This document shows, piece after piece, positions 1-64,000 of a stretch of DNA of 64,000 bases; position 1 is the stretch's first letter, and every line of letters begins with the position of its first letter. The notes beneath the pieces were generated by a model. That model had not been told where the DNA came from. It did no database searches and was given only the letters and a program-made list of their open reading frames with translations. The position numbers were made by a program, and so were the translations under genes. Origin of the DNA: Stenotrophomonas indicatrix (GTDB lineage: Bacteria; Pseudomonadota; Gammaproteobacteria; Xanthomonadales; Xanthomonadaceae); assembly GCF_002750975.1 (NCBI RefSeq), contig NZ_PEJS01000002.1, positions 62,001-126,000 on the forward strand. Reading direction: 5' to 3'.

Positions 1-1266
1 TGGTTGAAGCCGCTGCAGGCAGATCTGCGCGCTGACAGCCTGGTGCTGTATGCACCGAATGCCTTCATTGTCGATCAGGTGCGCGAACTGTACCTGCCGC
101 GGATCCGCGAGCTGGTCACCCACTTTGCCGGTTTCGGCGACGTATTTCTTGAAATCGGCTCGCGTCCGCGGCCCGTGGACGCGCAGATCGCGCCGGTTTC
201 CAGCCATTCGGCGCAGGCGCCGGTGCAGCCGCAGGTTCCCTTTGCCGGCAACCTGGACAACCACTACACCTTCGCCAACTTCGTGGAAGGCCGCAGCAAC
301 CAGCTGGGCCTGGCCGCAGCATTCCAGGCGGCGCAGAAGCCGGGCGACCGCGCGCACAATCCGCTGCTGCTGTACGGGGGCACCGGCCTGGGCAAGACCC
401 ACCTGATGTTCGCCGCCGGCAACGCGATGCGTCAGGCCAATCCGGCCGCCAAGGTGCTGTACCTGCGTTCGGAACAGTTCTTCAGCGCGATGATCCGGGC
501 CTTGCAGGAAAAGACCATGGATCAGTTCAAGCGCCAGTTCCAGCAGGTCGACGCGCTGCTGATCGATGACATCCAGTTCTTCGCCGGCAAGGATCGCACC
601 CAGGAAGAGTTCTTCCACACCTTCAACGCGTTGTTCGATGGCAAGCAGCAGATCATCCTGACCTGCGACCGCTATCCGCGCGAAGTCGAAGGCCTGGAAG
701 CGCGCCTGAAGTCGCGGCTTGCCTGGGGCCTGTCGGTCGCCATCGAGCCGCCGGACTTCGAGACCCGCGCTGCGATCGTGCTGGCCAAGGCCCGCGAGCG
801 TGGTGCCGAGATTCCCGATGACGTTGCGTTCCTGATTGCCAAGAAGATGCGCTCCAATGTGCGCGACCTCGAGGGTGCGCTGAATACCCTGACCGCCCGC
901 GCCAATTTCACCGGCCGTGCGATCACCACCGAATTCGCCCAGGAAACCCTGCGCGACCTGCTGCGCGCCCAGCAGCAGGCGATCAGCATTCCCAACATCC
1001 AGAAAACCGTTGCCGATTACTACGGGCTGCAGATCAAGGATCTGCTGTCCAAGCGTCGGACCCGGTCGCTGGCGCGTCCGCGCCAGGTTGCCATGGCGCT
1101 GACCAAGGAACTGACCGAACACAGCCTGCCCGAAATCGGCGACGCCTTTGCCGGTCGCGATCACACCACGGTGCTGCATGCCTGCCGGCAGATCCGCACC
1201 CTGATGGAAGCCGACGGCAAGCTCCGCGAGGACTGGGACAAGCTGATCCGGAAGCTGAGCGAATGA
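1..1266 (+). CDS. dnaA: Chromosomal replication initiator DnaA (5' end cut by window)
   Basis: DnaA is the AAA+ initiator that binds DnaA boxes and melts the origin. The reading frame is open from base 1 (tgg-ttg-aag, W-L-K), so the TTG at position 4 is an internal Leu codon; the true start and roughly the first two dozen residues lie outside the window. Visible parts are the end of domain I, a short Gln/Pro/Ala-rich linker (about nt 180-240), the Walker A motif GGTGLGKTH (about nt 376-402), Walker [10 protein letters not shown] (about nt 556-582), and the C-terminal DNA-binding signature [10 protein letters not shown] (about nt 1153-1182) in domain IV. It ends in TGA and is followed by a 276-bp spacer carrying DnaA boxes, then dnaN. 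Identity is certain; only the N-terminus is unseen. Confidence 0.97.
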
Positions 1267-1334
1267 TGCACGTACGCCGATGAGGCGTCACCGCATAAAA
1301 CGGTGCAGAATCCGGTAGCAAGCGCGGGACAGGG

Positions 1335-1343
1335 TGTGGATAA
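1335..1343 (-). promoter_or_regulatory. DnaA box (perfect)
   Basis: TGTGGATAA, the complement of the consensus TTATCCACA, in the dnaA-dnaN spacer. It is one of two perfect boxes here; the second starts 35 bp downstream in the opposite orientation. Likely role: origin function and/or autoregulation around dnaA-dnaN. Confidence 0.8.
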
Positions 1344-1369
1344 AAATGCCGTTGGATTTCCCGGAAGAT

Positions 1370-1378
1370 TTATCCACA
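1370..1378 (+). promoter_or_regulatory. DnaA box (perfect)
   Basis: TTATCCACA on the plus strand in the dnaA-dnaN spacer. About 120 bp downstream, at 1497-1523, is an AT-rich stretch (tttgatttattccacatttt) that could serve as an unwinding element. Together with the inverted box at 1335 this makes the spacer one of two candidate origin segments in the window. Confidence 0.8.
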
Positions 1379-1542
1379 GCTTTCCCCACCCCTTGGGGGC
1401 TGGTAATGCAGAGGGTTTCGAAGCCTGAAACCCTTTTGTTTACAAAGACTTAGCTGTGTTTTCCAGCGATTCTGGCTCTACCAGCACCACCAAGCTTTTG
1501 ATTTATTCCACATTTTTTTAAAGCATAGGGGCACGGAACCAC

Positions 1543-2643
1543 ATGCGTTTCACACTGCAGCGCGAAGCCTTTCTCAAGCCGTTGGCACAGGTCGTCAACG
1601 TGGTCGAACGCCGCCAGACCCTTCCGGTTCTGGCCAATTTCCTGGTGCAGGTGCAGAACGGCCAGCTGTCGCTGACCGGTACCGACCTGGAAGTGGAGAT
1701 GGTGTCGCGGATCGCGGTTGAAGATGCCCAGGACGGCGAAACCACCATTCCCGCCCGCAAGCTGTTCGAGATCATCCGCGCCCTGCCTGATGGCAGCCGG
1801 ATCACCGTCTCGCAGACCGGTGACAAGATCACCGTGCAGGCAGGACGCAGCCGCTTCACCCTGGCCACCCTGCCCTCCAACGACTTCCCGTCGGTGGACG
1901 AAGTGGAAGCCACCGAGCGTGTCGCGATCGGCGAAGCCACCCTGAAGGAGCTGATCGAGCGCACTGCGTTCGCGATGGCCCAGCAGGACGTCCGCTATTA
2001 CCTCAACGGCCTGCTGTTCGACCTGCGCGGTGATGCGCTGCGCACCGTCGCCACCGACGGCCATCGCCTGGCCCTGTGCGAAACCGATCTGGCCAAGCCC
2101 AGCGGTTCCAAGCGCCAGATCATCGTGCCGCGCAAGGGCGTGACCGAGTTGCAGCGCCTGCTGGAAAGCGGTGATCGCGAGATCGAACTGGAAGTCGGCC
2201 GTAGCCACGTTCGCGTGAAGCGCGACGATGTCACCTTCACTTCGAAGCTGATCGACGGTCGCTTCCCGGATTACGAGGCAGTGATTCCGATTGGTGCCGA
2301 CCGCGAGGTGAAGGTTGATCGCGAAGCACTGCGTGCCTCGCTGCAGCGTGCTGCGATCCTGTCCAACGAGAAGTACCGCGGCATCCGCGTGGAAGTTTCG
2401 CCGGGCAACCTGAAGATCAGCGCGCACAACCCAGAGCAGGAAGAAGCCCAGGAAGAGATCGAGGCCGACACCACGGTCAGCGACCTGGCCATCGGCTTCA
2501 ACGTGAACTATCTGCTGGATGCCCTCTCCGCCCTGCGCGACGAAGAAGTGATCATCCAGTTGCGCGACTCCAACTCCTCGGCGCTGGTGCGTGAATCGAG
2601 CAGCGAGAAGTCGCGTCATGTGGTGATGCCGTTGCGTCTCTGA
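1543..2643 (+). CDS. dnaN: DNA polymerase III beta sliding clamp
   Basis: The 366-residue product has the normal length for the bacterial beta clamp, the ring dimer that tethers DNA polymerase III to its template. It starts MRFTLQREAFLKPLAQVVNVVERRQ and ends VVMPLRL, the conserved C-terminal tail that lines the clamp-loader and polymerase-binding cleft. The ATG at 1543 follows an AGGGGCACGGAACC leader. It lies between dnaA (276 bp upstream) and recF (930 bp downstream), as is usual near bacterial origins, though the recF spacer is unusually long. A strong intrinsic terminator follows within 60 bp, so recF probably depends on its own promoter. Confidence 0.98.
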   Translation: MRFTLQREAFLKPLAQVVNVVERRQTLPVLANFLVQVQNGQLSLTGTDLEVEMVSRIAVEDAQDGETTIPARKLFEIIRALPDGSRITVSQTGDKITVQAGRSRFTLATLPSNDFPSVDEVEATERVAIGEATLKELIERTAFAMAQQDVRYYLNGLLFDLRGDALRTVATDGHRLALCETDLAKPSGSKRQIIVPRKGVTELQRLLESGDREIELEVGRSHVRVKRDDVTFTSKLIDGRFPDYEAVIPIGADREVKVDREALRASLQRAAILSNEKYRGIRVEVSPGNLKISAHNPEQEEAQEEIEADTTVSDLAIGFNVNYLLDALSALRDEEVIIQLRDSNSSALVRESSSEKSRHVVMPLRL

Positions 2644-2652
2644 CAGCTGCGC

Positions 2653-2668
2653 CGTTCCACGTGGAACA
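2653..2668. promoter_or_regulatory. parS site 1 (ParB binding)
   Basis: CGTTCCACGTGGAACA contains the 14-bp perfect palindrome GTTCCACGTGGAAC, the core of the parS consensus used by chromosomal ParB/Spo0J proteins in gamma-proteobacteria. It sits 10 bp after the dnaN stop codon. The parA/parB genes are not in this window. Confidence 0.88.
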
Positions 2669-2672
2669 CATG

Positions 2673-2704
2673 GACGCCCGGGATCTCCGGGCGTCTTTTT
2701 TTTT
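2673..2704 (+). terminator. Intrinsic terminator of dnaN
   Basis: A 9-bp GC stem GACGCCCGG / CCGGGCGTC with a GATCT loop (2673-2695) is followed by nine T residues (2696-2704). Its distal T-tract runs directly into parS site 2. Confidence 0.92.
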
Positions 2705-2719
2705 GTTCCACGTGGAGCA
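2704..2719. promoter_or_regulatory. parS site 2
   Basis: TGTTCCACGTGGAGCA, one mismatch from the palindromic parS consensus in the right arm. It abuts the dnaN terminator and lies 51 bp from parS site 1. Confidence 0.82.
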
Positions 2720-3103
2720 TCGCTGCCAATGCTTACCGCCGACCTTGGTGGCTCCTGCAGATGAGAGCATCCGCGTTGCCCTGATGGGTTGTCGGCGCAT
2801 GGAACCCACGATCCCGGGAAGCCAGCTGTGGAATCCACATGCTGAGATGACGAGACACGTTGGATATGAGCACGCAGCGGGGTCCGATCCAGCGGCTTCC
2901 GCTTGCGTGCTGACCTCTCTGTCCACAGGCCTCGTTCGTAGGAATTCGGCGCTTCCCTAGCTTCTAAATCTGGGTATAAATCAAAAGCTTGGTGGTGATG
3001 GTAGGGCCAGATTTCATGTAAAAGTAGGCTATGTGTCTGTTTTAAAAAGCTTTTATAGGGTTGAAACCCCCTGTATATAGGCCATCAAGCCTGGGGGGGA
3101 ACC

Positions 3104-3112
3104 TGTGGATAG
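3104..3112 (-). promoter_or_regulatory. DnaA box (one mismatch)
   Basis: TGTGGATAG, i.e. CTATCCACA on the minus strand, one base from the consensus TTATCCACA. It lies immediately after the AT-rich stretch of the dnaN-recF spacer. Confidence 0.6.
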
Positions 3113-3139
3113 TTTTACAGCCTAGGAAAAGTGCCTTTT

Positions 3140-3148
3140 TTATCCACA
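3140..3148 (+). promoter_or_regulatory. DnaA box (perfect)
   Basis: TTATCCACA, perfect consensus, 27 bp after the box at 3104 and in opposite orientation. It is preceded by a short T-run (3135-3140). Confidence 0.8.
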
Positions 3149-3162
3149 GTTCGCCCACACCT

Positions 3163-3171
3163 TGTGTATAA
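3163..3171 (-). promoter_or_regulatory. DnaA box (one mismatch)
   Basis: TGTGTATAA, one base from TGTGGATAA. It is the third box-like sequence within 70 bp. Confidence 0.5.
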
Positions 3172-3573
3172 GTCATACAGACCTGTTGTGGATGGCGTGG
3201 AACTGCCGCTTTGAATTTCTTGAAATCTGTGGAACCTGGCAGGGGCGTTGGTGGCAGATTTCAAGAAATCTGGGGAGCACTGACTGCAATCTCGGTGTGG
3301 AGTCAGGCCATGAGCCGGGGAAACCGTCTTCGGAATGGCGAAATCTGGACGCCTTGAGCCTTGGCTTCCTGCCGGATTTGAACGATTTCGGCCACTGTCT
3401 CCGGCCGCCTGCATGCCGGCAGGCCTCCGCCACGTGGAACCCGTGTTCTCCAAGGCTGCAACGCCCCGCTGATGTCGGTCCACATCCATCCACGATGGCT
3501 GGCTTGACCAATGCAGTAAGCTGGGTGATTCCCCGCCCCTCTACCGCCATGTGCGGATGGTCTGTCGCATCCC

Positions 3574-4668
3574 ATGCAGATTCGTCGTCTTGCCCTCCAC
3601 CACTTGCGTCGTTTCGATGCGGTGGAGCTGTCGCCCCAGCCAGGGGTGAATCTGCTGACCGGTGACAACGGCGCTGGCAAGACCAGCGTCCTGGAAGCGT
3701 TGCATCTGATGGCCTATGGGCGGAGTTTCCGCGGGCGGGTACGCGATGGCTTGGTGCGTCAGGGCCATGAAGCCCTGGAAGTCTTCGTGGAATGGGACGA
3801 GCAACGCGGTGATCTGCCCGTGCAGAGGCGAAAAGCCGGGTTGCGGCATAGCGGGCAGGAGTGGAAGGGGCGGCTGGATGGCGAAGACGTCGCCCAACTC
3901 GGAAACCTGTGTGCCGCCCTCGCTGTGGTGACCTTCGAACCGGGCAGTCACGCCTTGGTGAGCGGTGGTGGCGAGCCGCGACGGCGCTTTCTGGATTGGG
4001 GTCTGTTCCACGTGGAACCAGACTTCCTTTCCTTGTGGCGGCGCTATTCGCGCGCGTTGAAGCAGCGCAATGCCCTGCTCAAGCAGGGCGGGCCGTCGCG
4101 GATGCTCGATACCTGGGATCACGAGCTGGCCGAGGCGGGAGAACCGCTGACCAGTCGTCGGCAGCACTACCTGGAGCGGCTGCAGTCCCGAACCATCGCC
4201 CTGGCCGAGGCACTGGCTCCGCAACTGGGAATCGTGGGCCTGAATCTGAGTCCCGGCTGGCGCCGGCACGAGGTTCCGCTGGCAGATGCCCTTCTGCTGG
4301 CGCGCGATCGCGACCGTCAGGCGGGTTACACCTCGCTGGGCCCACACCGGGCGGACTGGAGCGTGGCGTTCCAGAGCATCCCGGGGCGCGATGCGCTGTC
4401 ACGCGGCCAGGCCAAGCTCACCGCCCTCGCCTGTCTACTGGCCCAGGCGGAGGATTACGCCGAGCAGCGTGGCGAGTGGCCCGTCATCGCACTCGACGAT
4501 CTGGCCTCGGAGCTGGATCGCACACACCAGGCCCGGGTACTGCACCGCCTGTTGGCGGCACCGGCGCAGATATTCATCACTGCAACAGAAACGCCTGCAG
4601 CACTGGAGACTCTGAGCAACATCACCCGGTTCCACGTGGAACATGCACAGATCGTGGCTGTGCCATAG
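3574..4668 (+). CDS. recF: DNA replication and repair protein RecF
   Basis: RecF is an SMC-like ATPase that acts with RecO and RecR to load RecA at single-strand gaps and stalled forks. The 364-residue product has the family length. It shows Walker [10 protein letters not shown] at residues 30-38, the ABC signature [16 protein letters not shown] and Walker [13 protein letters not shown] near the C-terminus. The chosen ATG gives the classic [15 protein letters not shown] start. Two parS palindromes lie inside the frame, each encoding the tetrapeptide FHVE (around nt 4004-4019 and 4628-4643). The first changes an internal loop and the second lies about ten codons from the stop. gyrB starts 112 bp downstream with its own promoter. 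Confidence 0.97.
4004..4019. promoter_or_regulatory. parS site 3 (inside recF)
   Basis: TGTTCCACGTGGAACC, a full match to the gamma-proteobacterial parS consensus, lying in the recF coding sequence and translated as part of LFHVEP. Confidence 0.88.
4628..4643. promoter_or_regulatory. parS site 4 (inside recF)
   Basis: GGTTCCACGTGGAACA, 14-bp perfect palindromic core, near the 3' end of recF and translated as RFHVEH. Confidence 0.87.
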
Positions 4669-4697
4669 TGGGCACGGCAAGGCCGCTCAGCCCCGGC

Positions 4698-7240
<2,543 letters not shown>

Positions 7241-7255
7241 CACAATCGGATGGTG

Positions 7256-7285
7256 GCCGGCGCGCGGGGAGGCGCGCCGGCTTTT
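7256..7285 (+). terminator. Intrinsic terminator of gyrB
   Basis: A 10-bp perfect stem GCCGGCGCGC / GCGCGCCGGC with a GGGGAG loop is followed by TTTT (7282-7285), starting 16 bp after the gyrB stop codon. Confidence 0.82.
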
Positions 7286-7307
7286 GTCCCTTGATCGCAG
7301 GTAATCG

Positions 7308-8153
7308 ATGTCCGCTTCCGCCCCGGTTTCCGCTCCGCCGCCGGTTCCACCGGCTACTGTCACGCCCCGCGCCTCCTCGCCGCTGGCGGGCTTCTTCATC
7401 GATCTGGGAATCGCCGCCGTCACCCTGTTCGGGTTGAGCCTGGTGGGCGGGCTGATCTGGGGACTCTATCGCGGCATCGTTGTGGGATACGCCAGTGCCA
7501 AATCCGGCGGTGGCACGCCTGACCCGGCAGCGGTCACCCAGCAGCTCGGCCAGCCCGGTGCTCTTGGGCAGGTCCTGATGGCACTGGTCGCTACCGGCGG
7601 CGCAGCACTGCTAGTGTATTTCTGGCGCCGACCGGCCAACGCTGCCGAACGCCAGCGTTCGCGCGACGCGCTCCGTCGCCCCTCCACCTGGGGTTGGACC
7701 CTGCTGGTGGCCAGCGCGATCGTGATCGGCAGTAACGGTATCGCCTTCGTGGCCAAGCAGATGGGCATCGAGCCGGTGCCGACGAATCTCGAACTGATGC
7801 AGAACGCGGTTGCCCGTTTTCCGCTGTTCCTGACGTTGTTCGCCGTGGTACTGGCACCTGCCTACGAGGAACTGCTGTTCCGCCGGGTCCTGTTCGGGCG
7901 CCTGTGGCAGGCCGGACGGCCGTGGCTGGGGATGATCCTGAGCAGCCTGGCGTTCGCGCTCATCCATGAAATTCCCGGTACCAGCGCCAATGGCCCGGCC
8001 GAGATCGCCCAGCTCTGGCTGGTCTATGGCGGCATGGGCGCTGCGTTCTGCTGGCTGTATCGCCGCACCGGCACCTTGTGGGCGGCGATCGCCGCACATG
8101 CACTGAACAATGCCGTGGCGCTTGCGGCCCTGGTGTTTTTCGGGGCAACGTAA
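7308..8153 (+). CDS. CPBP-family intramembrane metalloprotease
   Basis: A multi-pass membrane protein of 281 residues with the CPBP (CAAX protease and bacteriocin-processing, Abi) signature. Motif 1 is EELLFR with the glutamates at residues 187-188, motif 2 is SLAFALIH, and the last is HALNN near the C-terminus. These residues form the intramembrane metal-dependent active site in the family. The N-terminus is Pro/Ala/Ser-rich and soluble, followed by about six hydrophobic segments. The substrate is unknown. The gene stands alone after the gyrB terminator and 71 bp before the M48 peptidase gene on the same strand. Confidence 0.85.
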   Translation: MSASAPVSAPPPVPPATVTPRASSPLAGFFIDLGIAAVTLFGLSLVGGLIWGLYRGIVVGYASAKSGGGTPDPAAVTQQLGQPGALGQVLMALVATGGAALLVYFWRRPANAAERQRSRDALRRPSTWGWTLLVASAIVIGSNGIAFVAKQMGIEPVPTNLELMQNAVARFPLFLTLFAVVLAPAYEELLFRRVLFGRLWQAGRPWLGMILSSLAFALIHEIPGTSANGPAEIAQLWLVYGGMGAAFCWLYRRTGTLWAAIAAHALNNAVALAALVFFGAT

Positions 8154-8224
8154 GGCTCTGTCCGCTTGACGAAAGATTAAGCAGACGCGTTACACACTGG
8201 GCTTCTGAACACGGGGGTGGGTCC

Positions 8225-9031
8225 ATGAAACAACTGTTGCTGGCCATCGTCATCACCACACTGGTCAGCGCCTGCGCGACCACCACTTCACCCACCGGCC
8301 GTCGGCAGATGGTGGGCGGTGTGTCGCAGGCGCAGCTGGACCAGCTGGGTGCGCAGGCGTTCGCCGAAACGAAGCAGAAAGAGAAGATCAGCAGCGATGG
8401 CCGCCAGAACGGCTACGTGCAATGCGTGGTCAACGCGCTCGTTGCACAGCTGCCGCCTCAGTACCGTGGCGTACGGTGGGAAACGGCGGTGTTCGTCGAC
8501 AAGGAACCAAACGCCTTCGCCCTGCCCGGCGGCAAGGTCGGGGTCAACACCGGCATCTTCAGCGTTGCCAAGAACCAGGATCAGCTGGCAGCGGTGATCG
8601 GCCATGAAATCGGCCACGTGATCGCCCGCCACCACGAAGAACGCATCACCCGGCAGATGGGCGCGCAGACCGGATTGGCGGTGCTGGGGGCGCTGGCCGG
8701 CGCCTATGGCGGCGAAGGCGCAGCCAGTACGGTCAACCAGCTGGGCGGGATGGGGGCGCAGACCGCGTTCCTGTTGCCCGGCTCACGCACCCAGGAGAGC
8801 GAGGCTGACGTGATCGGTCAGCGGTTGATGGCCGAGGCCGGATTCAACCCCGCCCAGGCCGTCGATCTGTGGCAGAACATGATGGCCGCCAGTGGCGGTC
8901 GCAGCCCGCAATGGTTGTCGACCCATCCCGATCCAGCCAATCGGATCAGGGAGTTGCAGCGTGATGTGCCGGCGCTCGGCCCCGTCTATCAGCAGGCGCA
9001 GGCGGCCGGACGCCGGCCAAAGTGTGGCTGA
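8225..9031 (+). CDS. M48-family metalloprotease lipoprotein
   Basis: A 268-residue zinc peptidase of family M48 (the Ste24/HtpX/LoiP group), probably acting on envelope proteins from the periplasmic face of a membrane. The N-terminus MKQLLLAIVITTLVSAC is a lipoprotein signal peptide with lipobox VSAC. The zinc motif HEIGH is at residues 127-131 and the downstream third ligand lies in ESEAD. The ATG at 8225 was chosen over an upstream in-frame codon because it places the signal peptide at the N-terminus and follows GGGGGTGG. A TTGACG at 8166 may be its -35 element. A C-terminal STHPDPANRI segment is typical of the family. Confidence 0.9.
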   Translation: MKQLLLAIVITTLVSACATTTSPTGRRQMVGGVSQAQLDQLGAQAFAETKQKEKISSDGRQNGYVQCVVNALVAQLPPQYRGVRWETAVFVDKEPNAFALPGGKVGVNTGIFSVAKNQDQLAAVIGHEIGHVIARHHEERITRQMGAQTGLAVLGALAGAYGGEGAASTVNQLGGMGAQTAFLLPGSRTQESEADVIGQRLMAEAGFNPAQAVDLWQNMMAASGGRSPQWLSTHPDPANRIRELQRDVPALGPVYQQAQAAGRRPKCG

Positions 9032-9162
9032 GTGCGCAGATTCATGCTGTATTGCAGCACATAAAACGATTTCTCACGCCATCTGTTTCTGATACGTTTG
9101 GCGGCTCAGATTTTTCTGACAGTCCGACTTTGCCGCTACCGGCGGTTCGATCGAGGTGAACG

Positions 9163-10350
9163 ATGATTTTCCGTAACCACAAAGCTGTGCTTTCCGTCCT
9201 CATCGCCACTGCCCTGACCGGCGCCGTGGTCACCGACGCGTTCGCGCAGTCCTCGCGTTCGTCCGAGCGTGGCAACCGTGGCGGCAAGCAGGCCAAGGCC
9301 GAAGTGCTGTTCCCGAACGCGACCCGCCAGGAACCGGCAGCGAAGTCGTCGGCGAAGCTGGGCAGCAAGCTGCAGAAGATGATTGACAGCTACAACAAGG
9401 AAAAGTTCCCGGAGACCCGCACGCTGGCCGACGAGATCCTGGCCACCGACGGCGCCAACGAGTACGACAAGTCGCTGGCCGCGCAGCTGGCATCGCAGGC
9501 CGCCTACCAGACCGACGACACCGCAGCCGCCATCGCGTACCTGAAGCAGGTGCTGCAGTTCAACGGCCTCGACAACAACGGCCACTTCCAGTCGATGCTG
9601 ATGCTGGGCCAGCTGCAGATCCAGGAAGACCAGACCGCTGAAGGCCTGGCGACCCTGGACAAGTACTTCGCCGAGAGCAAGTCGACCAAGCCGGAAGAGC
9701 TGATCATCAAGGGCCAGGCGCTGTACCAGCTGGAGCGCTACCAGGAAGCGATCCCGGTGCTGAAGCAGGCCATCGCCGGCGCGGCCGAGCCGAAGGACAA
9801 CTGGAACCAGCTGCTGATGGCCGCACTGTCCGAAGCCGGCCAGACCGGTGAGGCCGTGCAGGCCGCCGAGGCACTGGCGGCCAAGAACCCGAACGACAAG
9901 AAAGCGCAGCTGAACCTGGCCAACATGTACATGCAGGCCGATCAGATGCCGAAGGCCGCCGCGGTGATGGACAAGCTGCGCAGCAGCGGCCAGCTCACCG
10001 AAGAGCGCGAGTACAAGCAGCTGTACTCGATCTATGCCAACACCGAGAACAAGGAAAAGGACGTCATCGCGGTCATCAATGAGGGGTTGCAGAAGGGCAT
10101 CCTGAAGCCGGATTACCAGGTCTACCTGGCACTGGCCCAGTCCTACTACTACTCCGACCAGGTGCCGCAGGCGATCGACGCGTGGCAGAAGGCCGCCCCG
10201 CTCTCCAAGGACGGTGAGACCTACCTGAATCTGGCACGTGTTTTGCACAGTGAAGGTCGTGTCCCGGAGGCCAAGCAGGCCGCCCAGCAGGCGCTGGCGA
10301 AGGGCGTGAAGAACCAGGCGGATGCCAAGAAAATCATCAACCTGAAGTAA
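9163..10350 (+). CDS. Secreted tetratricopeptide-repeat protein upstream of tonB
   Basis: A 395-residue protein with a signal peptide (MIFRNHKAVLSVLIATALTGAVVTDAFA, cleavage after AFA) followed by helical repeats of TPR type through most of its length, for example TAEGLATLDKYFAES and YQEAIPVLKQAIAGA. Such proteins usually act as periplasmic scaffolds. It is separated from tonB by 143 bp that hold a separate promoter-like element, yet the neighbourhood suggests an envelope role linked to TonB. No enzymatic motif is visible. The function is inferred only from repeats and context. Confidence 0.8.
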   Translation: MIFRNHKAVLSVLIATALTGAVVTDAFAQSSRSSERGNRGGKQAKAEVLFPNATRQEPAAKSSAKLGSKLQKMIDSYNKEKFPETRTLADEILATDGANEYDKSLAAQLASQAAYQTDDTAAAIAYLKQVLQFNGLDNNGHFQSMLMLGQLQIQEDQTAEGLATLDKYFAESKSTKPEELIIKGQALYQLERYQEAIPVLKQAIAGAAEPKDNWNQLLMAALSEAGQTGEAVQAAEALAAKNPNDKKAQLNLANMYMQADQMPKAAAVMDKLRSSGQLTEEREYKQLYSIYANTENKEKDVIAVINEGLQKGILKPDYQVYLALAQSYYYSDQVPQAIDAWQKAAPLSKDGETYLNLARVLHSEGRVPEAKQAAQQALAKGVKNQADAKKIINLK

Positions 10351-10401
10351 GTAGGAATAACGCCTGAACGCCTGCCCAGTTGATGCGCAAGCGCTCAGGA
10401 T

Positions 10402-10410
10402 TGGTATAAG
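10402..10410 (+). promoter_or_regulatory. Extended -10 promoter upstream of tonB
   Basis: TGGTATAAG matches the extended -10 pattern (TGN plus TATAAG). It lies about 84 bp before the tonB ATG. The motif CGGTGTCAT (complement ATGACACCG) occurs 15 bp downstream, close to the expected transcription start. Confidence 0.45.
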
Positions 10411-10424
10411 CTTGGAGGTTCCTG

Positions 10425-10433
10425 CGGTGTCAT
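10425..10433 (-). promoter_or_regulatory. ATGACACCG motif near the tonB promoter
   Basis: The complement strand reads ATGACACCGC, the same 9-mer found upstream of the uronate genes at 34463, 34610, 42096, 44787 and 51428. Locally it also forms a small hairpin GCGGTG-TCAT-GCACCGC. It could be an operator just downstream of the tonB start site or a chance match; about 0.5 occurrences of a given 9-mer are expected in the window. Confidence 0.35.
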
Positions 10434-10493
10434 GCACCGCTGATCAGGGATCCCGCCCCCGGGATTCCGGCCCCACTATTGAGCTCTTGGCGC

Positions 10494-11162
<669 letters not shown>

Positions 11163-11256
11163 TGCGCCCGGGTGGCCGCCTGGCCACCCTCGCCTCCAGT
11201 TCGATTGTTTAGCTTAGCTACACCCTTTATCACCACACACAACAAAGGTAAGCGTC

Positions 11257-12018
11257 ATGCTGCAGGAAATTTTCATCGCCGCTGCTGCCGGGGGCAATCC
11301 GTCCAACGCCCTGTCGCAGATGGGCTTCGAGCATCTGATCCACGAAATGACCACCAAGCCGGGTGATTTCGCGGTTTCCTGGGTCGTGCTGCTGACCCTG
11401 GTCGTCATGTCCGCCATGTCCTGGTACTGGACCGTCATCAACATCTTCCGTGCTACCCGCCTGAAGAGCGCCGCTGATCGCGTCGTCAGCCTGTTCTGGG
11501 ATACCCCGAACGCGCAGGACGCCATCCGTGCAATGGAAGAGCAGCCGGCTTCGGAGCCGTTCTCGAAGATCGCACTGGACGCTGCACAGGCTGCTGCGCA
11601 CCACCAGCGTGCTGAAGGCGGCGCTGTCGGCGGCGTGGGTGAGAACCTGAGCCGTTCGGAGTTCGTCGACCGCGCTCTGCGCCAGGCCGTGACCCGCGAA
11701 AGCAACAAGCTGCAGTCGGGCATGACCCTGCTGGCCACCGTCGGTGCAACCGCTCCGTTCGTCGGTCTGCTGGGTACCGTGTGGGGCATCTACGGCGCGC
11801 TGATCAAGATCGGTGCCACCGGCTCCGCTTCGATCGACGCCGTTGCCGGCCCGGTGGGTGAAGCACTGATCATGACCGCCATCGGTCTGTTCGTCGCAAT
11901 CCCGGCCGTGTTCGCCTTCAACTTCTTCAGCAAGATCAACAGCGCGACCATCAGCAAGTTCGATACCTTCGCGCACGACCTGCACGACTTCTTCGCCACC
12001 GGTTCGCGCGTCCGCTAA
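11257..12018 (+). CDS. exbB: Biopolymer transport protein ExbB
   Basis: ExbB is the MotA/TolQ/ExbB-type channel subunit that powers TonB. The 253-residue product has an N-terminal transmembrane segment (WVVLLTLVVMSAMSWYWTVI), a cytoplasmic helical region, and the conserved pair of C-terminal membrane helices with the family motif GMTLLATVGATAPFVGLLGTVWGI. The start at 11257 follows AAAGGTAAGCGTC. It lies 94 bp after tonB and 57 bp before exbD, so the cluster is likely co-transcribed at least from here on. Confidence 0.95.
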   Translation: MLQEIFIAAAAGGNPSNALSQMGFEHLIHEMTTKPGDFAVSWVVLLTLVVMSAMSWYWTVINIFRATRLKSAADRVVSLFWDTPNAQDAIRAMEEQPASEPFSKIALDAAQAAAHHQRAEGGAVGGVGENLSRSEFVDRALRQAVTRESNKLQSGMTLLATVGATAPFVGLLGTVWGIYGALIKIGATGSASIDAVAGPVGEALIMTAIGLFVAIPAVFAFNFFSKINSATISKFDTFAHDLHDFFATGSRVR

Positions 12019-12075
12019 TTGCGACGCGCTGTACCCAGCGAGAACGTAGTCACCAAGATCTAGACGGAGCCCGTT

Positions 12076-12501
12076 ATGGCTTTCAGTAGTGGTAACAGCG
12101 GCGGCCCCATGGCCGACATCAACGTTACGCCCCTCGTGGACGTGATGCTGGTGCTGCTGATCATCTTCATCATCACGGCGCCGCTGATGTCCCACAAGGT
12201 CAAGGTGGATCTGCCGGAGGCCAACCTGGTCCAGAAGCCGGACGACACCAACGACCGCAAGGGTCCCATCACCCTGGCAGTCAAGGAAGACGGTTCGATC
12301 TACTGGAACGACGAAGAGATCGACAAGCAGACCCTCGAGTCGCGCTTGGCGACCGCCGCCCAGCAGACCCCGCAGCCGCCGTTGAACCTGCGTGGTGACC
12401 GCACCACCAAGATGCGTGTCATCAACGAGATGACCAAGGTCGCGCAGGAACAGGGCATGCTGGACGTCGGCTTCGTGGCGACCAAAGAGAAGGGGCAATA
12501 A
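12076..12501 (+). CDS. exbD: Biopolymer transport protein ExbD (first copy)
   Basis: ExbD contributes the essential membrane aspartate to the ExbB/ExbD proton channel and has a periplasmic domain that contacts TonB. This 141-residue copy has [20 protein letters not shown], with the conserved Asp in [10 protein letters not shown], followed by a periplasmic domain. It begins after an ACGGAGCC leader. exbD2 starts 3 nt after its stop codon. A 45-bp stretch (12127-12171) is identical to the same part of exbD2. Confidence 0.95.
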   Translation: MAFSSGNSGGPMADINVTPLVDVMLVLLIIFIITAPLMSHKVKVDLPEANLVQKPDDTNDRKGPITLAVKEDGSIYWNDEEIDKQTLESRLATAAQQTPQPPLNLRGDRTTKMRVINEMTKVAQEQGMLDVGFVATKEKGQ

Positions 12502-12504
12502 GCC

Positions 12505-12918
12505 ATGGCATTCAGTAGTGGTGGTGGCAAAGGCCCCATGGCAGACATCAACGTCACGCCCCTCGTGGACGTGATGCTGGTGCTGCTGATCATCTTCATC
12601 GTGACCGCGCCGATCATGACGTACCCGATCGCCGTGGACCTGCCGCAGCGCGTGCTCAACCCACCGCCGCAGCTGGTCGAACCGCCGCCGCCGATCGAGC
12701 TGAAGATCGACGCCAGCAACCAGGTCTCGTGGAACAACAGCCCGATCGGTACGCACGAACTGCAGCAGCGGATGGAGCAGGAGGTCCAGCGTGACCCGAC
12801 CAACCAGCCGGAACTGCGGATCGATGCCAGCCCGGATTCGGAGTACGACGTGATGGCCAAGGTTCTGGCCGCCGCGAAGAATGCTCAGATGAAGAAGATC
12901 GGCTTCGTGCAGCAGTAA
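12505..12918 (+). CDS. exbD2: Biopolymer transport protein ExbD (second copy)
   Basis: A 137-residue ExbD paralogue directly downstream of exbD with 3 nt between them. The N-terminal membrane part is nearly identical to exbD, but the periplasmic part diverges and carries a proline-rich segment ([20 protein letters not shown]). In Xanthomonas campestris, from established literature, a second exbD in this position is dispensable for iron uptake but needed for pectin-linked responses and the plant hypersensitive reaction. Whether that holds here is not shown by the sequence. A strong terminator follows. Confidence 0.92.
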
Positions 12919-12957
12919 ATCGCTACACCGCAATACATCAGTCATGACGCGACTGCA

Positions 12958-12989
12958 GACGCCCCTGGAAACAGGGGCGTCTTTTTTTT
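12958..12989 (+). terminator. Intrinsic terminator of the tonB-exb cluster
   Basis: A 10-bp perfect stem GACGCCCCTG / CAGGGGCGTC with a GAAA tetraloop (12958-12981) is followed by eight T residues. Confidence 0.95.
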
Positions 12990-13068
12990 GTGCGTGCAGG
13001 CGTCTTCCCGGCAACGCCGTTGGCAATGAATGCCTCTGGCCGGTGCCTGTCCCCGCTATGATCGGCGG

Positions 13069-14529
13069 ATGCTCGCCCTCTTCGATTCCGTGCGCCATTG
13101 GCTTGATGGCATCGCCCACCTGGGAACGATCCTGGCGGTGGCCTATCTGCTGTATCTGCTGGCGTTGACGGGCTGGATCATGCTGCAGAAGCGCGAGCCG
13201 GTGGCCACGCTGAGCTGGATCCTGTCGCTGGCGCTGCTGCCCTACCTCGGCCTCTTCATCTATTACCTGCTGGGCCCACAGAAGGTGAAGCGGCAACGGC
13301 TGCGGCGCGGTCGCGCGCGCTCGGGCATGGAGCACTACAGCGATGTCTGCCCGCCCGATGCCGACTGCACCGAACTGGCCAAGATCGCGCAGGCGACCAC
13401 CGGGCTGGCGCCAAGCACAGCCACCGAAGTGACCTGGCTGGTCGACGGCGCGGCCACCTACACCGCGCTGCTGGAAGCGGTGGCACAGGCGCAGGACCAT
13501 GTGCACCTGGAGTACTACATATTCAATCCCGACCACGCCGGCACCGCGTTGCGGGATGCGTTGGTGGAACGGGCCAGCGCCGGCGTACAGGTGCGGCTGC
13601 TGCTGGATGCGGTAGGTTCTTCGGCCGTGCGCCAGCGCTTCCTGCAGCCGCTGTTGAACGCCGGCGCTGAGGTGATCTGGTTCCATCCTCGGCAACTGTT
13701 GAAACCATTCAAGCGACCCTGGTTGAACCTGCGTACGCACCGCAAGCTGGTGATCGTAGATGGCCGGCTGGCATTCACCGGCGGCATCAACATCACCGAC
13801 GACGAAGACGAAAGCCGCAACCCGGATGCTTACCGCGATCTGCACATGCGCCTGCGCGGGCACGTGGTGCGCAGCCTGCAGCTGGTGTTCGCCGAGGACT
13901 GGCTGTACGCCAGCGGCCAGGACCACTCGCGGTTCGATATCGCCCGGCTGTGGCCCAGCGACATGCCCCTGCGCGGCGACGGCGCGATCAACGCGCAGGT
14001 GCTGGTGTCCGGCCCGGATTCGGGATGGGAGACCATCCATCGCCTGCACGTGGCCGCCATCCAGGAAGCACGTGAGCGGGTCTGGCTGGTCACCCCCTAC
14101 TTCGTACCCGGCGAAGCGGCGCGGATGGCGCTGACCTCGGCCGCACTCGGTGGCCTGGACGTGCGCCTGCTGGTGCCGAAGATGAGCGACTCCTGGTTCG
14201 TGACCCAGGCCGCGCGCTCCTATTTCGACGAGCTGCTGCATGCGGGAGTGAAGATCTACGAGTACGGTCCACGCATGCTGCATACCAAGGCGTTCATCGC
14301 CGACGACGATGTCTGCATCGTCGGCAGCGCCAACTTTGATCACCGCAGCTTCCGCCTGAATTTCGAGCTGTCGATGATGATCAGCGACCGTGGCCGGGTG
14401 GCGGAACTGTCTACGTTGCTGCAGTCCGAATTCGAGCGTGCCACCCGCGTGCACGACCAGGCAGGACGCTCGCTGTGGCTGCACCGGTTGCCCGAAGCCT
14501 TCGCGCGATTGGCCTCGCCGCTGCTGTGA
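13069..14529 (+). CDS. cls: Cardiolipin synthase (phospholipase D family)
   Basis: The enzyme joins two phosphatidylglycerol molecules to cardiolipin and glycerol at the inner membrane. It has two N-terminal membrane helices (LGTILAVAYLLYLLALTGWI and LSLALLPYLGLFIYYLLG) and two HKD phospholipase D motifs, HRKLVIVDGRLAFTGG and HTKAFIADDDVCIVGSANFD, ending near the usual length for this family (486 residues). The ATG at 13069 (MLALFDSVRHW) is preferred; an in-frame ATG at 13030 would add 13 residues unlike the family. Which of the ClsA/ClsB/ClsC classes it belongs to was not resolved; the two N-terminal helices favour ClsA type. Confidence 0.92.
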   Translation: MLALFDSVRHWLDGIAHLGTILAVAYLLYLLALTGWIMLQKREPVATLSWILSLALLPYLGLFIYYLLGPQKVKRQRLRRGRARSGMEHYSDVCPPDADCTELAKIAQATTGLAPSTATEVTWLVDGAATYTALLEAVAQAQDHVHLEYYIFNPDHAGTALRDALVERASAGVQVRLLLDAVGSSAVRQRFLQPLLNAGAEVIWFHPRQLLKPFKRPWLNLRTHRKLVIVDGRLAFTGGINITDDEDESRNPDAYRDLHMRLRGHVVRSLQLVFAEDWLYASGQDHSRFDIARLWPSDMPLRGDGAINAQVLVSGPDSGWETIHRLHVAAIQEARERVWLVTPYFVPGEAARMALTSAALGGLDVRLLVPKMSDSWFVTQAARSYFDELLHAGVKIYEYGPRMLHTKAFIADDDVCIVGSANFDHRSFRLNFELSMMISDRGRVAELSTLLQSEFERATRVHDQAGRSLWLHRLPEAFARLASPLL

Positions 14530-14569
14530 GGCAGCGCTACACTGCGGCGGTGGCCCGGGGAGACTGACA

Positions 14570-14830
14570 ATGTACTGGCTGTACCTGCTGCTGGCGCTGG
14601 GCTGCTTCGCCTTTGCGCTGAAAACACCGAACATGGGCCTGATGTCGCTGGCCCTGCTGGGTACCCTCGCCTTCCTGCTGGCATGGGTGCGCGGGAGATA
14701 CGCGGCACGCTTCGGCGACCTTCAGCGTGATCCGGCGACACTGGTGGACAGCGATGAACTCAGGCGTCTGCGCGAGCAGGCCAAGGTTGCTCCGGCCGAC
14801 GGCAGTGACCCTCCCTCTTACTCCCCGTAG
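14570..14830 (+). CDS. Small membrane protein of unknown function
   Basis: An 86-residue protein starting at the ATG at 14570, preceded by GGGGAGACTGACA. The first 40 residues form two hydrophobic segments (MYWLYLLLALGCFAFALKT and SLALLGTLAFLLAWV), followed by a charged, probably cytoplasmic tail with LVDSDELRRLREQAK. It sits between cls (40 bp) and pdxJ (9 bp) on the same strand, and is probably co-transcribed with pdxJ. No family was recognised. Confidence 0.7.
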   Translation: MYWLYLLLALGCFAFALKTPNMGLMSLALLGTLAFLLAWVRGRYAARFGDLQRDPATLVDSDELRRLREQAKVAPADGSDPPSYSP

Positions 14831-14839
14831 TCCCGTTCC

Positions 14840-15583
14840 ATGACCCAGCTCAGCGTCAACGTCAACAAGATCGCCGTCCTGCGCAATTCGCGTGGCGGTA
14901 CCGAACCGGACGTGGTGCGTGCCGCCCAGGCCTGCCTGGATGCCGGCGCGCATGGCATTACCGTGCACCCGCGGCCCGACCGCCGGCACATCACCGCCGA
15001 GGACGTGCTGGCGCTGTCGGCGCTGACCCGTGCCCGTGGCGTGGAGTTCAACATCGAAGGCAACCCGTTCGCGCCGCCGCGTGAGGGCTACCCCGGGTTG
15101 CTGCCGCTGTGCGCGCAGACGCGCCCGGCGCAGGCCACGCTGGTTCCCGATGGCGATGGCCAGATCACCTCCGACCATGGCTTCGACTTCGAACGCGATG
15201 CGCAGCGGTTGCGCCCGCTGGTGGCCGAGCTGAAAGCGATGGGATGCCGGGTGAGCCTGTTCGTGGATGCCGGCAACCCGCTGCTGGAGCAGGCGGCCGA
15301 TGTCGGCGCCGACCGCGTCGAGCTGTACACCGGCCCGTATGCCGAGGCCCATGCCGCCGGCGACGCCCGCGCCATGCTGGAACTGTTCGCCACGGCCGCG
15401 CGCCGTGCACAGGCCGTCGGCCTCGGTGTGAATGCCGGGCACGATCTGTCGCAGGACAACCTGCGTGACTTCCTGGCCGCCGTGCCGGAGGTGCTGGAGG
15501 TGTCGATCGGCCACGCGCTGATCGGCGAGGCGCTGTACGACGGCCTGGATGCCACGGTGAAGGGCTACCTGGCACTGCTGTAG
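14840..15583 (+). CDS. pdxJ: Pyridoxine 5'-phosphate synthase
   Basis: PdxJ condenses 1-deoxyxylulose 5-phosphate with 3-amino-2-oxopropyl phosphate in the last ring-forming step of the DXP-dependent vitamin B6 pathway. The 247-residue TIM barrel has the family opening [16 protein letters not shown], the phosphate/active-site segment [16 protein letters not shown], and a C-terminal [12 protein letters not shown]. The length is normal for the family. It starts 9 bp after the small membrane protein, so the two may be coupled. Confidence 0.96.
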
Positions 15584-15885
15584 CAGTGCATGGGACTTCC
15601 CCGCCAGGTTGAAGCCCGAAGACGTGCGGCAGGTCCCCGTGTTCCGGCCTGGCAAGCGCCCCTGTAGCCGATCTTCCCATCGCAGCTGCTGAGACACCCG
15701 TGCCCCATGCTGGCCTGCCGCGGCGATGGCGCGTGCCCGGTCCCAAGCCATGCAACCCTGTGGACAAGTCTGGGGTCAAGGTGCGCTCCCAAGTGCCTGC
15801 GCGCCTACAGCTACGTGAATCCTGGCCGCTTGCGCTGCCTGTGGTTAGCAATAATACTAATAGCCCGTAACGGCCGGAGGGCAAC
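15584..15885. other. Gene-free spacer between pdxJ and the radical SAM gene
   Basis: About 300 bp without a supportable gene. The right end has the AT-rich string gcaataatactaatagccc (about 15847-15865), which could hold a -10 element for the downstream gene. The downstream gene has a clear GGAGGG Shine-Dalgarno sequence. Nothing else stands out. Confidence 0.5.
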
Positions 15886-16998
15886 ATGCAGCACCCCCCT
15901 CGCAACGCCCAGGCCGCCATCAAGGGCCGGGGTTCCACGTCCCATCTTGCGGGGCGTTTTGAAAGCACCGTCAGCGAAGCGGTGGACGACGGCTGGGCAG
16001 TGGACGACAGCGAGGAGTTCCTCGCCCCGCGCCTGCGCACCGAAGTACGCGCGGAGACCGCTCGCAGCATCATCAGCCGCAACAACTCCCCGGACGTCGG
16101 CTTCAGCCAATCGGTGAATCCGTATCGCGGCTGCGAGCATGGCTGCTCCTACTGCTTCGCCCGCCCCTCGCATGCCTATCTGAACCTGTCGCCTGGCCTG
16201 GACTTCGAGACCAAGCTGTTTGCCAAGACCAACGCGCCACAGCTGCTGCGCAAGGAACTGTCGAAACCCGGCTACGTGCCGCAGCCGATCGCGCTGGGCA
16301 TCAACACCGACGCGTACCAGCCGATTGAACGCAAGTTCAAGCTGACCCGCCAGCTGATCGAAGTGATGCTGGAGACGAAGCATCCGTTCTCGCTGATCAC
16401 CAAGAATGCGCTGGTCGAGCGCGACATCGATCTGCTCTCACCGCTGGCGGCGGAGAACCTGGTCAGCGTGCATTTCTCGGTGACATCGCTGGATCCGCAT
16501 CTGTCGGCGAAGCTGGAGCCGCGCGCCTCGGCACCCCATGCGCGGCTGCGTGCGATGAAGCGCCTGCACGAGGCGGGCATTCCGGTGGGCGTGATGGTTG
16601 CGCCGGTGATTCCGTGGATCAACGACAGCGAACTGGAAGCCGTGCTGGAAGCCGCGCACGACGCCGGCGCCAGCACTGCAGGCTACGTGCTGCTGCGCCT
16701 GCCGCTGGAAGTGGCACCGCTGTTCCGCGATTGGCTCGATACCCATCATCCCGATCGCGCCGCGCATGTGATGAGCACCATCCAGCAGCTGCGCGGCGGC
16801 AAGGATTACGACAGTCAGTTCGGCACGCGCATGCGCGGCCAGGGTGTTTACGCAGATCTGTTGAACAACCGCTTCAAGCTGGCGCGCAAGCGGCTGGGCT
16901 TCAACGCACAGAACAGCCATTGGCCGAAGCTGGATTGCAGCCGGTTCGAGAAGCCGTTGCCGCCGAAGGTGGATACGCCGCAGGGGAGTTTGTTCTAG
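15886..16998 (+). CDS. PA0069-family radical SAM protein
   Basis: A 370-residue radical S-adenosylmethionine enzyme. The iron-sulfur cluster motif CEHGCSYC (CxxxCxxC form) is followed by FARPSHAYLNL, the arrangement of the PA0069 family, and then by a TIM-barrel core (GINTDAYQPIE, HFSVTSLDPHL, VGVMVAPVIPWIND). The reaction and substrate of this family are not established to my knowledge. The start is backed by a GGAGGG ribosome binding site 4 nt before the ATG. It ends 30 bp before the converging oxygenase gene. Confidence 0.88.
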   Translation: MQHPPRNAQAAIKGRGSTSHLAGRFESTVSEAVDDGWAVDDSEEFLAPRLRTEVRAETARSIISRNNSPDVGFSQSVNPYRGCEHGCSYCFARPSHAYLNLSPGLDFETKLFAKTNAPQLLRKELSKPGYVPQPIALGINTDAYQPIERKFKLTRQLIEVMLETKHPFSLITKNALVERDIDLLSPLAAENLVSVHFSVTSLDPHLSAKLEPRASAPHARLRAMKRLHEAGIPVGVMVAPVIPWINDSELEAVLEAAHDAGASTAGYVLLRLPLEVAPLFRDWLDTHHPDRAAHVMSTIQQLRGGKDYDSQFGTRMRGQGVYADLLNNRFKLARKRLGFNAQNSHWPKLDCSRFEKPLPPKVDTPQGSLF

Positions 16999-17028
16999 GT
17001 CGTCGCGGTCGCGCCGTGGTGCTGTGCC

Positions 17029-17739
17029 TCAACCCCCACCAAACAACTTCTGCGCGCTCTGGAACAGGATCCAGCTGGTGGCGATGAACTTGTCGCCGCC
17101 CTGCGGCCGGTTGCCGCGATGGGTATGGGTGAACGCAGTCGGCGCGATCAGCAGGCTGCCGGTGCGCGGTGCGATCTTCCGGCCCTGGAACAGGAACTCG
17201 GTTTCGCCTTCGTCGAAGTCGTCGTTGAGGTACAGCGTCCACAGCACATGCCGGTGCAGCGTCTCGGCCTGCGCGTCCTTCGGATACAGCTCGCAGTGCC
17301 AGTACGGGTAGCCGCCCTCGCCCGCCGCATACCACTGCAGGTTGATCGCGCCCGGGCGCAGGCAGGTGCGCGCCAGATCCGCCAGCTGCTCCGGCGCCAT
17401 GTCGGGGAAATCCTCGGCCGACAGGCGTCGCGGCTGGCCGTTGCTGTCCTGGATCTGCAACATCAACGGCGCGATCAATGCCTGTGGATAACGGCGTAGA
17501 TAAGTCTGCAGACCCGCAAATACCGCCTGTTGCAGCTGCTGGTCCACATCCTGCCAGCCATCCACGCCGCTGATCCGCAGATCCTTGCTGTGCTTGAGTT
17601 CCGGGAACACACCGCTGCCCACTGCGCCGGGTTTCAGGCCCTGGCTTGCACGCATGCGCGCGACGATCGCAGCGCACACGTCGCTGGGGACGGCGTTGTG
17701 GATGACCTCGATGAAATCGACCGGGCCCGGCTCGTGCAT
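17029..17739 (-). CDS. 2-oxoglutarate/Fe(II)-dependent dioxygenase (prolyl hydroxylase-like fold)
   Basis: A 236-residue double-stranded beta-helix oxygenase. The metal-binding HxE is H148-C-E150 in YPYWHCELYP, the second histidine is H205 or H207 in THTHRGN, and K217 in GGDKFIATSW may bind 2-oxoglutarate. The segment LYLNDDFDEGETEFLFQGRKIAPRTGSLL follows the usual P4Hc pattern. Use of Glu instead of Asp in the metal triad is a small departure from the norm. The substrate is unknown. It converges with the radical SAM gene and is followed upstream by fbp on the same strand, about 110 bp away. Confidence 0.82.
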   Translation of the reverse strand: MHEPGPVDFIEVIHNAVPSDVCAAIVARMRASQGLKPGAVGSGVFPELKHSKDLRISGVDGWQDVDQQLQQAVFAGLQTYLRRYPQALIAPLMLQIQDSNGQPRRLSAEDFPDMAPEQLADLARTCLRPGAINLQWYAAGEGGYPYWHCELYPKDAQAETLHRHVLWTLYLNDDFDEGETEFLFQGRKIAPRTGSLLIAPTAFTHTHRGNRPQGGDKFIATSWILFQSAQKLFGGG

Positions 17740-17847
17740 GCGTGCATTCCTTCGACGGCAAGGGCTTGATGGTGCCGTTTGCAGCTGCTGCTGTCACCCT
17801 GCGGTCATGTCATCAATCTGCCATGACCGCTGTAGGGATGGCCGCTG

Positions 17848-18864
17848 TCAGACGCTCTTTGCGTCATGCTCCTGGTGATAACGCACGGCCTCGGCGACCT
17901 CTTCGCGCGAACCGAGGAACACCGGCACGCGCTGGTGCAGCTGGTCGGGTTGCACATCGATGATGCGCTCGCGACCGGTCCAGGCAGCGCCGCCCGCCTG
18001 CTCCACCAGCAGACCCATCGGGTTGGCTTCGTACATCAGGCGCAGCTTGCCGGCCTTGCCCGGTTCCTTCTTGTCCCACGGGTAGATGAAGATGCCGCCG
18101 CGGGTCAGGATGCGATGCACGTCGGCGACCATGCTGGCGATCCAGCGCATGTTGAAGTTCTTGCCGCGCGGGCCTTCCTTGCCGGCCAGCAGATCTTCCA
18201 CGTAGGCCTGCATCGGCGCTTCCCAGTGCCGCTGGTTGGACATGTTGATGGCGAACTCCTGGGTGGCCGCGGGGATCTGCATGTTCTCGGTGGTCAGCAG
18301 GAACTCGCCGGTTTCGCGGTCGAGGGTGAAGGCGTGGGTACCGTGGCCGACGGTCAGCACCAGCTGCGTGCTGGGCCCGTAGATGCAGTAGCCGGCGGCG
18401 ATCTGCTTGCTGCCCGGCTGCAGGAAGGCGTCATCGCCGGGCAGTTCGACGTTGGTCGGGCAACGCAGCACCGAGAAGATGGTGCCGACGGAGACGTTGA
18501 CGTCGATGTTGGAGCTGCCATCGAGGGGATCGAACAGCAGCAGGAAATCGCCACGCGGGTAGATGTCCGGCACCGGCTGGCTGTGGTCCATCTCCTCCGA
18601 TGCGCAGGCGGCGAGGTGGCCACCCCAGGCGTTGGCCTCCAGCAGGATCTCGTTGCTGATGACATCCAGCTTCTTCTGCGCTTCGCCCTGCACGTTGCCG
18701 GTACCGGCCTCGCCGAGCACGCCACCGAGGGCGCCCTTGCTGACGGCGATGGAGATGCTGGTGCAGGCGCGGGCGACGACCGCGATCAGCTGGCGCAGGT
18801 CGGCGTTGATGCGGCCGGCGTGCTGCTGCTGGATCAGGAAGCGGGTCAACGAGGTACGGGACAT
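17848..18864 (-). CDS. fbp: Fructose-1,6-bisphosphatase class I
   Basis: The enzyme hydrolyses fructose 1,6-bisphosphate to fructose 6-phosphate, the committing step of gluconeogenesis. The 338-residue product starts [14 protein letters not shown] at 18864; a longer in-frame extension from 19008 is rejected as non-homologous. The metal-binding signature [20 protein letters not shown], the C-terminal [11 protein letters not shown] and the [18 protein letters not shown] segment identify class I. The upstream 400 bp carry a large inverted-repeat element and the terminator of the aminotransferase gene. Confidence 0.96.
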
Positions 18865-18976
18865 GGGCGGGCAGGTCTCGGCAACGGGAAAACGCCTATT
18901 GTCGCTGGTCTCACTTGCGCGTGGGTGAGCGGGGGGAGGCGTAATCGTTTCCAGAGGCGTTGCGGTCTTCATGGAG

Positions 18977-19165
18977 GCGCAGTGAGCGGGGTACCGTGGC
19001 CAGGACACGCCGTAAACCCACTCCGTGGTCCGGCCCGGCCGCTGGCGGCTGTGCGTTCTGGCGCTTGCGAGGCATGCCTCGCAGGCAAAGCGCCCTCACC
19101 CATGGGGCTCGATCGGCGCATCCATGCGCCTCACGGTCCTGGCCACGGTGCCCCGCTCACTGCGC
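18977..19165. repeat. Inverted-repeat element with 30-bp arms
   Basis: Arms 18977-19006 and 19136-19165 are complementary over 30 bp with one mismatch that would be a G-U pair in RNA. The 129-bp interior has its own perfect structures: the 18-bp palindrome TGCGAGGCATGCCTCGCA (19066-19083) and the hairpin GGCGCAT-CC-ATGCGCC (19115-19130). Short repeated pieces such as CGTAAACCCA and CCCATGGGGCT resemble dispersed palindromic elements I recall from Xanthomonadaceae genomes, but this could not be checked. No gene, transposase or reverse transcriptase is attached. Confidence 0.85.
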
Positions 19166-19207
19166 TTCAGGGTGTGCCGCGAGCGCGGAGGGTGGGGCAA
19201 GGCTGGT

Positions 19208-19239
19208 GCAAAAACAAAGGCGCCTTTCGGCGCCTTTGT
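19208..19239 (-). terminator. Intrinsic terminator of the aromatic aminotransferase gene
   Basis: An 11-bp perfect stem (ACAAAGGCGCC / GGCGCCTTTGT, loop of 4) at 19214-19239. On the minus strand it is followed by a T-run (complement of 19210-19214). It lies 26 bp after the gene's stop codon. Confidence 0.88.
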
Positions 19240-19264
19240 TTCCACAGCTTGCTGGAGCGGTCGA

Positions 19265-20467
19265 TCAGCCCTTGGCGACGGTGGCCACGGCCTTGGCGAC
19301 GTATTCCAGGTTGTTCTGGTTCAGCGCGGCCACGCAGATGCGGCCGGTGCCGACGGCGTAGATGCCGAACTCGTCGCGCAGGCGCTCGACCTGTTCGCGG
19401 CTCAGGCCGGAGTACGAGAACATGCCCGCCTGCTCGTTGATGAAGCCGAACTGCGGGGCGCCGGCGGCGGCCAGCTTCTCGACCAGGCCCTGGCGCAGGG
19501 CGTGGATGCGCTCACGCATCTCGGTCAGCTCCTGCTCCCACATCGCGCGCAGTTCCGGATTGTTCAGCACACCGGCAACCAGTGCAGCACCGTGGGTGGA
19601 GGGGCTGGAGTAGATCGTGCGGATCACGCGCTTGACCTGCGACTGCACGGCCTTGGCGTCAGCGGCGGTCGGCGCGACCATCGACAGCGCACCCACGCGC
19701 TCGCCATACAGCGAGAACGACTTGGAGTACGAGTTGGCGACGATGAAGCTGTTGATGCCGGCCTCGGCGATGATGCGCACCGCGGCGCCGTCCTGCTCGA
19801 TGCCCTTGTCGAAGCCCTGGTAGGCCATGTCGATGAAGGGGAACAGCTGGCGGTCCTTCAGCAGCTGTGCGACCTGCTTCCACTGGCTGACGGTGAGGTC
19901 GGCGCCGGTGGGGTTGTGGCAGCAGGCGTGCAGCAGCACCACGGTGCCCGCTTCCAGCTTGCCCAGGTCGGCCAGCAGGCCGTCGAAGTTGACGCCATGG
20001 GTGGTCGGGTCGAAGTAGGTGTAATCGACCACCTCGAAACCAGCGGCGCTGAACACGGCGCGGTGGTTTTCCCAGCTCGGGTTGCTGAGTGCGACGGTGG
20101 CGTGCGGCAGCAGCTTCTTCAGCACGTCGGCGCCGACGCGCAGCGCACCGCTGCCACCGACAGTCTGGGCGGTGGTGACACGGCCGGCGGCCAGCAGCGG
20201 CGAGTCCTTGCCGAACACCAGCTCACGGGTGGCCTGGGTGTACGCCGGCAGGCCATCGATCGGCAGGTAGCCGCGCGGTTTGGCTTCGTTGGCGAGCTGC
20301 TGCTCGATCTGCTTGACGGCGCGCAGCAGCGGAATGCGGCCGCTCTCGTCGTAGTAGATGCCCACACCCAGGTTGACCTTGGTCGGGCGGCTGTCGGCGT
20401 TGTACGCCTCGGTCAGGCCCAGGATCGGGTCGCCTGGGACCAGTTCCACGTTTGCAAAGAAGGACAC
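19265..20467 (-). CDS. tyrB: Aromatic amino acid aminotransferase (class I)
   Basis: A PLP enzyme of the AspC/TyrB group that transaminates aromatic amino acids, and possibly aspartate, with 2-oxoglutarate. A GTG start at 20467 gives VSFFANVELVPGDPILGL and 400 residues, the usual length; the ORF can be extended upstream but the extra residues look random. The PLP lysine lies in NSYSKSFSLYGERVGA, the substrate arginine region is GRICVAALN, and the CHNPTGADLT motif is present. The symbol is assigned by family resemblance to Xanthomonadaceae aromatic aminotransferases; aspC is the alternative. Confidence 0.9.
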   Translation of the reverse strand: MSFFANVELVPGDPILGLTEAYNADSRPTKVNLGVGIYYDESGRIPLLRAVKQIEQQLANEAKPRGYLPIDGLPAYTQATRELVFGKDSPLLAAGRVTTAQTVGGSGALRVGADVLKKLLPHATVALSNPSWENHRAVFSAAGFEVVDYTYFDPTTHGVNFDGLLADLGKLEAGTVVLLHACCHNPTGADLTVSQWKQVAQLLKDRQLFPFIDMAYQGFDKGIEQDGAAVRIIAEAGINSFIVANSYSKSFSLYGERVGALSMVAPTAADAKAVQSQVKRVIRTIYSSPSTHGAALVAGVLNNPELRAMWEQELTEMRERIHALRQGLVEKLAAAGAPQFGFINEQAGMFSYSGLSREQVERLRDEFGIYAVGTGRICVAALNQNNLEYVAKAVATVAKG

Positions 20468-20638
20468 GGCGGTACTCGTTCGGTAGACGGAAAGGGGGAG
20501 GAATTGCGCCACGCGGCTTGCGGCCTGTCGGCCGAAACCGACCCATCGTAACAAAGCCTGCCGGGGCTGGCCGCCGCCATCGTCATCCGCCTGCCCGTAC
20601 CATGGCGTGCGTTGCCGCCCGATCCATCAACCTGAATC

Positions 20639-22753
20639 ATGAATCCCAGCGCACGACGCCAATGCTTGCCGATTTCCGCCCTGCTGCTGCTGCCTTTGGC
20701 GGTGACGGCCGAGCCATTGCCGACCGCCCTGCCGACGGTGCAGGTGCAGGCCGCGCGGGTGCCCGGCGTCGACCCCTTCGCCCTGCCCGCCAGCCTGGAT
20801 ACGGTGTGGATCGACGCCGACCGTACCGGCCCGGGCACGCAGCTGTCCGAGGCGCTGGGCGGAGTGCCGGGCCTGCTGGCCCGGGACCGGCAGAACTTCG
20901 CGCAGGACACCCAGCTGTCGATCCGTGGCTTCGGCGCCCGTTCGACCTTTGGCGTGCGCGGGGTGCGGGTGCTGATCGATGGGGTGCCGGCGACCATGCC
21001 CGATGGTCAAGGCCAGCTGTCGCACGCCAGCCTGCTCGGTGCCGAGCGCATCGAGGTGCTGCGCGGGCCGTTCTCGGCCCTGTATGGAAATTCGTCCGGG
21101 GGCGTGCTGCAGGTGTGGAGCGCGCAGGGCCAGGCCGGTGACCCGTGGCGGCTGCGGGTGAATGCCGGTGCCGACAACACGCTCAGCGTCGGCGCGCAGC
21201 TGCGCGGGGCGGGCCCTGGCGTCGACTACAACGTGGCCGCCAACCATTTCAGCACCGATGGCTGGCGTGCCCACAGCCGCGCGCGGCGTGAATCGCTCAA
21301 CGCGCGCCTTGGCACCGAGCTCGCTGGCGGCCGCCTGGAGCTGCTGCTCAATGCGCTGCACGCGCCCAACGCGCAGGACCCGCTGGGCCTGACCCGCGCG
21401 CAGGTGGCGGCCGATCCACGCCAGGCCACGGCGGTGGCTGAGCAGTACAACACCCGCAAATCGGTGCGCCAGCAGCAGGCAGGCCTGCGTTGGACCCGTG
21501 AAGCCGGTGCGCAGCGCTGGCAGCTGATGGGCTATGCCGGGCAGCGCGCGGTGACCCAGTACCTGCCGATTCCGCCGGGACCGCAGGCCAACCCATTGCA
21601 TGCCGGTGGCGTGATCGACCTGGACGGCGGTTATGGCGGGTTGGACGCGCGCTGGGGCTGGAACGGCGATCTGTGGGGGCGCCCGCTGGACCTGGTGGTG
21701 GGCGTGAATGCCGATCGCCAGCGCCAGCACCGCACCGGCTACGAGAACTTCGTCGGCACCACCGTGGGGGTACGCGGCCGCCTGCGTCGCGACCAGATCG
21801 ACATCGTGCAGAACGTGGACCAGTTCGCCCAGGCGTGGTGGCAATGGAGCCCGCGCTGGTCGCTGCTGGCCGGGGTGCGCCACAGCGCGGTGCGCTTCGA
21901 ATCGGATGATCGCTACATCGTCGGGCGCAACCCGGACGACAGTGGTCGCCGTCGCTACCAGGCCACCACGCCAGTGGCGGGTGTCAGCTTCGAGGCAAGC
22001 CCGCAGTGGCGCCTGCACGCGGCGATCGGGCGTGGCTTTGAAACCCCGACGTTCAACGAGCTGGGCTACCGCGCCGACGGCCAGGCCGGGCTGGCGCTGG
22101 ATCTGGCGGCCGCCCGCAGCCGCAGCGTGGAAGTGGGCAGCAAATGGCATGCGCAGGATGGAAGACAGCTCGATATCAGCCTGTTCCGTGCAGATACCGA
22201 CGATGAGCTGGCCGTTGCCAGCAACACCAACGGCCGCAGCACGTACCGCAACATCGGCCGTACCCGCCGCCAGGGTGTGGAGCTGCAGTACCGGCAGCCG
22301 TTGGCCGAGCAGCTGGAGCTGCAGCTGGCCTGGACCTGGCTGCAGGCGCAGGTGCGTTCGCCCTATCTGGCCTGTGCGGCCAGCAACTGCGCAGTGCCCG
22401 ACACCGTGGTTGCCGCTGGCAGCCGCCTGCCCGGCGTGCCCCGGCAGCAGGCGTATGCCCGCCTGCAGTGGTCGCCGGGGCAGTGGCAGTGGGCGCTGGA
22501 AGCGGCCGCCAGCAGTGACGTGGTGGTGAATGACATCGCCACCGAGCGCGCACCGGGATACGCGCTGCTGAACCTGGAAGCCGGTCGCCGCTGGGCGCTG
22601 CAGGCCGGTGACCTGCGCGCATTCGCACGTATCGACAACGTGCTGGACCAGCGCTACATCGGCTCGGTGATCGTCAATGACGGTAACGGCCGGTTCTTTG
22701 AACCGGGGCCGGACCGCCGCGCCAGCATTGGCCTGCAGTGGTCATGGCGCTAG
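20639..22753 (+). CDS. TonB-dependent outer-membrane receptor
   Basis: A 704-residue receptor with a signal peptide (MNPSARRQCLPISALLLLPLAVTA). Its N-terminal plug has the motif LSIRGFGARSTFGVRGVRVLIDG and the ERIEVLRGPFSALYGNSSGG segment, followed by a 22-strand barrel ending with a C-terminal aromatic/Arg (LQWSWR). The barrel has few cysteines (CAASNC, probably an extracellular loop disulfide). The ligand is not apparent; the plug resembles siderophore/iron receptors more than the carbohydrate receptors at 34.7 kb and 61.1 kb. It starts 171 bp from the divergent aminotransferase gene. Confidence 0.9.
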   Translation: MNPSARRQCLPISALLLLPLAVTAEPLPTALPTVQVQAARVPGVDPFALPASLDTVWIDADRTGPGTQLSEALGGVPGLLARDRQNFAQDTQLSIRGFGARSTFGVRGVRVLIDGVPATMPDGQGQLSHASLLGAERIEVLRGPFSALYGNSSGGVLQVWSAQGQAGDPWRLRVNAGADNTLSVGAQLRGAGPGVDYNVAANHFSTDGWRAHSRARRESLNARLGTELAGGRLELLLNALHAPNAQDPLGLTRAQVAADPRQATAVAEQYNTRKSVRQQQAGLRWTREAGAQRWQLMGYAGQRAVTQYLPIPPGPQANPLHAGGVIDLDGGYGGLDARWGWNGDLWGRPLDLVVGVNADRQRQHRTGYENFVGTTVGVRGRLRRDQIDIVQNVDQFAQAWWQWSPRWSLLAGVRHSAVRFESDDRYIVGRNPDDSGRRRYQATTPVAGVSFEASPQWRLHAAIGRGFETPTFNELGYRADGQAGLALDLAAARSRSVEVGSKWHAQDGRQLDISLFRADTDDELAVASNTNGRSTYRNIGRTRRQGVELQYRQPLAEQLELQLAWTWLQAQVRSPYLACAASNCAVPDTVVAAGSRLPGVPRQQAYARLQWSPGQWQWALEAAASSDVVVNDIATERAPGYALLNLEAGRRWALQAGDLRAFARIDNVLDQRYIGSVIVNDGNGRFFEPGPDRRASIGLQWSWR

Positions 22754-22763
22754 GCGGGCCCCG

Positions 22764-22835
22764 GTAGCGCCGGGCCATGCCCGGCGATCGCGCAGCGCGG
22801 ACGTGACGGGTCCGCCGGGCATGGCCCGGCGCTAC
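22764..22835. repeat. SMAG/REP palindrome pair (GCCGGGC type)
   Basis: GTAGCGCCGGGCCATGCC at 22764 and its inverted copy ending in CTAC at 22835 form a head-to-head pair. It lies 10 bp after the receptor stop and 3 bp before the end of the converging small gene, where it may also serve as a shared transcription stop. Confidence 0.88.
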
Positions 22836-22838
22836 CGA

Positions 22839-23766
<928 letters not shown>

Positions 23767-23794
23767 CGCATGGTCTGCACGTGGCCGACACGGT

Positions 23795-23838
23795 TGTTTC
23801 ACGGTAGCCGGCTGAAGCTGGCTACCCCTGCTGAAACA
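23795..23838. repeat. Nested stem-loop in the ku leader
   Basis: Outer arms TGTTTCA (23795-23801) and TGAAACA (23832-23838) enclose an inner stem GGTAGCC / GGCTACC (23803-23809 and 23820-23826), itself a GTAG...CTAC palindrome. It ends 12 bp before the ku start codon and could act as a SMAG variant or a translational control element. Confidence 0.65.
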
Positions 23839-23850
23839 CAGGTGCGCATC

Positions 23851-24777
23851 ATGGCCCGCCCGATCTGGACCGGTACGCTTTCCTTCGGCCTGCTCAACGT
23901 ACCGGTCTCACTGATGTCCGGCGAGCGCAAGGTCGACCTGCACTTCCGCATGCTGGATTCGCGCGATCGCAAACCGATCCGCTTCGAACGGGTCAACGCC
24001 GACACCGGCGAGGAAGTGCCGTGGAAGGACATCGTCAAAGCCTACGAGTACGACAAGGGCAGCTACGTCGTGCTGGAGGAAGACGATATCCGTTCGGCGG
24101 CGCCGGAAAGCCATGAAACGGTGGAGGTGGAAACCTTTGTCGACGCCAGCCAGATCGACCCGCGTTACTACGAGAAGCCCTATCTGCTGGTGCCGGGTAA
24201 AAAGGCCGAGAAAGGCTACGTGCTGCTGCGGGAAACGCTGCGCAGCACTGGCAAGGTCGGTATCGCCCGGGTGGTGGTGCGCACGCGCGAGTACCTGTGC
24301 GCGGTGATGCCCAACGATGACGCGCTGGTGCTGATGATCCTGCGCTATCCGCAGGAACTGGTCGAGCCTGACGACTACAAGCTGCCCAGTGGAAAGCTTG
24401 CCGATTACCGCATCACCAGCAAGGAAACGGCGATGGCCGAGCAGTTGATCGAGTCGATGGCCGGTGACTGGGATCCTTCGCAGTACCACGATGAGTTCCG
24501 CGAACGCCTGCAGCAGGTGCTGAACAAGCGCATCAAGTCCAAGGGCGGCACCACCCAGGTGGAGGACGAGCCGGCACCGCGCGAGGACGCAACCACCAAC
24601 GTGGTGGACTTCATGGCGCTGCTGCAGAAGAGCCTGGATGCCAACAAGCGCACGCCGGCGAAGAAGGCGGCCGCGCGCAAGGCTCCAGCCAAGAAGGCAG
24701 CGGCGAAGAAGGCACCGGCAAAAAAGGCCGCCAAGAAGGCGGCAAAGAAAACCCCTGCGCGACGCAAGGCAGGTTGA
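23851..24777 (+). CDS. ku: Non-homologous end-joining protein Ku
   Basis: Bacterial Ku is a homodimer that threads onto broken DNA ends and recruits LigD. The 308-residue protein starts MARPIWTGTLSFGLLNVPVSL at 23851 (an in-frame upstream extension is rejected) and has the family core (DRKPIRFERVNADTGEEVPW, YVVLEEDDI, YYLVPGKKAEKGY-type segment). The C-terminus is a long lysine/alanine/proline tail of AKKA-type repeats (about residues 270-308), the DNA-binding extension found in many bacterial Ku proteins. ligD follows after 3 nt, so the two are an operon. The leader contains a stable stem-loop. Confidence 0.96.
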   Translation: MARPIWTGTLSFGLLNVPVSLMSGERKVDLHFRMLDSRDRKPIRFERVNADTGEEVPWKDIVKAYEYDKGSYVVLEEDDIRSAAPESHETVEVETFVDASQIDPRYYEKPYLLVPGKKAEKGYVLLRETLRSTGKVGIARVVVRTREYLCAVMPNDDALVLMILRYPQELVEPDDYKLPSGKLADYRITSKETAMAEQLIESMAGDWDPSQYHDEFRERLQQVLNKRIKSKGGTTQVEDEPAPREDATTNVVDFMALLQKSLDANKRTPAKKAAARKAPAKKAAAKKAPAKKAAKKAAKKTPARRKAG

Positions 24778-24780
24778 GCC

Positions 24781-27258
24781 ATGTCGCTGCATCAGTACCG
24801 CCGCAAGCGTCGGCTGGGCGGGGGGAGCGGACAGACCCCGGAGCCGGACGATGCACCGGCACGAGGCAATCCGAAGCGGCGGCCGATCTTCGTGGTCCAA
24901 CTGCACCACGCCAGCAGCCGCCACTACGATTTCCGCCTGGAAATGGATGGCGTGCTGAAAAGCTGGGCGGTGCCGAAGGGGCCGTCTCTGCGGGTGGGTG
25001 AGAAGCGCCTGGCGGTGGAGGTGGAAGACCATCCCCTGTCCTATGCCGGCTTCGAAGGTGATATTCCGGAAGGCCATTACGGCGCCGGCCACGTCGATGT
25101 GTTCGACCACGGCAGCTGGGCCTGCGAAGGTGATCCGTTGCAAGCACTGGCGGCGGGCAAGATCGACTTCGTGCTGCACGGGCAGCGCCTGGCCGGTGGC
25201 TGGAAACTGGTACGCACGGCGATGAAGGGCCGCCAGGTGCAGTGGCTGCTGATCAAGCGCGATGACGCGCAGGCACGAGATGCGGAGGCGGACGATCTGC
25301 TGCACACGCCAGAGCGAACATCCGCGAAGAGGTCCCGGGTTTCAGCGAAGGAGACGGCTCCAGCGCCACGTGCCGCACACCCACGCAAGGCCGATGCAGG
25401 CTGGCATGCGCGCGCGCTGCAGCTGGACGGGGCGCGCGACAAAAGCTACCCGCACCGGTTCAAGCCACAGCTCACCGACCACCGCGACACCGCGCCCGAT
25501 GGCGAGCGTTGGCTGCATGAGATCAAGTGGGATGGTTACCGGTTGCTGGCCGATGTGCACGAAGGTGAGGTGACGCTGCGCTCGCGCAATGGCCTGGACT
25601 GGACTGCCGATTTTCCCGAAGTGGTGCAGGCGCTGCAGGCGTTGCCGGTGCGCGATGCGCGTCTGGACGGGGAACTGGTGGTGCTGGACGACAACGGCCG
25701 CAGCGACTTCGCCGCGCTGCAGCGGGTGATCGACGGCAGCTCGAAACAACCGCTGCGCTACATCGTGTTCGACCTGCCGGGCGTGGCCGGGGTCGACATC
25801 AGCCGCGCGCCGTTGCTGCAACGCAAGGCACTGCTGAAGGAACTGATCGGCGATGCAGTTGGCACGCTGGCCTTCAGCGAGCACGTCATCGACCACGGCC
25901 CTGCCGTGTTCGAAGCCAGCGGCAAGGCGGGATTCGAAGGCATCGTCAGCAAGCAGGTCGATGCGCCTTACGTGAACACCCGCGCACGCAGCTGGGTGAA
26001 AGTGAAGCACGAGGACACCGATGAATTCCTGATCATCGGCCACACCGCACCCAAAGGCTCGCGGGTGGGATTCGGTTCGCTGCTGCTGGCCACGCCGGAC
26101 AAGGGCGGCCTGCGCTATGTCGGCCGCGTCGGTACCGGCTTCGACGATGAGGGCCTGCGCGCGCTGGCGGCCACGCTCGCACCGCTGGCGGTGAAGGAGG
26201 CGGTGCTGGAGCTGCCGGCGCACGTGCCGTTCCGTGCGGCCAGCGTGCGCTGGGTCAAGCCGGTGACAGTGGCCGAGGTCGCGTTCCGCGGCTGGGGCAA
26301 GGAAGGGTTGCTGCGCCAGGCCAGCTTCAAGCGACTGCGCAGTGACAAGAAGAAGGAGGACCTGGCGATGAGTGCAACACCGGCCGATGACGGCGACGAC
26401 GTTGCCATCACCCATCCCGAGCGCGTGGTGTTTGCGAAGAAGAAGCTCAGCAAGGGTGATGTCGCCGACTACTACCGGCAGATGGCGCGCTGGATCCTGC
26501 CGGAAATCAGTGGGCGACCGCTGTCGCTGCTGCGCTGTCCCGACGGCGTAGGCAAGGCGTGTTTCTTCCAGAAGCACCATGGCCAGGGCCTGGGTGATGC
26601 GGTGCATGCGGTGCCGCTGCAGCAGAAGAGCGGGCGCGAGGACTACGTCTATATCGATGACGAACGCGGCCTGCTGCAGCTGGTGCAGATGAACACCCTG
26701 GAACTGCATCCGTGGGGCGCGACGGTGGCCGATCCCGAACATCCCGACCGGCTGGTGTTCGATCTTGATCCGGGTGAGGGCGTGAGCTGGGCCGACGTGA
26801 AGCGCGGCGCGCGCGATGTGCGCGATCGACTGCAGCAAACCGGGCTGCAGAGCTTCGTGCGGCTGTCGGGCGGCAAGGGCGTGCATGTGGTGGTGCCCCT
26901 GCAACCCGCAGCCGACTGGGACGAAGCCAAGGCGTTCTGCGAGGCGTTCGCGCAGGCGATGGCCGAACAGGCGCCGGATCGCTACGTGGCGACGATGAGC
27001 AAGGCCAAGCGCAGCGGGGTGATCTTCATCGACTGGCTGCGCAATACACGGGGAGCGACCAGCGTGTGCTCGTGGTCGCTGCGCGCGCGGGAGAGCGCGG
27101 GAGTCGCGGTGCCGCTGCGCTGGGAAGAGCTGGCGCGCGTGAGCGCGGCCGATGCGTTTCCGATGGACAAGGCGTTGGCACGGGCGAAGCGTTTGAAGGC
27201 GGATCCGTGGCAGGGCATCGACGCGCTGAAGCAGACGCTGCCGACGCTGCAGCGGTAG
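24781..27258 (+). CDS. ligD: DNA ligase D (phosphoesterase-ligase-polymerase)
   Basis: LigD is the three-domain end-joining enzyme that works with Ku. Domain order here is phosphoesterase (about 30-160), ATP-dependent ligase (about 225-525) and primase-like polymerase (about 540-825), the Pseudomonas arrangement rather than the mycobacterial one. The phosphoesterase residues H42, H48, D50, R52, H84 and Y88 are present. The ligase nucleophile is K249 in EIKWDGYR, with motif IV EGIVSKQ and motif V SWVKVK. The polymerase metal-binding pair is D661 and D663 in DLDPGE. It is 825 residues long. Its TAG stop codon is shared with a SMAG GTAG, and a fragment of its 3' end is repeated downstream. Confidence 0.96.
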   Translation: MSLHQYRRKRRLGGGSGQTPEPDDAPARGNPKRRPIFVVQLHHASSRHYDFRLEMDGVLKSWAVPKGPSLRVGEKRLAVEVEDHPLSYAGFEGDIPEGHYGAGHVDVFDHGSWACEGDPLQALAAGKIDFVLHGQRLAGGWKLVRTAMKGRQVQWLLIKRDDAQARDAEADDLLHTPERTSAKRSRVSAKETAPAPRAAHPRKADAGWHARALQLDGARDKSYPHRFKPQLTDHRDTAPDGERWLHEIKWDGYRLLADVHEGEVTLRSRNGLDWTADFPEVVQALQALPVRDARLDGELVVLDDNGRSDFAALQRVIDGSSKQPLRYIVFDLPGVAGVDISRAPLLQRKALLKELIGDAVGTLAFSEHVIDHGPAVFEASGKAGFEGIVSKQVDAPYVNTRARSWVKVKHEDTDEFLIIGHTAPKGSRVGFGSLLLATPDKGGLRYVGRVGTGFDDEGLRALAATLAPLAVKEAVLELPAHVPFRAASVRWVKPVTVAEVAFRGWGKEGLLRQASFKRLRSDKKKEDLAMSATPADDGDDVAITHPERVVFAKKKLSKGDVADYYRQMARWILPEISGRPLSLLRCPDGVGKACFFQKHHGQGLGDAVHAVPLQQKSGREDYVYIDDERGLLQLVQMNTLELHPWGATVADPEHPDRLVFDLDPGEGVSWADVKRGARDVRDRLQQTGLQSFVRLSGGKGVHVVVPLQPAADWDEAKAFCEAFAQAMAEQAPDRYVATMSKAKRSGVIFIDWLRNTRGATSVCSWSLRARESAGVAVPLRWEELARVSAADAFPMDKALARAKRLKADPWQGIDALKQTLPTLQR

Positions 27259-27319
27259 TGCCGGCCGCTGGCCGGCAACTGCAGGTTTGCTGGGCTTGCC
27301 GGCCAGCGGCCGGCACTAC
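27255..27319. repeat. SMAG/REP palindrome pair overlapping the ligD stop
   Basis: GTAGTGCCGGCCGCTGGCC at 27255 and its inverted partner ending CACTAC at 27319, with a 20-bp centre. GTAG at 27255-27258 includes the ligD stop codon. Confidence 0.9.
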
Positions 27320-27327
27320 CCGTATCC

Positions 27328-27366
27328 GGGCATCGACGCGTTGAAGCAGCGGTTGCCGATGTTGCC
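27328..27366 (+). repeat. Partial duplicate of the ligD 3' end
   Basis: About 31 of 39 bases match ligD 27213-27251 (the codons for GIDALKQ and the following residues), starting GGGCATCGACGCG in both. It sits between two nearly identical SMAG pairs. It has no ribosome binding site or open start and is taken as a broken duplicate, not a gene. Confidence 0.75.
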
Positions 27367-27408
27367 TATGTCTGGACATTCACGGGCTTAAACAGCGACG
27401 TTGCAGTG

Positions 27409-27473
27409 GTAGTGCCGGCCGCTGGCCGGCAACTGCAGGATCATCGAGGTTGCCGGCCAGCGGCCGGCACTAC
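27409..27473. repeat. SMAG/REP palindrome pair, second copy
   Basis: Same length and arms as the pair at 27255-27319, differing mainly in about ten central bases. The two pairs flank the duplicated ligD fragment. Confidence 0.9.
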
Positions 27474-27483
27474 CGGTATCCGC

Positions 27484-27873
27484 TCAGCGCCGATCGCGCG
27501 ATGCGCGGCGGCCGAACCACCAGCCCAGCAGCAACTGCACCGGCAGCGAAACCAGCAGGCCGATGACGAACCAGTGCGGGAAGTCGCCGCCCATCACCCA
27601 CAGGCCATAGCCCGCGCCGAGCACCAGCAGTGACCAGATCGAGGTGCCATGCGCGCGTGGCCAGCACGGCGCGTAATACGTGGCGAAGGCAATGGCGGCG
27701 ATGCCACCCAGCACGGTGAATGCCAGGTCCCAGCCGAGCTGGGCCTCGCTTCCCGGCGTCATGCGCAGCAGCGATGGCAGCCAGCCCGCGGCACTGCTGA
27801 CCAGGGCAAGCGCGAGCAGCGCGCCGATCAGCGCGAGCAGGGAGAGAAAGACGGTCTTGAGCGTGCCGGGCAT
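27484..27873 (-). CDS. Small integral membrane protein, unknown
   Basis: A 129-residue protein starting MPGTLKTVFLSLLALIGALL at 27873. An upstream in-frame ATG at 27924 would add a basic, non-hydrophobic leader and is less likely. Four hydrophobic segments are visible (SLLALIGALLALALVSSAA, AFTVLGGIAAIAFATYYA, WSLLVLGAGYGLWVMGG, FVIGLLVSLPVQLLLGWWF). It ends with the basic tail GRRASRDRR. No family was recognised. It lies downstream of the alcohol dehydrogenase gene on the same strand with 105 bp between. Confidence 0.7.
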   Translation of the reverse strand: MPGTLKTVFLSLLALIGALLALALVSSAAGWLPSLLRMTPGSEAQLGWDLAFTVLGGIAAIAFATYYAPCWPRAHGTSIWSLLVLGAGYGLWVMGGDFPHWFVIGLLVSLPVQLLLGWWFGRRASRDRR

Positions 27874-27978
27874 GCGCGCATTGTACGACCGCCGGGGTGC
27901 GCGGCGCTGCCGGCAGATCGGCATGGCCGCCGTGCCCGTGGGAGAGGGAAACGGACACGGCGGCCATGCACAGGGGGG

Positions 27979-29007
27979 TCAGGCAGCGAAGTCGATCACC
28001 ACGCGGCCTTCGATGGTGCCGGCGTGCATGCGCGCGAACACCTCGTTGACGTTCTCCAGGCGGTCGGTGCTGACCGTGGCGGCAACCTTGCCTTCGGCGG
28101 CGAACTGCAGCGATTCCTGCAGGTCCAGGCGGGTGCCGACGATCGAGCCGCGCACGGTGACGCCGTTGAGCACCATGCCGAAGATGTCCAGTGGGAAGTT
28201 GCCCGGTGGCAGGCCGTTGAGCGAGACCGTGCCGCCGCGACGGACCATGCCCAGCGCCTGTTCGAAGGCCTTGGGCGAAACCGCGGTGACCAGCGCACCA
28301 TGCGCGCCACCGATCTCCTTCTTCAGGAACGCGGCCGGATCGGTGGTGCGCGCGTTGACGGTGACCTGTGCGCCCAGGCGCCTGGCCAGGGCCAGCTTGG
28401 CGTCGTCCACATCCACCGCTGCCACGTTCAGGCCCATCGCGCGGGCGTACTGCACGGCCATGTGGCCGAGGCCGCCGATACCGGAAATAGCCACCCAGTC
28501 ACCGGGCTTGGTGTCGGTGACCTTCAGGCCCTTGTACACGGTGACGCCGGCGCACAGCACCGGTGCGATCTCCACAAAGCCCACTTCCTTCGGAAGCAGG
28601 CCGACATAGTTGGCATCGGCCAATGCGTACTCGGCGAAGCCGCCGTTGACCGAGTAGCCGGTATTGCGCTGCGTTTCGCACAGCGTTTCCCAGCCACCCA
28701 GGCAGTGTTCGCAATGGCCACACGCCGAGTACAGCCAGGGGATGCCGACCCTGTCACCTTCCTTGATGTGCCCTACCCCGCCTCCCACGGCCACGACGTG
28801 CCCCACGCCCTCGTGGCCGGGGATGAACGGCGGGTTCGGTTTCACCGGCCAGTCGCCCTCGGCGGCGTGCAGGTCGGTGTGGCAGACGCCACAGGCCTCG
28901 ATCTTGACCAGCACCTCGCCCGCCCCCGGGCGCGGTACCACGACTTCCTCGATGACCAGCGGCTTGCCGAACTCACGGACGACGGCGGCCTTCATGGTTC
29001 TGTTCAT
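27979..29007 (-). CDS. Zinc-dependent alcohol dehydrogenase (AdhP/AdhA type)
   Basis: A 342-residue medium-chain dehydrogenase that interconverts alcohols and aldehydes with NAD(H). Catalytic zinc ligands are in [14 protein letters not shown] and GHEGVGHVV, the structural zinc cluster is [15 protein letters not shown], and the dinucleotide fold has [13 protein letters not shown]. The start at 29007 ([10 protein letters not shown]) is preferred over the ATG at 28995 because GGAGAA lies 8 nt upstream. It is the second gene after the aldehyde dehydrogenase (74 bp apart, same strand), so both are expected to be transcribed from the sigma-54 promoter at 30647-30662. Likely role: ethanol or related alcohol oxidation together with the aldehyde dehydrogenase. 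Confidence 0.92.
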
Positions 29008-29081
29008 GCGTGCTTCTCCGTAGTGCGCTTGCAGACAGGATGGCGCCGGCCCCATGCCCGCGCCTTGATCCCGATCAATCC

Positions 29082-30611
29082 TCAGAAGAAGCCGAGCTTC
29101 TTCGGTGCGTAGCTGACCAGCAGGTTCTTGGTCTGCTGGTAATGGTCGAGCATCATCCGGTGGTTCTCGCGGCCGATGCCTGACTGCTTGTAGCCGCCGA
29201 ACGCGGCGTGCGCCGGGTAGGCGTGATAGCAGTTGGTCCATACCCGCCCGGCCTGGATCGCGCGGCCCACCCGGTACAGTCGCGCGGCATCGCGGCTCCA
29301 GACGCCGGCACCCAGCCCGTACAGCGTGTCGTTGGCGATCTGCAGTGCTTCTTCTTCGGTCCTGAACGTGGTCACCGACACCACCGGCCCGAAGATCTCC
29401 TCCTGGAACACGCGCATGCCGTTGTGGCCCTTGAACACGGTCGGCTGCACATAGAAGCCGCCGGCCAGGTCGCCACCGAGCGCGGCTCTGTCACCGCCAA
29501 TCAGCACCTCGGCGCCTTCCTCGCGGCCGATGGCGATGTAGGACAGGATCTTCTCCAGTTGTTCGCCCGATGCCTGCGCACCCACCATGGTGTTCGGGTC
29601 CAGCGGATTGCCCTGGCGGATCGCCGCCACGCGTTCGAGCACACGCTCCATGAAGCGTTCGTAGATCGATTCCTGCACCAGTGCGCGCGACGGGCAGGTG
29701 CAGACCTCGCCCTGGTTGAAGGCGAACATGACGAAACCTTCCACCGCCTTGTCGAGGAAATCATCGTCCTCGGCCATTACGTCGGCGAAGAACAGGTTCG
29801 GCGATTTGCCGCCCAGCTCAAGCGTCACCGGAATCAGGTTCTGGCTGGCGTACTGCATGATCAGGCGGCCGGTGGAGGTCTCGCCGGTGAAAGCGATCTT
29901 GGCGATGCGCGGGCTGCTGGCCAGCGGCTTGCCCGCCTCCAGGCCGAAGCCGTTGACCACGTTGAGCACGCCCGGCGGCAGCAGGTCGCCGATCACTTCC
30001 ATCAGCACCAGGATCGACGCCGGGGTCTGCTCGGCAGGCTTGAGCACCACGCAGTTGCCGGCGGCCAGCGCCGGCGCCAGCTTCCAGGCCGCCATCAGCA
30101 GCGGGAAGTTCCACGGGATGATCTGCCCGACCACGCCCAGCGGTTCGTGGAAATGGTAGGCCACGGTGTCGTCGTCGATCTGCGACAGGCTGCCCTCCTG
30201 CGCACGCAGGCAACCGGCGAAGTAGCGGAAGTGGTCGGCCATCAACGGCACGTCGGCGTTGAGTGTCTCGCGGATCGGCTTGCCGTTGTCCCAGGTCTCG
30301 GCGTGGGCCAGCAGTTCCAGGTTCTGTTCGATGCGATCGGCGATGCGGTTGAGCAGCAGCGCACGGTGGGCGGCCGATGTGCGGCCCCAGGCGTCCTTTG
30401 CGGCGTGCGCGGCATCGAGTGCGGCGTCGATGTCCTCGGCGTTGGAGCGGGCAACTTCAGTGAACACCTGGCCATTCACCGGCGAGATGTTGTCGAAGTA
30501 CTGGCCGCTGCGCGGGGCGATCCATTCGCCACCGATGTAGTTGCCATAGCGCGGCTTGAACAGGGAGCGCGGATCGGTGGCATGCGGGCGGGTGGACGGT
30601 ACGGCGTTCAT
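29082..30611 (-). CDS. NAD-dependent aldehyde dehydrogenase (AldB/ExaC type)
   Basis: A 509-residue aldehyde dehydrogenase that oxidises acetaldehyde or related aldehydes to acids. Family motifs are the general-base Glu in LELGGKSPN, the catalytic Cys in [12 protein letters not shown], and the [21 protein letters not shown] cofactor segment. The start at 30611 ([11 protein letters not shown]) has AGGAG 6-7 nt upstream; an ATG seven codons earlier is less well placed. It heads an operon with the alcohol dehydrogenase. A sigma-54 promoter lies 36-51 bp upstream, and the divergent gene encodes an AcoR-like activator, which explains expected induction by acetoin, an alcohol or an aldehyde. Confidence 0.93.
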
Positions 30612-30646
30612 GGCGGCTCCTGTGGTGGGCATGGTGCATCCACAGG

Positions 30647-30662
30647 CGCAAAGACGATGCCA
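30647..30662 (-). promoter_or_regulatory. Sigma-54 (-24/-12) promoter of the aldehyde dehydrogenase operon
   Basis: On the minus strand the sequence TGGCAT-CGTCT-TTGCG matches TGGCAC-N5-TTGC at all invariant positions (GG at -24, GC at -12) with exact spacing. The predicted start lies about 25 nt before the aldehyde dehydrogenase ATG at 30611. Confidence 0.85.
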
Positions 30663-30803
30663 ACTGTGGCCTGCTGCGCTGCATCACGCCTTCATCGCCC
30701 GGCCGTCGGTCATCCTGTCGCGCGCCCTGCGGCAGCGCAGCAGGCGCGGTCGTTGCAGGCCGACGCGGGGTGTGCTGTTAATCGGGACAGGTCCCGCAAC
30801 AAC

Positions 30804-30820
30804 TGTCGCAATGTGCGACA
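30804..30820. promoter_or_regulatory. Palindromic enhancer site for the AcoR-like regulator
   Basis: TGTCGCA-ATG-TGCGACA is a perfect 7-bp inverted repeat about 150 bp upstream of the sigma-54 promoter, a typical enhancer distance, and 2 bp before the Shine-Dalgarno sequence of the regulator gene. The second palindrome GGGAC-AG-GTCCC is at 30784-30795. It may activate the divergent operon and repress the regulator's own gene. Confidence 0.75.
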
Positions 30821-30833
30821 CAGGAGGCTGTCG

Positions 30834-32684
30834 GTGTCCCCGCTTGCTCCCGATCCCCGCCTGGGAAGTGCCCGGCGCAGTTTCTTCGAGCGCGGCGCTG
30901 CGCCCGTCGGCGCGGTGCCCGAGGCGATCCTGCATTCCTGGCAACGCTGCCAACGGCACGGCCTGCTGGTGGATGCGCAGCCGGCCGCCGAACCACTGAC
31001 CGACAACCGCCTGCGCGAACTGCGCCAGCGCCGCGAGCGCCTGTGGCGACAAGCGCGCCCGGAGCTGGATGGACTGGCGGCGGAAATGACCCACAGCGGC
31101 AGCATCGTGCTGCTGACCGATGAAGACGGCTGGATCCTCGACGCCGAAGGCAGTGCCGGTTTCCTCGACAAGGCGGGTCGTGTCGCGCTGATGCCGGGCA
31201 TGCGCTGGGACGAGGGCACGGTCGGCACCAACGCGATCGGCACCGCGCTGGTGGACGGGCGCGCGCTGCAGGTGCGTGGCGGCGAGCACTACTTCGCCCC
31301 GCACGGCATCCTCACCTGTTCGGCCGTGCCGATCCTGGATCCCTACGGGCAATGCCTGGGTGTGCTCGATGTGTCCGGCGACGCGCGGCTGCCACACGTG
31401 CACGCGCTGGCGCTGGTGCGGCAGGCGGTAGCGCAGATCGAGCACCGCGGTTTCGCCGACGGCCTGGCCGACTGCGAGCTGCTGCGCCTGCATCATCAAC
31501 CCGCGCTGCTGGGCAGTGCGCGCGAAGGCGTGCTCGGCTTCCGCGGCGGTCGCCTGGTCGCGGCCAATCGTGCCGGCCTTGCCTTGTTCGGGCTGGATCG
31601 CCAGGACATCGGCCGCACGCCGTACGAAGCGCTGTTCGAACAACCGCTGTCGCGGCTGGCAGATGACGGCGTGCTGCTTGATCGCCAGGGCCGTCGTCTG
31701 TACGGCGTGCGCGAGGCCCGTGCGTCGCGACGCAGTGTGGCTACGCCTGGACCGACCGCGCCGTTGCAGGCCCGTGCGCAGGGCCCACTGTTCGATACCG
31801 GGCAGCAACAACAACTGGCCACCGCAGGACGCGTGCTGCAGGCCGGGTTGCCGGTGCTGCTGCAGGGCGAGACCGGCACCGGCAAGGAAGTCTTCGCGCG
31901 GGAACTGCACGCACGCAGCACGCGTGCGGGAAAGCCCTTCGTCGCGGTGAACTGCGCGGCGCTGCCGGAAGGACTAATCGAAGCAGAGCTGTTCGGCTAC
32001 GAGGAGGGTGCCTTTACCGGTGCGCGCCGGCAGGGCAGCCCGGGCCTGCTGCGGCAGGCCGAGGGCGGTACGTTGTTCCTCGATGAGATCGGCGACATGC
32101 CGCTGGCGCTGCAACCGCGCCTGCTGCGCGTGCTGCAGGAACGCGAGCTGTCACCGCTGGGCGGCGGCAAGCCGGTGAAACTGGATTTCGCACTGGTCTG
32201 CGCCAGCCACTGCGAACTGCCGCAGGCGGTGGATGCCGGTCGCTTCCGTGCGGATCTGTATTACCGCATCGCCGACCACGTGGTGACCCTGGCGCCGTTG
32301 CGGCAGCACCCCGATCGCGCTGCCGTGGTGGATGCCCTGTGGCAGCAGCTGGGACAGGGCCATGCGTTGTCGGCGCAGGCCCGCGCGGCGCTGGCCGCCC
32401 ATGCCTGGCCCGGCAACCTGCGCCAGCTGAGTGCCTGCCTGCGCACGCTGGCCGCGCTGGCTGAGCCGGGGCAACCGGTGGGCCCGCAGCTGCTGCCCGC
32501 GGACGTACGTGCTGGCACGTCCACCGCGCCCGCAGTGCCTGCCAGCGGGGCATTGGAGGAAATCGCCGAGGCGGCCATGCGCCAGGCGCTGGCCGAGTGC
32601 CAGGGCAACGTCAGCGCGGCCGCCAAGCGGCTGGGGATCAACCGCAGCACCCTGTACCGCCGGCTGGGTACGCCACGCGGCTGA
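30834..32684 (+). CDS. Sigma-54-dependent activator, AcoR-like
   Basis: A 616-residue enhancer-binding protein with an N-terminal sensory region including a GAF-type domain (about residues 60-200), a central AAA+ domain with Walker A GETGTGKE (from G345), the sigma-54 contact loop GAFTGA (392-397) and Walker [12 protein letters not shown], and a C-terminal Fis-type helix-turn-helix ([20 protein letters not shown]). A GTG start at 30834 is chosen because AGGAGG lies 6 nt upstream. It is divergent from the aldehyde dehydrogenase operon, which carries a -24/-12 promoter. The inducer is unknown; AcoR relatives sense acetoin or similar small carbonyl compounds. Confidence 0.92.
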
Positions 32685-32735
32685 ACGGATGCGCTGGCGC
32701 CGGGTCTGTGCCCGGCCCCAGCAGGGGCCGAGGGA

Positions 32736-33374
32736 TCAGCCCGCCAGCACCGCGGCCTCGCGTGCCAGGCGCTCGACGCTGTCCCAGTCGCGGGTCTGCA
32801 TCAGCGCGGCGGTGGTCAGCCACGAACCGCCCACGCACAGCACGTTGGGCAGATGCAGGAACTGGCTGGCGGTCTGCGCACTGATGCCGCCGGTCGGGCA
32901 GAAGCGCACATCGCCGAACGGGCCGTGCCACGCCGACAGCATCGCCGCACCACCGGCCTGCACCGCCGGGAAGAACTTGAAGGTGTCCAGGCCGTGTTCC
33001 AGGCCGACGATCAGCTCCGAACCGGTGGCCACGCCAGGCAGGTAGGGCAGATCGGCATCGCGCGCGGCGGCATACAGCCGTGGGGTCGCCCCGGGCGACA
33101 CCGCAAAGCGGCCGCCGGCCTGTTTCACCGCCTGCATCTGCGCGGCATCGAGCACGGTGCCGGCACCAATCACCGCATCCGGCACGGCCTCGACCATCGC
33201 CTTGATGGCTTCCAGCGCGCGCGGTGTGCGCAGGGTCACCTCGATCACCGGCAGGCCGCCACGGAACAGCGCCTGCGCGACCTGTACCGCATCGTCGATG
33301 TCATCGGGGGTGAACACCGGAATCACCGGTGCCAGTTTCAGTACCGCACGAACGCGTGGATCAGCGCCGGACAT
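32736..33374 (-). CDS. eda: KDPG/KHG aldolase
   Basis: Eda splits 2-keto-3-deoxy-6-phosphogluconate to pyruvate and glyceraldehyde 3-phosphate. The 212-residue class I aldolase starts MSGADPRVRAVLKLAPVIPV at 33374. The Schiff-base lysine is in DTFKFFPAVQAGG and GLPVIEVTLRT carries the catalytic Glu. It overlaps the 3' end of kdgK by 14 bp, so it is translationally coupled to it. Together KdgK and Eda complete the last two steps of uronate breakdown begun by KduI and KduD at 51.5-53.2 kb. Confidence 0.96.
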   Translation of the reverse strand: MSGADPRVRAVLKLAPVIPVFTPDDIDDAVQVAQALFRGGLPVIEVTLRTPRALEAIKAMVEAVPDAVIGAGTVLDAAQMQAVKQAGGRFAVSPGATPRLYAAARDADLPYLPGVATGSELIVGLEHGLDTFKFFPAVQAGGAAMLSAWHGPFGDVRFCPTGGISAQTASQFLHLPNVLCVGGSWLTTAALMQTRDWDSVERLAREAAVLAG

Positions 33375-34380
33375 CGAATCGCTCCTCGCCCACCAGGGCC
33401 AACACATCAGCTTCGCTGACGGGATTGAAATCGCCGGGAATGGAATGCTTCAGGCCCCCGGCGGCCAGGCCGAAGCGCACGGTGGCGTCGGCATCGAAGG
33501 CCGACAGGATGCCATGCAGGATGCCTGCCGCGAAGGCATCACCGCCGCCGATGCGGTCGACGATGCCCTGCAGCTGGCGTACCGGGGCCTGTGCGCGGGT
33601 GCCATCGCGGCCCAGCAGCAGCGCGCCCAGCGCATGGTGGTCCACGCTCAGCGTCTGGCGCTGGGTGCAGGCCATCCACTGCAGCTGCGGGAACGCTTCG
33701 AACGCGGCCGCGGCCGCCGCTTCCACGCGCGCGACCACGTCGGCCTGTTCGAAACGCTGGCCGAGGATGACCTCGATATCGCGGTAGTCGGCGAAGACGA
33801 TGTCGGCCTGCGCGAACAGTTCGTGCAGGATCGACCGCGCATCGCCACCCCAGCGCTGCCACAGCTTCGGCCGGAAGTTGCCATCGAAGGACACGCGCAC
33901 GCCCAGTGCACGCGCAGCGCGCGCTGCGGCCAGGGTGGCCTGCGCCACGTCCGCGCCCAGCGCCGGGCTGACCCCGGACAGGTGCAGCCACTGCGCGCCC
34001 TGCAGCAATGCGGGCCAGTCGTAGTCGGCGGCGGTGCTGTTGGCGAATGCCGAATCGGCACGGTCGTAGACCACTTCGCTGGCCCGTTGCACCGCGCCGG
34101 TGGTCAGGAAGTACAGACCCATGCGGCCTTCGGCATCTTCGCGCACGCCGCGCGTATCGACCCCATGCCGGCGCAGTTCGGCCAGCGCATGCGCGCCGAG
34201 CGCGTTGCCGGCAACGGTGCTGACCATGGCCACGTCATGTCCAAAGCGGGACAGCGAGACAGCCACGTTCGCCTCGGCGCCGCCGACATGCACCTGCAGC
34301 TGCGGCGACTGCAGCAGCAGTTCGCGACCGGGCGCACCCAGGCGCAGCAGCAGTTCCCCGAAACACACGATACGACCCAT
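33361..34380 (-). CDS. kdgK: 2-dehydro-3-deoxygluconokinase (PfkB family)
   Basis: KdgK phosphorylates 2-keto-3-deoxygluconate to KDPG. The 339-residue ribokinase-family protein starts MGRIVCFGELLLRLGAPG at 34380, with GAGC in its leader. It has the PfkB signatures with the catalytic Asp in IGGGDAFAAGILHG and the N-terminal GGAEANVAVSLSRFG. It is first in the kdgK-eda operon and divergent from the TonB receptor gene. Two copies of the ATGACACCG motif lie in the shared 285-bp spacer. Confidence 0.94.
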   Translation of the reverse strand: MGRIVCFGELLLRLGAPGRELLLQSPQLQVHVGGAEANVAVSLSRFGHDVAMVSTVAGNALGAHALAELRRHGVDTRGVREDAEGRMGLYFLTTGAVQRASEVVYDRADSAFANSTAADYDWPALLQGAQWLHLSGVSPALGADVAQATLAAARAARALGVRVSFDGNFRPKLWQRWGGDARSILHELFAQADIVFADYRDIEVILGQRFEQADVVARVEAAAAAAFEAFPQLQWMACTQRQTLSVDHHALGALLLGRDGTRAQAPVRQLQGIVDRIGGGDAFAAGILHGILSAFDADATVRFGLAAGGLKHSIPGDFNPVSEADVLALVGEERFDVRR

Positions 34381-34462
34381 TTCTGCTCCTTCACGCGTGC
34401 CGCCCGCATGTGACACTGGGCGGCGTGGTAGTGGACCACGCGTGGGGCGTGGAATTGGCTAG

Positions 34463-34471
34463 CGGTGTCAT
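34463..34471 (-). promoter_or_regulatory. ATGACACCG operator candidate (kdgK/receptor spacer, site 1)
   Basis: Minus strand reads ATGACACCGCT; plus strand AGCGGTGTCAT at 34461-34471. It lies 83 bp upstream of kdgK. The same 11-mer recurs at 34608-34618. Confidence 0.6.
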
Positions 34472-34609
34472 TTCAATCCCGCCCATCCTTGCCCTTAGCC
34501 TACCAAACTGTTGGAAGCATTGTCCTGCAAGCGTCTTGGAGACATTTCAGATCTGTTGCGGTGCAAGATGCCGGATCGGGAACGTGCTGTTAACGTCCGG
34601 CCTGACCAG

Positions 34610-34618
34610 CGGTGTCAT
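34610..34618 (-). promoter_or_regulatory. ATGACACCG operator candidate (kdgK/receptor spacer, site 2)
   Basis: AGCGGTGTCAT at 34608-34618 is an exact second copy of the motif, 48 bp before the TonB receptor ATG. It is preceded by TGACC, giving a partial inverted match TGACC-AGCGGT-GTCA. Confidence 0.6.
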
Positions 34619-34665
34619 CCCGCTGAAACAGCCGCGATACCAGACCTTTGGGAGAGGGGAAAGGC

Positions 34666-37428
34666 ATGCATTCTCGGAACCATGAAAAAAAGACACCGGT
34701 TACCTTGCTCGCGTTGGGCGTCGCACTGGCCCTGGCAGGCAACGCCGGCGCGCAGCAGCAGAGCGCCAACCCGAACGCCACCGACCTGGATACGGTCACC
34801 GTCACCGGCTACCGCGCCAGCGTGGAGAAGGCGCTGGACATCAAGCGCGGCGAAGCCGGCGTGGTCGATGCCATCGTTGCCGAGGACATCGGCAAGTTCC
34901 CGGACCTGAACCTGGCCGAGTCGCTGCAGCGCATCCCGGGCGTGGTCATCACCCGCGAGGCCGGCGAAGGCCGCAACATCTCGGTGCGTGGCCTCGGCCC
35001 GGAATTCACCCGCGTGCGCATCAATGGCATGGAAGCGCTGACCACGGTCGGCGCCGGTGACCAGAGCGGCGGCACCAACCGCGGCCGTGGCTTCGACTTC
35101 AACGTCTTCGCCTCGGACCTGTTCTCGCAGCTGCTGGTGCGCAAGACCGCCTCGGCCGACGTCGAGGAAGGCTCGCTGGGCGCCACCGTCGATCTGCGCA
35201 CCGCACGCCCGTTCGACTACGACGGGTTCACCTTCGCCGCCAGTGGCCAGGCCAGCTACAACGCGATGGCCGAAAAGGCCGATCCGCGCATTGCGGCGCT
35301 GGTCTCCAACACCTTCGCCGATGGCACCTTCGGCGCGCTGCTGTCGGTGGCCTATTCCGAGCGCCAGGCGCTGGAGGAAGGCTCCAACACCGGTCGCTGG
35401 GCCAACGGCCCGAGCAACGGCAACTTCGCCGCGTCCTCGCCGTTCGCCGCCGCGCGTGGCGCCGATGTGTTCCATCCGCGCTTCCCGCGCTACGTGCAGA
35501 TGGAGCATGAGCAGAAGCGTCTGGGCGTGACCGGTTCGTTGCAGTGGAAGCCGAACGACGCCACCGAGATCTCGCTGGATGCGCTGTACTCGAAGATCGA
35601 CGCAACGCGAGACGAGCACTACATCGAGGCGATTTCCTTCAGCCGTGGCGCCAATGCGAGCGCACGCCTGTCGGGCAAGCCGACCACCATCGTCAAGAAC
35701 GGCGAGATCCGCGACAACGCACTGCTCTACGGCGAATTCGACAACGTCGACATCCGCACCGAGAACCGCCACGACGAGTGGAGCACCGAGTTCAAGCAGA
35801 TCGCGCTGAACGGCCAGCACCGCTTCGGTGATGACTTCACCCTGTCCGGCAAGATCGGCATCTCGCGCTCCAAGCACGAGAACCCGGTGCAGACCACCGT
35901 CATCATGGACAAGTACGATGTCGACGGTTACAGCTACGACTACCGTGGCAACAGCCGTGCGCCGATCCTCAACTACGGCATCGACCCGACCAATCCCAAC
36001 GGCTGGGAACTGGCCGAGATCCGCCTGCGTCCGCAGTACGTGGACAACGACTTCGACACCGGCCAGATCGACTTCAACTGGAACATCAGCCCGGGCTTCC
36101 GCCTGAAGGGCGGCGTGCTGGCCAAGGACTACACGTTCAAGACCGTCGAACTGCGCCGCGCCAGCGAACTGGCCGTGCCCAACTTCGCCGGCGGCACAAA
36201 GATCGTGCCGGTGAACCTGACCGAGCAGGCCGGACTGAAGGGCATCAACGGCAGTCCGTCGAACTGGGTCGTGCCGGACCTGGATGCGATCGCCGAACAG
36301 CTCGACATCTACAGCAACAGCGGCACCTTCGCCGTCGCCCCGCGCGCCAACAATGTGCGCAGCGTCGAAGAGAAGGACCGTGGCGCCTACCTGATGGGCG
36401 AGTTCTCCACCGAACTGGGCTCGCTGCCGTTGTCGGGCAATTTCGGTGTGCGCTACGTGCGCACCAAGCAGTCGGCCACCGGGCAGTCGACGCTGGCCAA
36501 CGGCACCGTCGAAACCACGGTCAGCCGTACCTACGATGACACCCTGCCCTCGTTCAACCTGGTGGCGGAAGTCACCCCGGACTTCCTGATCCGGCTGGGT
36601 GCGGCCAAGGTGATGAGCCGTCCGGGGCTGGGCAGCCTGACCCCGGGCGCGACGGTGGCCGTGGCCGGTGGTGCACGCACCATCTCCAGCGGCAACCCGA
36701 TGCTGGATCCGATCCGCGCAACCAATGTCGACCTTGGTTTCGAGTGGTACTTCGCCGAGGGCGCAATGGCCGGCATCGGCCTGTTCTACAAGGACATCGA
36801 GAGCTTCGTACAGACCACCCGCGAAGTGCGTCCGTACAGTGACAGCGGCCTGCCGGCTTCGCTGCTGGTCGGCACCGGCGCCTCGGCCACCGATGACTTC
36901 ACCTACAGCAAGCCGGTCAACACCCCGGGCGGCGAACTGCACGGCGTGGAGGCCAACTACACCCAGCCCTTCACCTTCCTGCCGGGCAAGTGGGCCAACC
37001 TGGGCATGCAGTTGAACTACACCTGGGTGGAATCGAAGATCCAGTACATCAACGCGGCCGGGCAGCCGGTGATGAAGACCGACCTGACCGGCCTGTCGAA
37101 GTCGTCGTGGAACGCCACGCTGTTCTATGAAGGCGAGAAGTTCGCCGGGCGCATCTCGGCCACCAACCGCGATGACTACCTGACCCAGGCACCGGGCCAG
37201 GAAACCGGCTTCAACCTCGATGGCTACCACGGAATGACCGGTACCACGGTGTTCGATGCATCCATCCGCTACAAGATCAGCGACCAGCTGGAACTGAGCC
37301 TGGAAGGCATCAACCTGACCAACGAAGCGTCCGACGAGTGGGTGTACTCGCCGCTGACCGGTCGCCTGCCGCTGCAGTACACCGAGACCGGCCGCCAGTA
37401 CCTGCTGGGGCTGCGCTACAAGTTCTGA
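34666..37428 (+). CDS. TonB-dependent receptor of the carbohydrate type
   Basis: A 920-residue outer-membrane transporter of the large Xanthomonas/Caulobacter TonB-dependent class, which often imports plant oligosaccharides. The start MHSRNHEKKTPVTLLALGV at 34666 is preferred over an upstream TTG at 34648 and has GGGGAAAGGC before it. The signal peptide ends at NAGA. The plug shows SLQRIPGVVITREAGEGRN and VRGLGPEFTRVRINGM, and the protein ends LLGLRYKF with a C-terminal Phe. It shares its regulatory region with kdgK and precedes the 1267-residue secreted protein by 136 bp, which points to import of the oligo-uronide fed to this locus. The ligand itself is inferred. Confidence 0.93.
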   Translation: MHSRNHEKKTPVTLLALGVALALAGNAGAQQQSANPNATDLDTVTVTGYRASVEKALDIKRGEAGVVDAIVAEDIGKFPDLNLAESLQRIPGVVITREAGEGRNISVRGLGPEFTRVRINGMEALTTVGAGDQSGGTNRGRGFDFNVFASDLFSQLLVRKTASADVEEGSLGATVDLRTARPFDYDGFTFAASGQASYNAMAEKADPRIAALVSNTFADGTFGALLSVAYSERQALEEGSNTGRWANGPSNGNFAASSPFAAARGADVFHPRFPRYVQMEHEQKRLGVTGSLQWKPNDATEISLDALYSKIDATRDEHYIEAISFSRGANASARLSGKPTTIVKNGEIRDNALLYGEFDNVDIRTENRHDEWSTEFKQIALNGQHRFGDDFTLSGKIGISRSKHENPVQTTVIMDKYDVDGYSYDYRGNSRAPILNYGIDPTNPNGWELAEIRLRPQYVDNDFDTGQIDFNWNISPGFRLKGGVLAKDYTFKTVELRRASELAVPNFAGGTKIVPVNLTEQAGLKGINGSPSNWVVPDLDAIAEQLDIYSNSGTFAVAPRANNVRSVEEKDRGAYLMGEFSTELGSLPLSGNFGVRYVRTKQSATGQSTLANGTVETTVSRTYDDTLPSFNLVAEVTPDFLIRLGAAKVMSRPGLGSLTPGATVAVAGGARTISSGNPMLDPIRATNVDLGFEWYFAEGAMAGIGLFYKDIESFVQTTREVRPYSDSGLPASLLVGTGASATDDFTYSKPVNTPGGELHGVEANYTQPFTFLPGKWANLGMQLNYTWVESKIQYINAAGQPVMKTDLTGLSKSSWNATLFYEGEKFAGRISATNRDDYLTQAPGQETGFNLDGYHGMTGTTVFDASIRYKISDQLELSLEGINLTNEASDEWVYSPLTGRLPLQYTETGRQYLLGLRYKF

Positions 37429-37436
37429 GCAACGCC

Positions 37437-37462
37437 GACGGCGTGCCACCCGGCACGCCGTC
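37437..37462 (+). terminator. GC hairpin after the receptor gene
   Basis: An 11-bp perfect stem GACGGCGTGCC / GGCACGCCGTC with a 4-nt loop begins 9 bp after the receptor stop. There is no T-tract, so it may only attenuate transcription into the following gene. Confidence 0.4.
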
Positions 37463-37564
37463 GTTCGCCACGATCGCTGCTGCGCCGCAAGGTGCCGTCG
37501 CGGCGTGGCCTTGCTACGGTCCGGCGGCCCTCGCCGGCCGTCGCCCGTTGAAAGGAAACGCCTG

Positions 37565-40500
37565 ATGCCGCACCGCTCGACCCTGTCCCGCTGCCTGTTG
37601 CTGGCGGTGGCCCTGGCTGCCGGCCCCGCGATGGCCGCCGCCGATGCGCCCACGCTGCTGTTCCATGTCGATGCCGGCAAAGGCCTTGAGGCCGTGGTGG
37701 CGCAGGGTGAGGCGGTGCCGAACTTCCGCGACAAGGTCGACATCGTCGACGACGGAGCGCGCGGCAAGGCCATCCAGTGGCAGGACGACGGCGTGCTGGC
37801 CTGGGATGCACCCGGCAACATCCTCGCCCAGCGTGGCACCCTCGCCTTCGACTGGCGCGCGCGCTACGCGGTGGGTGAAGCACCGTTCGTGATCTTCCGC
37901 GTCGGCTATGCCGACCACAGCAGCTGGGACATGGCCTGGCTGCGCATCGACTGGAACGGGCATGGTTTCGATGCGTTCGTCACCGATGCCAACCTCGCCC
38001 GCACGCGCGTGTCGTTCCGCATGGACACGCCGCCACGTGCGGACCAGTGGCTGCACCTGGCCTTCGCCTGGGACGAAGACCAGGGTGTACGCCTGTTCGT
38101 CGATGGCCGCGAGGTGGCGCGTGTGCTGGCCAGCGGCGATTACGATGCCGCGCTGGACCAGCTCGGCCTGGCCGGGCGGGTGATGGCGCCCTACCAGGTG
38201 CAGAGCCGCTACAACTTCCTGCGTGGCAGCGATTTCCAGCACATCCGCGTGTATGACCGCATGCTCGATGCTGCGGCCGTCAGTGCGCTCGCGCGCGGCA
38301 AGGCCGCCGAAAGCGCCGTTGCCAGCGCTGCCGATGATCGTGCCTGGCGCCATCGCTTCGGCTGGGAAGGCGCGCCGCCACCGCCATTGACCGCAGCCAG
38401 CACGCGCATCCGCAAGATCGAATTCGACGATGCCCGCGACCTCAAGGCGTGGATGTGGAAGGCCACCGACGGCATCGCCGAGACCACCTGGCCGGGTGTC
38501 TACAACCGCTCGCGCCTGCCCGGCCGCAACGACTATTTCCAGTTGCCGGACTGGAACACGTATGTGGAAAGCGGCCAGCATCTGGACCTGACCGTGCCGG
38601 CCGGCGAGACCGTCAACCGGGTGGAGATCCGCGGCGCGGCCTTCGGCACGCTGGCCCATGGCCGCGATGCCGCGCACGCCACCCAGGTGCTGGCGACGCG
38701 TCCGCAGGGTGTGGTGCGCAGCGTGGACGACATCCCCGCACAGACCGGTGGCGTGCTGCGCTTCAGCAACGTTGAACAGGAAACGCCGATCCAGGAGATC
38801 TGGGCGTATGGCGTGAGCGAAGGTGCCGAGCCCGACGGCACGGTCAAGCAGACCTATGTCATCGACAGCCAGGCACTGCCGGACTACACCAACCTGGACA
38901 CACTGCGCCGCTACATCGAAGGCCGCTACCCGGCGGCCGAACGCAGCACGGTGATGGCGCTGCCCAAGGGGGCGGGCTCGCGCCGGCGCCCGGCCGATTC
39001 GTTGCCAACGCAGCCCAAGCCCATCGTGCACGTGCTGATTCCCTCCGGCGTGGGCGATGCGCCGGCCAACCAGCCGTTGATCCGCAGCTGGGCCTACAGC
39101 TGGGAGAACATGCATGACGGCCTGGATGGCGTGGCCATCGATATTCCCGCGCTCGACCTGCCGGCCACGCACGATCGCCTGATCCCGCTGAACATCCGCA
39201 TCAAGGATCCGATCTGGCCGGCGCGCGACATGATCGATGTATCGGTCTCGGTGCAGCCGGGGCAGAAGCGCACGCTGTGGCTGGACCTGCGCGACCGCAT
39301 CCTCACCGCCGACAGCCTGTGGTTGAGCATCGCCTCGGCTGCGCCCGGCTTCGACGCCAAGGCACTGGACGGTGCGCAGGTGCGGCTGGTGTTCAAGCCA
39401 CGCGCCGATGCGCTCAAGGAACACGTGGCCGACCGCTTCAACCAGGTGCGCGACAACTGGGGCTTCCTCGTGGAGGAACACACCACCTCCAAGCGCCAGC
39501 GCCTGTACGCGCGCGTCTACGCGGACCTGAGCGATCTGCTGCGCGTCGACCCGGACCACGAACTGGGCCGGTTGTACTGGAACTACATCAGCTACAACAG
39601 CCAGGGGCGACCGCCGTACACCGCGCCGGAGGTGCCCAAGGGCGTACCGGCGTGGGCCTTCCACCAGGTGCAGGACCTGGCGCAGGTGCGGCAGTTCGTC
39701 GACTGGTGGATCGATCAGCGGCAGGTGGCCTACGGCGATTTCGGTGGTGGCATCTCCGATGATTCCGACCTGACCCAGCAGTGGCCCGGCCTTGCCCTGA
39801 TGGGCGTGCAGCCGGACCGTCTGAATGCCTCGCTGACCGCATTGTCCGACGCGGTGTACCGCAACGGCATGTTCAGCAATGGCCTGAGCACCATCGAGAC
39901 CGACGAGCTGCATGCCTACGAGGAAGGCATCAACACCAACAGCGCGATGCTGTACCTCAACTGGGGCGATCCGCTGACCCTGGAACGGCTGATGGAAACG
40001 GTGAAGGCGTTCGACGAGCGCATCATCCTGCGCAACACGCAGGGCCATGTGCTGTTCTCCAGCAACTGGTTCGGTGGCAACAAGGTCTACCGCGAACCCA
40101 ACTGGCAGTGGCAGAAGCCGTACTCGTTCCCGGTGCTGCACCCGGCATTCCTGCTGGGCCAGTACAACGCCGACCCGACCGGGCGCCGGCTGGTGATCGG
40201 CCTGGCCGATGGCTATCTGGCCCACGCCGGCACCGACGACAAGGGCCGCTTCACCCTGCCCAACGAGATCAACTGGGCCTCGGGTGCGACCCGCGGCGGC
40301 GAACTCAACAATGGTTCCGGCAGCGGTGACACGATGCACACCTTCTGGGCGGCATGGCGCTGGACCGGTGATGCGAAGTACCTGCAGGCACTGGACTATC
40401 GCGTGCAGCGCGGCGGCCCCGGCGCGCTGGCCAACCTTGGCGAGAACTATGTAGAGGCACTTGGTCGGCAGCAGGACTGGTACCCGCTGCTGACCGCCGA

Positions 40501-41368
40501 GGCCGATGCCGGAAAGACCGGTTTCGCCAGCCTGATGGCATGGCAGGCCAGCGGCGAGCGGAAGTACATCGACGCGCTGCATGCCGAGGGCCTGCAGGCC
40601 AAGGCACAACGCGCGTACATGAACACCGATGGCCATTGGTGGTCCGACCGGGTGGAAGCACCGAGCGAGTTCCTGCAGCGTGCGCGGCTGGGCGGCATCG
40701 CCCTGAAGCGCAACCAGAGCTGGCCCGGGCACACCGTCAGCTGGCGCTTCGATCGTGAGGGCGCCGCGGAACAGGTGGCACTGCTGGTGCATGCGCCCTC
40801 GCGTGAGCGCTTCACGATCACCAGCCACAACCTCGGCGCGCGCGTGATCGCCGCCGACATGACCGGCTGGAACGTGGGCAGCGGTTCCTGGCGCGTGCGC
40901 AGTGGCGTGGATGCCGATGGCGATGGCCACATTGACGGTAGGCCGCGCGAGCGTACGGTGCAGCTGGAGACGAGTGCGTCGGTACCGATGCAGTTCCAGC
41001 CGGGTCGCACCGAGGTCTTCGAATTCGAGCGTGTGTCTGCGGGCACGCCGGTGGAAATGCGTCCGGACCTGGGCGTGGGCCGTGGCGATGTGCGGGTGGA
41101 CGGGCGCCAGGTACACGTGACCGTGCATGGCCTTGGGCATGTGGCCAGCGGTGTGGGCGTGGCGATACTGGAAGATGCGCGGGGCCGCGAGATCGCACGC
41201 ACCGAAGTGCCGGCGATGGCGGCACCGACCGACCTGCTGCCGAAGACGGCGGTGGTGTCGTTGCCGTTGCCGGCAGGGGATCGCGGCGGCCTGCGCGTAC
41301 GTGTTGCGCTGGCCGATGGCGGAGAGGAAGTCACGCGGCTCAACAATGTGGTGGATGTGCCGCGATGA
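37565..41368 (+). CDS. Large secreted protein with LamG-like domain, candidate polysaccharide-degrading enzyme
   Basis: A 1267-residue protein with a signal peptide (MPHRSTLSRCLLLAVALAAGPAMA). Residues about 27-270 look like a LamG/concanavalin-type beta-sandwich (GTLAFDWRARYAVGEAP, DQWLHLAFAWDEDQGVRLFV). The middle and C-terminal parts are rich in Trp, Gly and Asp with alternating helices suggestive of an alpha/alpha toroid, e.g. TMHTFWAAWRWTGDAKYL (near residue 923). The C-terminal 150 residues look beta-rich. No known CAZy family was recognised. It follows the carbohydrate TonB receptor and lies in a locus with KduI, KduD, KdgK and Eda but no identifiable lyase, so a depolymerase or unsaturated-uronide-releasing role is inferred. 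ATG at 37565 follows AAAGGAAAC. Confidence 0.7.
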   Translation: MPHRSTLSRCLLLAVALAAGPAMAAADAPTLLFHVDAGKGLEAVVAQGEAVPNFRDKVDIVDDGARGKAIQWQDDGVLAWDAPGNILAQRGTLAFDWRARYAVGEAPFVIFRVGYADHSSWDMAWLRIDWNGHGFDAFVTDANLARTRVSFRMDTPPRADQWLHLAFAWDEDQGVRLFVDGREVARVLASGDYDAALDQLGLAGRVMAPYQVQSRYNFLRGSDFQHIRVYDRMLDAAAVSALARGKAAESAVASAADDRAWRHRFGWEGAPPPPLTAASTRIRKIEFDDARDLKAWMWKATDGIAETTWPGVYNRSRLPGRNDYFQLPDWNTYVESGQHLDLTVPAGETVNRVEIRGAAFGTLAHGRDAAHATQVLATRPQGVVRSVDDIPAQTGGVLRFSNVEQETPIQEIWAYGVSEGAEPDGTVKQTYVIDSQALPDYTNLDTLRRYIEGRYPAAERSTVMALPKGAGSRRRPADSLPTQPKPIVHVLIPSGVGDAPANQPLIRSWAYSWENMHDGLDGVAIDIPALDLPATHDRLIPLNIRIKDPIWPARDMIDVSVSVQPGQKRTLWLDLRDRILTADSLWLSIASAAPGFDAKALDGAQVRLVFKPRADALKEHVADRFNQVRDNWGFLVEEHTTSKRQRLYARVYADLSDLLRVDPDHELGRLYWNYISYNSQGRPPYTAPEVPKGVPAWAFHQVQDLAQVRQFVDWWIDQRQVAYGDFGGGISDDSDLTQQWPGLALMGVQPDRLNASLTALSDAVYRNGMFSNGLSTIETDELHAYEEGINTNSAMLYLNWGDPLTLERLMETVKAFDERIILRNTQGHVLFSSNWFGGNKVYREPNWQWQKPYSFPVLHPAFLLGQYNADPTGRRLVIGLADGYLAHAGTDDKGRFTLPNEINWASGATRGGELNNGSGSGDTMHTFWAAWRWTGDAKYLQALDYRVQRGGPGALANLGENYVEALGRQQDWYPLLTAEADAGKTGFASLMAWQASGERKYIDALHAEGLQAKAQRAYMNTDGHWWSDRVEAPSEFLQRARLGGIALKRNQSWPGHTVSWRFDREGAAEQVALLVHAPSRERFTITSHNLGARVIAADMTGWNVGSGSWRVRSGVDADGDGHIDGRPRERTVQLETSASVPMQFQPGRTEVFEFERVSAGTPVEMRPDLGVGRGDVRVDGRQVHVTVHGLGHVASGVGVAILEDARGREIARTEVPAMAAPTDLLPKTAVVSLPLPAGDRGGLRVRVALADGGEEVTRLNNVVDVPR

Positions 41369-41379
41369 ATTCCGCGTTC

Positions 41380-41456
41380 CGCCGGGCATGGCCCGGCGCT
41401 ACCGATGAATCGGTGGACCACAAGCCCTGCTAGATAGCGCCGGGCCATGCCCGGCG
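41380..41456. repeat. SMAG/REP palindrome pair (GCCGGGC type, tail-to-tail)
   Basis: CGCCGGGCATGGCCCGGCG...CTAC at 41380-41402 and a second hairpin at 41434-41456 starting ATAG rather than GTAG. The tags face each other, the opposite arrangement from most pairs here. It separates the plus-strand secreted protein from the converging cupin gene. Confidence 0.85.
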
Positions 41457-41464
41457 GAACGCAA

Positions 41465-42052
41465 TCAGGACGCCTCGGTCTCCATCACCTTCACCCGGCG
41501 CTGGTACCAGCCGTCATCCAGCGGATCGAACACCGCGCTGCGCTCCATCACGCCCTGGTAGACGTGCACGGACACTGCCACGTCCTCGTCGCTGGCGTTG
41601 CGCAGTGTGTGGTACTCGTGCGGCGGAATCAGGCTGCCGGCGCTGCCACGGTGCCCGTAGAGCGTGTCCTGCGCAGCGAAGCGGTGACGCTCGCCACGCT
41701 GTTCCAGCAGCGCGTACGGGGTCACGATCAGCTCGCCCTGCCAGACGCCTTCCACGCACCACATCGCATCGTGGTCGTGCAGTGGCGTGCCCTGCCCCGG
41801 CCCCCAGCACATCGCGATCACGCTGTAGCCCAGCGTGGCGCTTCGGTACAGTTCACGGCGTGCGTAATGGCCGTCCACGGGGCGACGTACGCAGGGCGGC
41901 AGCTCGATCAGCGGATCGACGATGGCTTCACGCAGCACCCGCTGCAGCGCACCGGTGATCGCCTGCGGATCGACCAGGCAGACGGCGGCATCAATCCCTG
42001 CAATCAAGCGCTCGCGGCCGGTGAACGGCGGTGGCGTGAACATCGCTTCCAT
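41465..42052 (-). CDS. Cysteine dioxygenase-family cupin enzyme
   Basis: A 195-residue cupin. The metal site is H92-D-H94 in PLHDHDAMWC, with C99 at the position of the active-site cysteine of mammalian cysteine dioxygenase, and the third histidine is in PPHEYHTLRN. The following AVSVHVYQG also matches the CDO family. Such enzymes oxidise cysteine, 3-mercaptopropionate or other thiols using Fe(II) and oxygen. Its place next to esterases in the uronate locus is unexpected. An ATGACACCG motif lies 44 bp upstream. It is not a KdgF-type cupin. Confidence 0.8.
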   Translation of the reverse strand: MEAMFTPPPFTGRERLIAGIDAAVCLVDPQAITGALQRVLREAIVDPLIELPPCVRRPVDGHYARRELYRSATLGYSVIAMCWGPGQGTPLHDHDAMWCVEGVWQGELIVTPYALLEQRGERHRFAAQDTLYGHRGSAGSLIPPHEYHTLRNASDEDVAVSVHVYQGVMERSAVFDPLDDGWYQRRVKVMETEAS

Positions 42053-42095
42053 GAACCGACTCTAGCCGAGGCGGGTTAACAGAATGTTTGCACCG

Positions 42096-42104
42096 CGGTG
42101 TCAT
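42096..42104 (-). promoter_or_regulatory. ATGACACCG operator candidate (cupin gene)
   Basis: Minus strand ATGACACCGCGGTGC is a partial palindrome centred on CACCGCGGTG. It starts 44 bp upstream of the cupin ATG and overlaps the end of the carboxylesterase gene. Confidence 0.55.
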
Positions 42105-43726
42105 CACTGCGTGCCGCGCTGCACGAACGGCACTTTTGCATAGAGCGCACGCTCGCCGGCACGTGGATCGTCAACCACGCGGCTGTGCCGATCGAACACC
42201 ATCGTCTGCCGTTGTGGCACGCCGTAGGGAGCCCATTGCGACATTCCCGCGTGATTGGGATCGCCGGTACGCGCAAAGGCGATCAGCGCATCGCTCATCG
42301 TCGCTGCCAGTGCTCGGGCGTCTTCACCACCGCCGGTACGCGCGCCCGGCAGGCCGGCGTTGTCGAACACCAGCGGAATATCCAGCGTATGGAAGGCACG
42401 CAGGCGTCCGTCTTCCACCGGTGATGGCCAATCGAGCTGGTAGGCCCAGGTGGGTGCGGCCCCGGTTGTCTGCCGAGCGCGTGCTTCCAGTTCCTCCACC
42501 GCACCACGCCACGAGCGGCCGGCGGTGGTGGCCGCGAAGAACACCTCTGAGGGCGTGTAGTGCGGATACAGGCGTCGATATTCTGCGATCACCACCGAGG
42601 GCAGCAGATCGACGAACTGCTGCTTCTCCAGCTGCGCCGGCAGATCCTCCCAGGTCAGCGTGAAGTTGGCCGGGTCGTTGCCAAGGAACGCGCGCGTCTC
42701 ATCGCGGGTGTTGCCGATCACCATCGGAATCGACGCGGACTGCGCCGGTGCCTGTGGCCAGAACGGGTGCACCGGCAGCACCACCTCATCCAGTACCGGG
42801 CCGAAGTACAGCGCGCTGCTTTCCACCCGTGAGGGATCGCGTGCGCGGGTGGCGGCCAGCAGCTCGGTCGCCGGCAATCGCAGCAACGCCTGCAGGTCGC
42901 GCGCGGCCACCGTTTCCATCGCAATCGAAGCCCGTTGCGCCGCCGCACGTGGACCGGCGGCGGTCACCTGCTGCCCGCTCATCGTCCACGCGCGCTGGAA
43001 CAGGCCTTTCGCTGCGGGCATCGCCATCAGCGTGGCGATCTTGGCGCCGCCACCGGATTGCCCGAACACGGTGATGTTGCCGGCGTCGCCGCCGAACACC
43101 GCTGCATGCTCGCGCACCCACTGCAGCGCTTGCACCAGGTCGAGCTGGCCGACGTTGCCGGAGGCCGCATAGCGCGGATCGCCGAGCGCGCCCAGGTACA
43201 GGTAGCCGAAGGTGTTCAGGCGATGATTGACGGTGACCACCACCACGTCGCCGCGTCTGCACAATGCGCTGCCGTCGTACAGCGGATCGCTGCCAGAGCC
43301 GTTGTTGAAGCCACCGCCATGGATGTAGACCAGGATCGGCCGCTTGCCGCCGTCGCCCAGTGCCGGCGTCCAGACGTTGAGGAACAGGCAATCTTCGCTG
43401 CCCGGCCCGTCCGCTCCGCTCTGTGGCGCAGATGCGGCGTATTCCAGGGCGTCGGCGATACCACGCCAGCCCGTCTCGCGCCGTGGCGGCTGGAAACGGT
43501 AGGCGGAGGTGTCAGCGCCATAACGCAGACCACGGAACACGTGCACGCCGTGCTCGCGCTGGCCACGCACGCGGCCGCCACGCAGGCGTGCCACCACCTG
43601 TGTGGCATCACGTGGCCCAGGCACCGCGGAGGCAGGAAGCGCTGCGAGGGTGGCCGTGGCCAGCGCCCAGCGGGCACTGTCGCGCAGGAAACGGCGGCGC
43701 TGCAGGTTGGCATCCCCCTGGTTCAA
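42104..43726 (-). CDS. Type B carboxylesterase, probable Tat-exported
   Basis: A 540-residue alpha/beta-hydrolase of the carboxylesterase/lipase type B family. The nucleophile is in FGQSGGGAK, the oxyanion hole in YIHGGGFNNGSG, and the acidic residue and His complete the triad further on. The N-terminus LNQGDANLQRRRFLRDSARWALA has a twin-arginine export motif RRRFLRD followed by a hydrophobic stretch ending ASA. The start is taken as TTG at 43726, which overlaps the TGA stop of the upstream gene as TTGA and has GGAGG 8 nt before it. Neighbouring esterase and uronate genes suggest de-esterification of an acylated polysaccharide. The substrate is unproven. Confidence 0.85.
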   Translation of the reverse strand: MNQGDANLQRRRFLRDSARWALATATLAALPASAVPGPRDATQVVARLRGGRVRGQREHGVHVFRGLRYGADTSAYRFQPPRRETGWRGIADALEYAASAPQSGADGPGSEDCLFLNVWTPALGDGGKRPILVYIHGGGFNNGSGSDPLYDGSALCRRGDVVVVTVNHRLNTFGYLYLGALGDPRYAASGNVGQLDLVQALQWVREHAAVFGGDAGNITVFGQSGGGAKIATLMAMPAAKGLFQRAWTMSGQQVTAAGPRAAAQRASIAMETVAARDLQALLRLPATELLAATRARDPSRVESSALYFGPVLDEVVLPVHPFWPQAPAQSASIPMVIGNTRDETRAFLGNDPANFTLTWEDLPAQLEKQQFVDLLPSVVIAEYRRLYPHYTPSEVFFAATTAGRSWRGAVEELEARARQTTGAAPTWAYQLDWPSPVEDGRLRAFHTLDIPLVFDNAGLPGARTGGGEDARALAATMSDALIAFARTGDPNHAGMSQWAPYGVPQRQTMVFDRHSRVVDDPRAGERALYAKVPFVQRGTQ

Positions 43727-44706
43727 TGTGCCGCCTCCGTCGCCTGCAGCCAGCGTTGTGCCAGCAGCGGCCACACGGCCAGCGTTGAATCAGGCGGCAT
43801 GCGCATGCCGAAGCCATGGCCGCCATGAGCGAACAGGTGCAGCTCGTGTTCGACACCCGCCTTGGCCAGTGCCTGCGCCATCAACTCGCTGTTGTGCACG
43901 TTGACCACCCGATCATCGTTGGCATGGATCAGCAGCGTCGGCGGCATGTCCGCGCGTACGTGCTGCTGCATCGAATACTGCGCGGCCAACGCCGCATCGG
44001 GTTGCTCGCCCAGCAGGCGTCCGCGTGAGCCGCTGTGTGCATGCGCGCCCATGTCGATCACCGGATACACCAGCACCGCGCGTGCGGGACGCGCGCTGAG
44101 GCGATCGATGGCATCGCGTGGCGGGTAGACCGGCGCATCGAAACCGGTGGCCAGCCGTGCGGCGACATGGCCGCCGGCGGAGAAGCCCATCACCGACACG
44201 CTGTCGGCATCCAGCCTGCGCCGTGCGGCCTGGTCGCGCACCACGCGCAGTGCGCGCTGCGCGTCGGCCAGTGCCGCCTGGCGGTCGCGGCCGGCCTGCG
44301 GCAGGCGGTAGCGCAGCACGAACAGGGTGTAGCCGGCACGGTCCACCCACTCCGGCACCAGCGCGCTGTCCTCCTTGTCGATCACCACGCGCTGGTAGCC
44401 GCCACCGGGAATCACCAGCAGCGCGCGGCCGTTGGCACGGGCCGGCGTGTGCACCAGCAGATAGGGCGCATCGACCTGGTCGATGAAGCGATCGGGGTGG
44501 GCTGGATCATCGCTGCGCTCGACCACGCGCGCCGGCCGCGCCGTGCCCGTTTCACCGGGGACCTGCCCCGCCTGCCACAGCGGCAGCTGCTCGCCGGCAA
44601 GCTCCCGGCCCAGGTGTTCGCCTGCGCGCAACGGCACATCGGCCGCGGATGCGGGGACGGTCAGCAGCAGGCCTGACAGCAACAACAGCACACGGGAAAA
44701 ACGCAT
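43723..44706 (-). CDS. Secreted alpha/beta-hydrolase, acetylesterase-like
   Basis: A 327-residue hydrolase with a signal peptide (MRFSRVLLLLSGLLLTVPASA). The nucleophile is Ser in GFSAGGHVAARLA, the oxyanion-hole segment is LVIPGGGYQRV, and the catalytic Asp and His lie in HANDDRVV and GGHGFGM. Relatives include pectin/xylan acetylesterases and bifunctional feruloyl-acetyl esterases. It overlaps the following carboxylesterase gene by 4 bp (TTGA), so both are translated together. No promoter was identified. Substrate inferred from the polysaccharide locus. Confidence 0.83.
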   Translation of the reverse strand: MRFSRVLLLLSGLLLTVPASAADVPLRAGEHLGRELAGEQLPLWQAGQVPGETGTARPARVVERSDDPAHPDRFIDQVDAPYLLVHTPARANGRALLVIPGGGYQRVVIDKEDSALVPEWVDRAGYTLFVLRYRLPQAGRDRQAALADAQRALRVVRDQAARRRLDADSVSVMGFSAGGHVAARLATGFDAPVYPPRDAIDRLSARPARAVLVYPVIDMGAHAHSGSRGRLLGEQPDAALAAQYSMQQHVRADMPPTLLIHANDDRVVNVHNSELMAQALAKAGVEHELHLFAHGGHGFGMRMPPDSTLAVWPLLAQRWLQATEAAH

Positions 44707-44779
44707 GGTGGAAAGGGCTCCAACGGGGAGACAACAGAGTGGCCGAGGTCACCGGCAAGCGCTCGTGATGCGCTGCGGC

Positions 44780-44809
44780 TTGCACGATGACACCGGTTTA
44801 CCATATACA
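44780..44809 (+). promoter_or_regulatory. Promoter of the hydratase-TRAP operon
   Basis: TTGCAC (44780-44785) and TATACA (44804-44809) are separated by 18 bp, a plausible sigma-70 promoter. The motif ATGACACCGG (44787-44796) lies between them, as expected for a repressor operator. Confidence 0.55.
44787..44795 (+). promoter_or_regulatory. ATGACACCG operator candidate (hydratase-TRAP operon)
   Basis: ATGACACCGGTTTACC on the plus strand, between -35 and -10 elements. It shares ATGACACCGGTTT with the site before kduI. Confidence 0.6.
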
Positions 44810-44863
44810 CCTCCTGCAGACGCTGTCGATGGGCAGTGCAACAACGCCAGAGGGAGACCGTTC

Positions 44864-45691
44864 TTGAGCAACGAACACGGCATACATGGGCAGACGCCGG
44901 CGCCGGACGATGCGGCCGCGATTGCCCACGCTTTCACCACCGCGCGCCGCAGCGGCCAGGCCCTGCCAGGCTTCCCGGGCCTTGTCCCGCCTGACCTGGT
45001 GGCTGCCTACCAGGTGCAGGATCTGGCCATTGCCAGCTGGGATGACCAGGTGGTGGGCTGGAAGGTCGGCTACATCGCCGCCGAGCGCCGCGATGCGTCC
45101 GGGGACGACCGCCTGCTGGGCCCGGTTTTCTCGCGTCAGCTGCAAAATGCTACCGGTGGAACAGTGGACATTCCGGTGTTCGTCGGCGGCTTCGGCGCGG
45201 TCGAAGCGGAGTACGTGCTGGAGCTGTTGGAGGACGCTCCCGCCGCACAGCTGCACTGGACGCCCGAGCAGGCTGAAGCGCTGCCGGCGCGCCTGTACAT
45301 CGGCGTGGAAGTGGCCAGCAGCCCGCTGGCGACGATCAACGAACTCGGCCCGCGCGTGGTGGTGTCCGACTTCGGCAACAACAACGGCCTGGTGCTGGGG
45401 CCGGAGATTGCCGATTGGACCGCCCGCGACGAAACCGACCTGCGCGCCGAAACCCTGATCGAGGGCGAGGTGGTCGGCACGGGTGGTGCCACCCGGCTGC
45501 CCGGCGGCCTGCGCGCGGCGTATGCGTTCGCGTTGTCCCGTTCGGCGCTGCGCGGCCGGCCGTTGCGACGGGGCGACCTGATCGCCACCGGCAACGCCAC
45601 CGGTATCCATGACATCACCGTGGGGCAGACGGCGCTGGTGCGGTTTGCCGGCTTCGGCGAAATTGCCTGCAGGGCCGTGCCGGCCGGGTAA
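44864..45691 (+). CDS. FAH-family 2-keto-4-pentenoate hydratase-like protein
   Basis: A 275-residue protein of the fumarylacetoacetate hydrolase superfamily, close to 2-keto-4-pentenoate hydratases (AAYQVQDLAI, GWKVGYIAA, FGAVEAEYVLEL with an acidic metal site, and TGNATGIHDI). Such enzymes hydrate, dehydrate or hydrolyse 2-keto acids. In this locus it could process a keto-deoxy acid derived from a sugar acid; this is inference. The TTG at 44864 is taken as start because AGGGAG lies 7 nt upstream; no ATG fits as well. It heads an operon with the TRAP transporter genes (39 bp to the next gene). Confidence 0.82.
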   Translation: MSNEHGIHGQTPAPDDAAAIAHAFTTARRSGQALPGFPGLVPPDLVAAYQVQDLAIASWDDQVVGWKVGYIAAERRDASGDDRLLGPVFSRQLQNATGGTVDIPVFVGGFGAVEAEYVLELLEDAPAAQLHWTPEQAEALPARLYIGVEVASSPLATINELGPRVVVSDFGNNNGLVLGPEIADWTARDETDLRAETLIEGEVVGTGGATRLPGGLRAAYAFALSRSALRGRPLRRGDLIATGNATGIHDITVGQTALVRFAGFGEIACRAVPAG

Positions 45692-45730
45692 CCGCCGCAC
45701 GATCCGGTGAACACGCGCGGGAGGGCGCAG

Positions 45731-46735
45731 ATGATCACACGACGACATTTCCTGGCCGGCGGCGCTGCTGCGCTGGCCACCCCGATGCTCGCGGCCTGTG
45801 GCCGCAGGCCCGCCGATGCCATCGACGGCGGCCAGCTGCTGACGGCCACCGACGTGCACGTGGCCGACTACCCCACCGTGACCGCGGTGAAGTGGATCGG
45901 CGAAACCCTGCAGCGCGAAAGCAACGGTCGCCTGCGCCTGCGGCAATACCATTCGGGCCAACTCGGTCGCGAATCGGAAGCGATCGACATGGCCCGTTTC
46001 GGTGCCATCGACATCACCCGCGTGTATGCCGGTGCGTTGAACAACGCTTTCCCGCTCACCCAGGCGCTGTGCCTGCCGTACGTGTTCGAGTCGGTGGCGC
46101 ACCAGCGCGCCGCACTGGATGGCGGCATTGCCGATGCGGTGCTGCGTGGTTTCGAGAGCCGCGACCTGGTCGGCCTGGCCATCTATGATTCCGGCGCACG
46201 CTGCTTCTACAACACCAAGCATCCGATCGTGCAGCCCGGTGATCTGCACGGGCTGAAACTGCGTGTGGCGTCCTCGGACATCTTCATCCAGCTGATGCGC
46301 CTGCTCGGCGCCAACCCGACGCCGATGTCGCTGGGCGATACGTTCTCCGGCATGGAGACGCACATGATCGATGGCGCCGAGAACAACATGCGCAGCTTCC
46401 ATTCCAGCCGCCACTTCGAGGCCGCGCACTACTGGTCGCAGAGCGATCACTCGTATGCGCCGGACGTGCTGTTGATGTCGCGCGCCAGTTTCGAGCGCCT
46501 GCAGCCGGCCGACCGCCAGCTGCTGCTGGAGACCGCGCGCGCTTCGGTGAAGGTGATGCGCGAGCAATGGGATGCGTCCGAAGATGCCGCGCGCCGCGCG
46601 GTGCTGGCCTCGGGCGTGAAAGCCAACGAGGTGGACCTGCCCGCCTTCCGTGCCGCCGCCCAGCCGCTGCTGCAGCAGTACCTGCAGCAACCCGAGCTGG
46701 CTGCGCTGGTCGCCCGCATCCGTGCCGCCGCCTGA
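45731..46735 (+). CDS. TRAP transporter substrate-binding protein (DctP family)
   Basis: A 334-residue periplasmic solute-binding protein of the DctP type. It starts MITRRHFLAGGAAALATPMLAAC, with a twin-arginine motif followed by a lipobox LAAC, so it is probably a Tat-exported lipoprotein. The conserved TRAP arginine lies in KLRVASSDIFIQLM, and METHMIDGAENN matches the family's ligand-binding segment. A GGGAGGG Shine-Dalgarno lies before the ATG. Sugar acids and uronates are common DctP ligands, which fits the locus. dctQ follows after 10 bp. Confidence 0.92.
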   Translation: MITRRHFLAGGAAALATPMLAACGRRPADAIDGGQLLTATDVHVADYPTVTAVKWIGETLQRESNGRLRLRQYHSGQLGRESEAIDMARFGAIDITRVYAGALNNAFPLTQALCLPYVFESVAHQRAALDGGIADAVLRGFESRDLVGLAIYDSGARCFYNTKHPIVQPGDLHGLKLRVASSDIFIQLMRLLGANPTPMSLGDTFSGMETHMIDGAENNMRSFHSSRHFEAAHYWSQSDHSYAPDVLLMSRASFERLQPADRQLLLETARASVKVMREQWDASEDAARRAVLASGVKANEVDLPAFRAAAQPLLQQYLQQPELAALVARIRAAA

Positions 46736-46745
46736 GGACACTGCC

Positions 46746-47279
46746 ATGACCGAGACGACGATTTCCACCGGACCCGGCCCCGGCCAACGCTTGCTGGACC
46801 GCATCGCCGACATCGCCATCCATGTTGCCGTGGCCGCGCTGCTGGGGCTGGTGGTGGTGCAGGGCTGGCAGGTGTTCGCCCGCTACGTGATCAACGATTC
46901 GCCCAGCTGGACCGAGCCGGTGACCCTGCTGCTGCTGGCCACCGCCATGAGCCTTGGCGCGGCCTGCGGCGTGCACACCAATCGCCACTTCGGCTTCTTC
47001 CTGCTGCACGCCTACATGGGCGCCGGCCTGCGCCGGGTGGTGGATGTGTTCACCCAGCTGGTGGTGGCCGTGCTGGGCGGCTTCATCGCGTTCTGGTCGG
47101 CCGACCTGCTGCTCGATGGAATGGACATCAAGACCGCCGGCGCCAACCTGCCGCAGAGCATCAACTACCTGCCGCTGGCCGTGGGCGGTGCGCTGATGCT
47201 GTTGTTCGCGCTGAACCGTGCGTGGAAAGCGCTGCATGCCGCGGCAGCCGACGCCGACGACGCTGAAGGAGATCGTTGA
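46746..47279 (+). CDS. TRAP transporter small permease (DctQ family)
   Basis: A 177-residue four-helix membrane subunit of a TRAP transporter. Hydrophobic segments are IAIHVAVAALLGLVVVQGW, PVTLLLLATAMSLGAACG, VDVFTQLVVAVLGGFIAFW and LPLAVGGALMLLFALNRAW. The conserved DctQ motif F-A-R-Y-V is present (VFARYVINDSPSWTEP). It lies 10 bp after dctP and 3 bp before dctM. Confidence 0.92.
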   Translation: MTETTISTGPGPGQRLLDRIADIAIHVAVAALLGLVVVQGWQVFARYVINDSPSWTEPVTLLLLATAMSLGAACGVHTNRHFGFFLLHAYMGAGLRRVVDVFTQLVVAVLGGFIAFWSADLLLDGMDIKTAGANLPQSINYLPLAVGGALMLLFALNRAWKALHAAAADADDAEGDR

Positions 47280-47282
47280 TCC

Positions 47283-48566
47283 ATGGGCATCACCATCCTG
47301 TTCTCTGTTTTTGCCGCGCTGCTGCTGTTGGGCGTGCCGGTGGCCTACGCGCTGGCCGCCGCTGCGCTGGCCACCCTGCTCTACCTGGACATTCCCAGCA
47401 TCGTGCTGGTCCAGCAGATCTCCGCAGGTACCGGTTCGGCCTCGTTGATTGCCATTCCACTGTTCATCTTCGCTGGCGAGATCATGATGCGCGGCGGCAT
47501 CTCCGAACGCCTGATCGCCCTGGCGTCATCGCTGGTCGGGCGCATGCGCGGCGGCCTGGGCCAGGTCTCGATCCTGTCCTCGCTGTTCTTCGGCGGTGTA
47601 TCCGGCTCGGCCATCGCCGATGTGTCGGCGGTGGGCGGCACGATGATTCCGCAGATGGTCAAGCGTGGCTACGACCGCGATTTCGCGGTCAACGTCAGCA
47701 TCACCGCTGCGCTGGTGGCGCTGCTGGTGCCGCCGTCGCACAACCTGATCCTGTTCTCGGCCGCCGCCGGTGGTGGCCTGTCGATCGCCGACCTGTTCGC
47801 CGCCGGCATCGTGCCGGCGCTGCTGATGACCCTGGCGTTGATGATCACCGGTTACGTGGTCGCGCGTCGCCGTGGTTATGGCGTGGAAGTGTTCCCGGGC
47901 TGGCGTGCGGTGCTGCTGCGCATCGTCTCTGCCCTGCCCGGCCTGGGCCTGGTGGCGCTGATCTTCGTGGGTATCCGCGCCGGCATCTTCACTGCGGTGG
48001 AAAGCGCGGCCATCGCCGTGGTCTACGCCCTGCTGGTCACCACCGTGCTGTACCGGCAGCTGCGCTGGCGTGAGTTCTTCGACACCGTCATCCATGCCGC
48101 GCGCAGCACCGGCGTGATCCTGTTCGTGATCGCCACCGCGGCGGTGTTCGGCTGGCTTCTGGCCTACCTGCAGGTGCCTGCGGCGGCGGTGGACTTCCTG
48201 CAGTCGTTCGCGCACAGCCAGTTCATGGTGCTGCTGATGATCGTGGTGATGCTGCTGCTGCTGGGCACCTTCATGGACCTGGCACCGATGATCCTGATCT
48301 GCACGCCGATCTTCCTGCCGGTGGCCAAGGCCTATGGCATCGATCCGATCCACTTCGGCCTGGTGCTGGTGCTGACCGGTGGCCTCGGCCTGGTCACGCC
48401 GCCGGTGGGCTCGGTGCTGTTCATCGGTACCGCCATCGGCAAGATCAGCGTCGGCCAGAGCATGCGCACGATCTGGCCGTTCTGGTTTGCCGCGCTGGGC
48501 GTGCTGCTGATCGTCACCTTCTTCCCGTCGCTGTCGCTGTGGCTGCCCGCCGCGCTGCGCGCCTGA
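47283..48566 (+). CDS. TRAP transporter large permease (DctM family)
   Basis: A 427-residue permease with about twelve membrane helices and the DctM signatures FAGEIMMRGGISERLIALAS and GGVSGSAIADVSAVGG, and GLVTPPVGSVLF near the C-terminus. With DctP and DctQ it forms a complete sodium- or proton-driven tripartite importer. Genes are packed with 3-10 bp spacing, and the GH43 gene follows after 17 bp. Confidence 0.95.
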   Translation: MGITILFSVFAALLLLGVPVAYALAAAALATLLYLDIPSIVLVQQISAGTGSASLIAIPLFIFAGEIMMRGGISERLIALASSLVGRMRGGLGQVSILSSLFFGGVSGSAIADVSAVGGTMIPQMVKRGYDRDFAVNVSITAALVALLVPPSHNLILFSAAAGGGLSIADLFAAGIVPALLMTLALMITGYVVARRRGYGVEVFPGWRAVLLRIVSALPGLGLVALIFVGIRAGIFTAVESAAIAVVYALLVTTVLYRQLRWREFFDTVIHAARSTGVILFVIATAAVFGWLLAYLQVPAAAVDFLQSFAHSQFMVLLMIVVMLLLLGTFMDLAPMILICTPIFLPVAKAYGIDPIHFGLVLVLTGGLGLVTPPVGSVLFIGTAIGKISVGQSMRTIWPFWFAALGVLLIVTFFPSLSLWLPAALRA

Positions 48567-48583
48567 TGAGCGGAGGCAATCAC

Positions 48584-50173
48584 ATGACACCGACGCTGCA
48601 CCGCGCTGCTGCAACCGCCCTGCTCGGCCTGCTGCTGGCCGCGCTGCCTGCCCTGGCTGCCGACCCCGCGCCCGCGCAGTGGAAGCGCGGCATCGAGCAC
48701 CAGCGCCAGGGCGACCTTGGCAACGGTACCTTCCTCAACCCGGTGCTGGCCGGTGACAGGCCCGATCCGTCGGTGCTGAAGGACGGCGAGGATTACTACC
48801 TCACCCTGTCTTCGTTCGACGCCTACCCCGGCCTGCCGATCTGGCACTCGCGCGACCTGGTCAACTGGCAGCCGCTCGGCCATGCGATCACGCAGAACGT
48901 AGGCGCGATCTGGGCGCCGGACATCGTCAAGCACCAGGGCCGCTACTTCATCTACTTCCCGGCGCGCACCGGTGAGCGCCGCAGCAACTTCGTGGTCTGG
49001 GCCGATGACATCAAGGGCCCGTGGAGTGCGCCGATCGACATCGGCCTGGGCGGCTACATCGACCCCGGCCATGCGGTTGGCGAGGACGGCAAGCGCTACC
49101 TGTTCCTCAGCGGCGGCAACTACGTGCAGCTGGCCGATGACGGCCTGAGCGTGGTGGGTACGCCCAAGCATGTGTACGACGGCTGGCGCTACCCGGAAAG
49201 CTGGGACGTGGAGGCCTACGCGCAGGAAGGCCCGAAGATCCACTTCCGCGATGGCTGGTACTACATGACCACTGCGGTGGGCGGCACCGCCGGCCCGCCG
49301 ACCGGGCACATGGTGATCACCGCGCGCTCGCGCTCGATCCACGGCCCGTGGGTGAACGCGCCGAACAACCCGATCATGCGCACCCGGTCGGCCGCTGAAC
49401 CATGGTGGTCGCGTGGCCACGCCACGGTGATCGAAGGCACCGATGGCCGCTGGTGGATGATGTACCACGGCTACGAGAACGGCTTCTGGACGCTGGGCCG
49501 GCAGGCGCTGCTGGAACCCATCGAATGGACCGCCGATGGCTGGTTCGTGGCCAAGGGCGGCGATCTCGGGCAGCCGCTGCGCAAGCCATCGGGCAGCGCG
49601 CTGGCACCGCACGGCATGGCCCTGTCGGATGCTTTCACCGGCCGTACGCTGGGCCCGCAGTGGGCGTTCTTCAACCCGGCGCTGGATGAATACCGGCGCC
49701 TGCGCTTCAGCGGTGATGGCCTGGTACTGCAGGGCAAGGGCAGCACGCCGCGCGACGCCTCGCCGCTGACGACCATTGCCGGGGACCCGGCCTACCAGTT
49801 CGAGGTGCAGATGGAGATCGCCCCCGGCGCGGTGGGCGGTGCCCTGCTGTTCTACAGCGACCGCCTGTACGTGGGCGTGGGCAGCAACGGCGAGCAGTTC
49901 GTCATGCACCGCTACGGCGAGGAGCGCCCCACCCGGCTGGCGGCCAGCGCCAAGGGCGGCCGGCTCTGGCTGCGGGTGACCAACAACCGCCACATCGTCA
50001 CCATCCATTCCAGCGCCGATGGCCAGACCTGGCAGAAGTATCCGGTTCAGATGGAAGTGTCCGGTTACCATCACAATGTGGCTGGCAAGTTCCTGGCACT
50101 GAAACCGGCCCTGTATGCGGCCGGCAACGGTGCGGTAACCTTCCGCAGCTTCCGCTATCGCGCGCTGGACTGA
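48584..50173 (+). CDS. Glycoside hydrolase family 43 protein
   Basis: A 529-residue secreted protein (signal MTPTLHRAAATALLGLLLAALPALA) with a five-bladed beta-propeller of GH43 type. The catalytic base is Asp in AGDRPDPSVLKDGEDYY, the pKa-modulating Asp in IWAPDIVKHQGRYF, and the general-acid Glu in AYAQEGPKIHF. The C-terminal ~200 residues look like a concanavalin-type beta-sandwich (ALSDAFTGRTLGPQW, TNNRHIVTIHSSADGQTWQK). GH43 enzymes remove arabinose or xylose residues, or related sugars, from plant polysaccharides. It has a GGAGG ribosome binding site and follows dctM in the same operon. Confidence 0.93.
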   Translation: MTPTLHRAAATALLGLLLAALPALAADPAPAQWKRGIEHQRQGDLGNGTFLNPVLAGDRPDPSVLKDGEDYYLTLSSFDAYPGLPIWHSRDLVNWQPLGHAITQNVGAIWAPDIVKHQGRYFIYFPARTGERRSNFVVWADDIKGPWSAPIDIGLGGYIDPGHAVGEDGKRYLFLSGGNYVQLADDGLSVVGTPKHVYDGWRYPESWDVEAYAQEGPKIHFRDGWYYMTTAVGGTAGPPTGHMVITARSRSIHGPWVNAPNNPIMRTRSAAEPWWSRGHATVIEGTDGRWWMMYHGYENGFWTLGRQALLEPIEWTADGWFVAKGGDLGQPLRKPSGSALAPHGMALSDAFTGRTLGPQWAFFNPALDEYRRLRFSGDGLVLQGKGSTPRDASPLTTIAGDPAYQFEVQMEIAPGAVGGALLFYSDRLYVGVGSNGEQFVMHRYGEERPTRLAASAKGGRLWLRVTNNRHIVTIHSSADGQTWQKYPVQMEVSGYHHNVAGKFLALKPALYAAGNGAVTFRSFRYRALD

Positions 50174-50211
50174 GCGCGCGCTGGAATCCCCAGGCTTATC
50201 GGGTTCACTAC

Positions 50212-51270
50212 ATGTCAGTGCGCAACAAGAACGATGCCGCTACGCCGGCATTGGCAAAGGGCAAGGCAGCCACGATCAACGACATCGCGCGACTGTCGGG
50301 TGTATCCAAGAAAACGGTTTCAAGGATCATCAACAACTCGCCGCTGGTGCGCAAGGACACGCGCGACAAGGTGGAAGCGTTGATGCGCGAAGTCGGCTAC
50401 ACCCCCGACCCGCTGGCCCGTGGCCTGGCCTTCCGCCGCTCGTTCCTGATCGGCATGGTCTACGACAACCCCACCGCGCAGTACATCGTGGACATGCAGT
50501 ACGGCGCGCTGGATGCGCTGCGTGGCTCCAGCTTCGAACTGGTGGTGCACCCCTGCGACAGCCGAAGCCCGGGCTACATCGACGGCGTGCGCCGCTTCGC
50601 CCAGCAGCAGAAGCTGCATGGGGTGATCCTGGTGCCGCGTGCGTCCGAAGACCAGGCGCTGGCGGACATGCTGGACGAGATCGGTTGCCGCTTCACACGC
50701 GTGGCTGCGTTGCCGCTGGATGAAACCTCGCAGATGGTGGTCACCCACGACCGCGACGGTGCCGCCGAAGCGGCCGATTACCTGCTTTCGCTGGGCCACC
50801 GTGACATCGCCCTGGTGACCGGCCCCAGTGCATACCGCTCGGCGCACGAACGCACCGCCGGCTTCATCGAGGCGCTGTCGCAGCGTGGCATCGAGCTGCC
50901 GAAGGATCGCATCATCGAGGCCGGCTACACCTTCGAATCGGGTGTGGCCGCCGCCGAGAAACTGCTGCTGGGCAAGCGCCGGCCGACGGCGATCTTCACC
51001 GGCAACGATGAAATGGCCGCCGGTATCTACAAGGTCGCGCTGCGTGCGGGCATCAACATTCCGCGCCAGCTGTCGATCGTCGGTTACGACGACAGCCCGC
51101 TGGCCTCGCGTCTGTGGCCGTCGCTGACCTCGGTGCGCCGGCATACCCGCGACACCGGCCGCACCGCTGCGGCCATGCTGATCCAGCCTGAAGGCCAGCC
51201 TGCGCTGCAGATCGCCAGCGTGCGCCCGCACCTGATCGTGCGCGATTCCTGCCAACCGCCCGAGGATTGA
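50212..51270 (+). CDS. LacI-family transcriptional regulator
   Basis: A 352-residue repressor with an N-terminal helix-turn-helix (ATINDIARLSGVSKKTVSRI, residues about 21-40) and hinge region, then a periplasmic-binding-protein-like sensor domain ending in a typical LacI segment (VALRAGINIPRQLSIVGYDDSPLASRLWPSLTSV). It follows GH43 by 38 bp and is 243 bp before kduI. It is the best candidate for binding the ATGACACCG sites of this locus, with 2-keto-3-deoxygluconate or a related intermediate as a plausible effector; both points are inference. Confidence 0.93.
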   Translation: MSVRNKNDAATPALAKGKAATINDIARLSGVSKKTVSRIINNSPLVRKDTRDKVEALMREVGYTPDPLARGLAFRRSFLIGMVYDNPTAQYIVDMQYGALDALRGSSFELVVHPCDSRSPGYIDGVRRFAQQQKLHGVILVPRASEDQALADMLDEIGCRFTRVAALPLDETSQMVVTHDRDGAAEAADYLLSLGHRDIALVTGPSAYRSAHERTAGFIEALSQRGIELPKDRIIEAGYTFESGVAAAEKLLLGKRRPTAIFTGNDEMAAGIYKVALRAGINIPRQLSIVGYDDSPLASRLWPSLTSVRRHTRDTGRTAAAMLIQPEGQPALQIASVRPHLIVRDSCQPPED

Positions 51271-51289
51271 TCCCGCAGGGATCAATCCT

Positions 51290-51316
51290 GTAGGTCACGA
51301 CCGTTGGTCGTGACAC
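51290..51316. repeat. SMAG-like GTAG hairpin (GTCACGACC type), copy 1
   Basis: GTAGGTCACGACC-GTT-GGTCGTGACAC, one GTAG-tagged hairpin, followed 17 bp later by a second in the same orientation. The arms differ from the GCCGGGC and TGCCGGCC types. Confidence 0.8.
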
Positions 51317-51333
51317 CTTCACGGATCAGTCCG

Positions 51334-51360
51334 GTAGGTCACGACCAACGCTCGTGACAC
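51334..51360. repeat. SMAG-like GTAG hairpin (GTCACGACC type), copy 2
   Basis: GTAGGTCACGACCAACGCTCGTGACAC, a degenerate direct repeat of the copy at 51290. Both lie between the LacI gene and the kduI promoter. Confidence 0.75.
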
Positions 51361-51427
51361 TCCCCCCGCCCCTCCCCCCATCGATCGCACCTGCCGATGC
51401 CGTCCAACCACCATCGTGCAGCGCAAA

Positions 51428-51456
51428 ATGACACCGGTTTCCTGTCTGGCTAGAAT
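51428..51456 (+). promoter_or_regulatory. kduI promoter overlapping the ATGACACCG motif
   Basis: ATGACA (51428-51433) resembles a -35 hexamer, and TAGAAT (51451-51456) is a -10 with exactly 17 bp between them. The regulatory 9-mer ATGACACCG starts at 51428, so a repressor bound there would cover the -35 region. ATGACACCGGTTT matches the site at 44787. Confidence 0.6.
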
Positions 51457-51465
51457 CGACCGTGA

Positions 51466-52362
<897 letters not shown>

Positions 52363-52442
52363 GCACTAACAGGCCGCCGCGCATGCTGTGCGGTGGTCAC
52401 TTGCCTGCATCACGCACGCCTCTACCAAGGAACGCATACGCA

Positions 52443-53198
52443 ATGACCAATCCCTTCAGCCTGGAAGGAAAAGTCGCTCTGGTAACCGGTGGCAATACCG
52501 GCCTGGGCCAGGGCATCGCGGTGGCGCTGGCTGCCGCAGGCGCCGATGTCGCCGTGGCCGGCATCGCCCCGCCCACCGAAACCATCGAGAAGATCACCGC
52601 GCTGGGCCGCCGCTGCCTAGCGGTGGAAGCCAACCTGATCAGCATCGAGCCGGTCGAGCGCGTGGTGCGCGAAACGCTCGAAGGCCTGGGCGGGCTGGAC
52701 ATCCTGGTCAACAACGCCGGCCTGATCCGCCGCGCCGACGCAGTGGACTTCAGCGAGCAGGACTGGGACGACGTGATGAACGTCAACATCAAGTCGGCTT
52801 TCTTCATCTCGCAGGCCGCCGGCCGGCATTTCATCGCCCAGGGCAGCGGCAAGATCATCAACATCGCCTCGATGCTGTCGTTCCAGGGCGGCATCCGCGT
52901 ACCGTCGTACACCGCCAGCAAGAGCGGCATCGCCGGCATCACCCGCCTGCTGGCCAACGAGTGGGCGGGCAAGGGCGTGAACATCAACGCGATCGCACCG
53001 GGCTACATGGCCACCGACAACACCGCCGCGCTGCGCGCCGACCAGGACCGCAACAAGGCGATCCTCGAGCGCATTCCGGCCGGCCGTTGGGGTACGCCGG
53101 AAGATCTGGCCGGCGCGGCGGTGTTCCTGGCCTCGTCGGCGTCGGATTACATCAACGGCGCGGTGCTGCCGGTCGATGGTGGCTGGCTGGCGCGGTAA
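52443..53198 (+). CDS. kduD: 2-dehydro-3-deoxy-D-gluconate 5-dehydrogenase
   Basis: KduD reduces 2,5-diketo-3-deoxygluconate to 2-keto-3-deoxygluconate, the substrate of KdgK. The 251-residue short-chain dehydrogenase has the Rossmann motif TGGNTGLGQGIA, the NNAG motif, the catalytic Ser in IASMLSFQGG and Tyr-Lys in YTASKSG. The ATG at 52443 has AAGGAACGCATACGCA upstream. It forms the DKI-to-KDG pair with kduI. A SMAG pair follows 13 bp after the stop. Confidence 0.96.
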   Translation: MTNPFSLEGKVALVTGGNTGLGQGIAVALAAAGADVAVAGIAPPTETIEKITALGRRCLAVEANLISIEPVERVVRETLEGLGGLDILVNNAGLIRRADAVDFSEQDWDDVMNVNIKSAFFISQAAGRHFIAQGSGKIINIASMLSFQGGIRVPSYTASKSGIAGITRLLANEWAGKGVNINAIAPGYMATDNTAALRADQDRNKAILERIPAGRWGTPEDLAGAAVFLASSASDYINGAVLPVDGGWLAR

Positions 53199-53211
53199 TG
53201 CTTGGTTTTCG

Positions 53212-53288
53212 GTAGTGCCGGCCACTGGCCGGCATTTCCACCGACGCTCAACGCATCCATGAAGTTGCCGGCCAGCGGCCGGCACTAC
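53212..53288. repeat. SMAG/REP palindrome pair (TGCCGGCC type)
   Basis: GTAGTGCCGGCCACTGGCC at 53212 and an inverted copy ending GGCACTAC at 53288, just 12 bp before the next gene's ATG. The palindrome therefore lies in the leader of the GDSL-cupin gene. Confidence 0.88.
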
Positions 53289-53300
53289 CAGGGCCCGGCC

Positions 53301-54398
53301 ATGCGGAAGCTGTTGTTGCTGTTGCTGCTGTCGAGCGCCGCCGCGCATGCGGCGCCGGTGCGATTGTTCATTGCCGGTGACTCCACTGCGGCCGAATACG
53401 GGCCCGAGCGTGCGCCGCAGGCGGGGTGGGGCCAGGCGCTGCAGAGCTACCTGGATCCGGCGCGCTTCGAAGTGCGAAACCACGCCAAGGGTGGGCGCAG
53501 CACGCGCAGCTTCATCGACGAAGGACGCCTGGATGCCATGGGGCGCGAACTGCGTCGTGGCGATGTGCTGCTGATCCAGTTCGGCCACAACGATGCGAAG
53601 TTCGAAGACCGCACGCGCTACACCGATCCGGACAGTGACTACCCGCGGATGCTGATGCGCTACGTGCAGGTGGCGCGTGACCACGGTGCCACGCCGGTGC
53701 TGGTCACGCCGGTGGCACGGCTGCTGTACGACTTTGGTTCACTGCTGGATACGCACGCGCGTTACACGTTGGCGATGCAGCAGCTGGCCACACGCGAGCA
53801 CGTTGCACTGATCGACCTCAACGACCGCAGCATGCGCTGGATCCGCGCGCTGGGTGAGCAGGGTGCACGCCCGTACTTCCTGTTCGTGCCGGAACAGCAC
53901 AAGGCCGACGGCACCCACTTCAGCGTGGCCGGCGCCAACGCGGTGGCGTGCCTGGTGCTGCGCGAGGCGGTGCAGGTTCTGCCGGCGCTGCAGGCTGCAC
54001 TGGTGCGCGATATCGACTGCGAAGTGATGGGGGTGGGGCAGGGCGGCGATCCTGCGCGTGCCTCGCAGGTGGTGCACGAAGACACGCTGGCGCGCGCGCA
54101 ACCGGGCCCACATGGCGGCGCCGGGCCGACCACGGCGTACCCGTTCTTCGCCGATGCGCAGGGCCTGCCGTTCGTGCTGCGCAAGCGCGTGCTGCACAAG
54201 GGCGCGGGCATCGGCCTGCATCCGCAGCACAAGGATGAGATCTACTACATCGTGAGCGGGCAGGGCAGCTATGTGCTGGATGGAAAACAGCACGACGTGC
54301 GTGCGGGGCATGCGCTGCTGACGCGCAAGGGCAGCAGCCATGCGCTGCAGCAGGTGGGCGATGAGGATCTGGTGGTGCTGCTGGCGTATCCGCGGTAA
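53301..54398 (+). CDS. GDSL acetylesterase fused to a cupin domain
   Basis: A 365-residue secreted protein (signal MRKLLLLLLLSSAAAHA). Residues 20-235 form an SGNH hydrolase: FIAGDST (block I), NHAKGGRST (block II), FGHNDAK (block III) and DGTHFS (block V), the pattern of rhamnogalacturonan acetylesterases. Residues about 285-365 are a separate cupin fold with H307, E313 and H347 (LHPQHKDEIYYIVSGQGSY). The second His of the usual HxH is Gln309. A cupin of this type could convert a released unsaturated uronide to DKI like KdgF, which is not otherwise present. The fusion is unusual. The ATG at 53301 gives a clean signal peptide, with a SMAG pair just upstream. Confidence 0.82.
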   Translation: MRKLLLLLLLSSAAAHAAPVRLFIAGDSTAAEYGPERAPQAGWGQALQSYLDPARFEVRNHAKGGRSTRSFIDEGRLDAMGRELRRGDVLLIQFGHNDAKFEDRTRYTDPDSDYPRMLMRYVQVARDHGATPVLVTPVARLLYDFGSLLDTHARYTLAMQQLATREHVALIDLNDRSMRWIRALGEQGARPYFLFVPEQHKADGTHFSVAGANAVACLVLREAVQVLPALQAALVRDIDCEVMGVGQGGDPARASQVVHEDTLARAQPGPHGGAGPTTAYPFFADAQGLPFVLRKRVLHKGAGIGLHPQHKDEIYYIVSGQGSYVLDGKQHDVRAGHALLTRKGSSHALQQVGDEDLVVLLAYPR

Positions 54399-54407
54399 GA
54401 GAAACGC

Positions 54408-54431
54408 AGCCGAGCGTGGGCTCGGCTCTAC
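54408..54431. repeat. SMAG-like GTAG hairpin (AGCCGAGC type)
   Basis: AGCCGAGC-GTGG-GCTCGGCT followed by CTAC; on the minus strand GTAGAGCCGAGC. The TAG of the GTAG is the stop codon of the minus-strand gene ending at 54428. Confidence 0.8.
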
Positions 54432-55078
54432 AACGGCTCCGGGCCGAAATGCTTCAAGCCCAGCCGGGCCAGATCTTCCGGGCGGGCGTAATAGTCGTCC
54501 TCGAAGGCATGCAGCGCCTCCTGCTCCTGTTCGGTCATCGCGCCGTACAGGTCGGTCAGTTCCTTGATCGCCGGGTCGTCTTCCAGCCGGTCCAGCAGAC
54601 CACGCATGCCGGCCAGGATCGCGTGCGTCTGCGTTGCGCCCATCGCCTGCAATGCGCGCAGCGCCAGCTGGCAGGTCGGGTCGCCCCAGTTGCACAGGAA
54701 CTGCATGAAGCCGCCGTTGTTGATGTCCGCTTCCATCCGCCACAGCGCCACCAGCTGCTGGTCTTCATCGGACAGCGCATCGAGCGACCACGCGGCCGCC
54801 TTCAGGCGCGCCAGCGCGGCTTCATAGCGGTCATCCCACACCTGGTTCGGAACATCGACCACGCCGCGTTCCTGCGCCGGCAGCAGCGCGGGCCAGTTCA
54901 CGCCCAGCCCATCGGTCGTGAGCACCCACTGCGCACGCTGTTCAGCCGTGGCCTCGAACAGCGCAGGCGCCCAGCGCAACGGCTGCCGGGTGCGGCGGCC
55001 GTCGGCCAGGGTCAACAGGATGAAGTCGTCGTTGAAGGCGACGTCGGTCGCGCGCAGGGTGGCAAACACATCAGTCAT
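54428..55078 (-). CDS. DUF2442-DUF4375 fusion protein
   Basis: A 216-residue protein. Residues 1-55 look like DUF2442 (ATDVAFNDDFILLTLADGR), and the rest like the DMP19/DUF4375 family (WRMEADINNGGFMQFLCNWG). No function is known for either part; DUF2442 proteins often accompany toxin-antitoxin-like or small regulatory loci. Its stop codon TAG is contributed by a GTAG-tagged hairpin. The phhA gene follows upstream on the same strand with a 91-bp spacer. Confidence 0.75.
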   Translation of the reverse strand: MTDVFATLRATDVAFNDDFILLTLADGRRTRQPLRWAPALFEATAEQRAQWVLTTDGLGVNWPALLPAQERGVVDVPNQVWDDRYEAALARLKAAAWSLDALSDEDQQLVALWRMEADINNGGFMQFLCNWGDPTCQLALRALQAMGATQTHAILAGMRGLLDRLEDDPAIKELTDLYGAMTEQEQEALHAFEDDYYARPEDLARLGLKHFGPEPL

Positions 55079-55118
55079 GCCGTGCAGGATAGCGGAGACC
55101 CAGGATTGGCCCCCTAAT

Positions 55119-55145
55119 CTTCAAAAGCTGCAGACGCTTTTGAAG
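55119..55145. terminator. 10-bp hairpin between phhA and the DUF gene
   Basis: CTTCAAAAGC (55119-55128) and GCTTTTGAAG (55136-55145) form a perfect stem with a 7-nt loop, 25 bp downstream of phhA. There is only a weak T-tract on the plus strand, so its role as a phhA terminator is uncertain. Confidence 0.45.
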
Positions 55146-55169
55146 TTTAGCCGGACCTCGGCTGTCGCC

Positions 55170-56063
55170 TCACACATCCCCACCATCAGCCCAGCCTTCG
55201 CCGGTACCCGCCTGGAACACGCGGTCGTCGGCCTGCACGTCGCCCGCCGGCAGGTGCGCCTGGTCGGCCAGCGCGGCATAGATCGGGGTGAAGTCCGGCG
55301 ATGTCGCCTGCATCAGCTGCTCGAAGCTGTCGATGACGAAGTAGGTCTTCTGGAAGGTGTCGATGCGGTAGCGCGTGCGCATGATCCGCTGCAGGTCGAA
55401 ACCGATGCGGTTCGGTGCGGCCGACTCCAGCGAGTACAGCGATTCGCCCTTCGAGGAGACGATGCCGGCACCGTAGATGCGCATGCCTTCGGGCGTGTCG
55501 ATCAGGCCGAACTCCACCGTGTACCAGTACAGGCGGGTCAGGTTCTGCAGCGCCTCCGGGCCGATCGCATGTGCTTTGACGCCGCCGCGGCCGTAGGCCT
55601 CCATGTAGTTGGCGAACACCGGGTTCATCAGCAGCGGCACGTGGCCGAACAGGTCGTGGAACAGGTCCGGTTCGGCGATGTAGTCGATCTGGTCGGGGCG
55701 GCGGATCCACCACGTCACCGGGAAGCGGCGGTTGGCCAGGTGGTCGAAGAAATCCAGTTCCGGCAGCAGGCCTTCCACGCCGACCAGGGTCCAGCCGGTG
55801 GCCGCGCCCAGCACTTCATTGAGCTGGTCGAAGCGCGGAATCATGTGCGCGCTCATGCCCATCTCGTCCTGCGCATCCAGGAACTCCTGGCAGGCGCGGC
55901 CGACCAGCAGTTCGCGCTGGCGCTGGTACAGCGTGCTCCAGGTGGCGTGGTCGTCGGCGGTATAGGTGTCCCACGGCTGCTCGACGAGCGCGGTGGTGTA
56001 CACCGGCACGTAGCCCTTGTCGGTCTGCTGGTGTTCGACGCGGCGGGGCTGGGCGAGGTCCAT
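55170..56063 (-). CDS. phhA: Phenylalanine 4-monooxygenase
   Basis: The tetrahydrobiopterin- and iron-dependent enzyme hydroxylates phenylalanine to tyrosine. The 297-residue product has the iron ligands in FHDLFGHVPLL (two His) and in YWYTVEFGL (Glu), and YVPVYTTALVEQPWDTYTAD at the N-terminus. AGGAG lies 7 nt before the ATG at 56063. It diverges from the Lrp-type gene with 125 bp between; that spacer contains two inverted repeats, so the regulator probably controls this gene. Confidence 0.96.
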   Translation of the reverse strand: MDLAQPRRVEHQQTDKGYVPVYTTALVEQPWDTYTADDHATWSTLYQRQRELLVGRACQEFLDAQDEMGMSAHMIPRFDQLNEVLGAATGWTLVGVEGLLPELDFFDHLANRRFPVTWWIRRPDQIDYIAEPDLFHDLFGHVPLLMNPVFANYMEAYGRGGVKAHAIGPEALQNLTRLYWYTVEFGLIDTPEGMRIYGAGIVSSKGESLYSLESAAPNRIGFDLQRIMRTRYRIDTFQKTYFVIDSFEQLMQATSPDFTPIYAALADQAHLPAGDVQADDRVFQAGTGEGWADGGDV

Positions 56064-56106
56064 GGAAGACTCCTTGACGGGATACCCACGATGCTAGGGC
56101 AGGGGG

Positions 56107-56134
56107 CGCGCAACAGGGTTGCAAAAGTTGCGCG
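56107..56134. promoter_or_regulatory. Inverted repeat in the phhA-lrp spacer
   Basis: CGCGCAAC-N12-GTTGCGCG, perfect 8-bp arms around AGGGTTGCAAAA. Located 44 bp upstream of phhA and 55 bp upstream of the Lrp-type gene, a plausible operator for the latter's product. Confidence 0.65.
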
Positions 56135-56173
56135 GATTGACCTTGTTGGCGCAATATCCTTGCGTACTCACCA

Positions 56174-56188
56174 TGTTGCGGGGCAACA
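56174..56188 (+). promoter_or_regulatory. Hairpin overlapping the start of the Lrp-type gene
   Basis: TGTTGC-GGG-GCAACA, perfect 6-bp arms, ending directly before the ATG at 56189. It covers the only possible Shine-Dalgarno region (GCGGGG), so it could be a translational or autoregulatory site. Confidence 0.55.
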
Positions 56189-56671
56189 ATGGCCGGAGAA
56201 GTCCAGTTCGATCGCACGGATATACGTCTGCTGGCTGAAATCCAGCGTGATGGTCGCGCCACCAACGCGGAGCTGGCGACGCGGGTGAACCTGTCGCCGT
56301 CGGCCTGCCTGCGCCGCCTGCAGCGACTGGAAAGCGAAGGGGTGATCGTCGGCTATGGCGCGCGCCTGGAGCCACGCCGGCTCGGTCTGGGGCTGCAGGC
56401 GTTCGTGCGCGTACAGCTGGAAAAGCATGACCAGGCCGCGATCGGGCACTTCGTCGACAGCGTGCAGGCCTGGGATGAAGTGGTGGCCTGCCACGCCCTG
56501 ACCGGCGACATGGACTATCTGCTGCATGTGTATGTGCGCGATCTGGAGCACTTCTCGCGTTTCCTGCTGGACAGGCTGCTCAACGCCGGTGGTGTGGCCG
56601 ATGCCAATTCCAGCTTCGTGCTGCGCACGGTGAAGGGTTTCCAGGCGTTGCCGTTGTCGCAGCTCGAATGA
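56189..56671 (+). CDS. Lrp/AsnC-family transcriptional regulator
   Basis: A 160-residue regulator with an N-terminal helix-turn-helix (RTDIRLLAEIQRDGRATN...LSPSACLRRLQRLESEGVI type, residues about 6-55) and a C-terminal RAM ligand-binding domain (GDMDYLLHVYVRDLEHFSRF). Divergent from phhA, it resembles PhhR-like or BkdR-like local regulators in context, and is likely to respond to an aromatic amino acid. The start follows the TGTTGC-GGG-GCAACA hairpin. It is unlikely to be the global Lrp. Confidence 0.92.
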   Translation: MAGEVQFDRTDIRLLAEIQRDGRATNAELATRVNLSPSACLRRLQRLESEGVIVGYGARLEPRRLGLGLQAFVRVQLEKHDQAAIGHFVDSVQAWDEVVACHALTGDMDYLLHVYVRDLEHFSRFLLDRLLNAGGVADANSSFVLRTVKGFQALPLSQLE

Positions 56672-56778
56672 ACCGGCGGCCGCGGTGATGTTTGACGGCG
56701 CGCGCGGGCTGGCCGAGCATCGTGGCCCGCGGCGGCCGTGCACACGCAGGCCGCGCAGTGATTCCCTCTGGCTCCGGC

Positions 56779-58782
56779 ATGTCTGATACCCCATCCCCGA
56801 CGTCTTCCCCGTTGTTCCTTCCGCTGCGCGAGCAGAGCCTGCTGCGGCACCTGAGCGAAGGCACGCCGCCGGACACACCGCTGGAGCAGGCCGGCCTGCT
56901 GGTGGCCATGCTGTGCCGCCGGCAGAGGCCACCGGCCACCCAGCTGCAGCGGTTGCTGCACGACGCCTGTGCGCTGTTCGCCGCCGATGATGGCCCTGCT
57001 GCGCAGGCGCAGCTGGCGGCCAGCGCTGGACAGGACGCGCGGGCGCTGGAGGCGTGGCTGGGCGTGCTGGCCGCACAGGACGTGCTGCTGGCACCGGACG
57101 AGGTGATGGAGGCGGTGCTGGCCGCGTCGCCGGACGCCTATCCCGGCGCGGACTTCCAGGCGGCGTGCAGGATCACCCTGGAAGAGCACACGATCCACTT
57201 TCCGGCGACATCGCTGGCCGAAGGCGATGACGAAGACGCCGGCAATGACGAACAGACAACGCATGCGACCCAGCACAACGGCCTGTTCACTTCCGAACAG
57301 GCACGCGTGCTGCGTGCGATCGCGGCCAATCCCGATGAATTGATCGACCTGCAGGCCTATGCCGGCACCGGCAAGGGCCATCTGGTGCTGGCGCTGCTGC
57401 AGGCTCGCCCGGGCCGTTATACCTATGTGGCGCCCACGCGTGGCCAGGTCGAGGCATTCCGCGCGCGGCTGCCGGCCGACGCCGGCACGCGCCTGCTGAC
57501 CCAGATCGAGTTCGCCAATGCGATCGCCCGCCATGCCGCCGCCAACGGCCTGACCGGCGGCTTCGTACCGACCTACCGGCAGAGCACGCTGACCCTGCGC
57601 GAGGCGGCCGCCCGCCTCGGCCTGCCGGCCATCGGTGCACGCCGGCCGGACCAGGTCCTGATGATCGCCCTGGACGCCATCAACCGGTGGTGCGCGTCGT
57701 CAGCGCCGAGCCTGCAGGCCTGGCATTTCCAGCGCTCGCTGGGCGCAGCGCAGCTGGAAGCCACGCCGTTCATCGCGGCCGCGGAGTTCGTCTGGCGTTG
57801 CATGTTCGATCCGGTGGTGCAGAAGGGCGGCTGCCTGCGCCTGGATGCCGGACACATCGGCAAATGGCTGGCCCTGCGTGCTGTGCCGCTGCCGGTGTCG
57901 CTGGGCATGGTGCTGGTCGATGAGGCGCACGATCTCAGCCCTGCATGGAAACAGCTGCTGGCCACCCACGCGCCCGGCGTGGTCAGCCTGGGCGATCCGC
58001 ATCAACGGCTGAGCGGACGCGTACAGCGCTGGTCATCGGCGAAAACGCTGGAGATGCACCAGTCGGTGCGGCAGGGGCGGCAGGTCGATGCGCTGGTCAA
58101 CCAGTCACTGGCGTTGGACGATCTCGGCGAACCGGCGCCTTTCGTGGGCGCCAGCGACCGCGCCACCGGCCTTCGCCGCTATGACGACTGGTCGGCGGTG
58201 CCCAGCACCGGCGCCCGCTTGTACGGCAGCCTGTGGCGGATGCTGCTGGAAGCCAACGAGCTGGTTGCGCGCGGCGCGCGCGTGCATCTGCATCCTGCGT
58301 CGCGGCAGGCGCTGTTGAAAGAGGTGGACGGTCCGATCGACGCCTGGCGCAGCGCCGCCGCTGGCGGCCCCGGACAACGCTGGGAAAGCTTCGTGCAGGT
58401 CTGTGCCAAGCGTGGACAGGCGGACATCCCCGCGCTGTTTGCCGGTGGCTTCGATGCTGCGGCGTTGCAGCGCCTGCTCGGGCAACTGGTCGATGCGGAC
58501 GAGGCCAGCGTCGTGCTGTGCCTGGCCCAGCACGCCAAGAACCTGCAGTTCGCCACGGTGTCCATGGCGCCGTGCTGCTTCGACAGCGGCCATGATGCGC
58601 GCGCGCTGCACAGCCCGGTGCGCGCGGCCTACGTGGCGATCACCCGTGCCCAGCAACAGCTGTGGCTGCCGGGGGACGCGATGGAGCAGTTGCAGCTGAG
58701 CGCACAGCGGCATGACCGGGCGGTGGATGAGCGGCGCCGGCAGCGACGCCTGGCCAGTGGTTACCCACCACCGCGGCGCTGA
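56779..58782 (+). CDS. Superfamily-1 helicase-like protein with altered Walker A
   Basis: A 667-residue UvrD/Rep-type protein. Helicase motifs are the Q-like TSEQARVLRAI (171-181), motif I AYAGTGKGHL (193-202), motif II VLVDEAHDLSPAWKQ (D381, E382), motif III SLGDPHQRLSG and motif VI YVAITRAQQQLWLPG. Motif I reads GTGKGH where GxGKT/S is normal, so the nucleotide-coordinating Thr/Ser is Gly200. The N-terminal 170 residues are helical and unlike known accessory domains. The start at 56779 (MSDTPSPTSS) has no clear ribosome binding site; a TTG at 56692 is an alternative. The gene lies 107 bp after the Lrp gene. Confidence 0.75.
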   Translation: MSDTPSPTSSPLFLPLREQSLLRHLSEGTPPDTPLEQAGLLVAMLCRRQRPPATQLQRLLHDACALFAADDGPAAQAQLAASAGQDARALEAWLGVLAAQDVLLAPDEVMEAVLAASPDAYPGADFQAACRITLEEHTIHFPATSLAEGDDEDAGNDEQTTHATQHNGLFTSEQARVLRAIAANPDELIDLQAYAGTGKGHLVLALLQARPGRYTYVAPTRGQVEAFRARLPADAGTRLLTQIEFANAIARHAAANGLTGGFVPTYRQSTLTLREAAARLGLPAIGARRPDQVLMIALDAINRWCASSAPSLQAWHFQRSLGAAQLEATPFIAAAEFVWRCMFDPVVQKGGCLRLDAGHIGKWLALRAVPLPVSLGMVLVDEAHDLSPAWKQLLATHAPGVVSLGDPHQRLSGRVQRWSSAKTLEMHQSVRQGRQVDALVNQSLALDDLGEPAPFVGASDRATGLRRYDDWSAVPSTGARLYGSLWRMLLEANELVARGARVHLHPASRQALLKEVDGPIDAWRSAAAGGPGQRWESFVQVCAKRGQADIPALFAGGFDAAALQRLLGQLVDADEASVVLCLAQHAKNLQFATVSMAPCCFDSGHDARALHSPVRAAYVAITRAQQQLWLPGDAMEQLQLSAQRHDRAVDERRRQRRLASGYPPPRR

Positions 58783-58809
58783 CCGCGGCGGCCGTTCAAG
58801 CGCCGCGCG

Positions 58810-59802
58810 TCAGCACTTTTCCTTGCGGCCCATCAGCTTGCCCAGGCGCGAAGGCTCGTCGCACTTGGGCGCCGCCACCGGTGCCGGTGCCAATGCGGCG
58901 GCGCGGGCCTTCTGCAGCTGCTGGATCTTGGCGCGGATCTGCGGCATCGCCGCCATCGCGGCCTTCTCGCCTTCCAGGATGGCCGTGCCACGCTGGCTGA
59001 AATCGGCAGCACCGATGTCCAGCACCTTCGGCCGGATCACGATGTCGGCGCGCGCCAGTTCCTGCTCGCCCAGGCGCTGGCCCATGATAGAGATCGACTG
59101 GTTGACGATGCCGAGCATGCCGGTCGGTGCCTTGCCGCTGGCCTTGCTGGAGATGTCCACGGCGATCACGAACTCGGCACCGAGCTGTCGTGCGGCATCC
59201 ACCGGCACCGGGCTGACCACGCCGCCGTCGATGTAGTTGCGGCCACCGATCTTCACCGGCTCGAACACGCCGGGGATGCTGCTGGAAGCGCGTACCGCCT
59301 GGCCGACGTTGCCGCGCACGAAGATCGAACGCTCGCCGGTTTCCAGCTGGGTGGCGACGGCGGCGAACGGCTTTTTCAGGCGCTCGGCCGGGCGGTTGGC
59401 CACCTGTTCGTTGACGTAGTCCTGCAGCTTCTGGCCCTGCACCAGGCCACCGGAGAACAGGCGCACGTCGCGGATGCTGGCTTCGTCCAGCGCCACCGCC
59501 TTGCTCTGCATCTGGAAGGCGTCCATGCCGCTGGCATACAGGGCGCCGACCACGCTGCCGGCACTGGTGCCGGACACCACCACCGGTTCGAAGCCGTTGG
59601 CCTCGAGCATCTTGATCACGCCGATGTGCGCAAAGCCCTTGGCCGCGCCGCCGCCGAGCGCGATGCCGATCTTCACCGGCTTGGCCTGCGGAACCACGGT
59701 GGGCTGCGCGGGCGGGGTGGGGCGGACCTCTTCACCACCGCAACCGGCCAGCAGGCCGAGCAGGGCGACGGACAGCAGCACGCGGGGGCGGAACAGGCTC
59801 AT
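58810..59802 (-). CDS. Patatin-like phospholipase lipoprotein (RssA-like)
   Basis: A 330-residue patatin-domain protein. The N-terminus MSLFRPRVLLSVALLGLLAGC is a lipoprotein signal with lipobox LAGC. The oxyanion-hole motif GGGAAKGFAHIG, the nucleophile Ser in GTSAGS and the catalytic Asp in DGGVVSPVP form the serine-aspartate dyad. Probably an outer-membrane-anchored lipid hydrolase. It starts at 59802; a longer ORF start at 59847 would put the signal peptide inside the protein. It converges with the helicase-like gene. Confidence 0.9.
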   Translation of the reverse strand: MSLFRPRVLLSVALLGLLAGCGGEEVRPTPPAQPTVVPQAKPVKIGIALGGGAAKGFAHIGVIKMLEANGFEPVVVSGTSAGSVVGALYASGMDAFQMQSKAVALDEASIRDVRLFSGGLVQGQKLQDYVNEQVANRPAERLKKPFAAVATQLETGERSIFVRGNVGQAVRASSSIPGVFEPVKIGGRNYIDGGVVSPVPVDAARQLGAEFVIAVDISSKASGKAPTGMLGIVNQSISIMGQRLGEQELARADIVIRPKVLDIGAADFSQRGTAILEGEKAAMAAMPQIRAKIQQLQKARAAALAPAPVAAPKCDEPSRLGKLMGRKEKC

Positions 59803-59869
59803 CGGCAGTGCGCTCGCGGCGCCGGATTCAGGAAAGGGCGCCAGCATACCGAACGCACAAAATTCGTGG

Positions 59870-59938
59870 GTAGCGCCGGGCCATGCCCGGCGGATGGTTC
59901 AGCTGCCGCTGTGCTCGCCGGGCATGGCCCGGCGCTAC
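59870..59938. repeat. SMAG/REP palindrome pair (GCCGGGC type)
   Basis: GTAGCGCCGGGCCATGCC at 59870 and inverted copy ending GGCGCTAC at 59938, between the patatin gene and the AIM24 gene (both minus strand). Confidence 0.88.
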
Positions 59939-59966
59939 CGATGCGATGTGGGGTACCGCCGGCCCG

Positions 59967-60971
59967 TCAACCCAGCAGCGAACTCTCGCCGCGGCTCTTG
60001 CCGCCGCCCTGCGGCGCGGCCATCCACATGCGGCCGGCCAGGCGCGAGAACGGCAGCGACTGCAGCCAGACCTTGCCTGGCCCGGTCAGGGTGGCCAGGA
60101 ACACACCCTCGCCACCGAACAGCACGCTTCGGATGCCTTTGACCCGGCGCACGTCCATGTCCACGGTCGGATGGTAGGCGACGATGCAGCCGGTATCGAC
60201 GTCCAGGCGTTCGCCGGCGGCCAGCTCACGCTCGACCACGCAGCCGCCGGCATGGATGAACACCCAGCCATCGCCTTCAAGCTTCTGCATGATGAAGCCC
60301 TCGCCGCCGAATAGGCCGGTCATGATCTTGCGCTGGAACTGCACGCCGATCTGCACGCCGCGCGCGCCCGCCAGGAAGCTGTCCTTCTGGCAGATCAGGC
60401 GCCCGCCGTGCTGGTCCAGCTTCATCGCCAGCACGGTGCCGGGATAGGGCGCGGCGAAAGCGACCTTGCCGCGGCCCTGGCCGGTCTGCGTGTAGACGGT
60501 GGCAAACAGGCTTTCACCGGTCAGCACGCGCTTGCCGGCCGCCATCACCTTGTCCATGAAACCGCCACTCTGGCCGCTGCGCGCGCCGCCGCCGAATACG
60601 GTGTCCATCTGCACCGAGGCATCCTTGAACATCAGCGCGCCGGCCTCGGCCACCGCACCTTCGCCGGGATCCAGCTCGATTTCCACGAACTGCATTTCAT
60701 GGCCGACGATGCGGAAGTCGATGCGGTCGGCGCGGCCGCCGGTTGAGGCTGTTGCGACTGCAGGGGTGACTGCAGGCATCGGCGGCGGAGGCGCGGTGCC
60801 GGTGCCGGCCTGCTGCAGGGCGGCGATTTCGGACACCGGTGTCCACCCTGTCATGCCCTGGCACCAGGCCAGCGCGCGCGGATTGGCCTGGGCGAAGCGG
60901 CGCGCGGCGTCCTCGTCGAACGGACCGACACGGTCGGCCTGGCCGGGAGCATGGAAGTACCACTGGGTCAT
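59967..60971 (-). CDS. GYF-AIM24 (TIGR00266) protein
   Basis: A 334-residue protein starting MTQWYFHAPGQADRVGPFDE at 60971. The first 50 residues are a GYF_2/DUF4339-type module (WYFHAPGQ...GPFDE...WCQGMTGWTPVSEI), then an Ala/Pro linker, then an AIM24/TIGR00266 domain (VEIELDPGEGAVAEAGALMF, GVQIGVQFQRKIMTGLFGGEGF, VFIHAGGCVVEREL). The AIM24 family is of unknown function, possibly membrane-associated. An upstream ORF extension is ignored because it adds non-conserved residues. Confidence 0.85.
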   Translation of the reverse strand: MTQWYFHAPGQADRVGPFDEDAARRFAQANPRALAWCQGMTGWTPVSEIAALQQAGTGTAPPPPMPAVTPAVATASTGGRADRIDFRIVGHEMQFVEIELDPGEGAVAEAGALMFKDASVQMDTVFGGGARSGQSGGFMDKVMAAGKRVLTGESLFATVYTQTGQGRGKVAFAAPYPGTVLAMKLDQHGGRLICQKDSFLAGARGVQIGVQFQRKIMTGLFGGEGFIMQKLEGDGWVFIHAGGCVVERELAAGERLDVDTGCIVAYHPTVDMDVRRVKGIRSVLFGGEGVFLATLTGPGKVWLQSLPFSRLAGRMWMAAPQGGGKSRGESSLLG

Positions 60972-61130
60972 CGCAGCAGGTCCGTTGCGGGGAAAAACCC
61001 CGAGTCTAGCGGCAGCGTCCGGCGGCGCGCGAGGCGGCCATGAACGATCGGCATTTGCGAGGGAGGTGCTGTATTGCAACAATTATCTGGTAGCGCCGTT
61101 TTACCACCCCTCCAAACACAGCCTACCGCC

Positions 61131-63401
61131 ATGTCTCCGACCCGTACTTCCCGTGGCCGCTCTCCGGTCGCGCGCCCGCTCGTTGTCGCTCTTTCCGCCC
61201 TGCTGCCGCTGGTAGCAGCCGCCCAGGAAACCCCCGCCGCCAAGGATCCGGTCGCCCTCGATGCGCTGCAGGTGACTGCACAGCGTCGTGTCGAGAACGC
61301 CAAGGACGTGCCGGTTGCGATCAGCGCGATCCAGGGCGAAAAGCTCGACGTGCTCGGTTCGGCGGGCGATGACATCCGCTTCCTTGCTGCGCGCGTGCCG
61401 AGCCTCAACATCGAGTCGTCCTACGGCCGTGCCTTCCCGCGCTTCTACATCCGCGGCCTGGGCAATACCGATTTCGACCTCAATGCATCGCAGCCGGTCT
61501 CGCTGGTGTACGACGATGTGGTGCAGGAAAGCCCGCTGCTGAAGGGCTTCCCGCTGTTCGACCTGGCCGGCGTGGAAGTGCTGCGCGGCCCGCAGGGCAC
61601 CCTGTTCGGGCGCAACACCCCGGCTGGCGTGGTCAAGTTCGATTCGGCGCGGCCGTCGCAGGATGCCGATGGCTACGTGCGCGTGGGCTATGGCAGCTAC
61701 AACAGCTGGAACGTGCAGGGCGCCTACGGCGGCCCGCTGACCGACCGCTGGTCCGCACGCGTGTCGGCCATCTACCAGCGTCGTGACGACTGGGTCGACA
61801 ACACCCGTGCCGGTGCGCCCAACAGTGGTTTTGAAGGCTATGACGAAGCCGCCGGCCGCGTGCAGTTCCTGTACGAAGGCGATGACTTCGAAGCGCTGTT
61901 CAACCTGCACAAGCGCAAGCTCAACGGCACCGCGCGCCTGTTCCGCGCCAACATCATCGAGAAGGGCGGCAACGCGCTGGTCGAGAACTTCGACCGCGAC
62001 AAGGTCGCCAACGACGGCGTCAACTTCTCCGACCTGGAAACCTGGGGCGGCAGCGCGCGCCTGCAGTGGAACCTCGGTTCGGTGACCCTGCATTCGATCA
62101 CCGGCTATGAGACCGCCGAATCGCTCAACCGCGGCGACATCGACGGTGGCTACGGCGCCGCGTTCCTCGGCGCGGGCAACTCCGGCCCGGGCCTGATTCC
62201 GTTCTCGTCCGAGTCGGCCGACGGCCTGCCGCACCACCGCCAGTGGACCCAGGAATTCCGCGTGGAATCCAACGAATGGGGCCGCTTCGACTGGCAGGCC
62301 GGCGTCTTCTACTTCGATGAAGACGTCACCATCAACAACTTCAACTACGACTCGCTGACCCCGGGCAACCCGCAGACCGGCCACGTCGTGCAGCAGCAGC
62401 GCAACAAGGCATGGGCGGTGTTCGCTTCGGGCGACTTCGATGTCACCGACCGCTTCAAGCTGCGTGCCGGCGTGCGCTATACGCAGGACAAGAAGGACTT
62501 CAGCGCCAGCGTGCTGCAGGCCGTGCCGTTCGGCACCCCGGTCAGCGGTCCGTACCTGGCCAACACCGACGTCAACGACGTCAGCTGGGATGTCAGCGGC
62601 GTGTACAAGCTGACCGACAACGTCAATGCTTATGCACGCGTGGCCAAGGGCTTCCGCGCACCGTCGATCCAGGGTCGCCTGGCGTTCGCACCGGGCCTGT
62701 CGCAGGCCGATTCGGAGAAGGTGATTTCGTACGAAGCCGGCATCAAGGCCGACCTGTTCGAACGTCGTGCGCGCCTGGGCTTCAGCGTGTTCCGCTATGA
62801 CGTGGACGGCCAGCAGCTGATCGCCGTCGGTGGCACCAACAACACCGCCACCCTGCTCAACGCCGACAAGACCATCGGCCAGGGCGTGGAGCTGGACCTG
62901 GAAGCCTACCTGGCCGACAACGTGCTGCTGACCTTCGGCAGCAGCTACAACGACACCGAGATCAAGGACAAGAACCTGGCGGTGGCGGTCTGTGGCGGCG
63001 GCTGCACCATCACCGACCCGACCACGGTCATCAATGGCGGCACCTATGCGCTGGTCAACGGCAATCCGCTGCCGCAGGCACCGAAGTGGATCCACAACGC
63101 GACCCTGCGCGTGGGCTTCCCGCTCAGCGATGGCAGCGAGCTGTATGCCTACACCGACTGGGCCTACCGCAGTGCGGTCAACTTCTTCATCTACGAGTCG
63201 CCGGAATTCCGCGGCCGCAGTTCGCTGGAAGGTGGCCTGCGCCTGGGCTACAACTGGGATTACGGCCAGTACGACGTGGCCGTGTTCGGCCGCAACCTGA
63301 CCAACCAGACCCGCGTGGTCGGCGCGATCGACTTCAACAACCTGACCGGCTTCCTCAACGAGCCGCGTACCTGGGGCGTGGAGTTCACCGCGAAGTTCTG
63401 A
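61131..63401 (+). CDS. TonB-dependent receptor
   Basis: A 756-residue outer-membrane receptor with a signal peptide (MSPTRTSRGRSPVARPLVVALSALLPLVAAAQ). The plug has VSLVYDDVVQESPLLKGFPL and LAGVEVLRGPQGTLFGRNTPAGVV, close to the Sphingomonas/Caulobacter type of receptor. The barrel ends WGVEFTAKF with a C-terminal Phe, needed for BAM insertion. An upstream ORF extension from 61074 is not used because it lacks a signal-like start. A hairpin terminator follows. The ligand is unknown. Confidence 0.92.
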   Translation: MSPTRTSRGRSPVARPLVVALSALLPLVAAAQETPAAKDPVALDALQVTAQRRVENAKDVPVAISAIQGEKLDVLGSAGDDIRFLAARVPSLNIESSYGRAFPRFYIRGLGNTDFDLNASQPVSLVYDDVVQESPLLKGFPLFDLAGVEVLRGPQGTLFGRNTPAGVVKFDSARPSQDADGYVRVGYGSYNSWNVQGAYGGPLTDRWSARVSAIYQRRDDWVDNTRAGAPNSGFEGYDEAAGRVQFLYEGDDFEALFNLHKRKLNGTARLFRANIIEKGGNALVENFDRDKVANDGVNFSDLETWGGSARLQWNLGSVTLHSITGYETAESLNRGDIDGGYGAAFLGAGNSGPGLIPFSSESADGLPHHRQWTQEFRVESNEWGRFDWQAGVFYFDEDVTINNFNYDSLTPGNPQTGHVVQQQRNKAWAVFASGDFDVTDRFKLRAGVRYTQDKKDFSASVLQAVPFGTPVSGPYLANTDVNDVSWDVSGVYKLTDNVNAYARVAKGFRAPSIQGRLAFAPGLSQADSEKVISYEAGIKADLFERRARLGFSVFRYDVDGQQLIAVGGTNNTATLLNADKTIGQGVELDLEAYLADNVLLTFGSSYNDTEIKDKNLAVAVCGGGCTITDPTTVINGGTYALVNGNPLPQAPKWIHNATLRVGFPLSDGSELYAYTDWAYRSAVNFFIYESPEFRGRSSLEGGLRLGYNWDYGQYDVAVFGRNLTNQTRVVGAIDFNNLTGFLNEPRTWGVEFTAKF

Positions 63402-63426
63402 TGCGGCTGCAGCAATGATGCAATGA

Positions 63427-63454
63427 AGAAGGGCCGGCGCATGCCGGCCCTTCT
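63427..63454 (+). terminator. Terminator of the TonB receptor at 61131
   Basis: A 12-bp perfect stem AGAAGGGCCGGC / GCCGGCCCTTCT with a GCAT loop, 26 bp after the stop. The following gttctt is a weak T-tract. Confidence 0.7.
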
Positions 63455-63466
63455 GTTCTTCGCGTC

Positions 63467-63528
63467 CGCCGGGCATGGCCCGGCGCTACCCATGCGTCGC
63501 GCCCGGTAGCGCCGGGCCATGCCCGGCG
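63467..63528. repeat. SMAG/REP palindrome pair (GCCGGGC type, tail-to-tail)
   Basis: CGCCGGGCATGGCCCGGCG...CTAC (63467-63489) and GTAGCGCCGGGCCATGCC (63506-63528), facing each other. It lies between the receptor and the converging phosphatase gene. Confidence 0.87.
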
Positions 63529-63545
63529 AGCGCAGCGGCGGTGGA

Positions 63546-64000
63546 TTACAAGGCGCTCTGCGGGCGCACCTTCAGCACCGCGTTCTCGGTGGCGCAGTCG
63601 CGGCTGGAGTGCAGGCCGGCCTTGCGCGCAGCAGCGATCTCCCTGCGCGCGGCAAGCAGGTCGCTGTTGAACGCCGCGTTGTCATGCAGGCGGGCCACGG
63701 CGGCGGCGCCCATGAAGCGGCCTTCGAGGATGTCGCTCTGCCAGTGCACGTTGCACACCAGGCGACTCTCGCCGTAGTTGCGGCCGCGCGCCTGGATGGC
63801 ATCGGCGCGATCCGGTGCGATCTCCGACAGGATCAATGCCCATGCCCAGCCGATCGAGGTGTGACCGGACGGATAGGAGCCGTTGCTGCGCAGCCCCTCC
63901 TCATCCTTCGGCGAGCAGGTCGGCTCGCCGTTGACCATGAACGGACGGGGGCGCTGGTACGTGTTCTTGGCGGCCTTGGTGGCAGCACTGGCGTCGATGC
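63546..64000 (-). CDS. Class A nonspecific acid phosphatase (PAP2 type), partial
   Basis: The 3' part of a class A acid phosphatase (PhoN/PhoC group), which hydrolyses phosphomonoesters in the periplasm. The frame is open to base 64000, so the N-terminus lies beyond the window; the ATG at 63938 is internal. The phosphatase signature is complete: KNTYQRPRP (the K-x6-RP part), GSYPSGHTSIG (PSGH) and SRLVCNVHWQSD (SR-x5-H-x3-D). Stop codon TAA at 63546. Confidence 0.9.
   Translation of the reverse strand, partial: IDASAATKAAKNTYQRPRPFMVNGEPTCSPKDEEGLRSNGSYPSGHTSIGWAWALILSEIAPDRADAIQARGRNYGESRLVCNVHWQSDILEGRFMGAAAVARLHDNAAFNSDLLAARREIAAARKAGLHSSRDCATENAVLKVRPQSAL

Follow-up and report, generated by a model that had tools for sequence, protein, structure and literature searches.

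A secreted LamG- and toroid-containing protein as a candidate depolymerase of a pectin-fragment utilization locus in Stenotrophomonas and its relatives

Described pectin systems and the gene content of the locus

Among the described enzymes, the PL22 oligogalacturonate lyase (Ogl), which converts oligomers to DKI, has the function that the pathway studied here needs, but the genome gave no match to it at E ≤ 0.001 (PF14583). Homogalacturonan is the substrate of PL10 pectate lyase and pectin methylesterase, and lyases with a toroid fold are found in families PL26, PL8, PL15, PL17, and PL21, of which PL26 acts exolytically on rhamnogalacturonan I. The PL1 subfamily 2 pectate/pectin lyases, including PfPL1 (PDB 9BUJ), PelZ, and BT_4115/4116/4119, are the known enzymes that X4, a gene of Lysobacter-like genomes, resembles. 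According to the available portion of a report on Xanthomonas campestris, the polygalacturonate-induced pectin CUT locus XCC0120 has a TonB receptor gene 5' of pectin methylesterase and pectate lyase genes, with no LamG protein mentioned in that portion (PMC1790865). The locus analyzed here, by contrast, combines a receptor gene with a LamG protein and holds neither a pectin methylesterase nor a recognized lyase gene.

This locus lies in a window of 64,000 nucleotides, the whole stretch of Stenotrophomonas indicatrix DNA that was analyzed, and Pfam and NCBIfam found the genes named in the initial annotation at the places given there. The pathway enzymes are Eda, a KDPG/KHG aldolase (32736-33407, minus strand); KdgK, a PfkB-type kinase (33361-34416, minus strand); KduI, the 5-dehydro-4-deoxy-D-glucuronate isomerase (51469-52362 or, with a later start, 51514-52362, plus strand; 409.8 bits against an equivalog cut-off of 250); and a KduD-type short-chain dehydrogenase (SDR; 52443-53198 in a frame of 52248-53198, plus strand). 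A TonB-dependent receptor (TIGR01782; 34648-37428 or, with a later start, 34666-37428, plus strand) lies directly 5' of the gene for a 1267-residue secreted protein (37565-41368, plus strand), our candidate (oligo)galacturonate lyase. The locus further encodes a carboxylesterase (COesterase; 42104-43774, minus strand), a pectin acetylesterase-like (PaeX-like) esterase (43723-44706, minus strand; 293.9 bits, below the PaeX equivalog cut-off of 550), the TRAP importer proteins DctP (45707-46735), DctQ (46746-47279), and DctM (47283-48566; all on the plus strand), a GH43 protein with GH43_C2 of the xylosidase/arabinofuranosidase type (48539-50173 or, with a later start, 48584-50173, plus strand), a LacI-family regulator (50212-51270, plus strand), and a GDSL esterase that carries a fused Cupin_2 domain at its C terminus (53202-54398 or, with a later start, 53301-54398, plus strand).

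The reported lack of a recognizable depolymerase held up in the families searched. The locus ORFs that were scanned included no lyase, GH28, GH88, or GH105, and the whole genome gave no match at E ≤ 0.001 to PF00544 (PL1), PF09492 (PL10), PF00295 (GH28), or PF07470 (GH88/105). Because PF00544 misses X4, the PL1 search alone could not exclude a PL1_2 gene; an X4 profile, which covers this gap, also found no match in the genome at E ≤ 0.001. The genome-wide search covered PL1, PL10, PL22, GH28, GH88/105, and X4, and at this threshold it found no lyase of the PL1, PL10, PL22, or X4 type elsewhere in the genome. Among 247 members of the bacterial family, PL22 exceeded its cut-off in none (seven gave weak matches), and GH88/105 did so in only 2 of 52 genomes with a 1267-residue-type protein. 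The presence of KduI without a recognized substrate-making enzyme is a hole in the annotation of pectin use in Stenotrophomonas, Xanthomonas, Pseudoxanthomonas, and relatives. The earlier argument that an enzyme producing unsaturated uronides must exist, with the 1267-residue protein as the candidate, survives the tests run.

Domain architecture of the 1267-residue protein

The protein is predicted to be secreted, with a signal peptide at about residues 1 to 24 (judged by eye), followed by a LamG domain (about 25-247), a beta-domain (about 279-612), a helical toroid (about 613-1045), and a C-terminal beta region extending to residue 1267. An AlphaFold2 model of residues 25 to 1165 (pLDDT 89.4) displays LamG, beta-domain, helical toroid, and C-terminal beta-domain folds, and the original label "LamG-toroid-like" was therefore correct. 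Invariant residues of the toroid include H639, H783, Y785, and R1029, which would be candidate catalytic residues of a lyase, and D732, D733, and E786, which would be those of a hydrolase. The N-terminal LamG/ConA-like domain is recognized both by its jelly-roll fold and by a match to Laminin_G_3 (PF13385; residues 126-239, E 6e-7), the sole Pfam match above cut-off. NCBIfam returned no family at E ≤ 0.001, and none of the lyase or other catalytic family models in these two libraries matched the protein. A sequence search of the PDB gave no match at E ≤ 1, and a search with an 18-row profile gave two matches at chance level (best E 0.56).

Relatives of the protein number 2210 at E ≤ 0.001 and, among the matches listed, come by name from Xanthomonadaceae, Caulobacter, Phenylobacterium, Sphingomonas, Nitrospirillum, and Rhizomicrobium. 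We found no report of it among the matches listed from the open-licence PubMed Central literature. A Baseplate_J match of the window protein fell below the cut-off and was taken as spurious; weak matches to this family occur in 6 of 18 relatives (best E 7e-5), and one relative is named "baseplate J-like."

In a first structure search, the rows were filled by the LamG domain. In a second, with LamG removed, alignment covered the 1000 top-ranked Foldseek chains; the best 50 rows were poor, with a Foldseek TMq of ≤ 0.16, and the match was one of fold class only. Toroid lyases were absent from these best 50 rows, which excludes nothing. The matches of the first search to clostridial neurotoxin binding domains reflect only a common jelly-roll fold and are uninformative on function.

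Profile comparison by hhalign, with shallow alignments (Neff about 2), gave probabilities of 0.3% against X4, 0.3% against a PL10 profile of 10 PF09492 sequences, and 0.7% against five GH88/105 sequences, and PF07470 found no match in the protein. GH88 and GH105 enzymes also differ in being without its extra LamG and beta domains. It is unlikely that the protein is an unsaturated-uronyl hydrolase that uses a similar toroid to fill the role of GH88/GH105, trimming the unsaturated end residue off oligomers that other enzymes or other organisms produce: besides the lack of profile similarity, the window genome holds no lyase, among the families searched, to make the unsaturated substrate, and the candidate alternates with the lyase-like X4, as described below.

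Shared operator, neighboring genes, and alternation with X4

A predicted operator occurs at four sites in the locus, against 0.07 expected, in the kdgK/receptor, esterase/TRAP, and kduI promoter regions. Two copies are on the minus strand, at 34461-34471 in the intergenic region between kdgK and the receptor gene and at 34608-34618 just 5' of the receptor-candidate unit, and two are on the plus strand, at 44787-44797, with the esterases on one side and the hydratase/TRAP unit on the other, and at 51428-51438, 5' of kduI. The predicted operator thus precedes the pathway genes as well as the candidate or its receptor, as in a pectin/uronate regulon. It is common to the candidate and the pathway genes even in loci where the candidate stands apart from them, and in four loci from other lineages its core lies 50 to 100 bp 5' of the candidate gene itself. 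We infer a link to the LacI-family regulator of the locus, the presumed reader of the operator.

Among 80 named loci, the receptor lies 5' of the candidate in 77 and a KdgK gene is present in 75, while, within the stretch compared, 34 hold a PL10 pectate lyase gene and 23 a pectin methylesterase gene. PL10 belongs to the same pathway as the candidate but differs from it in lacking any profile relation and in co-occurring with it; since PL10 is also found together with X4, it does another step. These neighbors speak to the substrate. We consider it very unlikely that the protein is a lyase acting on another uronate backbone, such as an exo-acting rhamnogalacturonan I lyase like PL26 or a lyase of a microbial exopolysaccharide. 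Unsaturated hexuronates from several sources are processed through KduI, and toroid exo-lyases for rhamnogalacturonan exist, but both PL10 and pectin methylesterase act on homogalacturonan. The polygalacturonate-induced arrangement in X. campestris, presumably a locus of the same type, also argues against this possibility, as far as the available portion of that report goes (PMC1790865).

KduI is encoded in 93 of the 247 genomes, of which 46 have only the candidate, 45 only X4, one both, and one neither. On a KduI tree, a quick gene tree of 81 of the 93 genomes (80 relatives plus the window, with G485 among the 12 left out), the two genes switch about six times, a count from which G563, the genome with both, was excluded. 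Fisher values for presence and absence ignore relatedness and were not used as probabilities. Dropped before counting were a 79-residue candidate fragment in G555, an additional, partial copy in G577, the X4 fragments of G506 and G410, and KduI fragments in G593, which was scored as having no KduI; the candidate copy in G566 was counted despite one internal stop. For KduI genomes without the candidate, 19 of 46 loci were compared, and the ORFs of compared loci were chosen mechanically by GC3. Judged by its sequence, X4 is a pectate lyase-like (PL1_2-like) gene that replaces the candidate in these relatives. X4 loci share the pathway place, locus core, and operator of the window, but PL1 enzymes are beta-helices, and X4 has only about 450 residues.

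A side-chain enzyme would not be expected to alternate almost completely with a pectate lyase-like gene. It is thus quite unlikely that the protein has an accessory role in a scavenger of oligomers that others release, debranching or acting on decorated pectins, for example xylogalacturonan or the side chains of rhamnogalacturonan, with the monomer released by an unrecognized common gene, even though the esterases and the xylosidase/arabinofuranosidase-type GH43 would suit this role and 1267-residue-type proteins are kept in some genomes without KduI. PL22 and GH88/105 are also mostly missing from X4 genomes, which makes a further common enzyme conceivable, but the only unexplained locus proteins besides the candidate are two cupin proteins and orf402.

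Proposed role of the protein and further genes of the locus

The candidate is tied to the missing step by the operator, the alternation with X4, and the linkage to PL10 and pectin methylesterase. Its membership in the locus, the operator in distant bacteria, and the replacement of a pectate lyase-like gene together point to a probable pectin-cutting enzyme of a kind so far undescribed. With moderate confidence, we regard it as the depolymerase of a pectin-fragment utilization locus and the founder of an undescribed polysaccharide lyase family. The initial annotation had singled out this protein as a possible new lyase or hydrolase, and its candidacy is partly supported by these three ties and by the lack of a catalytic family match in the libraries used; lyase rather than hydrolase activity, exo rather than endo action, and a galacturonide substrate are what we propose.

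In the model we favor, the protein would be secreted via its signal peptide, and galacturonide chains or oligomers entering through the adjoining TonB receptor would be taken by it. The LamG and beta domains would hold the chain, while the helical toroid, as the putative place of the active site, would cut by beta-elimination to yield unsaturated monomers, most likely by exo action. KduI, KduD, KdgK, and Eda would then receive the monomer through the TRAP importer. In relatives, X4 would do the same step. More tentatively, the protein may represent a new widespread lyase family that frees unsaturated galacturonate monomers exolytically, replaces PL22 together with GH88/105, and is exchanged whole with a PL1_2-type enzyme. 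If this is true, two unrelated enzymes would fill the same gap at the oligogalacturonate lyase step, the known lyases would gain a family of unusual multidomain toroid architecture, and databases could name thousands of "LamG domain-containing" proteins. Together, the alternation and the operator provide a specific, testable candidate for the annotation hole.

The common operator and a putative cysteine-dioxygenase-like cupin protein (41465-42052, minus strand) are additions to the initial gene list. The cupin domain fused to the GDSL esterase matched a putative oxalate decarboxylase at E 1.4e-8 and KdgF-type chains at E 0.3, making its identity as KdgF a weak proposition. Also extra to the initial list is orf402, an FAH/MhpD-like gene (2-keto-4-pentenoate hydratase fold; conserved part at 44858-45691, plus strand) between the esterases and DctP, whose product scored 16.4 bits against PF01557, below the gathering score of 23.9. 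The operator lies near orf402 in all 40 of the named loci that hold it.

The uronate locus and its missing depolymerase

The genome (4.56 Mb, 9 contigs) carries a locus encoding Eda, KdgK, a TIGR01782 TonB receptor, a 1267-residue secreted LamG/helical-toroid protein (the candidate; window 37565-41368, plus strand), a dioxygenase-like cupin, a carboxylesterase, a PaeX-like esterase, the FAH/MhpD-like hydratase-fold protein orf402, a DctPQM TRAP importer, a GH43, LacI, KduI, a KduD-type dehydrogenase and a GDSL-cupin fusion. Eda, KdgK, KduI and KduD constitute the route from DKI, the KduI substrate, to pyruvate, and the KduI of the window scores over its equivalog cut-off. Since this substrate is what unsaturated uronides turn into, the locus needs a source of them. 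The initial annotation had described a uronate locus without a recognized depolymerase, and both the gene content and genome-wide family searches bore this out: models for PL1, PL10, PL22, GH28 and GH88/105 matched nothing in the whole genome, and each matched 1 to 4 of 14 control genomes. A whole-genome search with a profile of X4, a PL1_2-like gene of relatives, was likewise negative. A known lyase elsewhere in the genome, co-regulated with the locus, had been named as a counterargument; the PL1, PL10, PL22 and X4 searches found none.

The candidate's sole match over cut-off was Laminin_G_3 (Pfam); no NCBIfam family or PDB sequence matched, and no report of the protein was found among the open-licence papers listed. 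At least 2210 proteins are related to it at E <= 0.001 (7992 candidates scored), the closest among the best 120 of 2210 matches listed being Stenotrophomonas records at 95% and 92% identity; Stenotrophomonas relatives in the named-genome search showed 88-91%. From 309 stretches of named genomes encoding a relative, 80 loci were retained, with the receptor upstream in 77, kdgK in 75, a PL10 pectate lyase gene in 34 and a pectin methylesterase (PME) gene in 23. L068, L070 and other Xanthomonas loci run kdgK, two receptors, PME, PL10 and candidate, in that order; some loci, L060 among them, contain kdgK, receptor and candidate only. In X. campestris, polygalacturonate induces a receptor gene that PME and pectate lyase genes follow (PMC1790865), in a locus that presumably corresponds to these Xanthomonas loci. 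In G223, a genome from a different class than the window, LacI, KduI, KduD, KdgK, the receptor and the esterases have relatives (36-59% identity) encoded beside the candidate, where a UxaC-like gene (named by eye) lies as well.

Alternation of the candidate with X4

X4 occurs in none of the 80 candidate loci. Of the 46 KduI genomes that do not have the candidate, we examined 19 around kduI, one neighborhood each; a large part of the core (orf402, TRAP, LacI, KduI, KduD, cupin, esterases) is present there, and X4 adjoins orf402 in 18, the 19th genome having it just beyond the stretch examined. X4 aligns with the PL1_2 lyase PfPL1 (9BUJ; E 3.3e-28) and with VexL (E 9e-8) and is labeled pectate lyase by several source databases; no Pfam family matched the four members scanned. 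Among 247 genomes of the family, counted after fragments were dropped, KduI exceeded its cut-off in 93, the candidate occurred in 52 and X4 in 48. The 93 KduI genomes comprise 46 with the candidate only, 45 with X4 only, one with both (G563) and one with neither (G485); outside them, five genomes have the candidate (among them G593, with fragments of KduI) and two have X4. A quick KduI tree covering 81 genomes gives 6 changes of the candidate/X4 state (shuffled mean, about 27), of which the starred branches require at least 3; because the state is so strongly clustered, genomes are not independent points. KduI may have moved together with the locus, and the exchange stands even so.

The simplest reading is that the candidate and X4 perform the same job. 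Since PL10 accompanies either one, being present also in 5 of the 19 loci without the candidate (L100, L105, L110, L114 and L116), this common job would differ from the PL10 step. An accessory role seems quite improbable given the exchange with X4. Across the 247 genomes, GH88/105 exceeds its cut-off in 8 and PL22 in none. With a lyase-like gene as its counterpart, we consider it unlikely that the candidate is an unsaturated-uronyl hydrolase. We instead think it fairly probable that the candidate makes this pathway's unsaturated galacturonides. The suspicion that it is the missing enzyme is well supported, if indirectly, by the operator described below, the alternation with X4 and the PL10/PME linkage, and falls short of proof.

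A common operator

The intergenic motif ATGACACCGST is present 4 times in the window, where 0.07 occurrences would be expected: two between kdgK and the receptor gene, one between the esterase gene and orf402, and one at kduI. It recurs 5' of kdgK in 65 of 75 named candidate loci and near orf402 in 40 of 40; where the candidate is absent, it is found near X4 in 17 of 18 X4 loci and near kduI in 14 of 19. Of 195 sites in 2.33 Mb of loci, 13 lie near no mapped gene. LacI presumably reads this site.

Four loci from other lineages have the core TGACACCGGT some 50-100 bp 5' of the candidate gene itself, as the full motif in G351 (Caulobacter-like) and G223 and as the core only in Nitrospirillum L089 and L092, whose two sites are not independent; among 4000 random 200-mers of similar composition, 2 contain the core. 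Locus L019 of G351 has a further core site at 5132, distant from the candidate. The candidate therefore looks like a regulon member in its own right. In G351 and Nitrospirillum, no pectin gene was recognized near the candidate (by cluster labels, at most two Pfam-scanned neighbors and sequence starts); Nitrospirillum has one dehydrogenase aligning with KduD. With PL10 and PME linked to the candidate elsewhere, we judge action on another uronate backbone very improbable.

Proposed pathway and neighboring genes

If the candidate is the lyase, galacturonides would be taken up by the TonB receptor and stripped of decorations by the esterases and GH43, the candidate would yield unsaturated galacturonate by elimination, and the TRAP system would import it for the final steps via KduI, KduD, KdgK and Eda. 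Organic acids are described as the cargo of almost all known TRAP systems (PMC5507952). Exolytic release of monomer is favored on two grounds, an importer of a type suited to monomers and the absence of PL22 and GH88/105. This is nevertheless the least certain step, because the characterized members of PL1_2 are pectin lyases and PfPL1 has been described as initiating depolymerization (PMC11229556).

The conserved part of orf402 (window 44858-45691, plus strand) precedes the TRAP genes, an arrangement seen in 40 of the 80 named loci (several others are incomplete) and in 18 of the 19 without the candidate. DKI is a 4-hydroxy-2-oxo acid, so orf402 could conceivably be a pathway tautomerase or (de)hydratase.

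Gene content varies further among candidate loci. Stenotrophomonas loci L036, L041 and L042 keep LacI and KduD and lack KduI between them, and genomes G612 and G624 have the candidate and no KduI match; in these cases the isomerization may rely on a different enzyme or proceed spontaneously. In L012 and L013 of G090, eda, kdgK, receptor and candidate are kept, and a hydroxyproline-catabolism-like set, judged from sequence starts only, replaces the remaining uronate locus downstream; its gene clusters are shared with L039 and L054.

A cysteine-dioxygenase-like cupin (window 41465-42052, minus strand) adjoins the candidate and is clustered in 23 loci. The GDSL esterase at window 53301-54398 (plus strand) is fused to a Cupin_2 domain, for which a KdgF-like role is conceivable, the sequence match being weak; the cupin part stands near kduD, separate from the esterase, in 10 of the 19 loci without the candidate. 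GC-rich intergenic inverted repeats at window 41365-41470 and 53195-53310 seem similar to short palindromic repeats known from Stenotrophomonas maltophilia.
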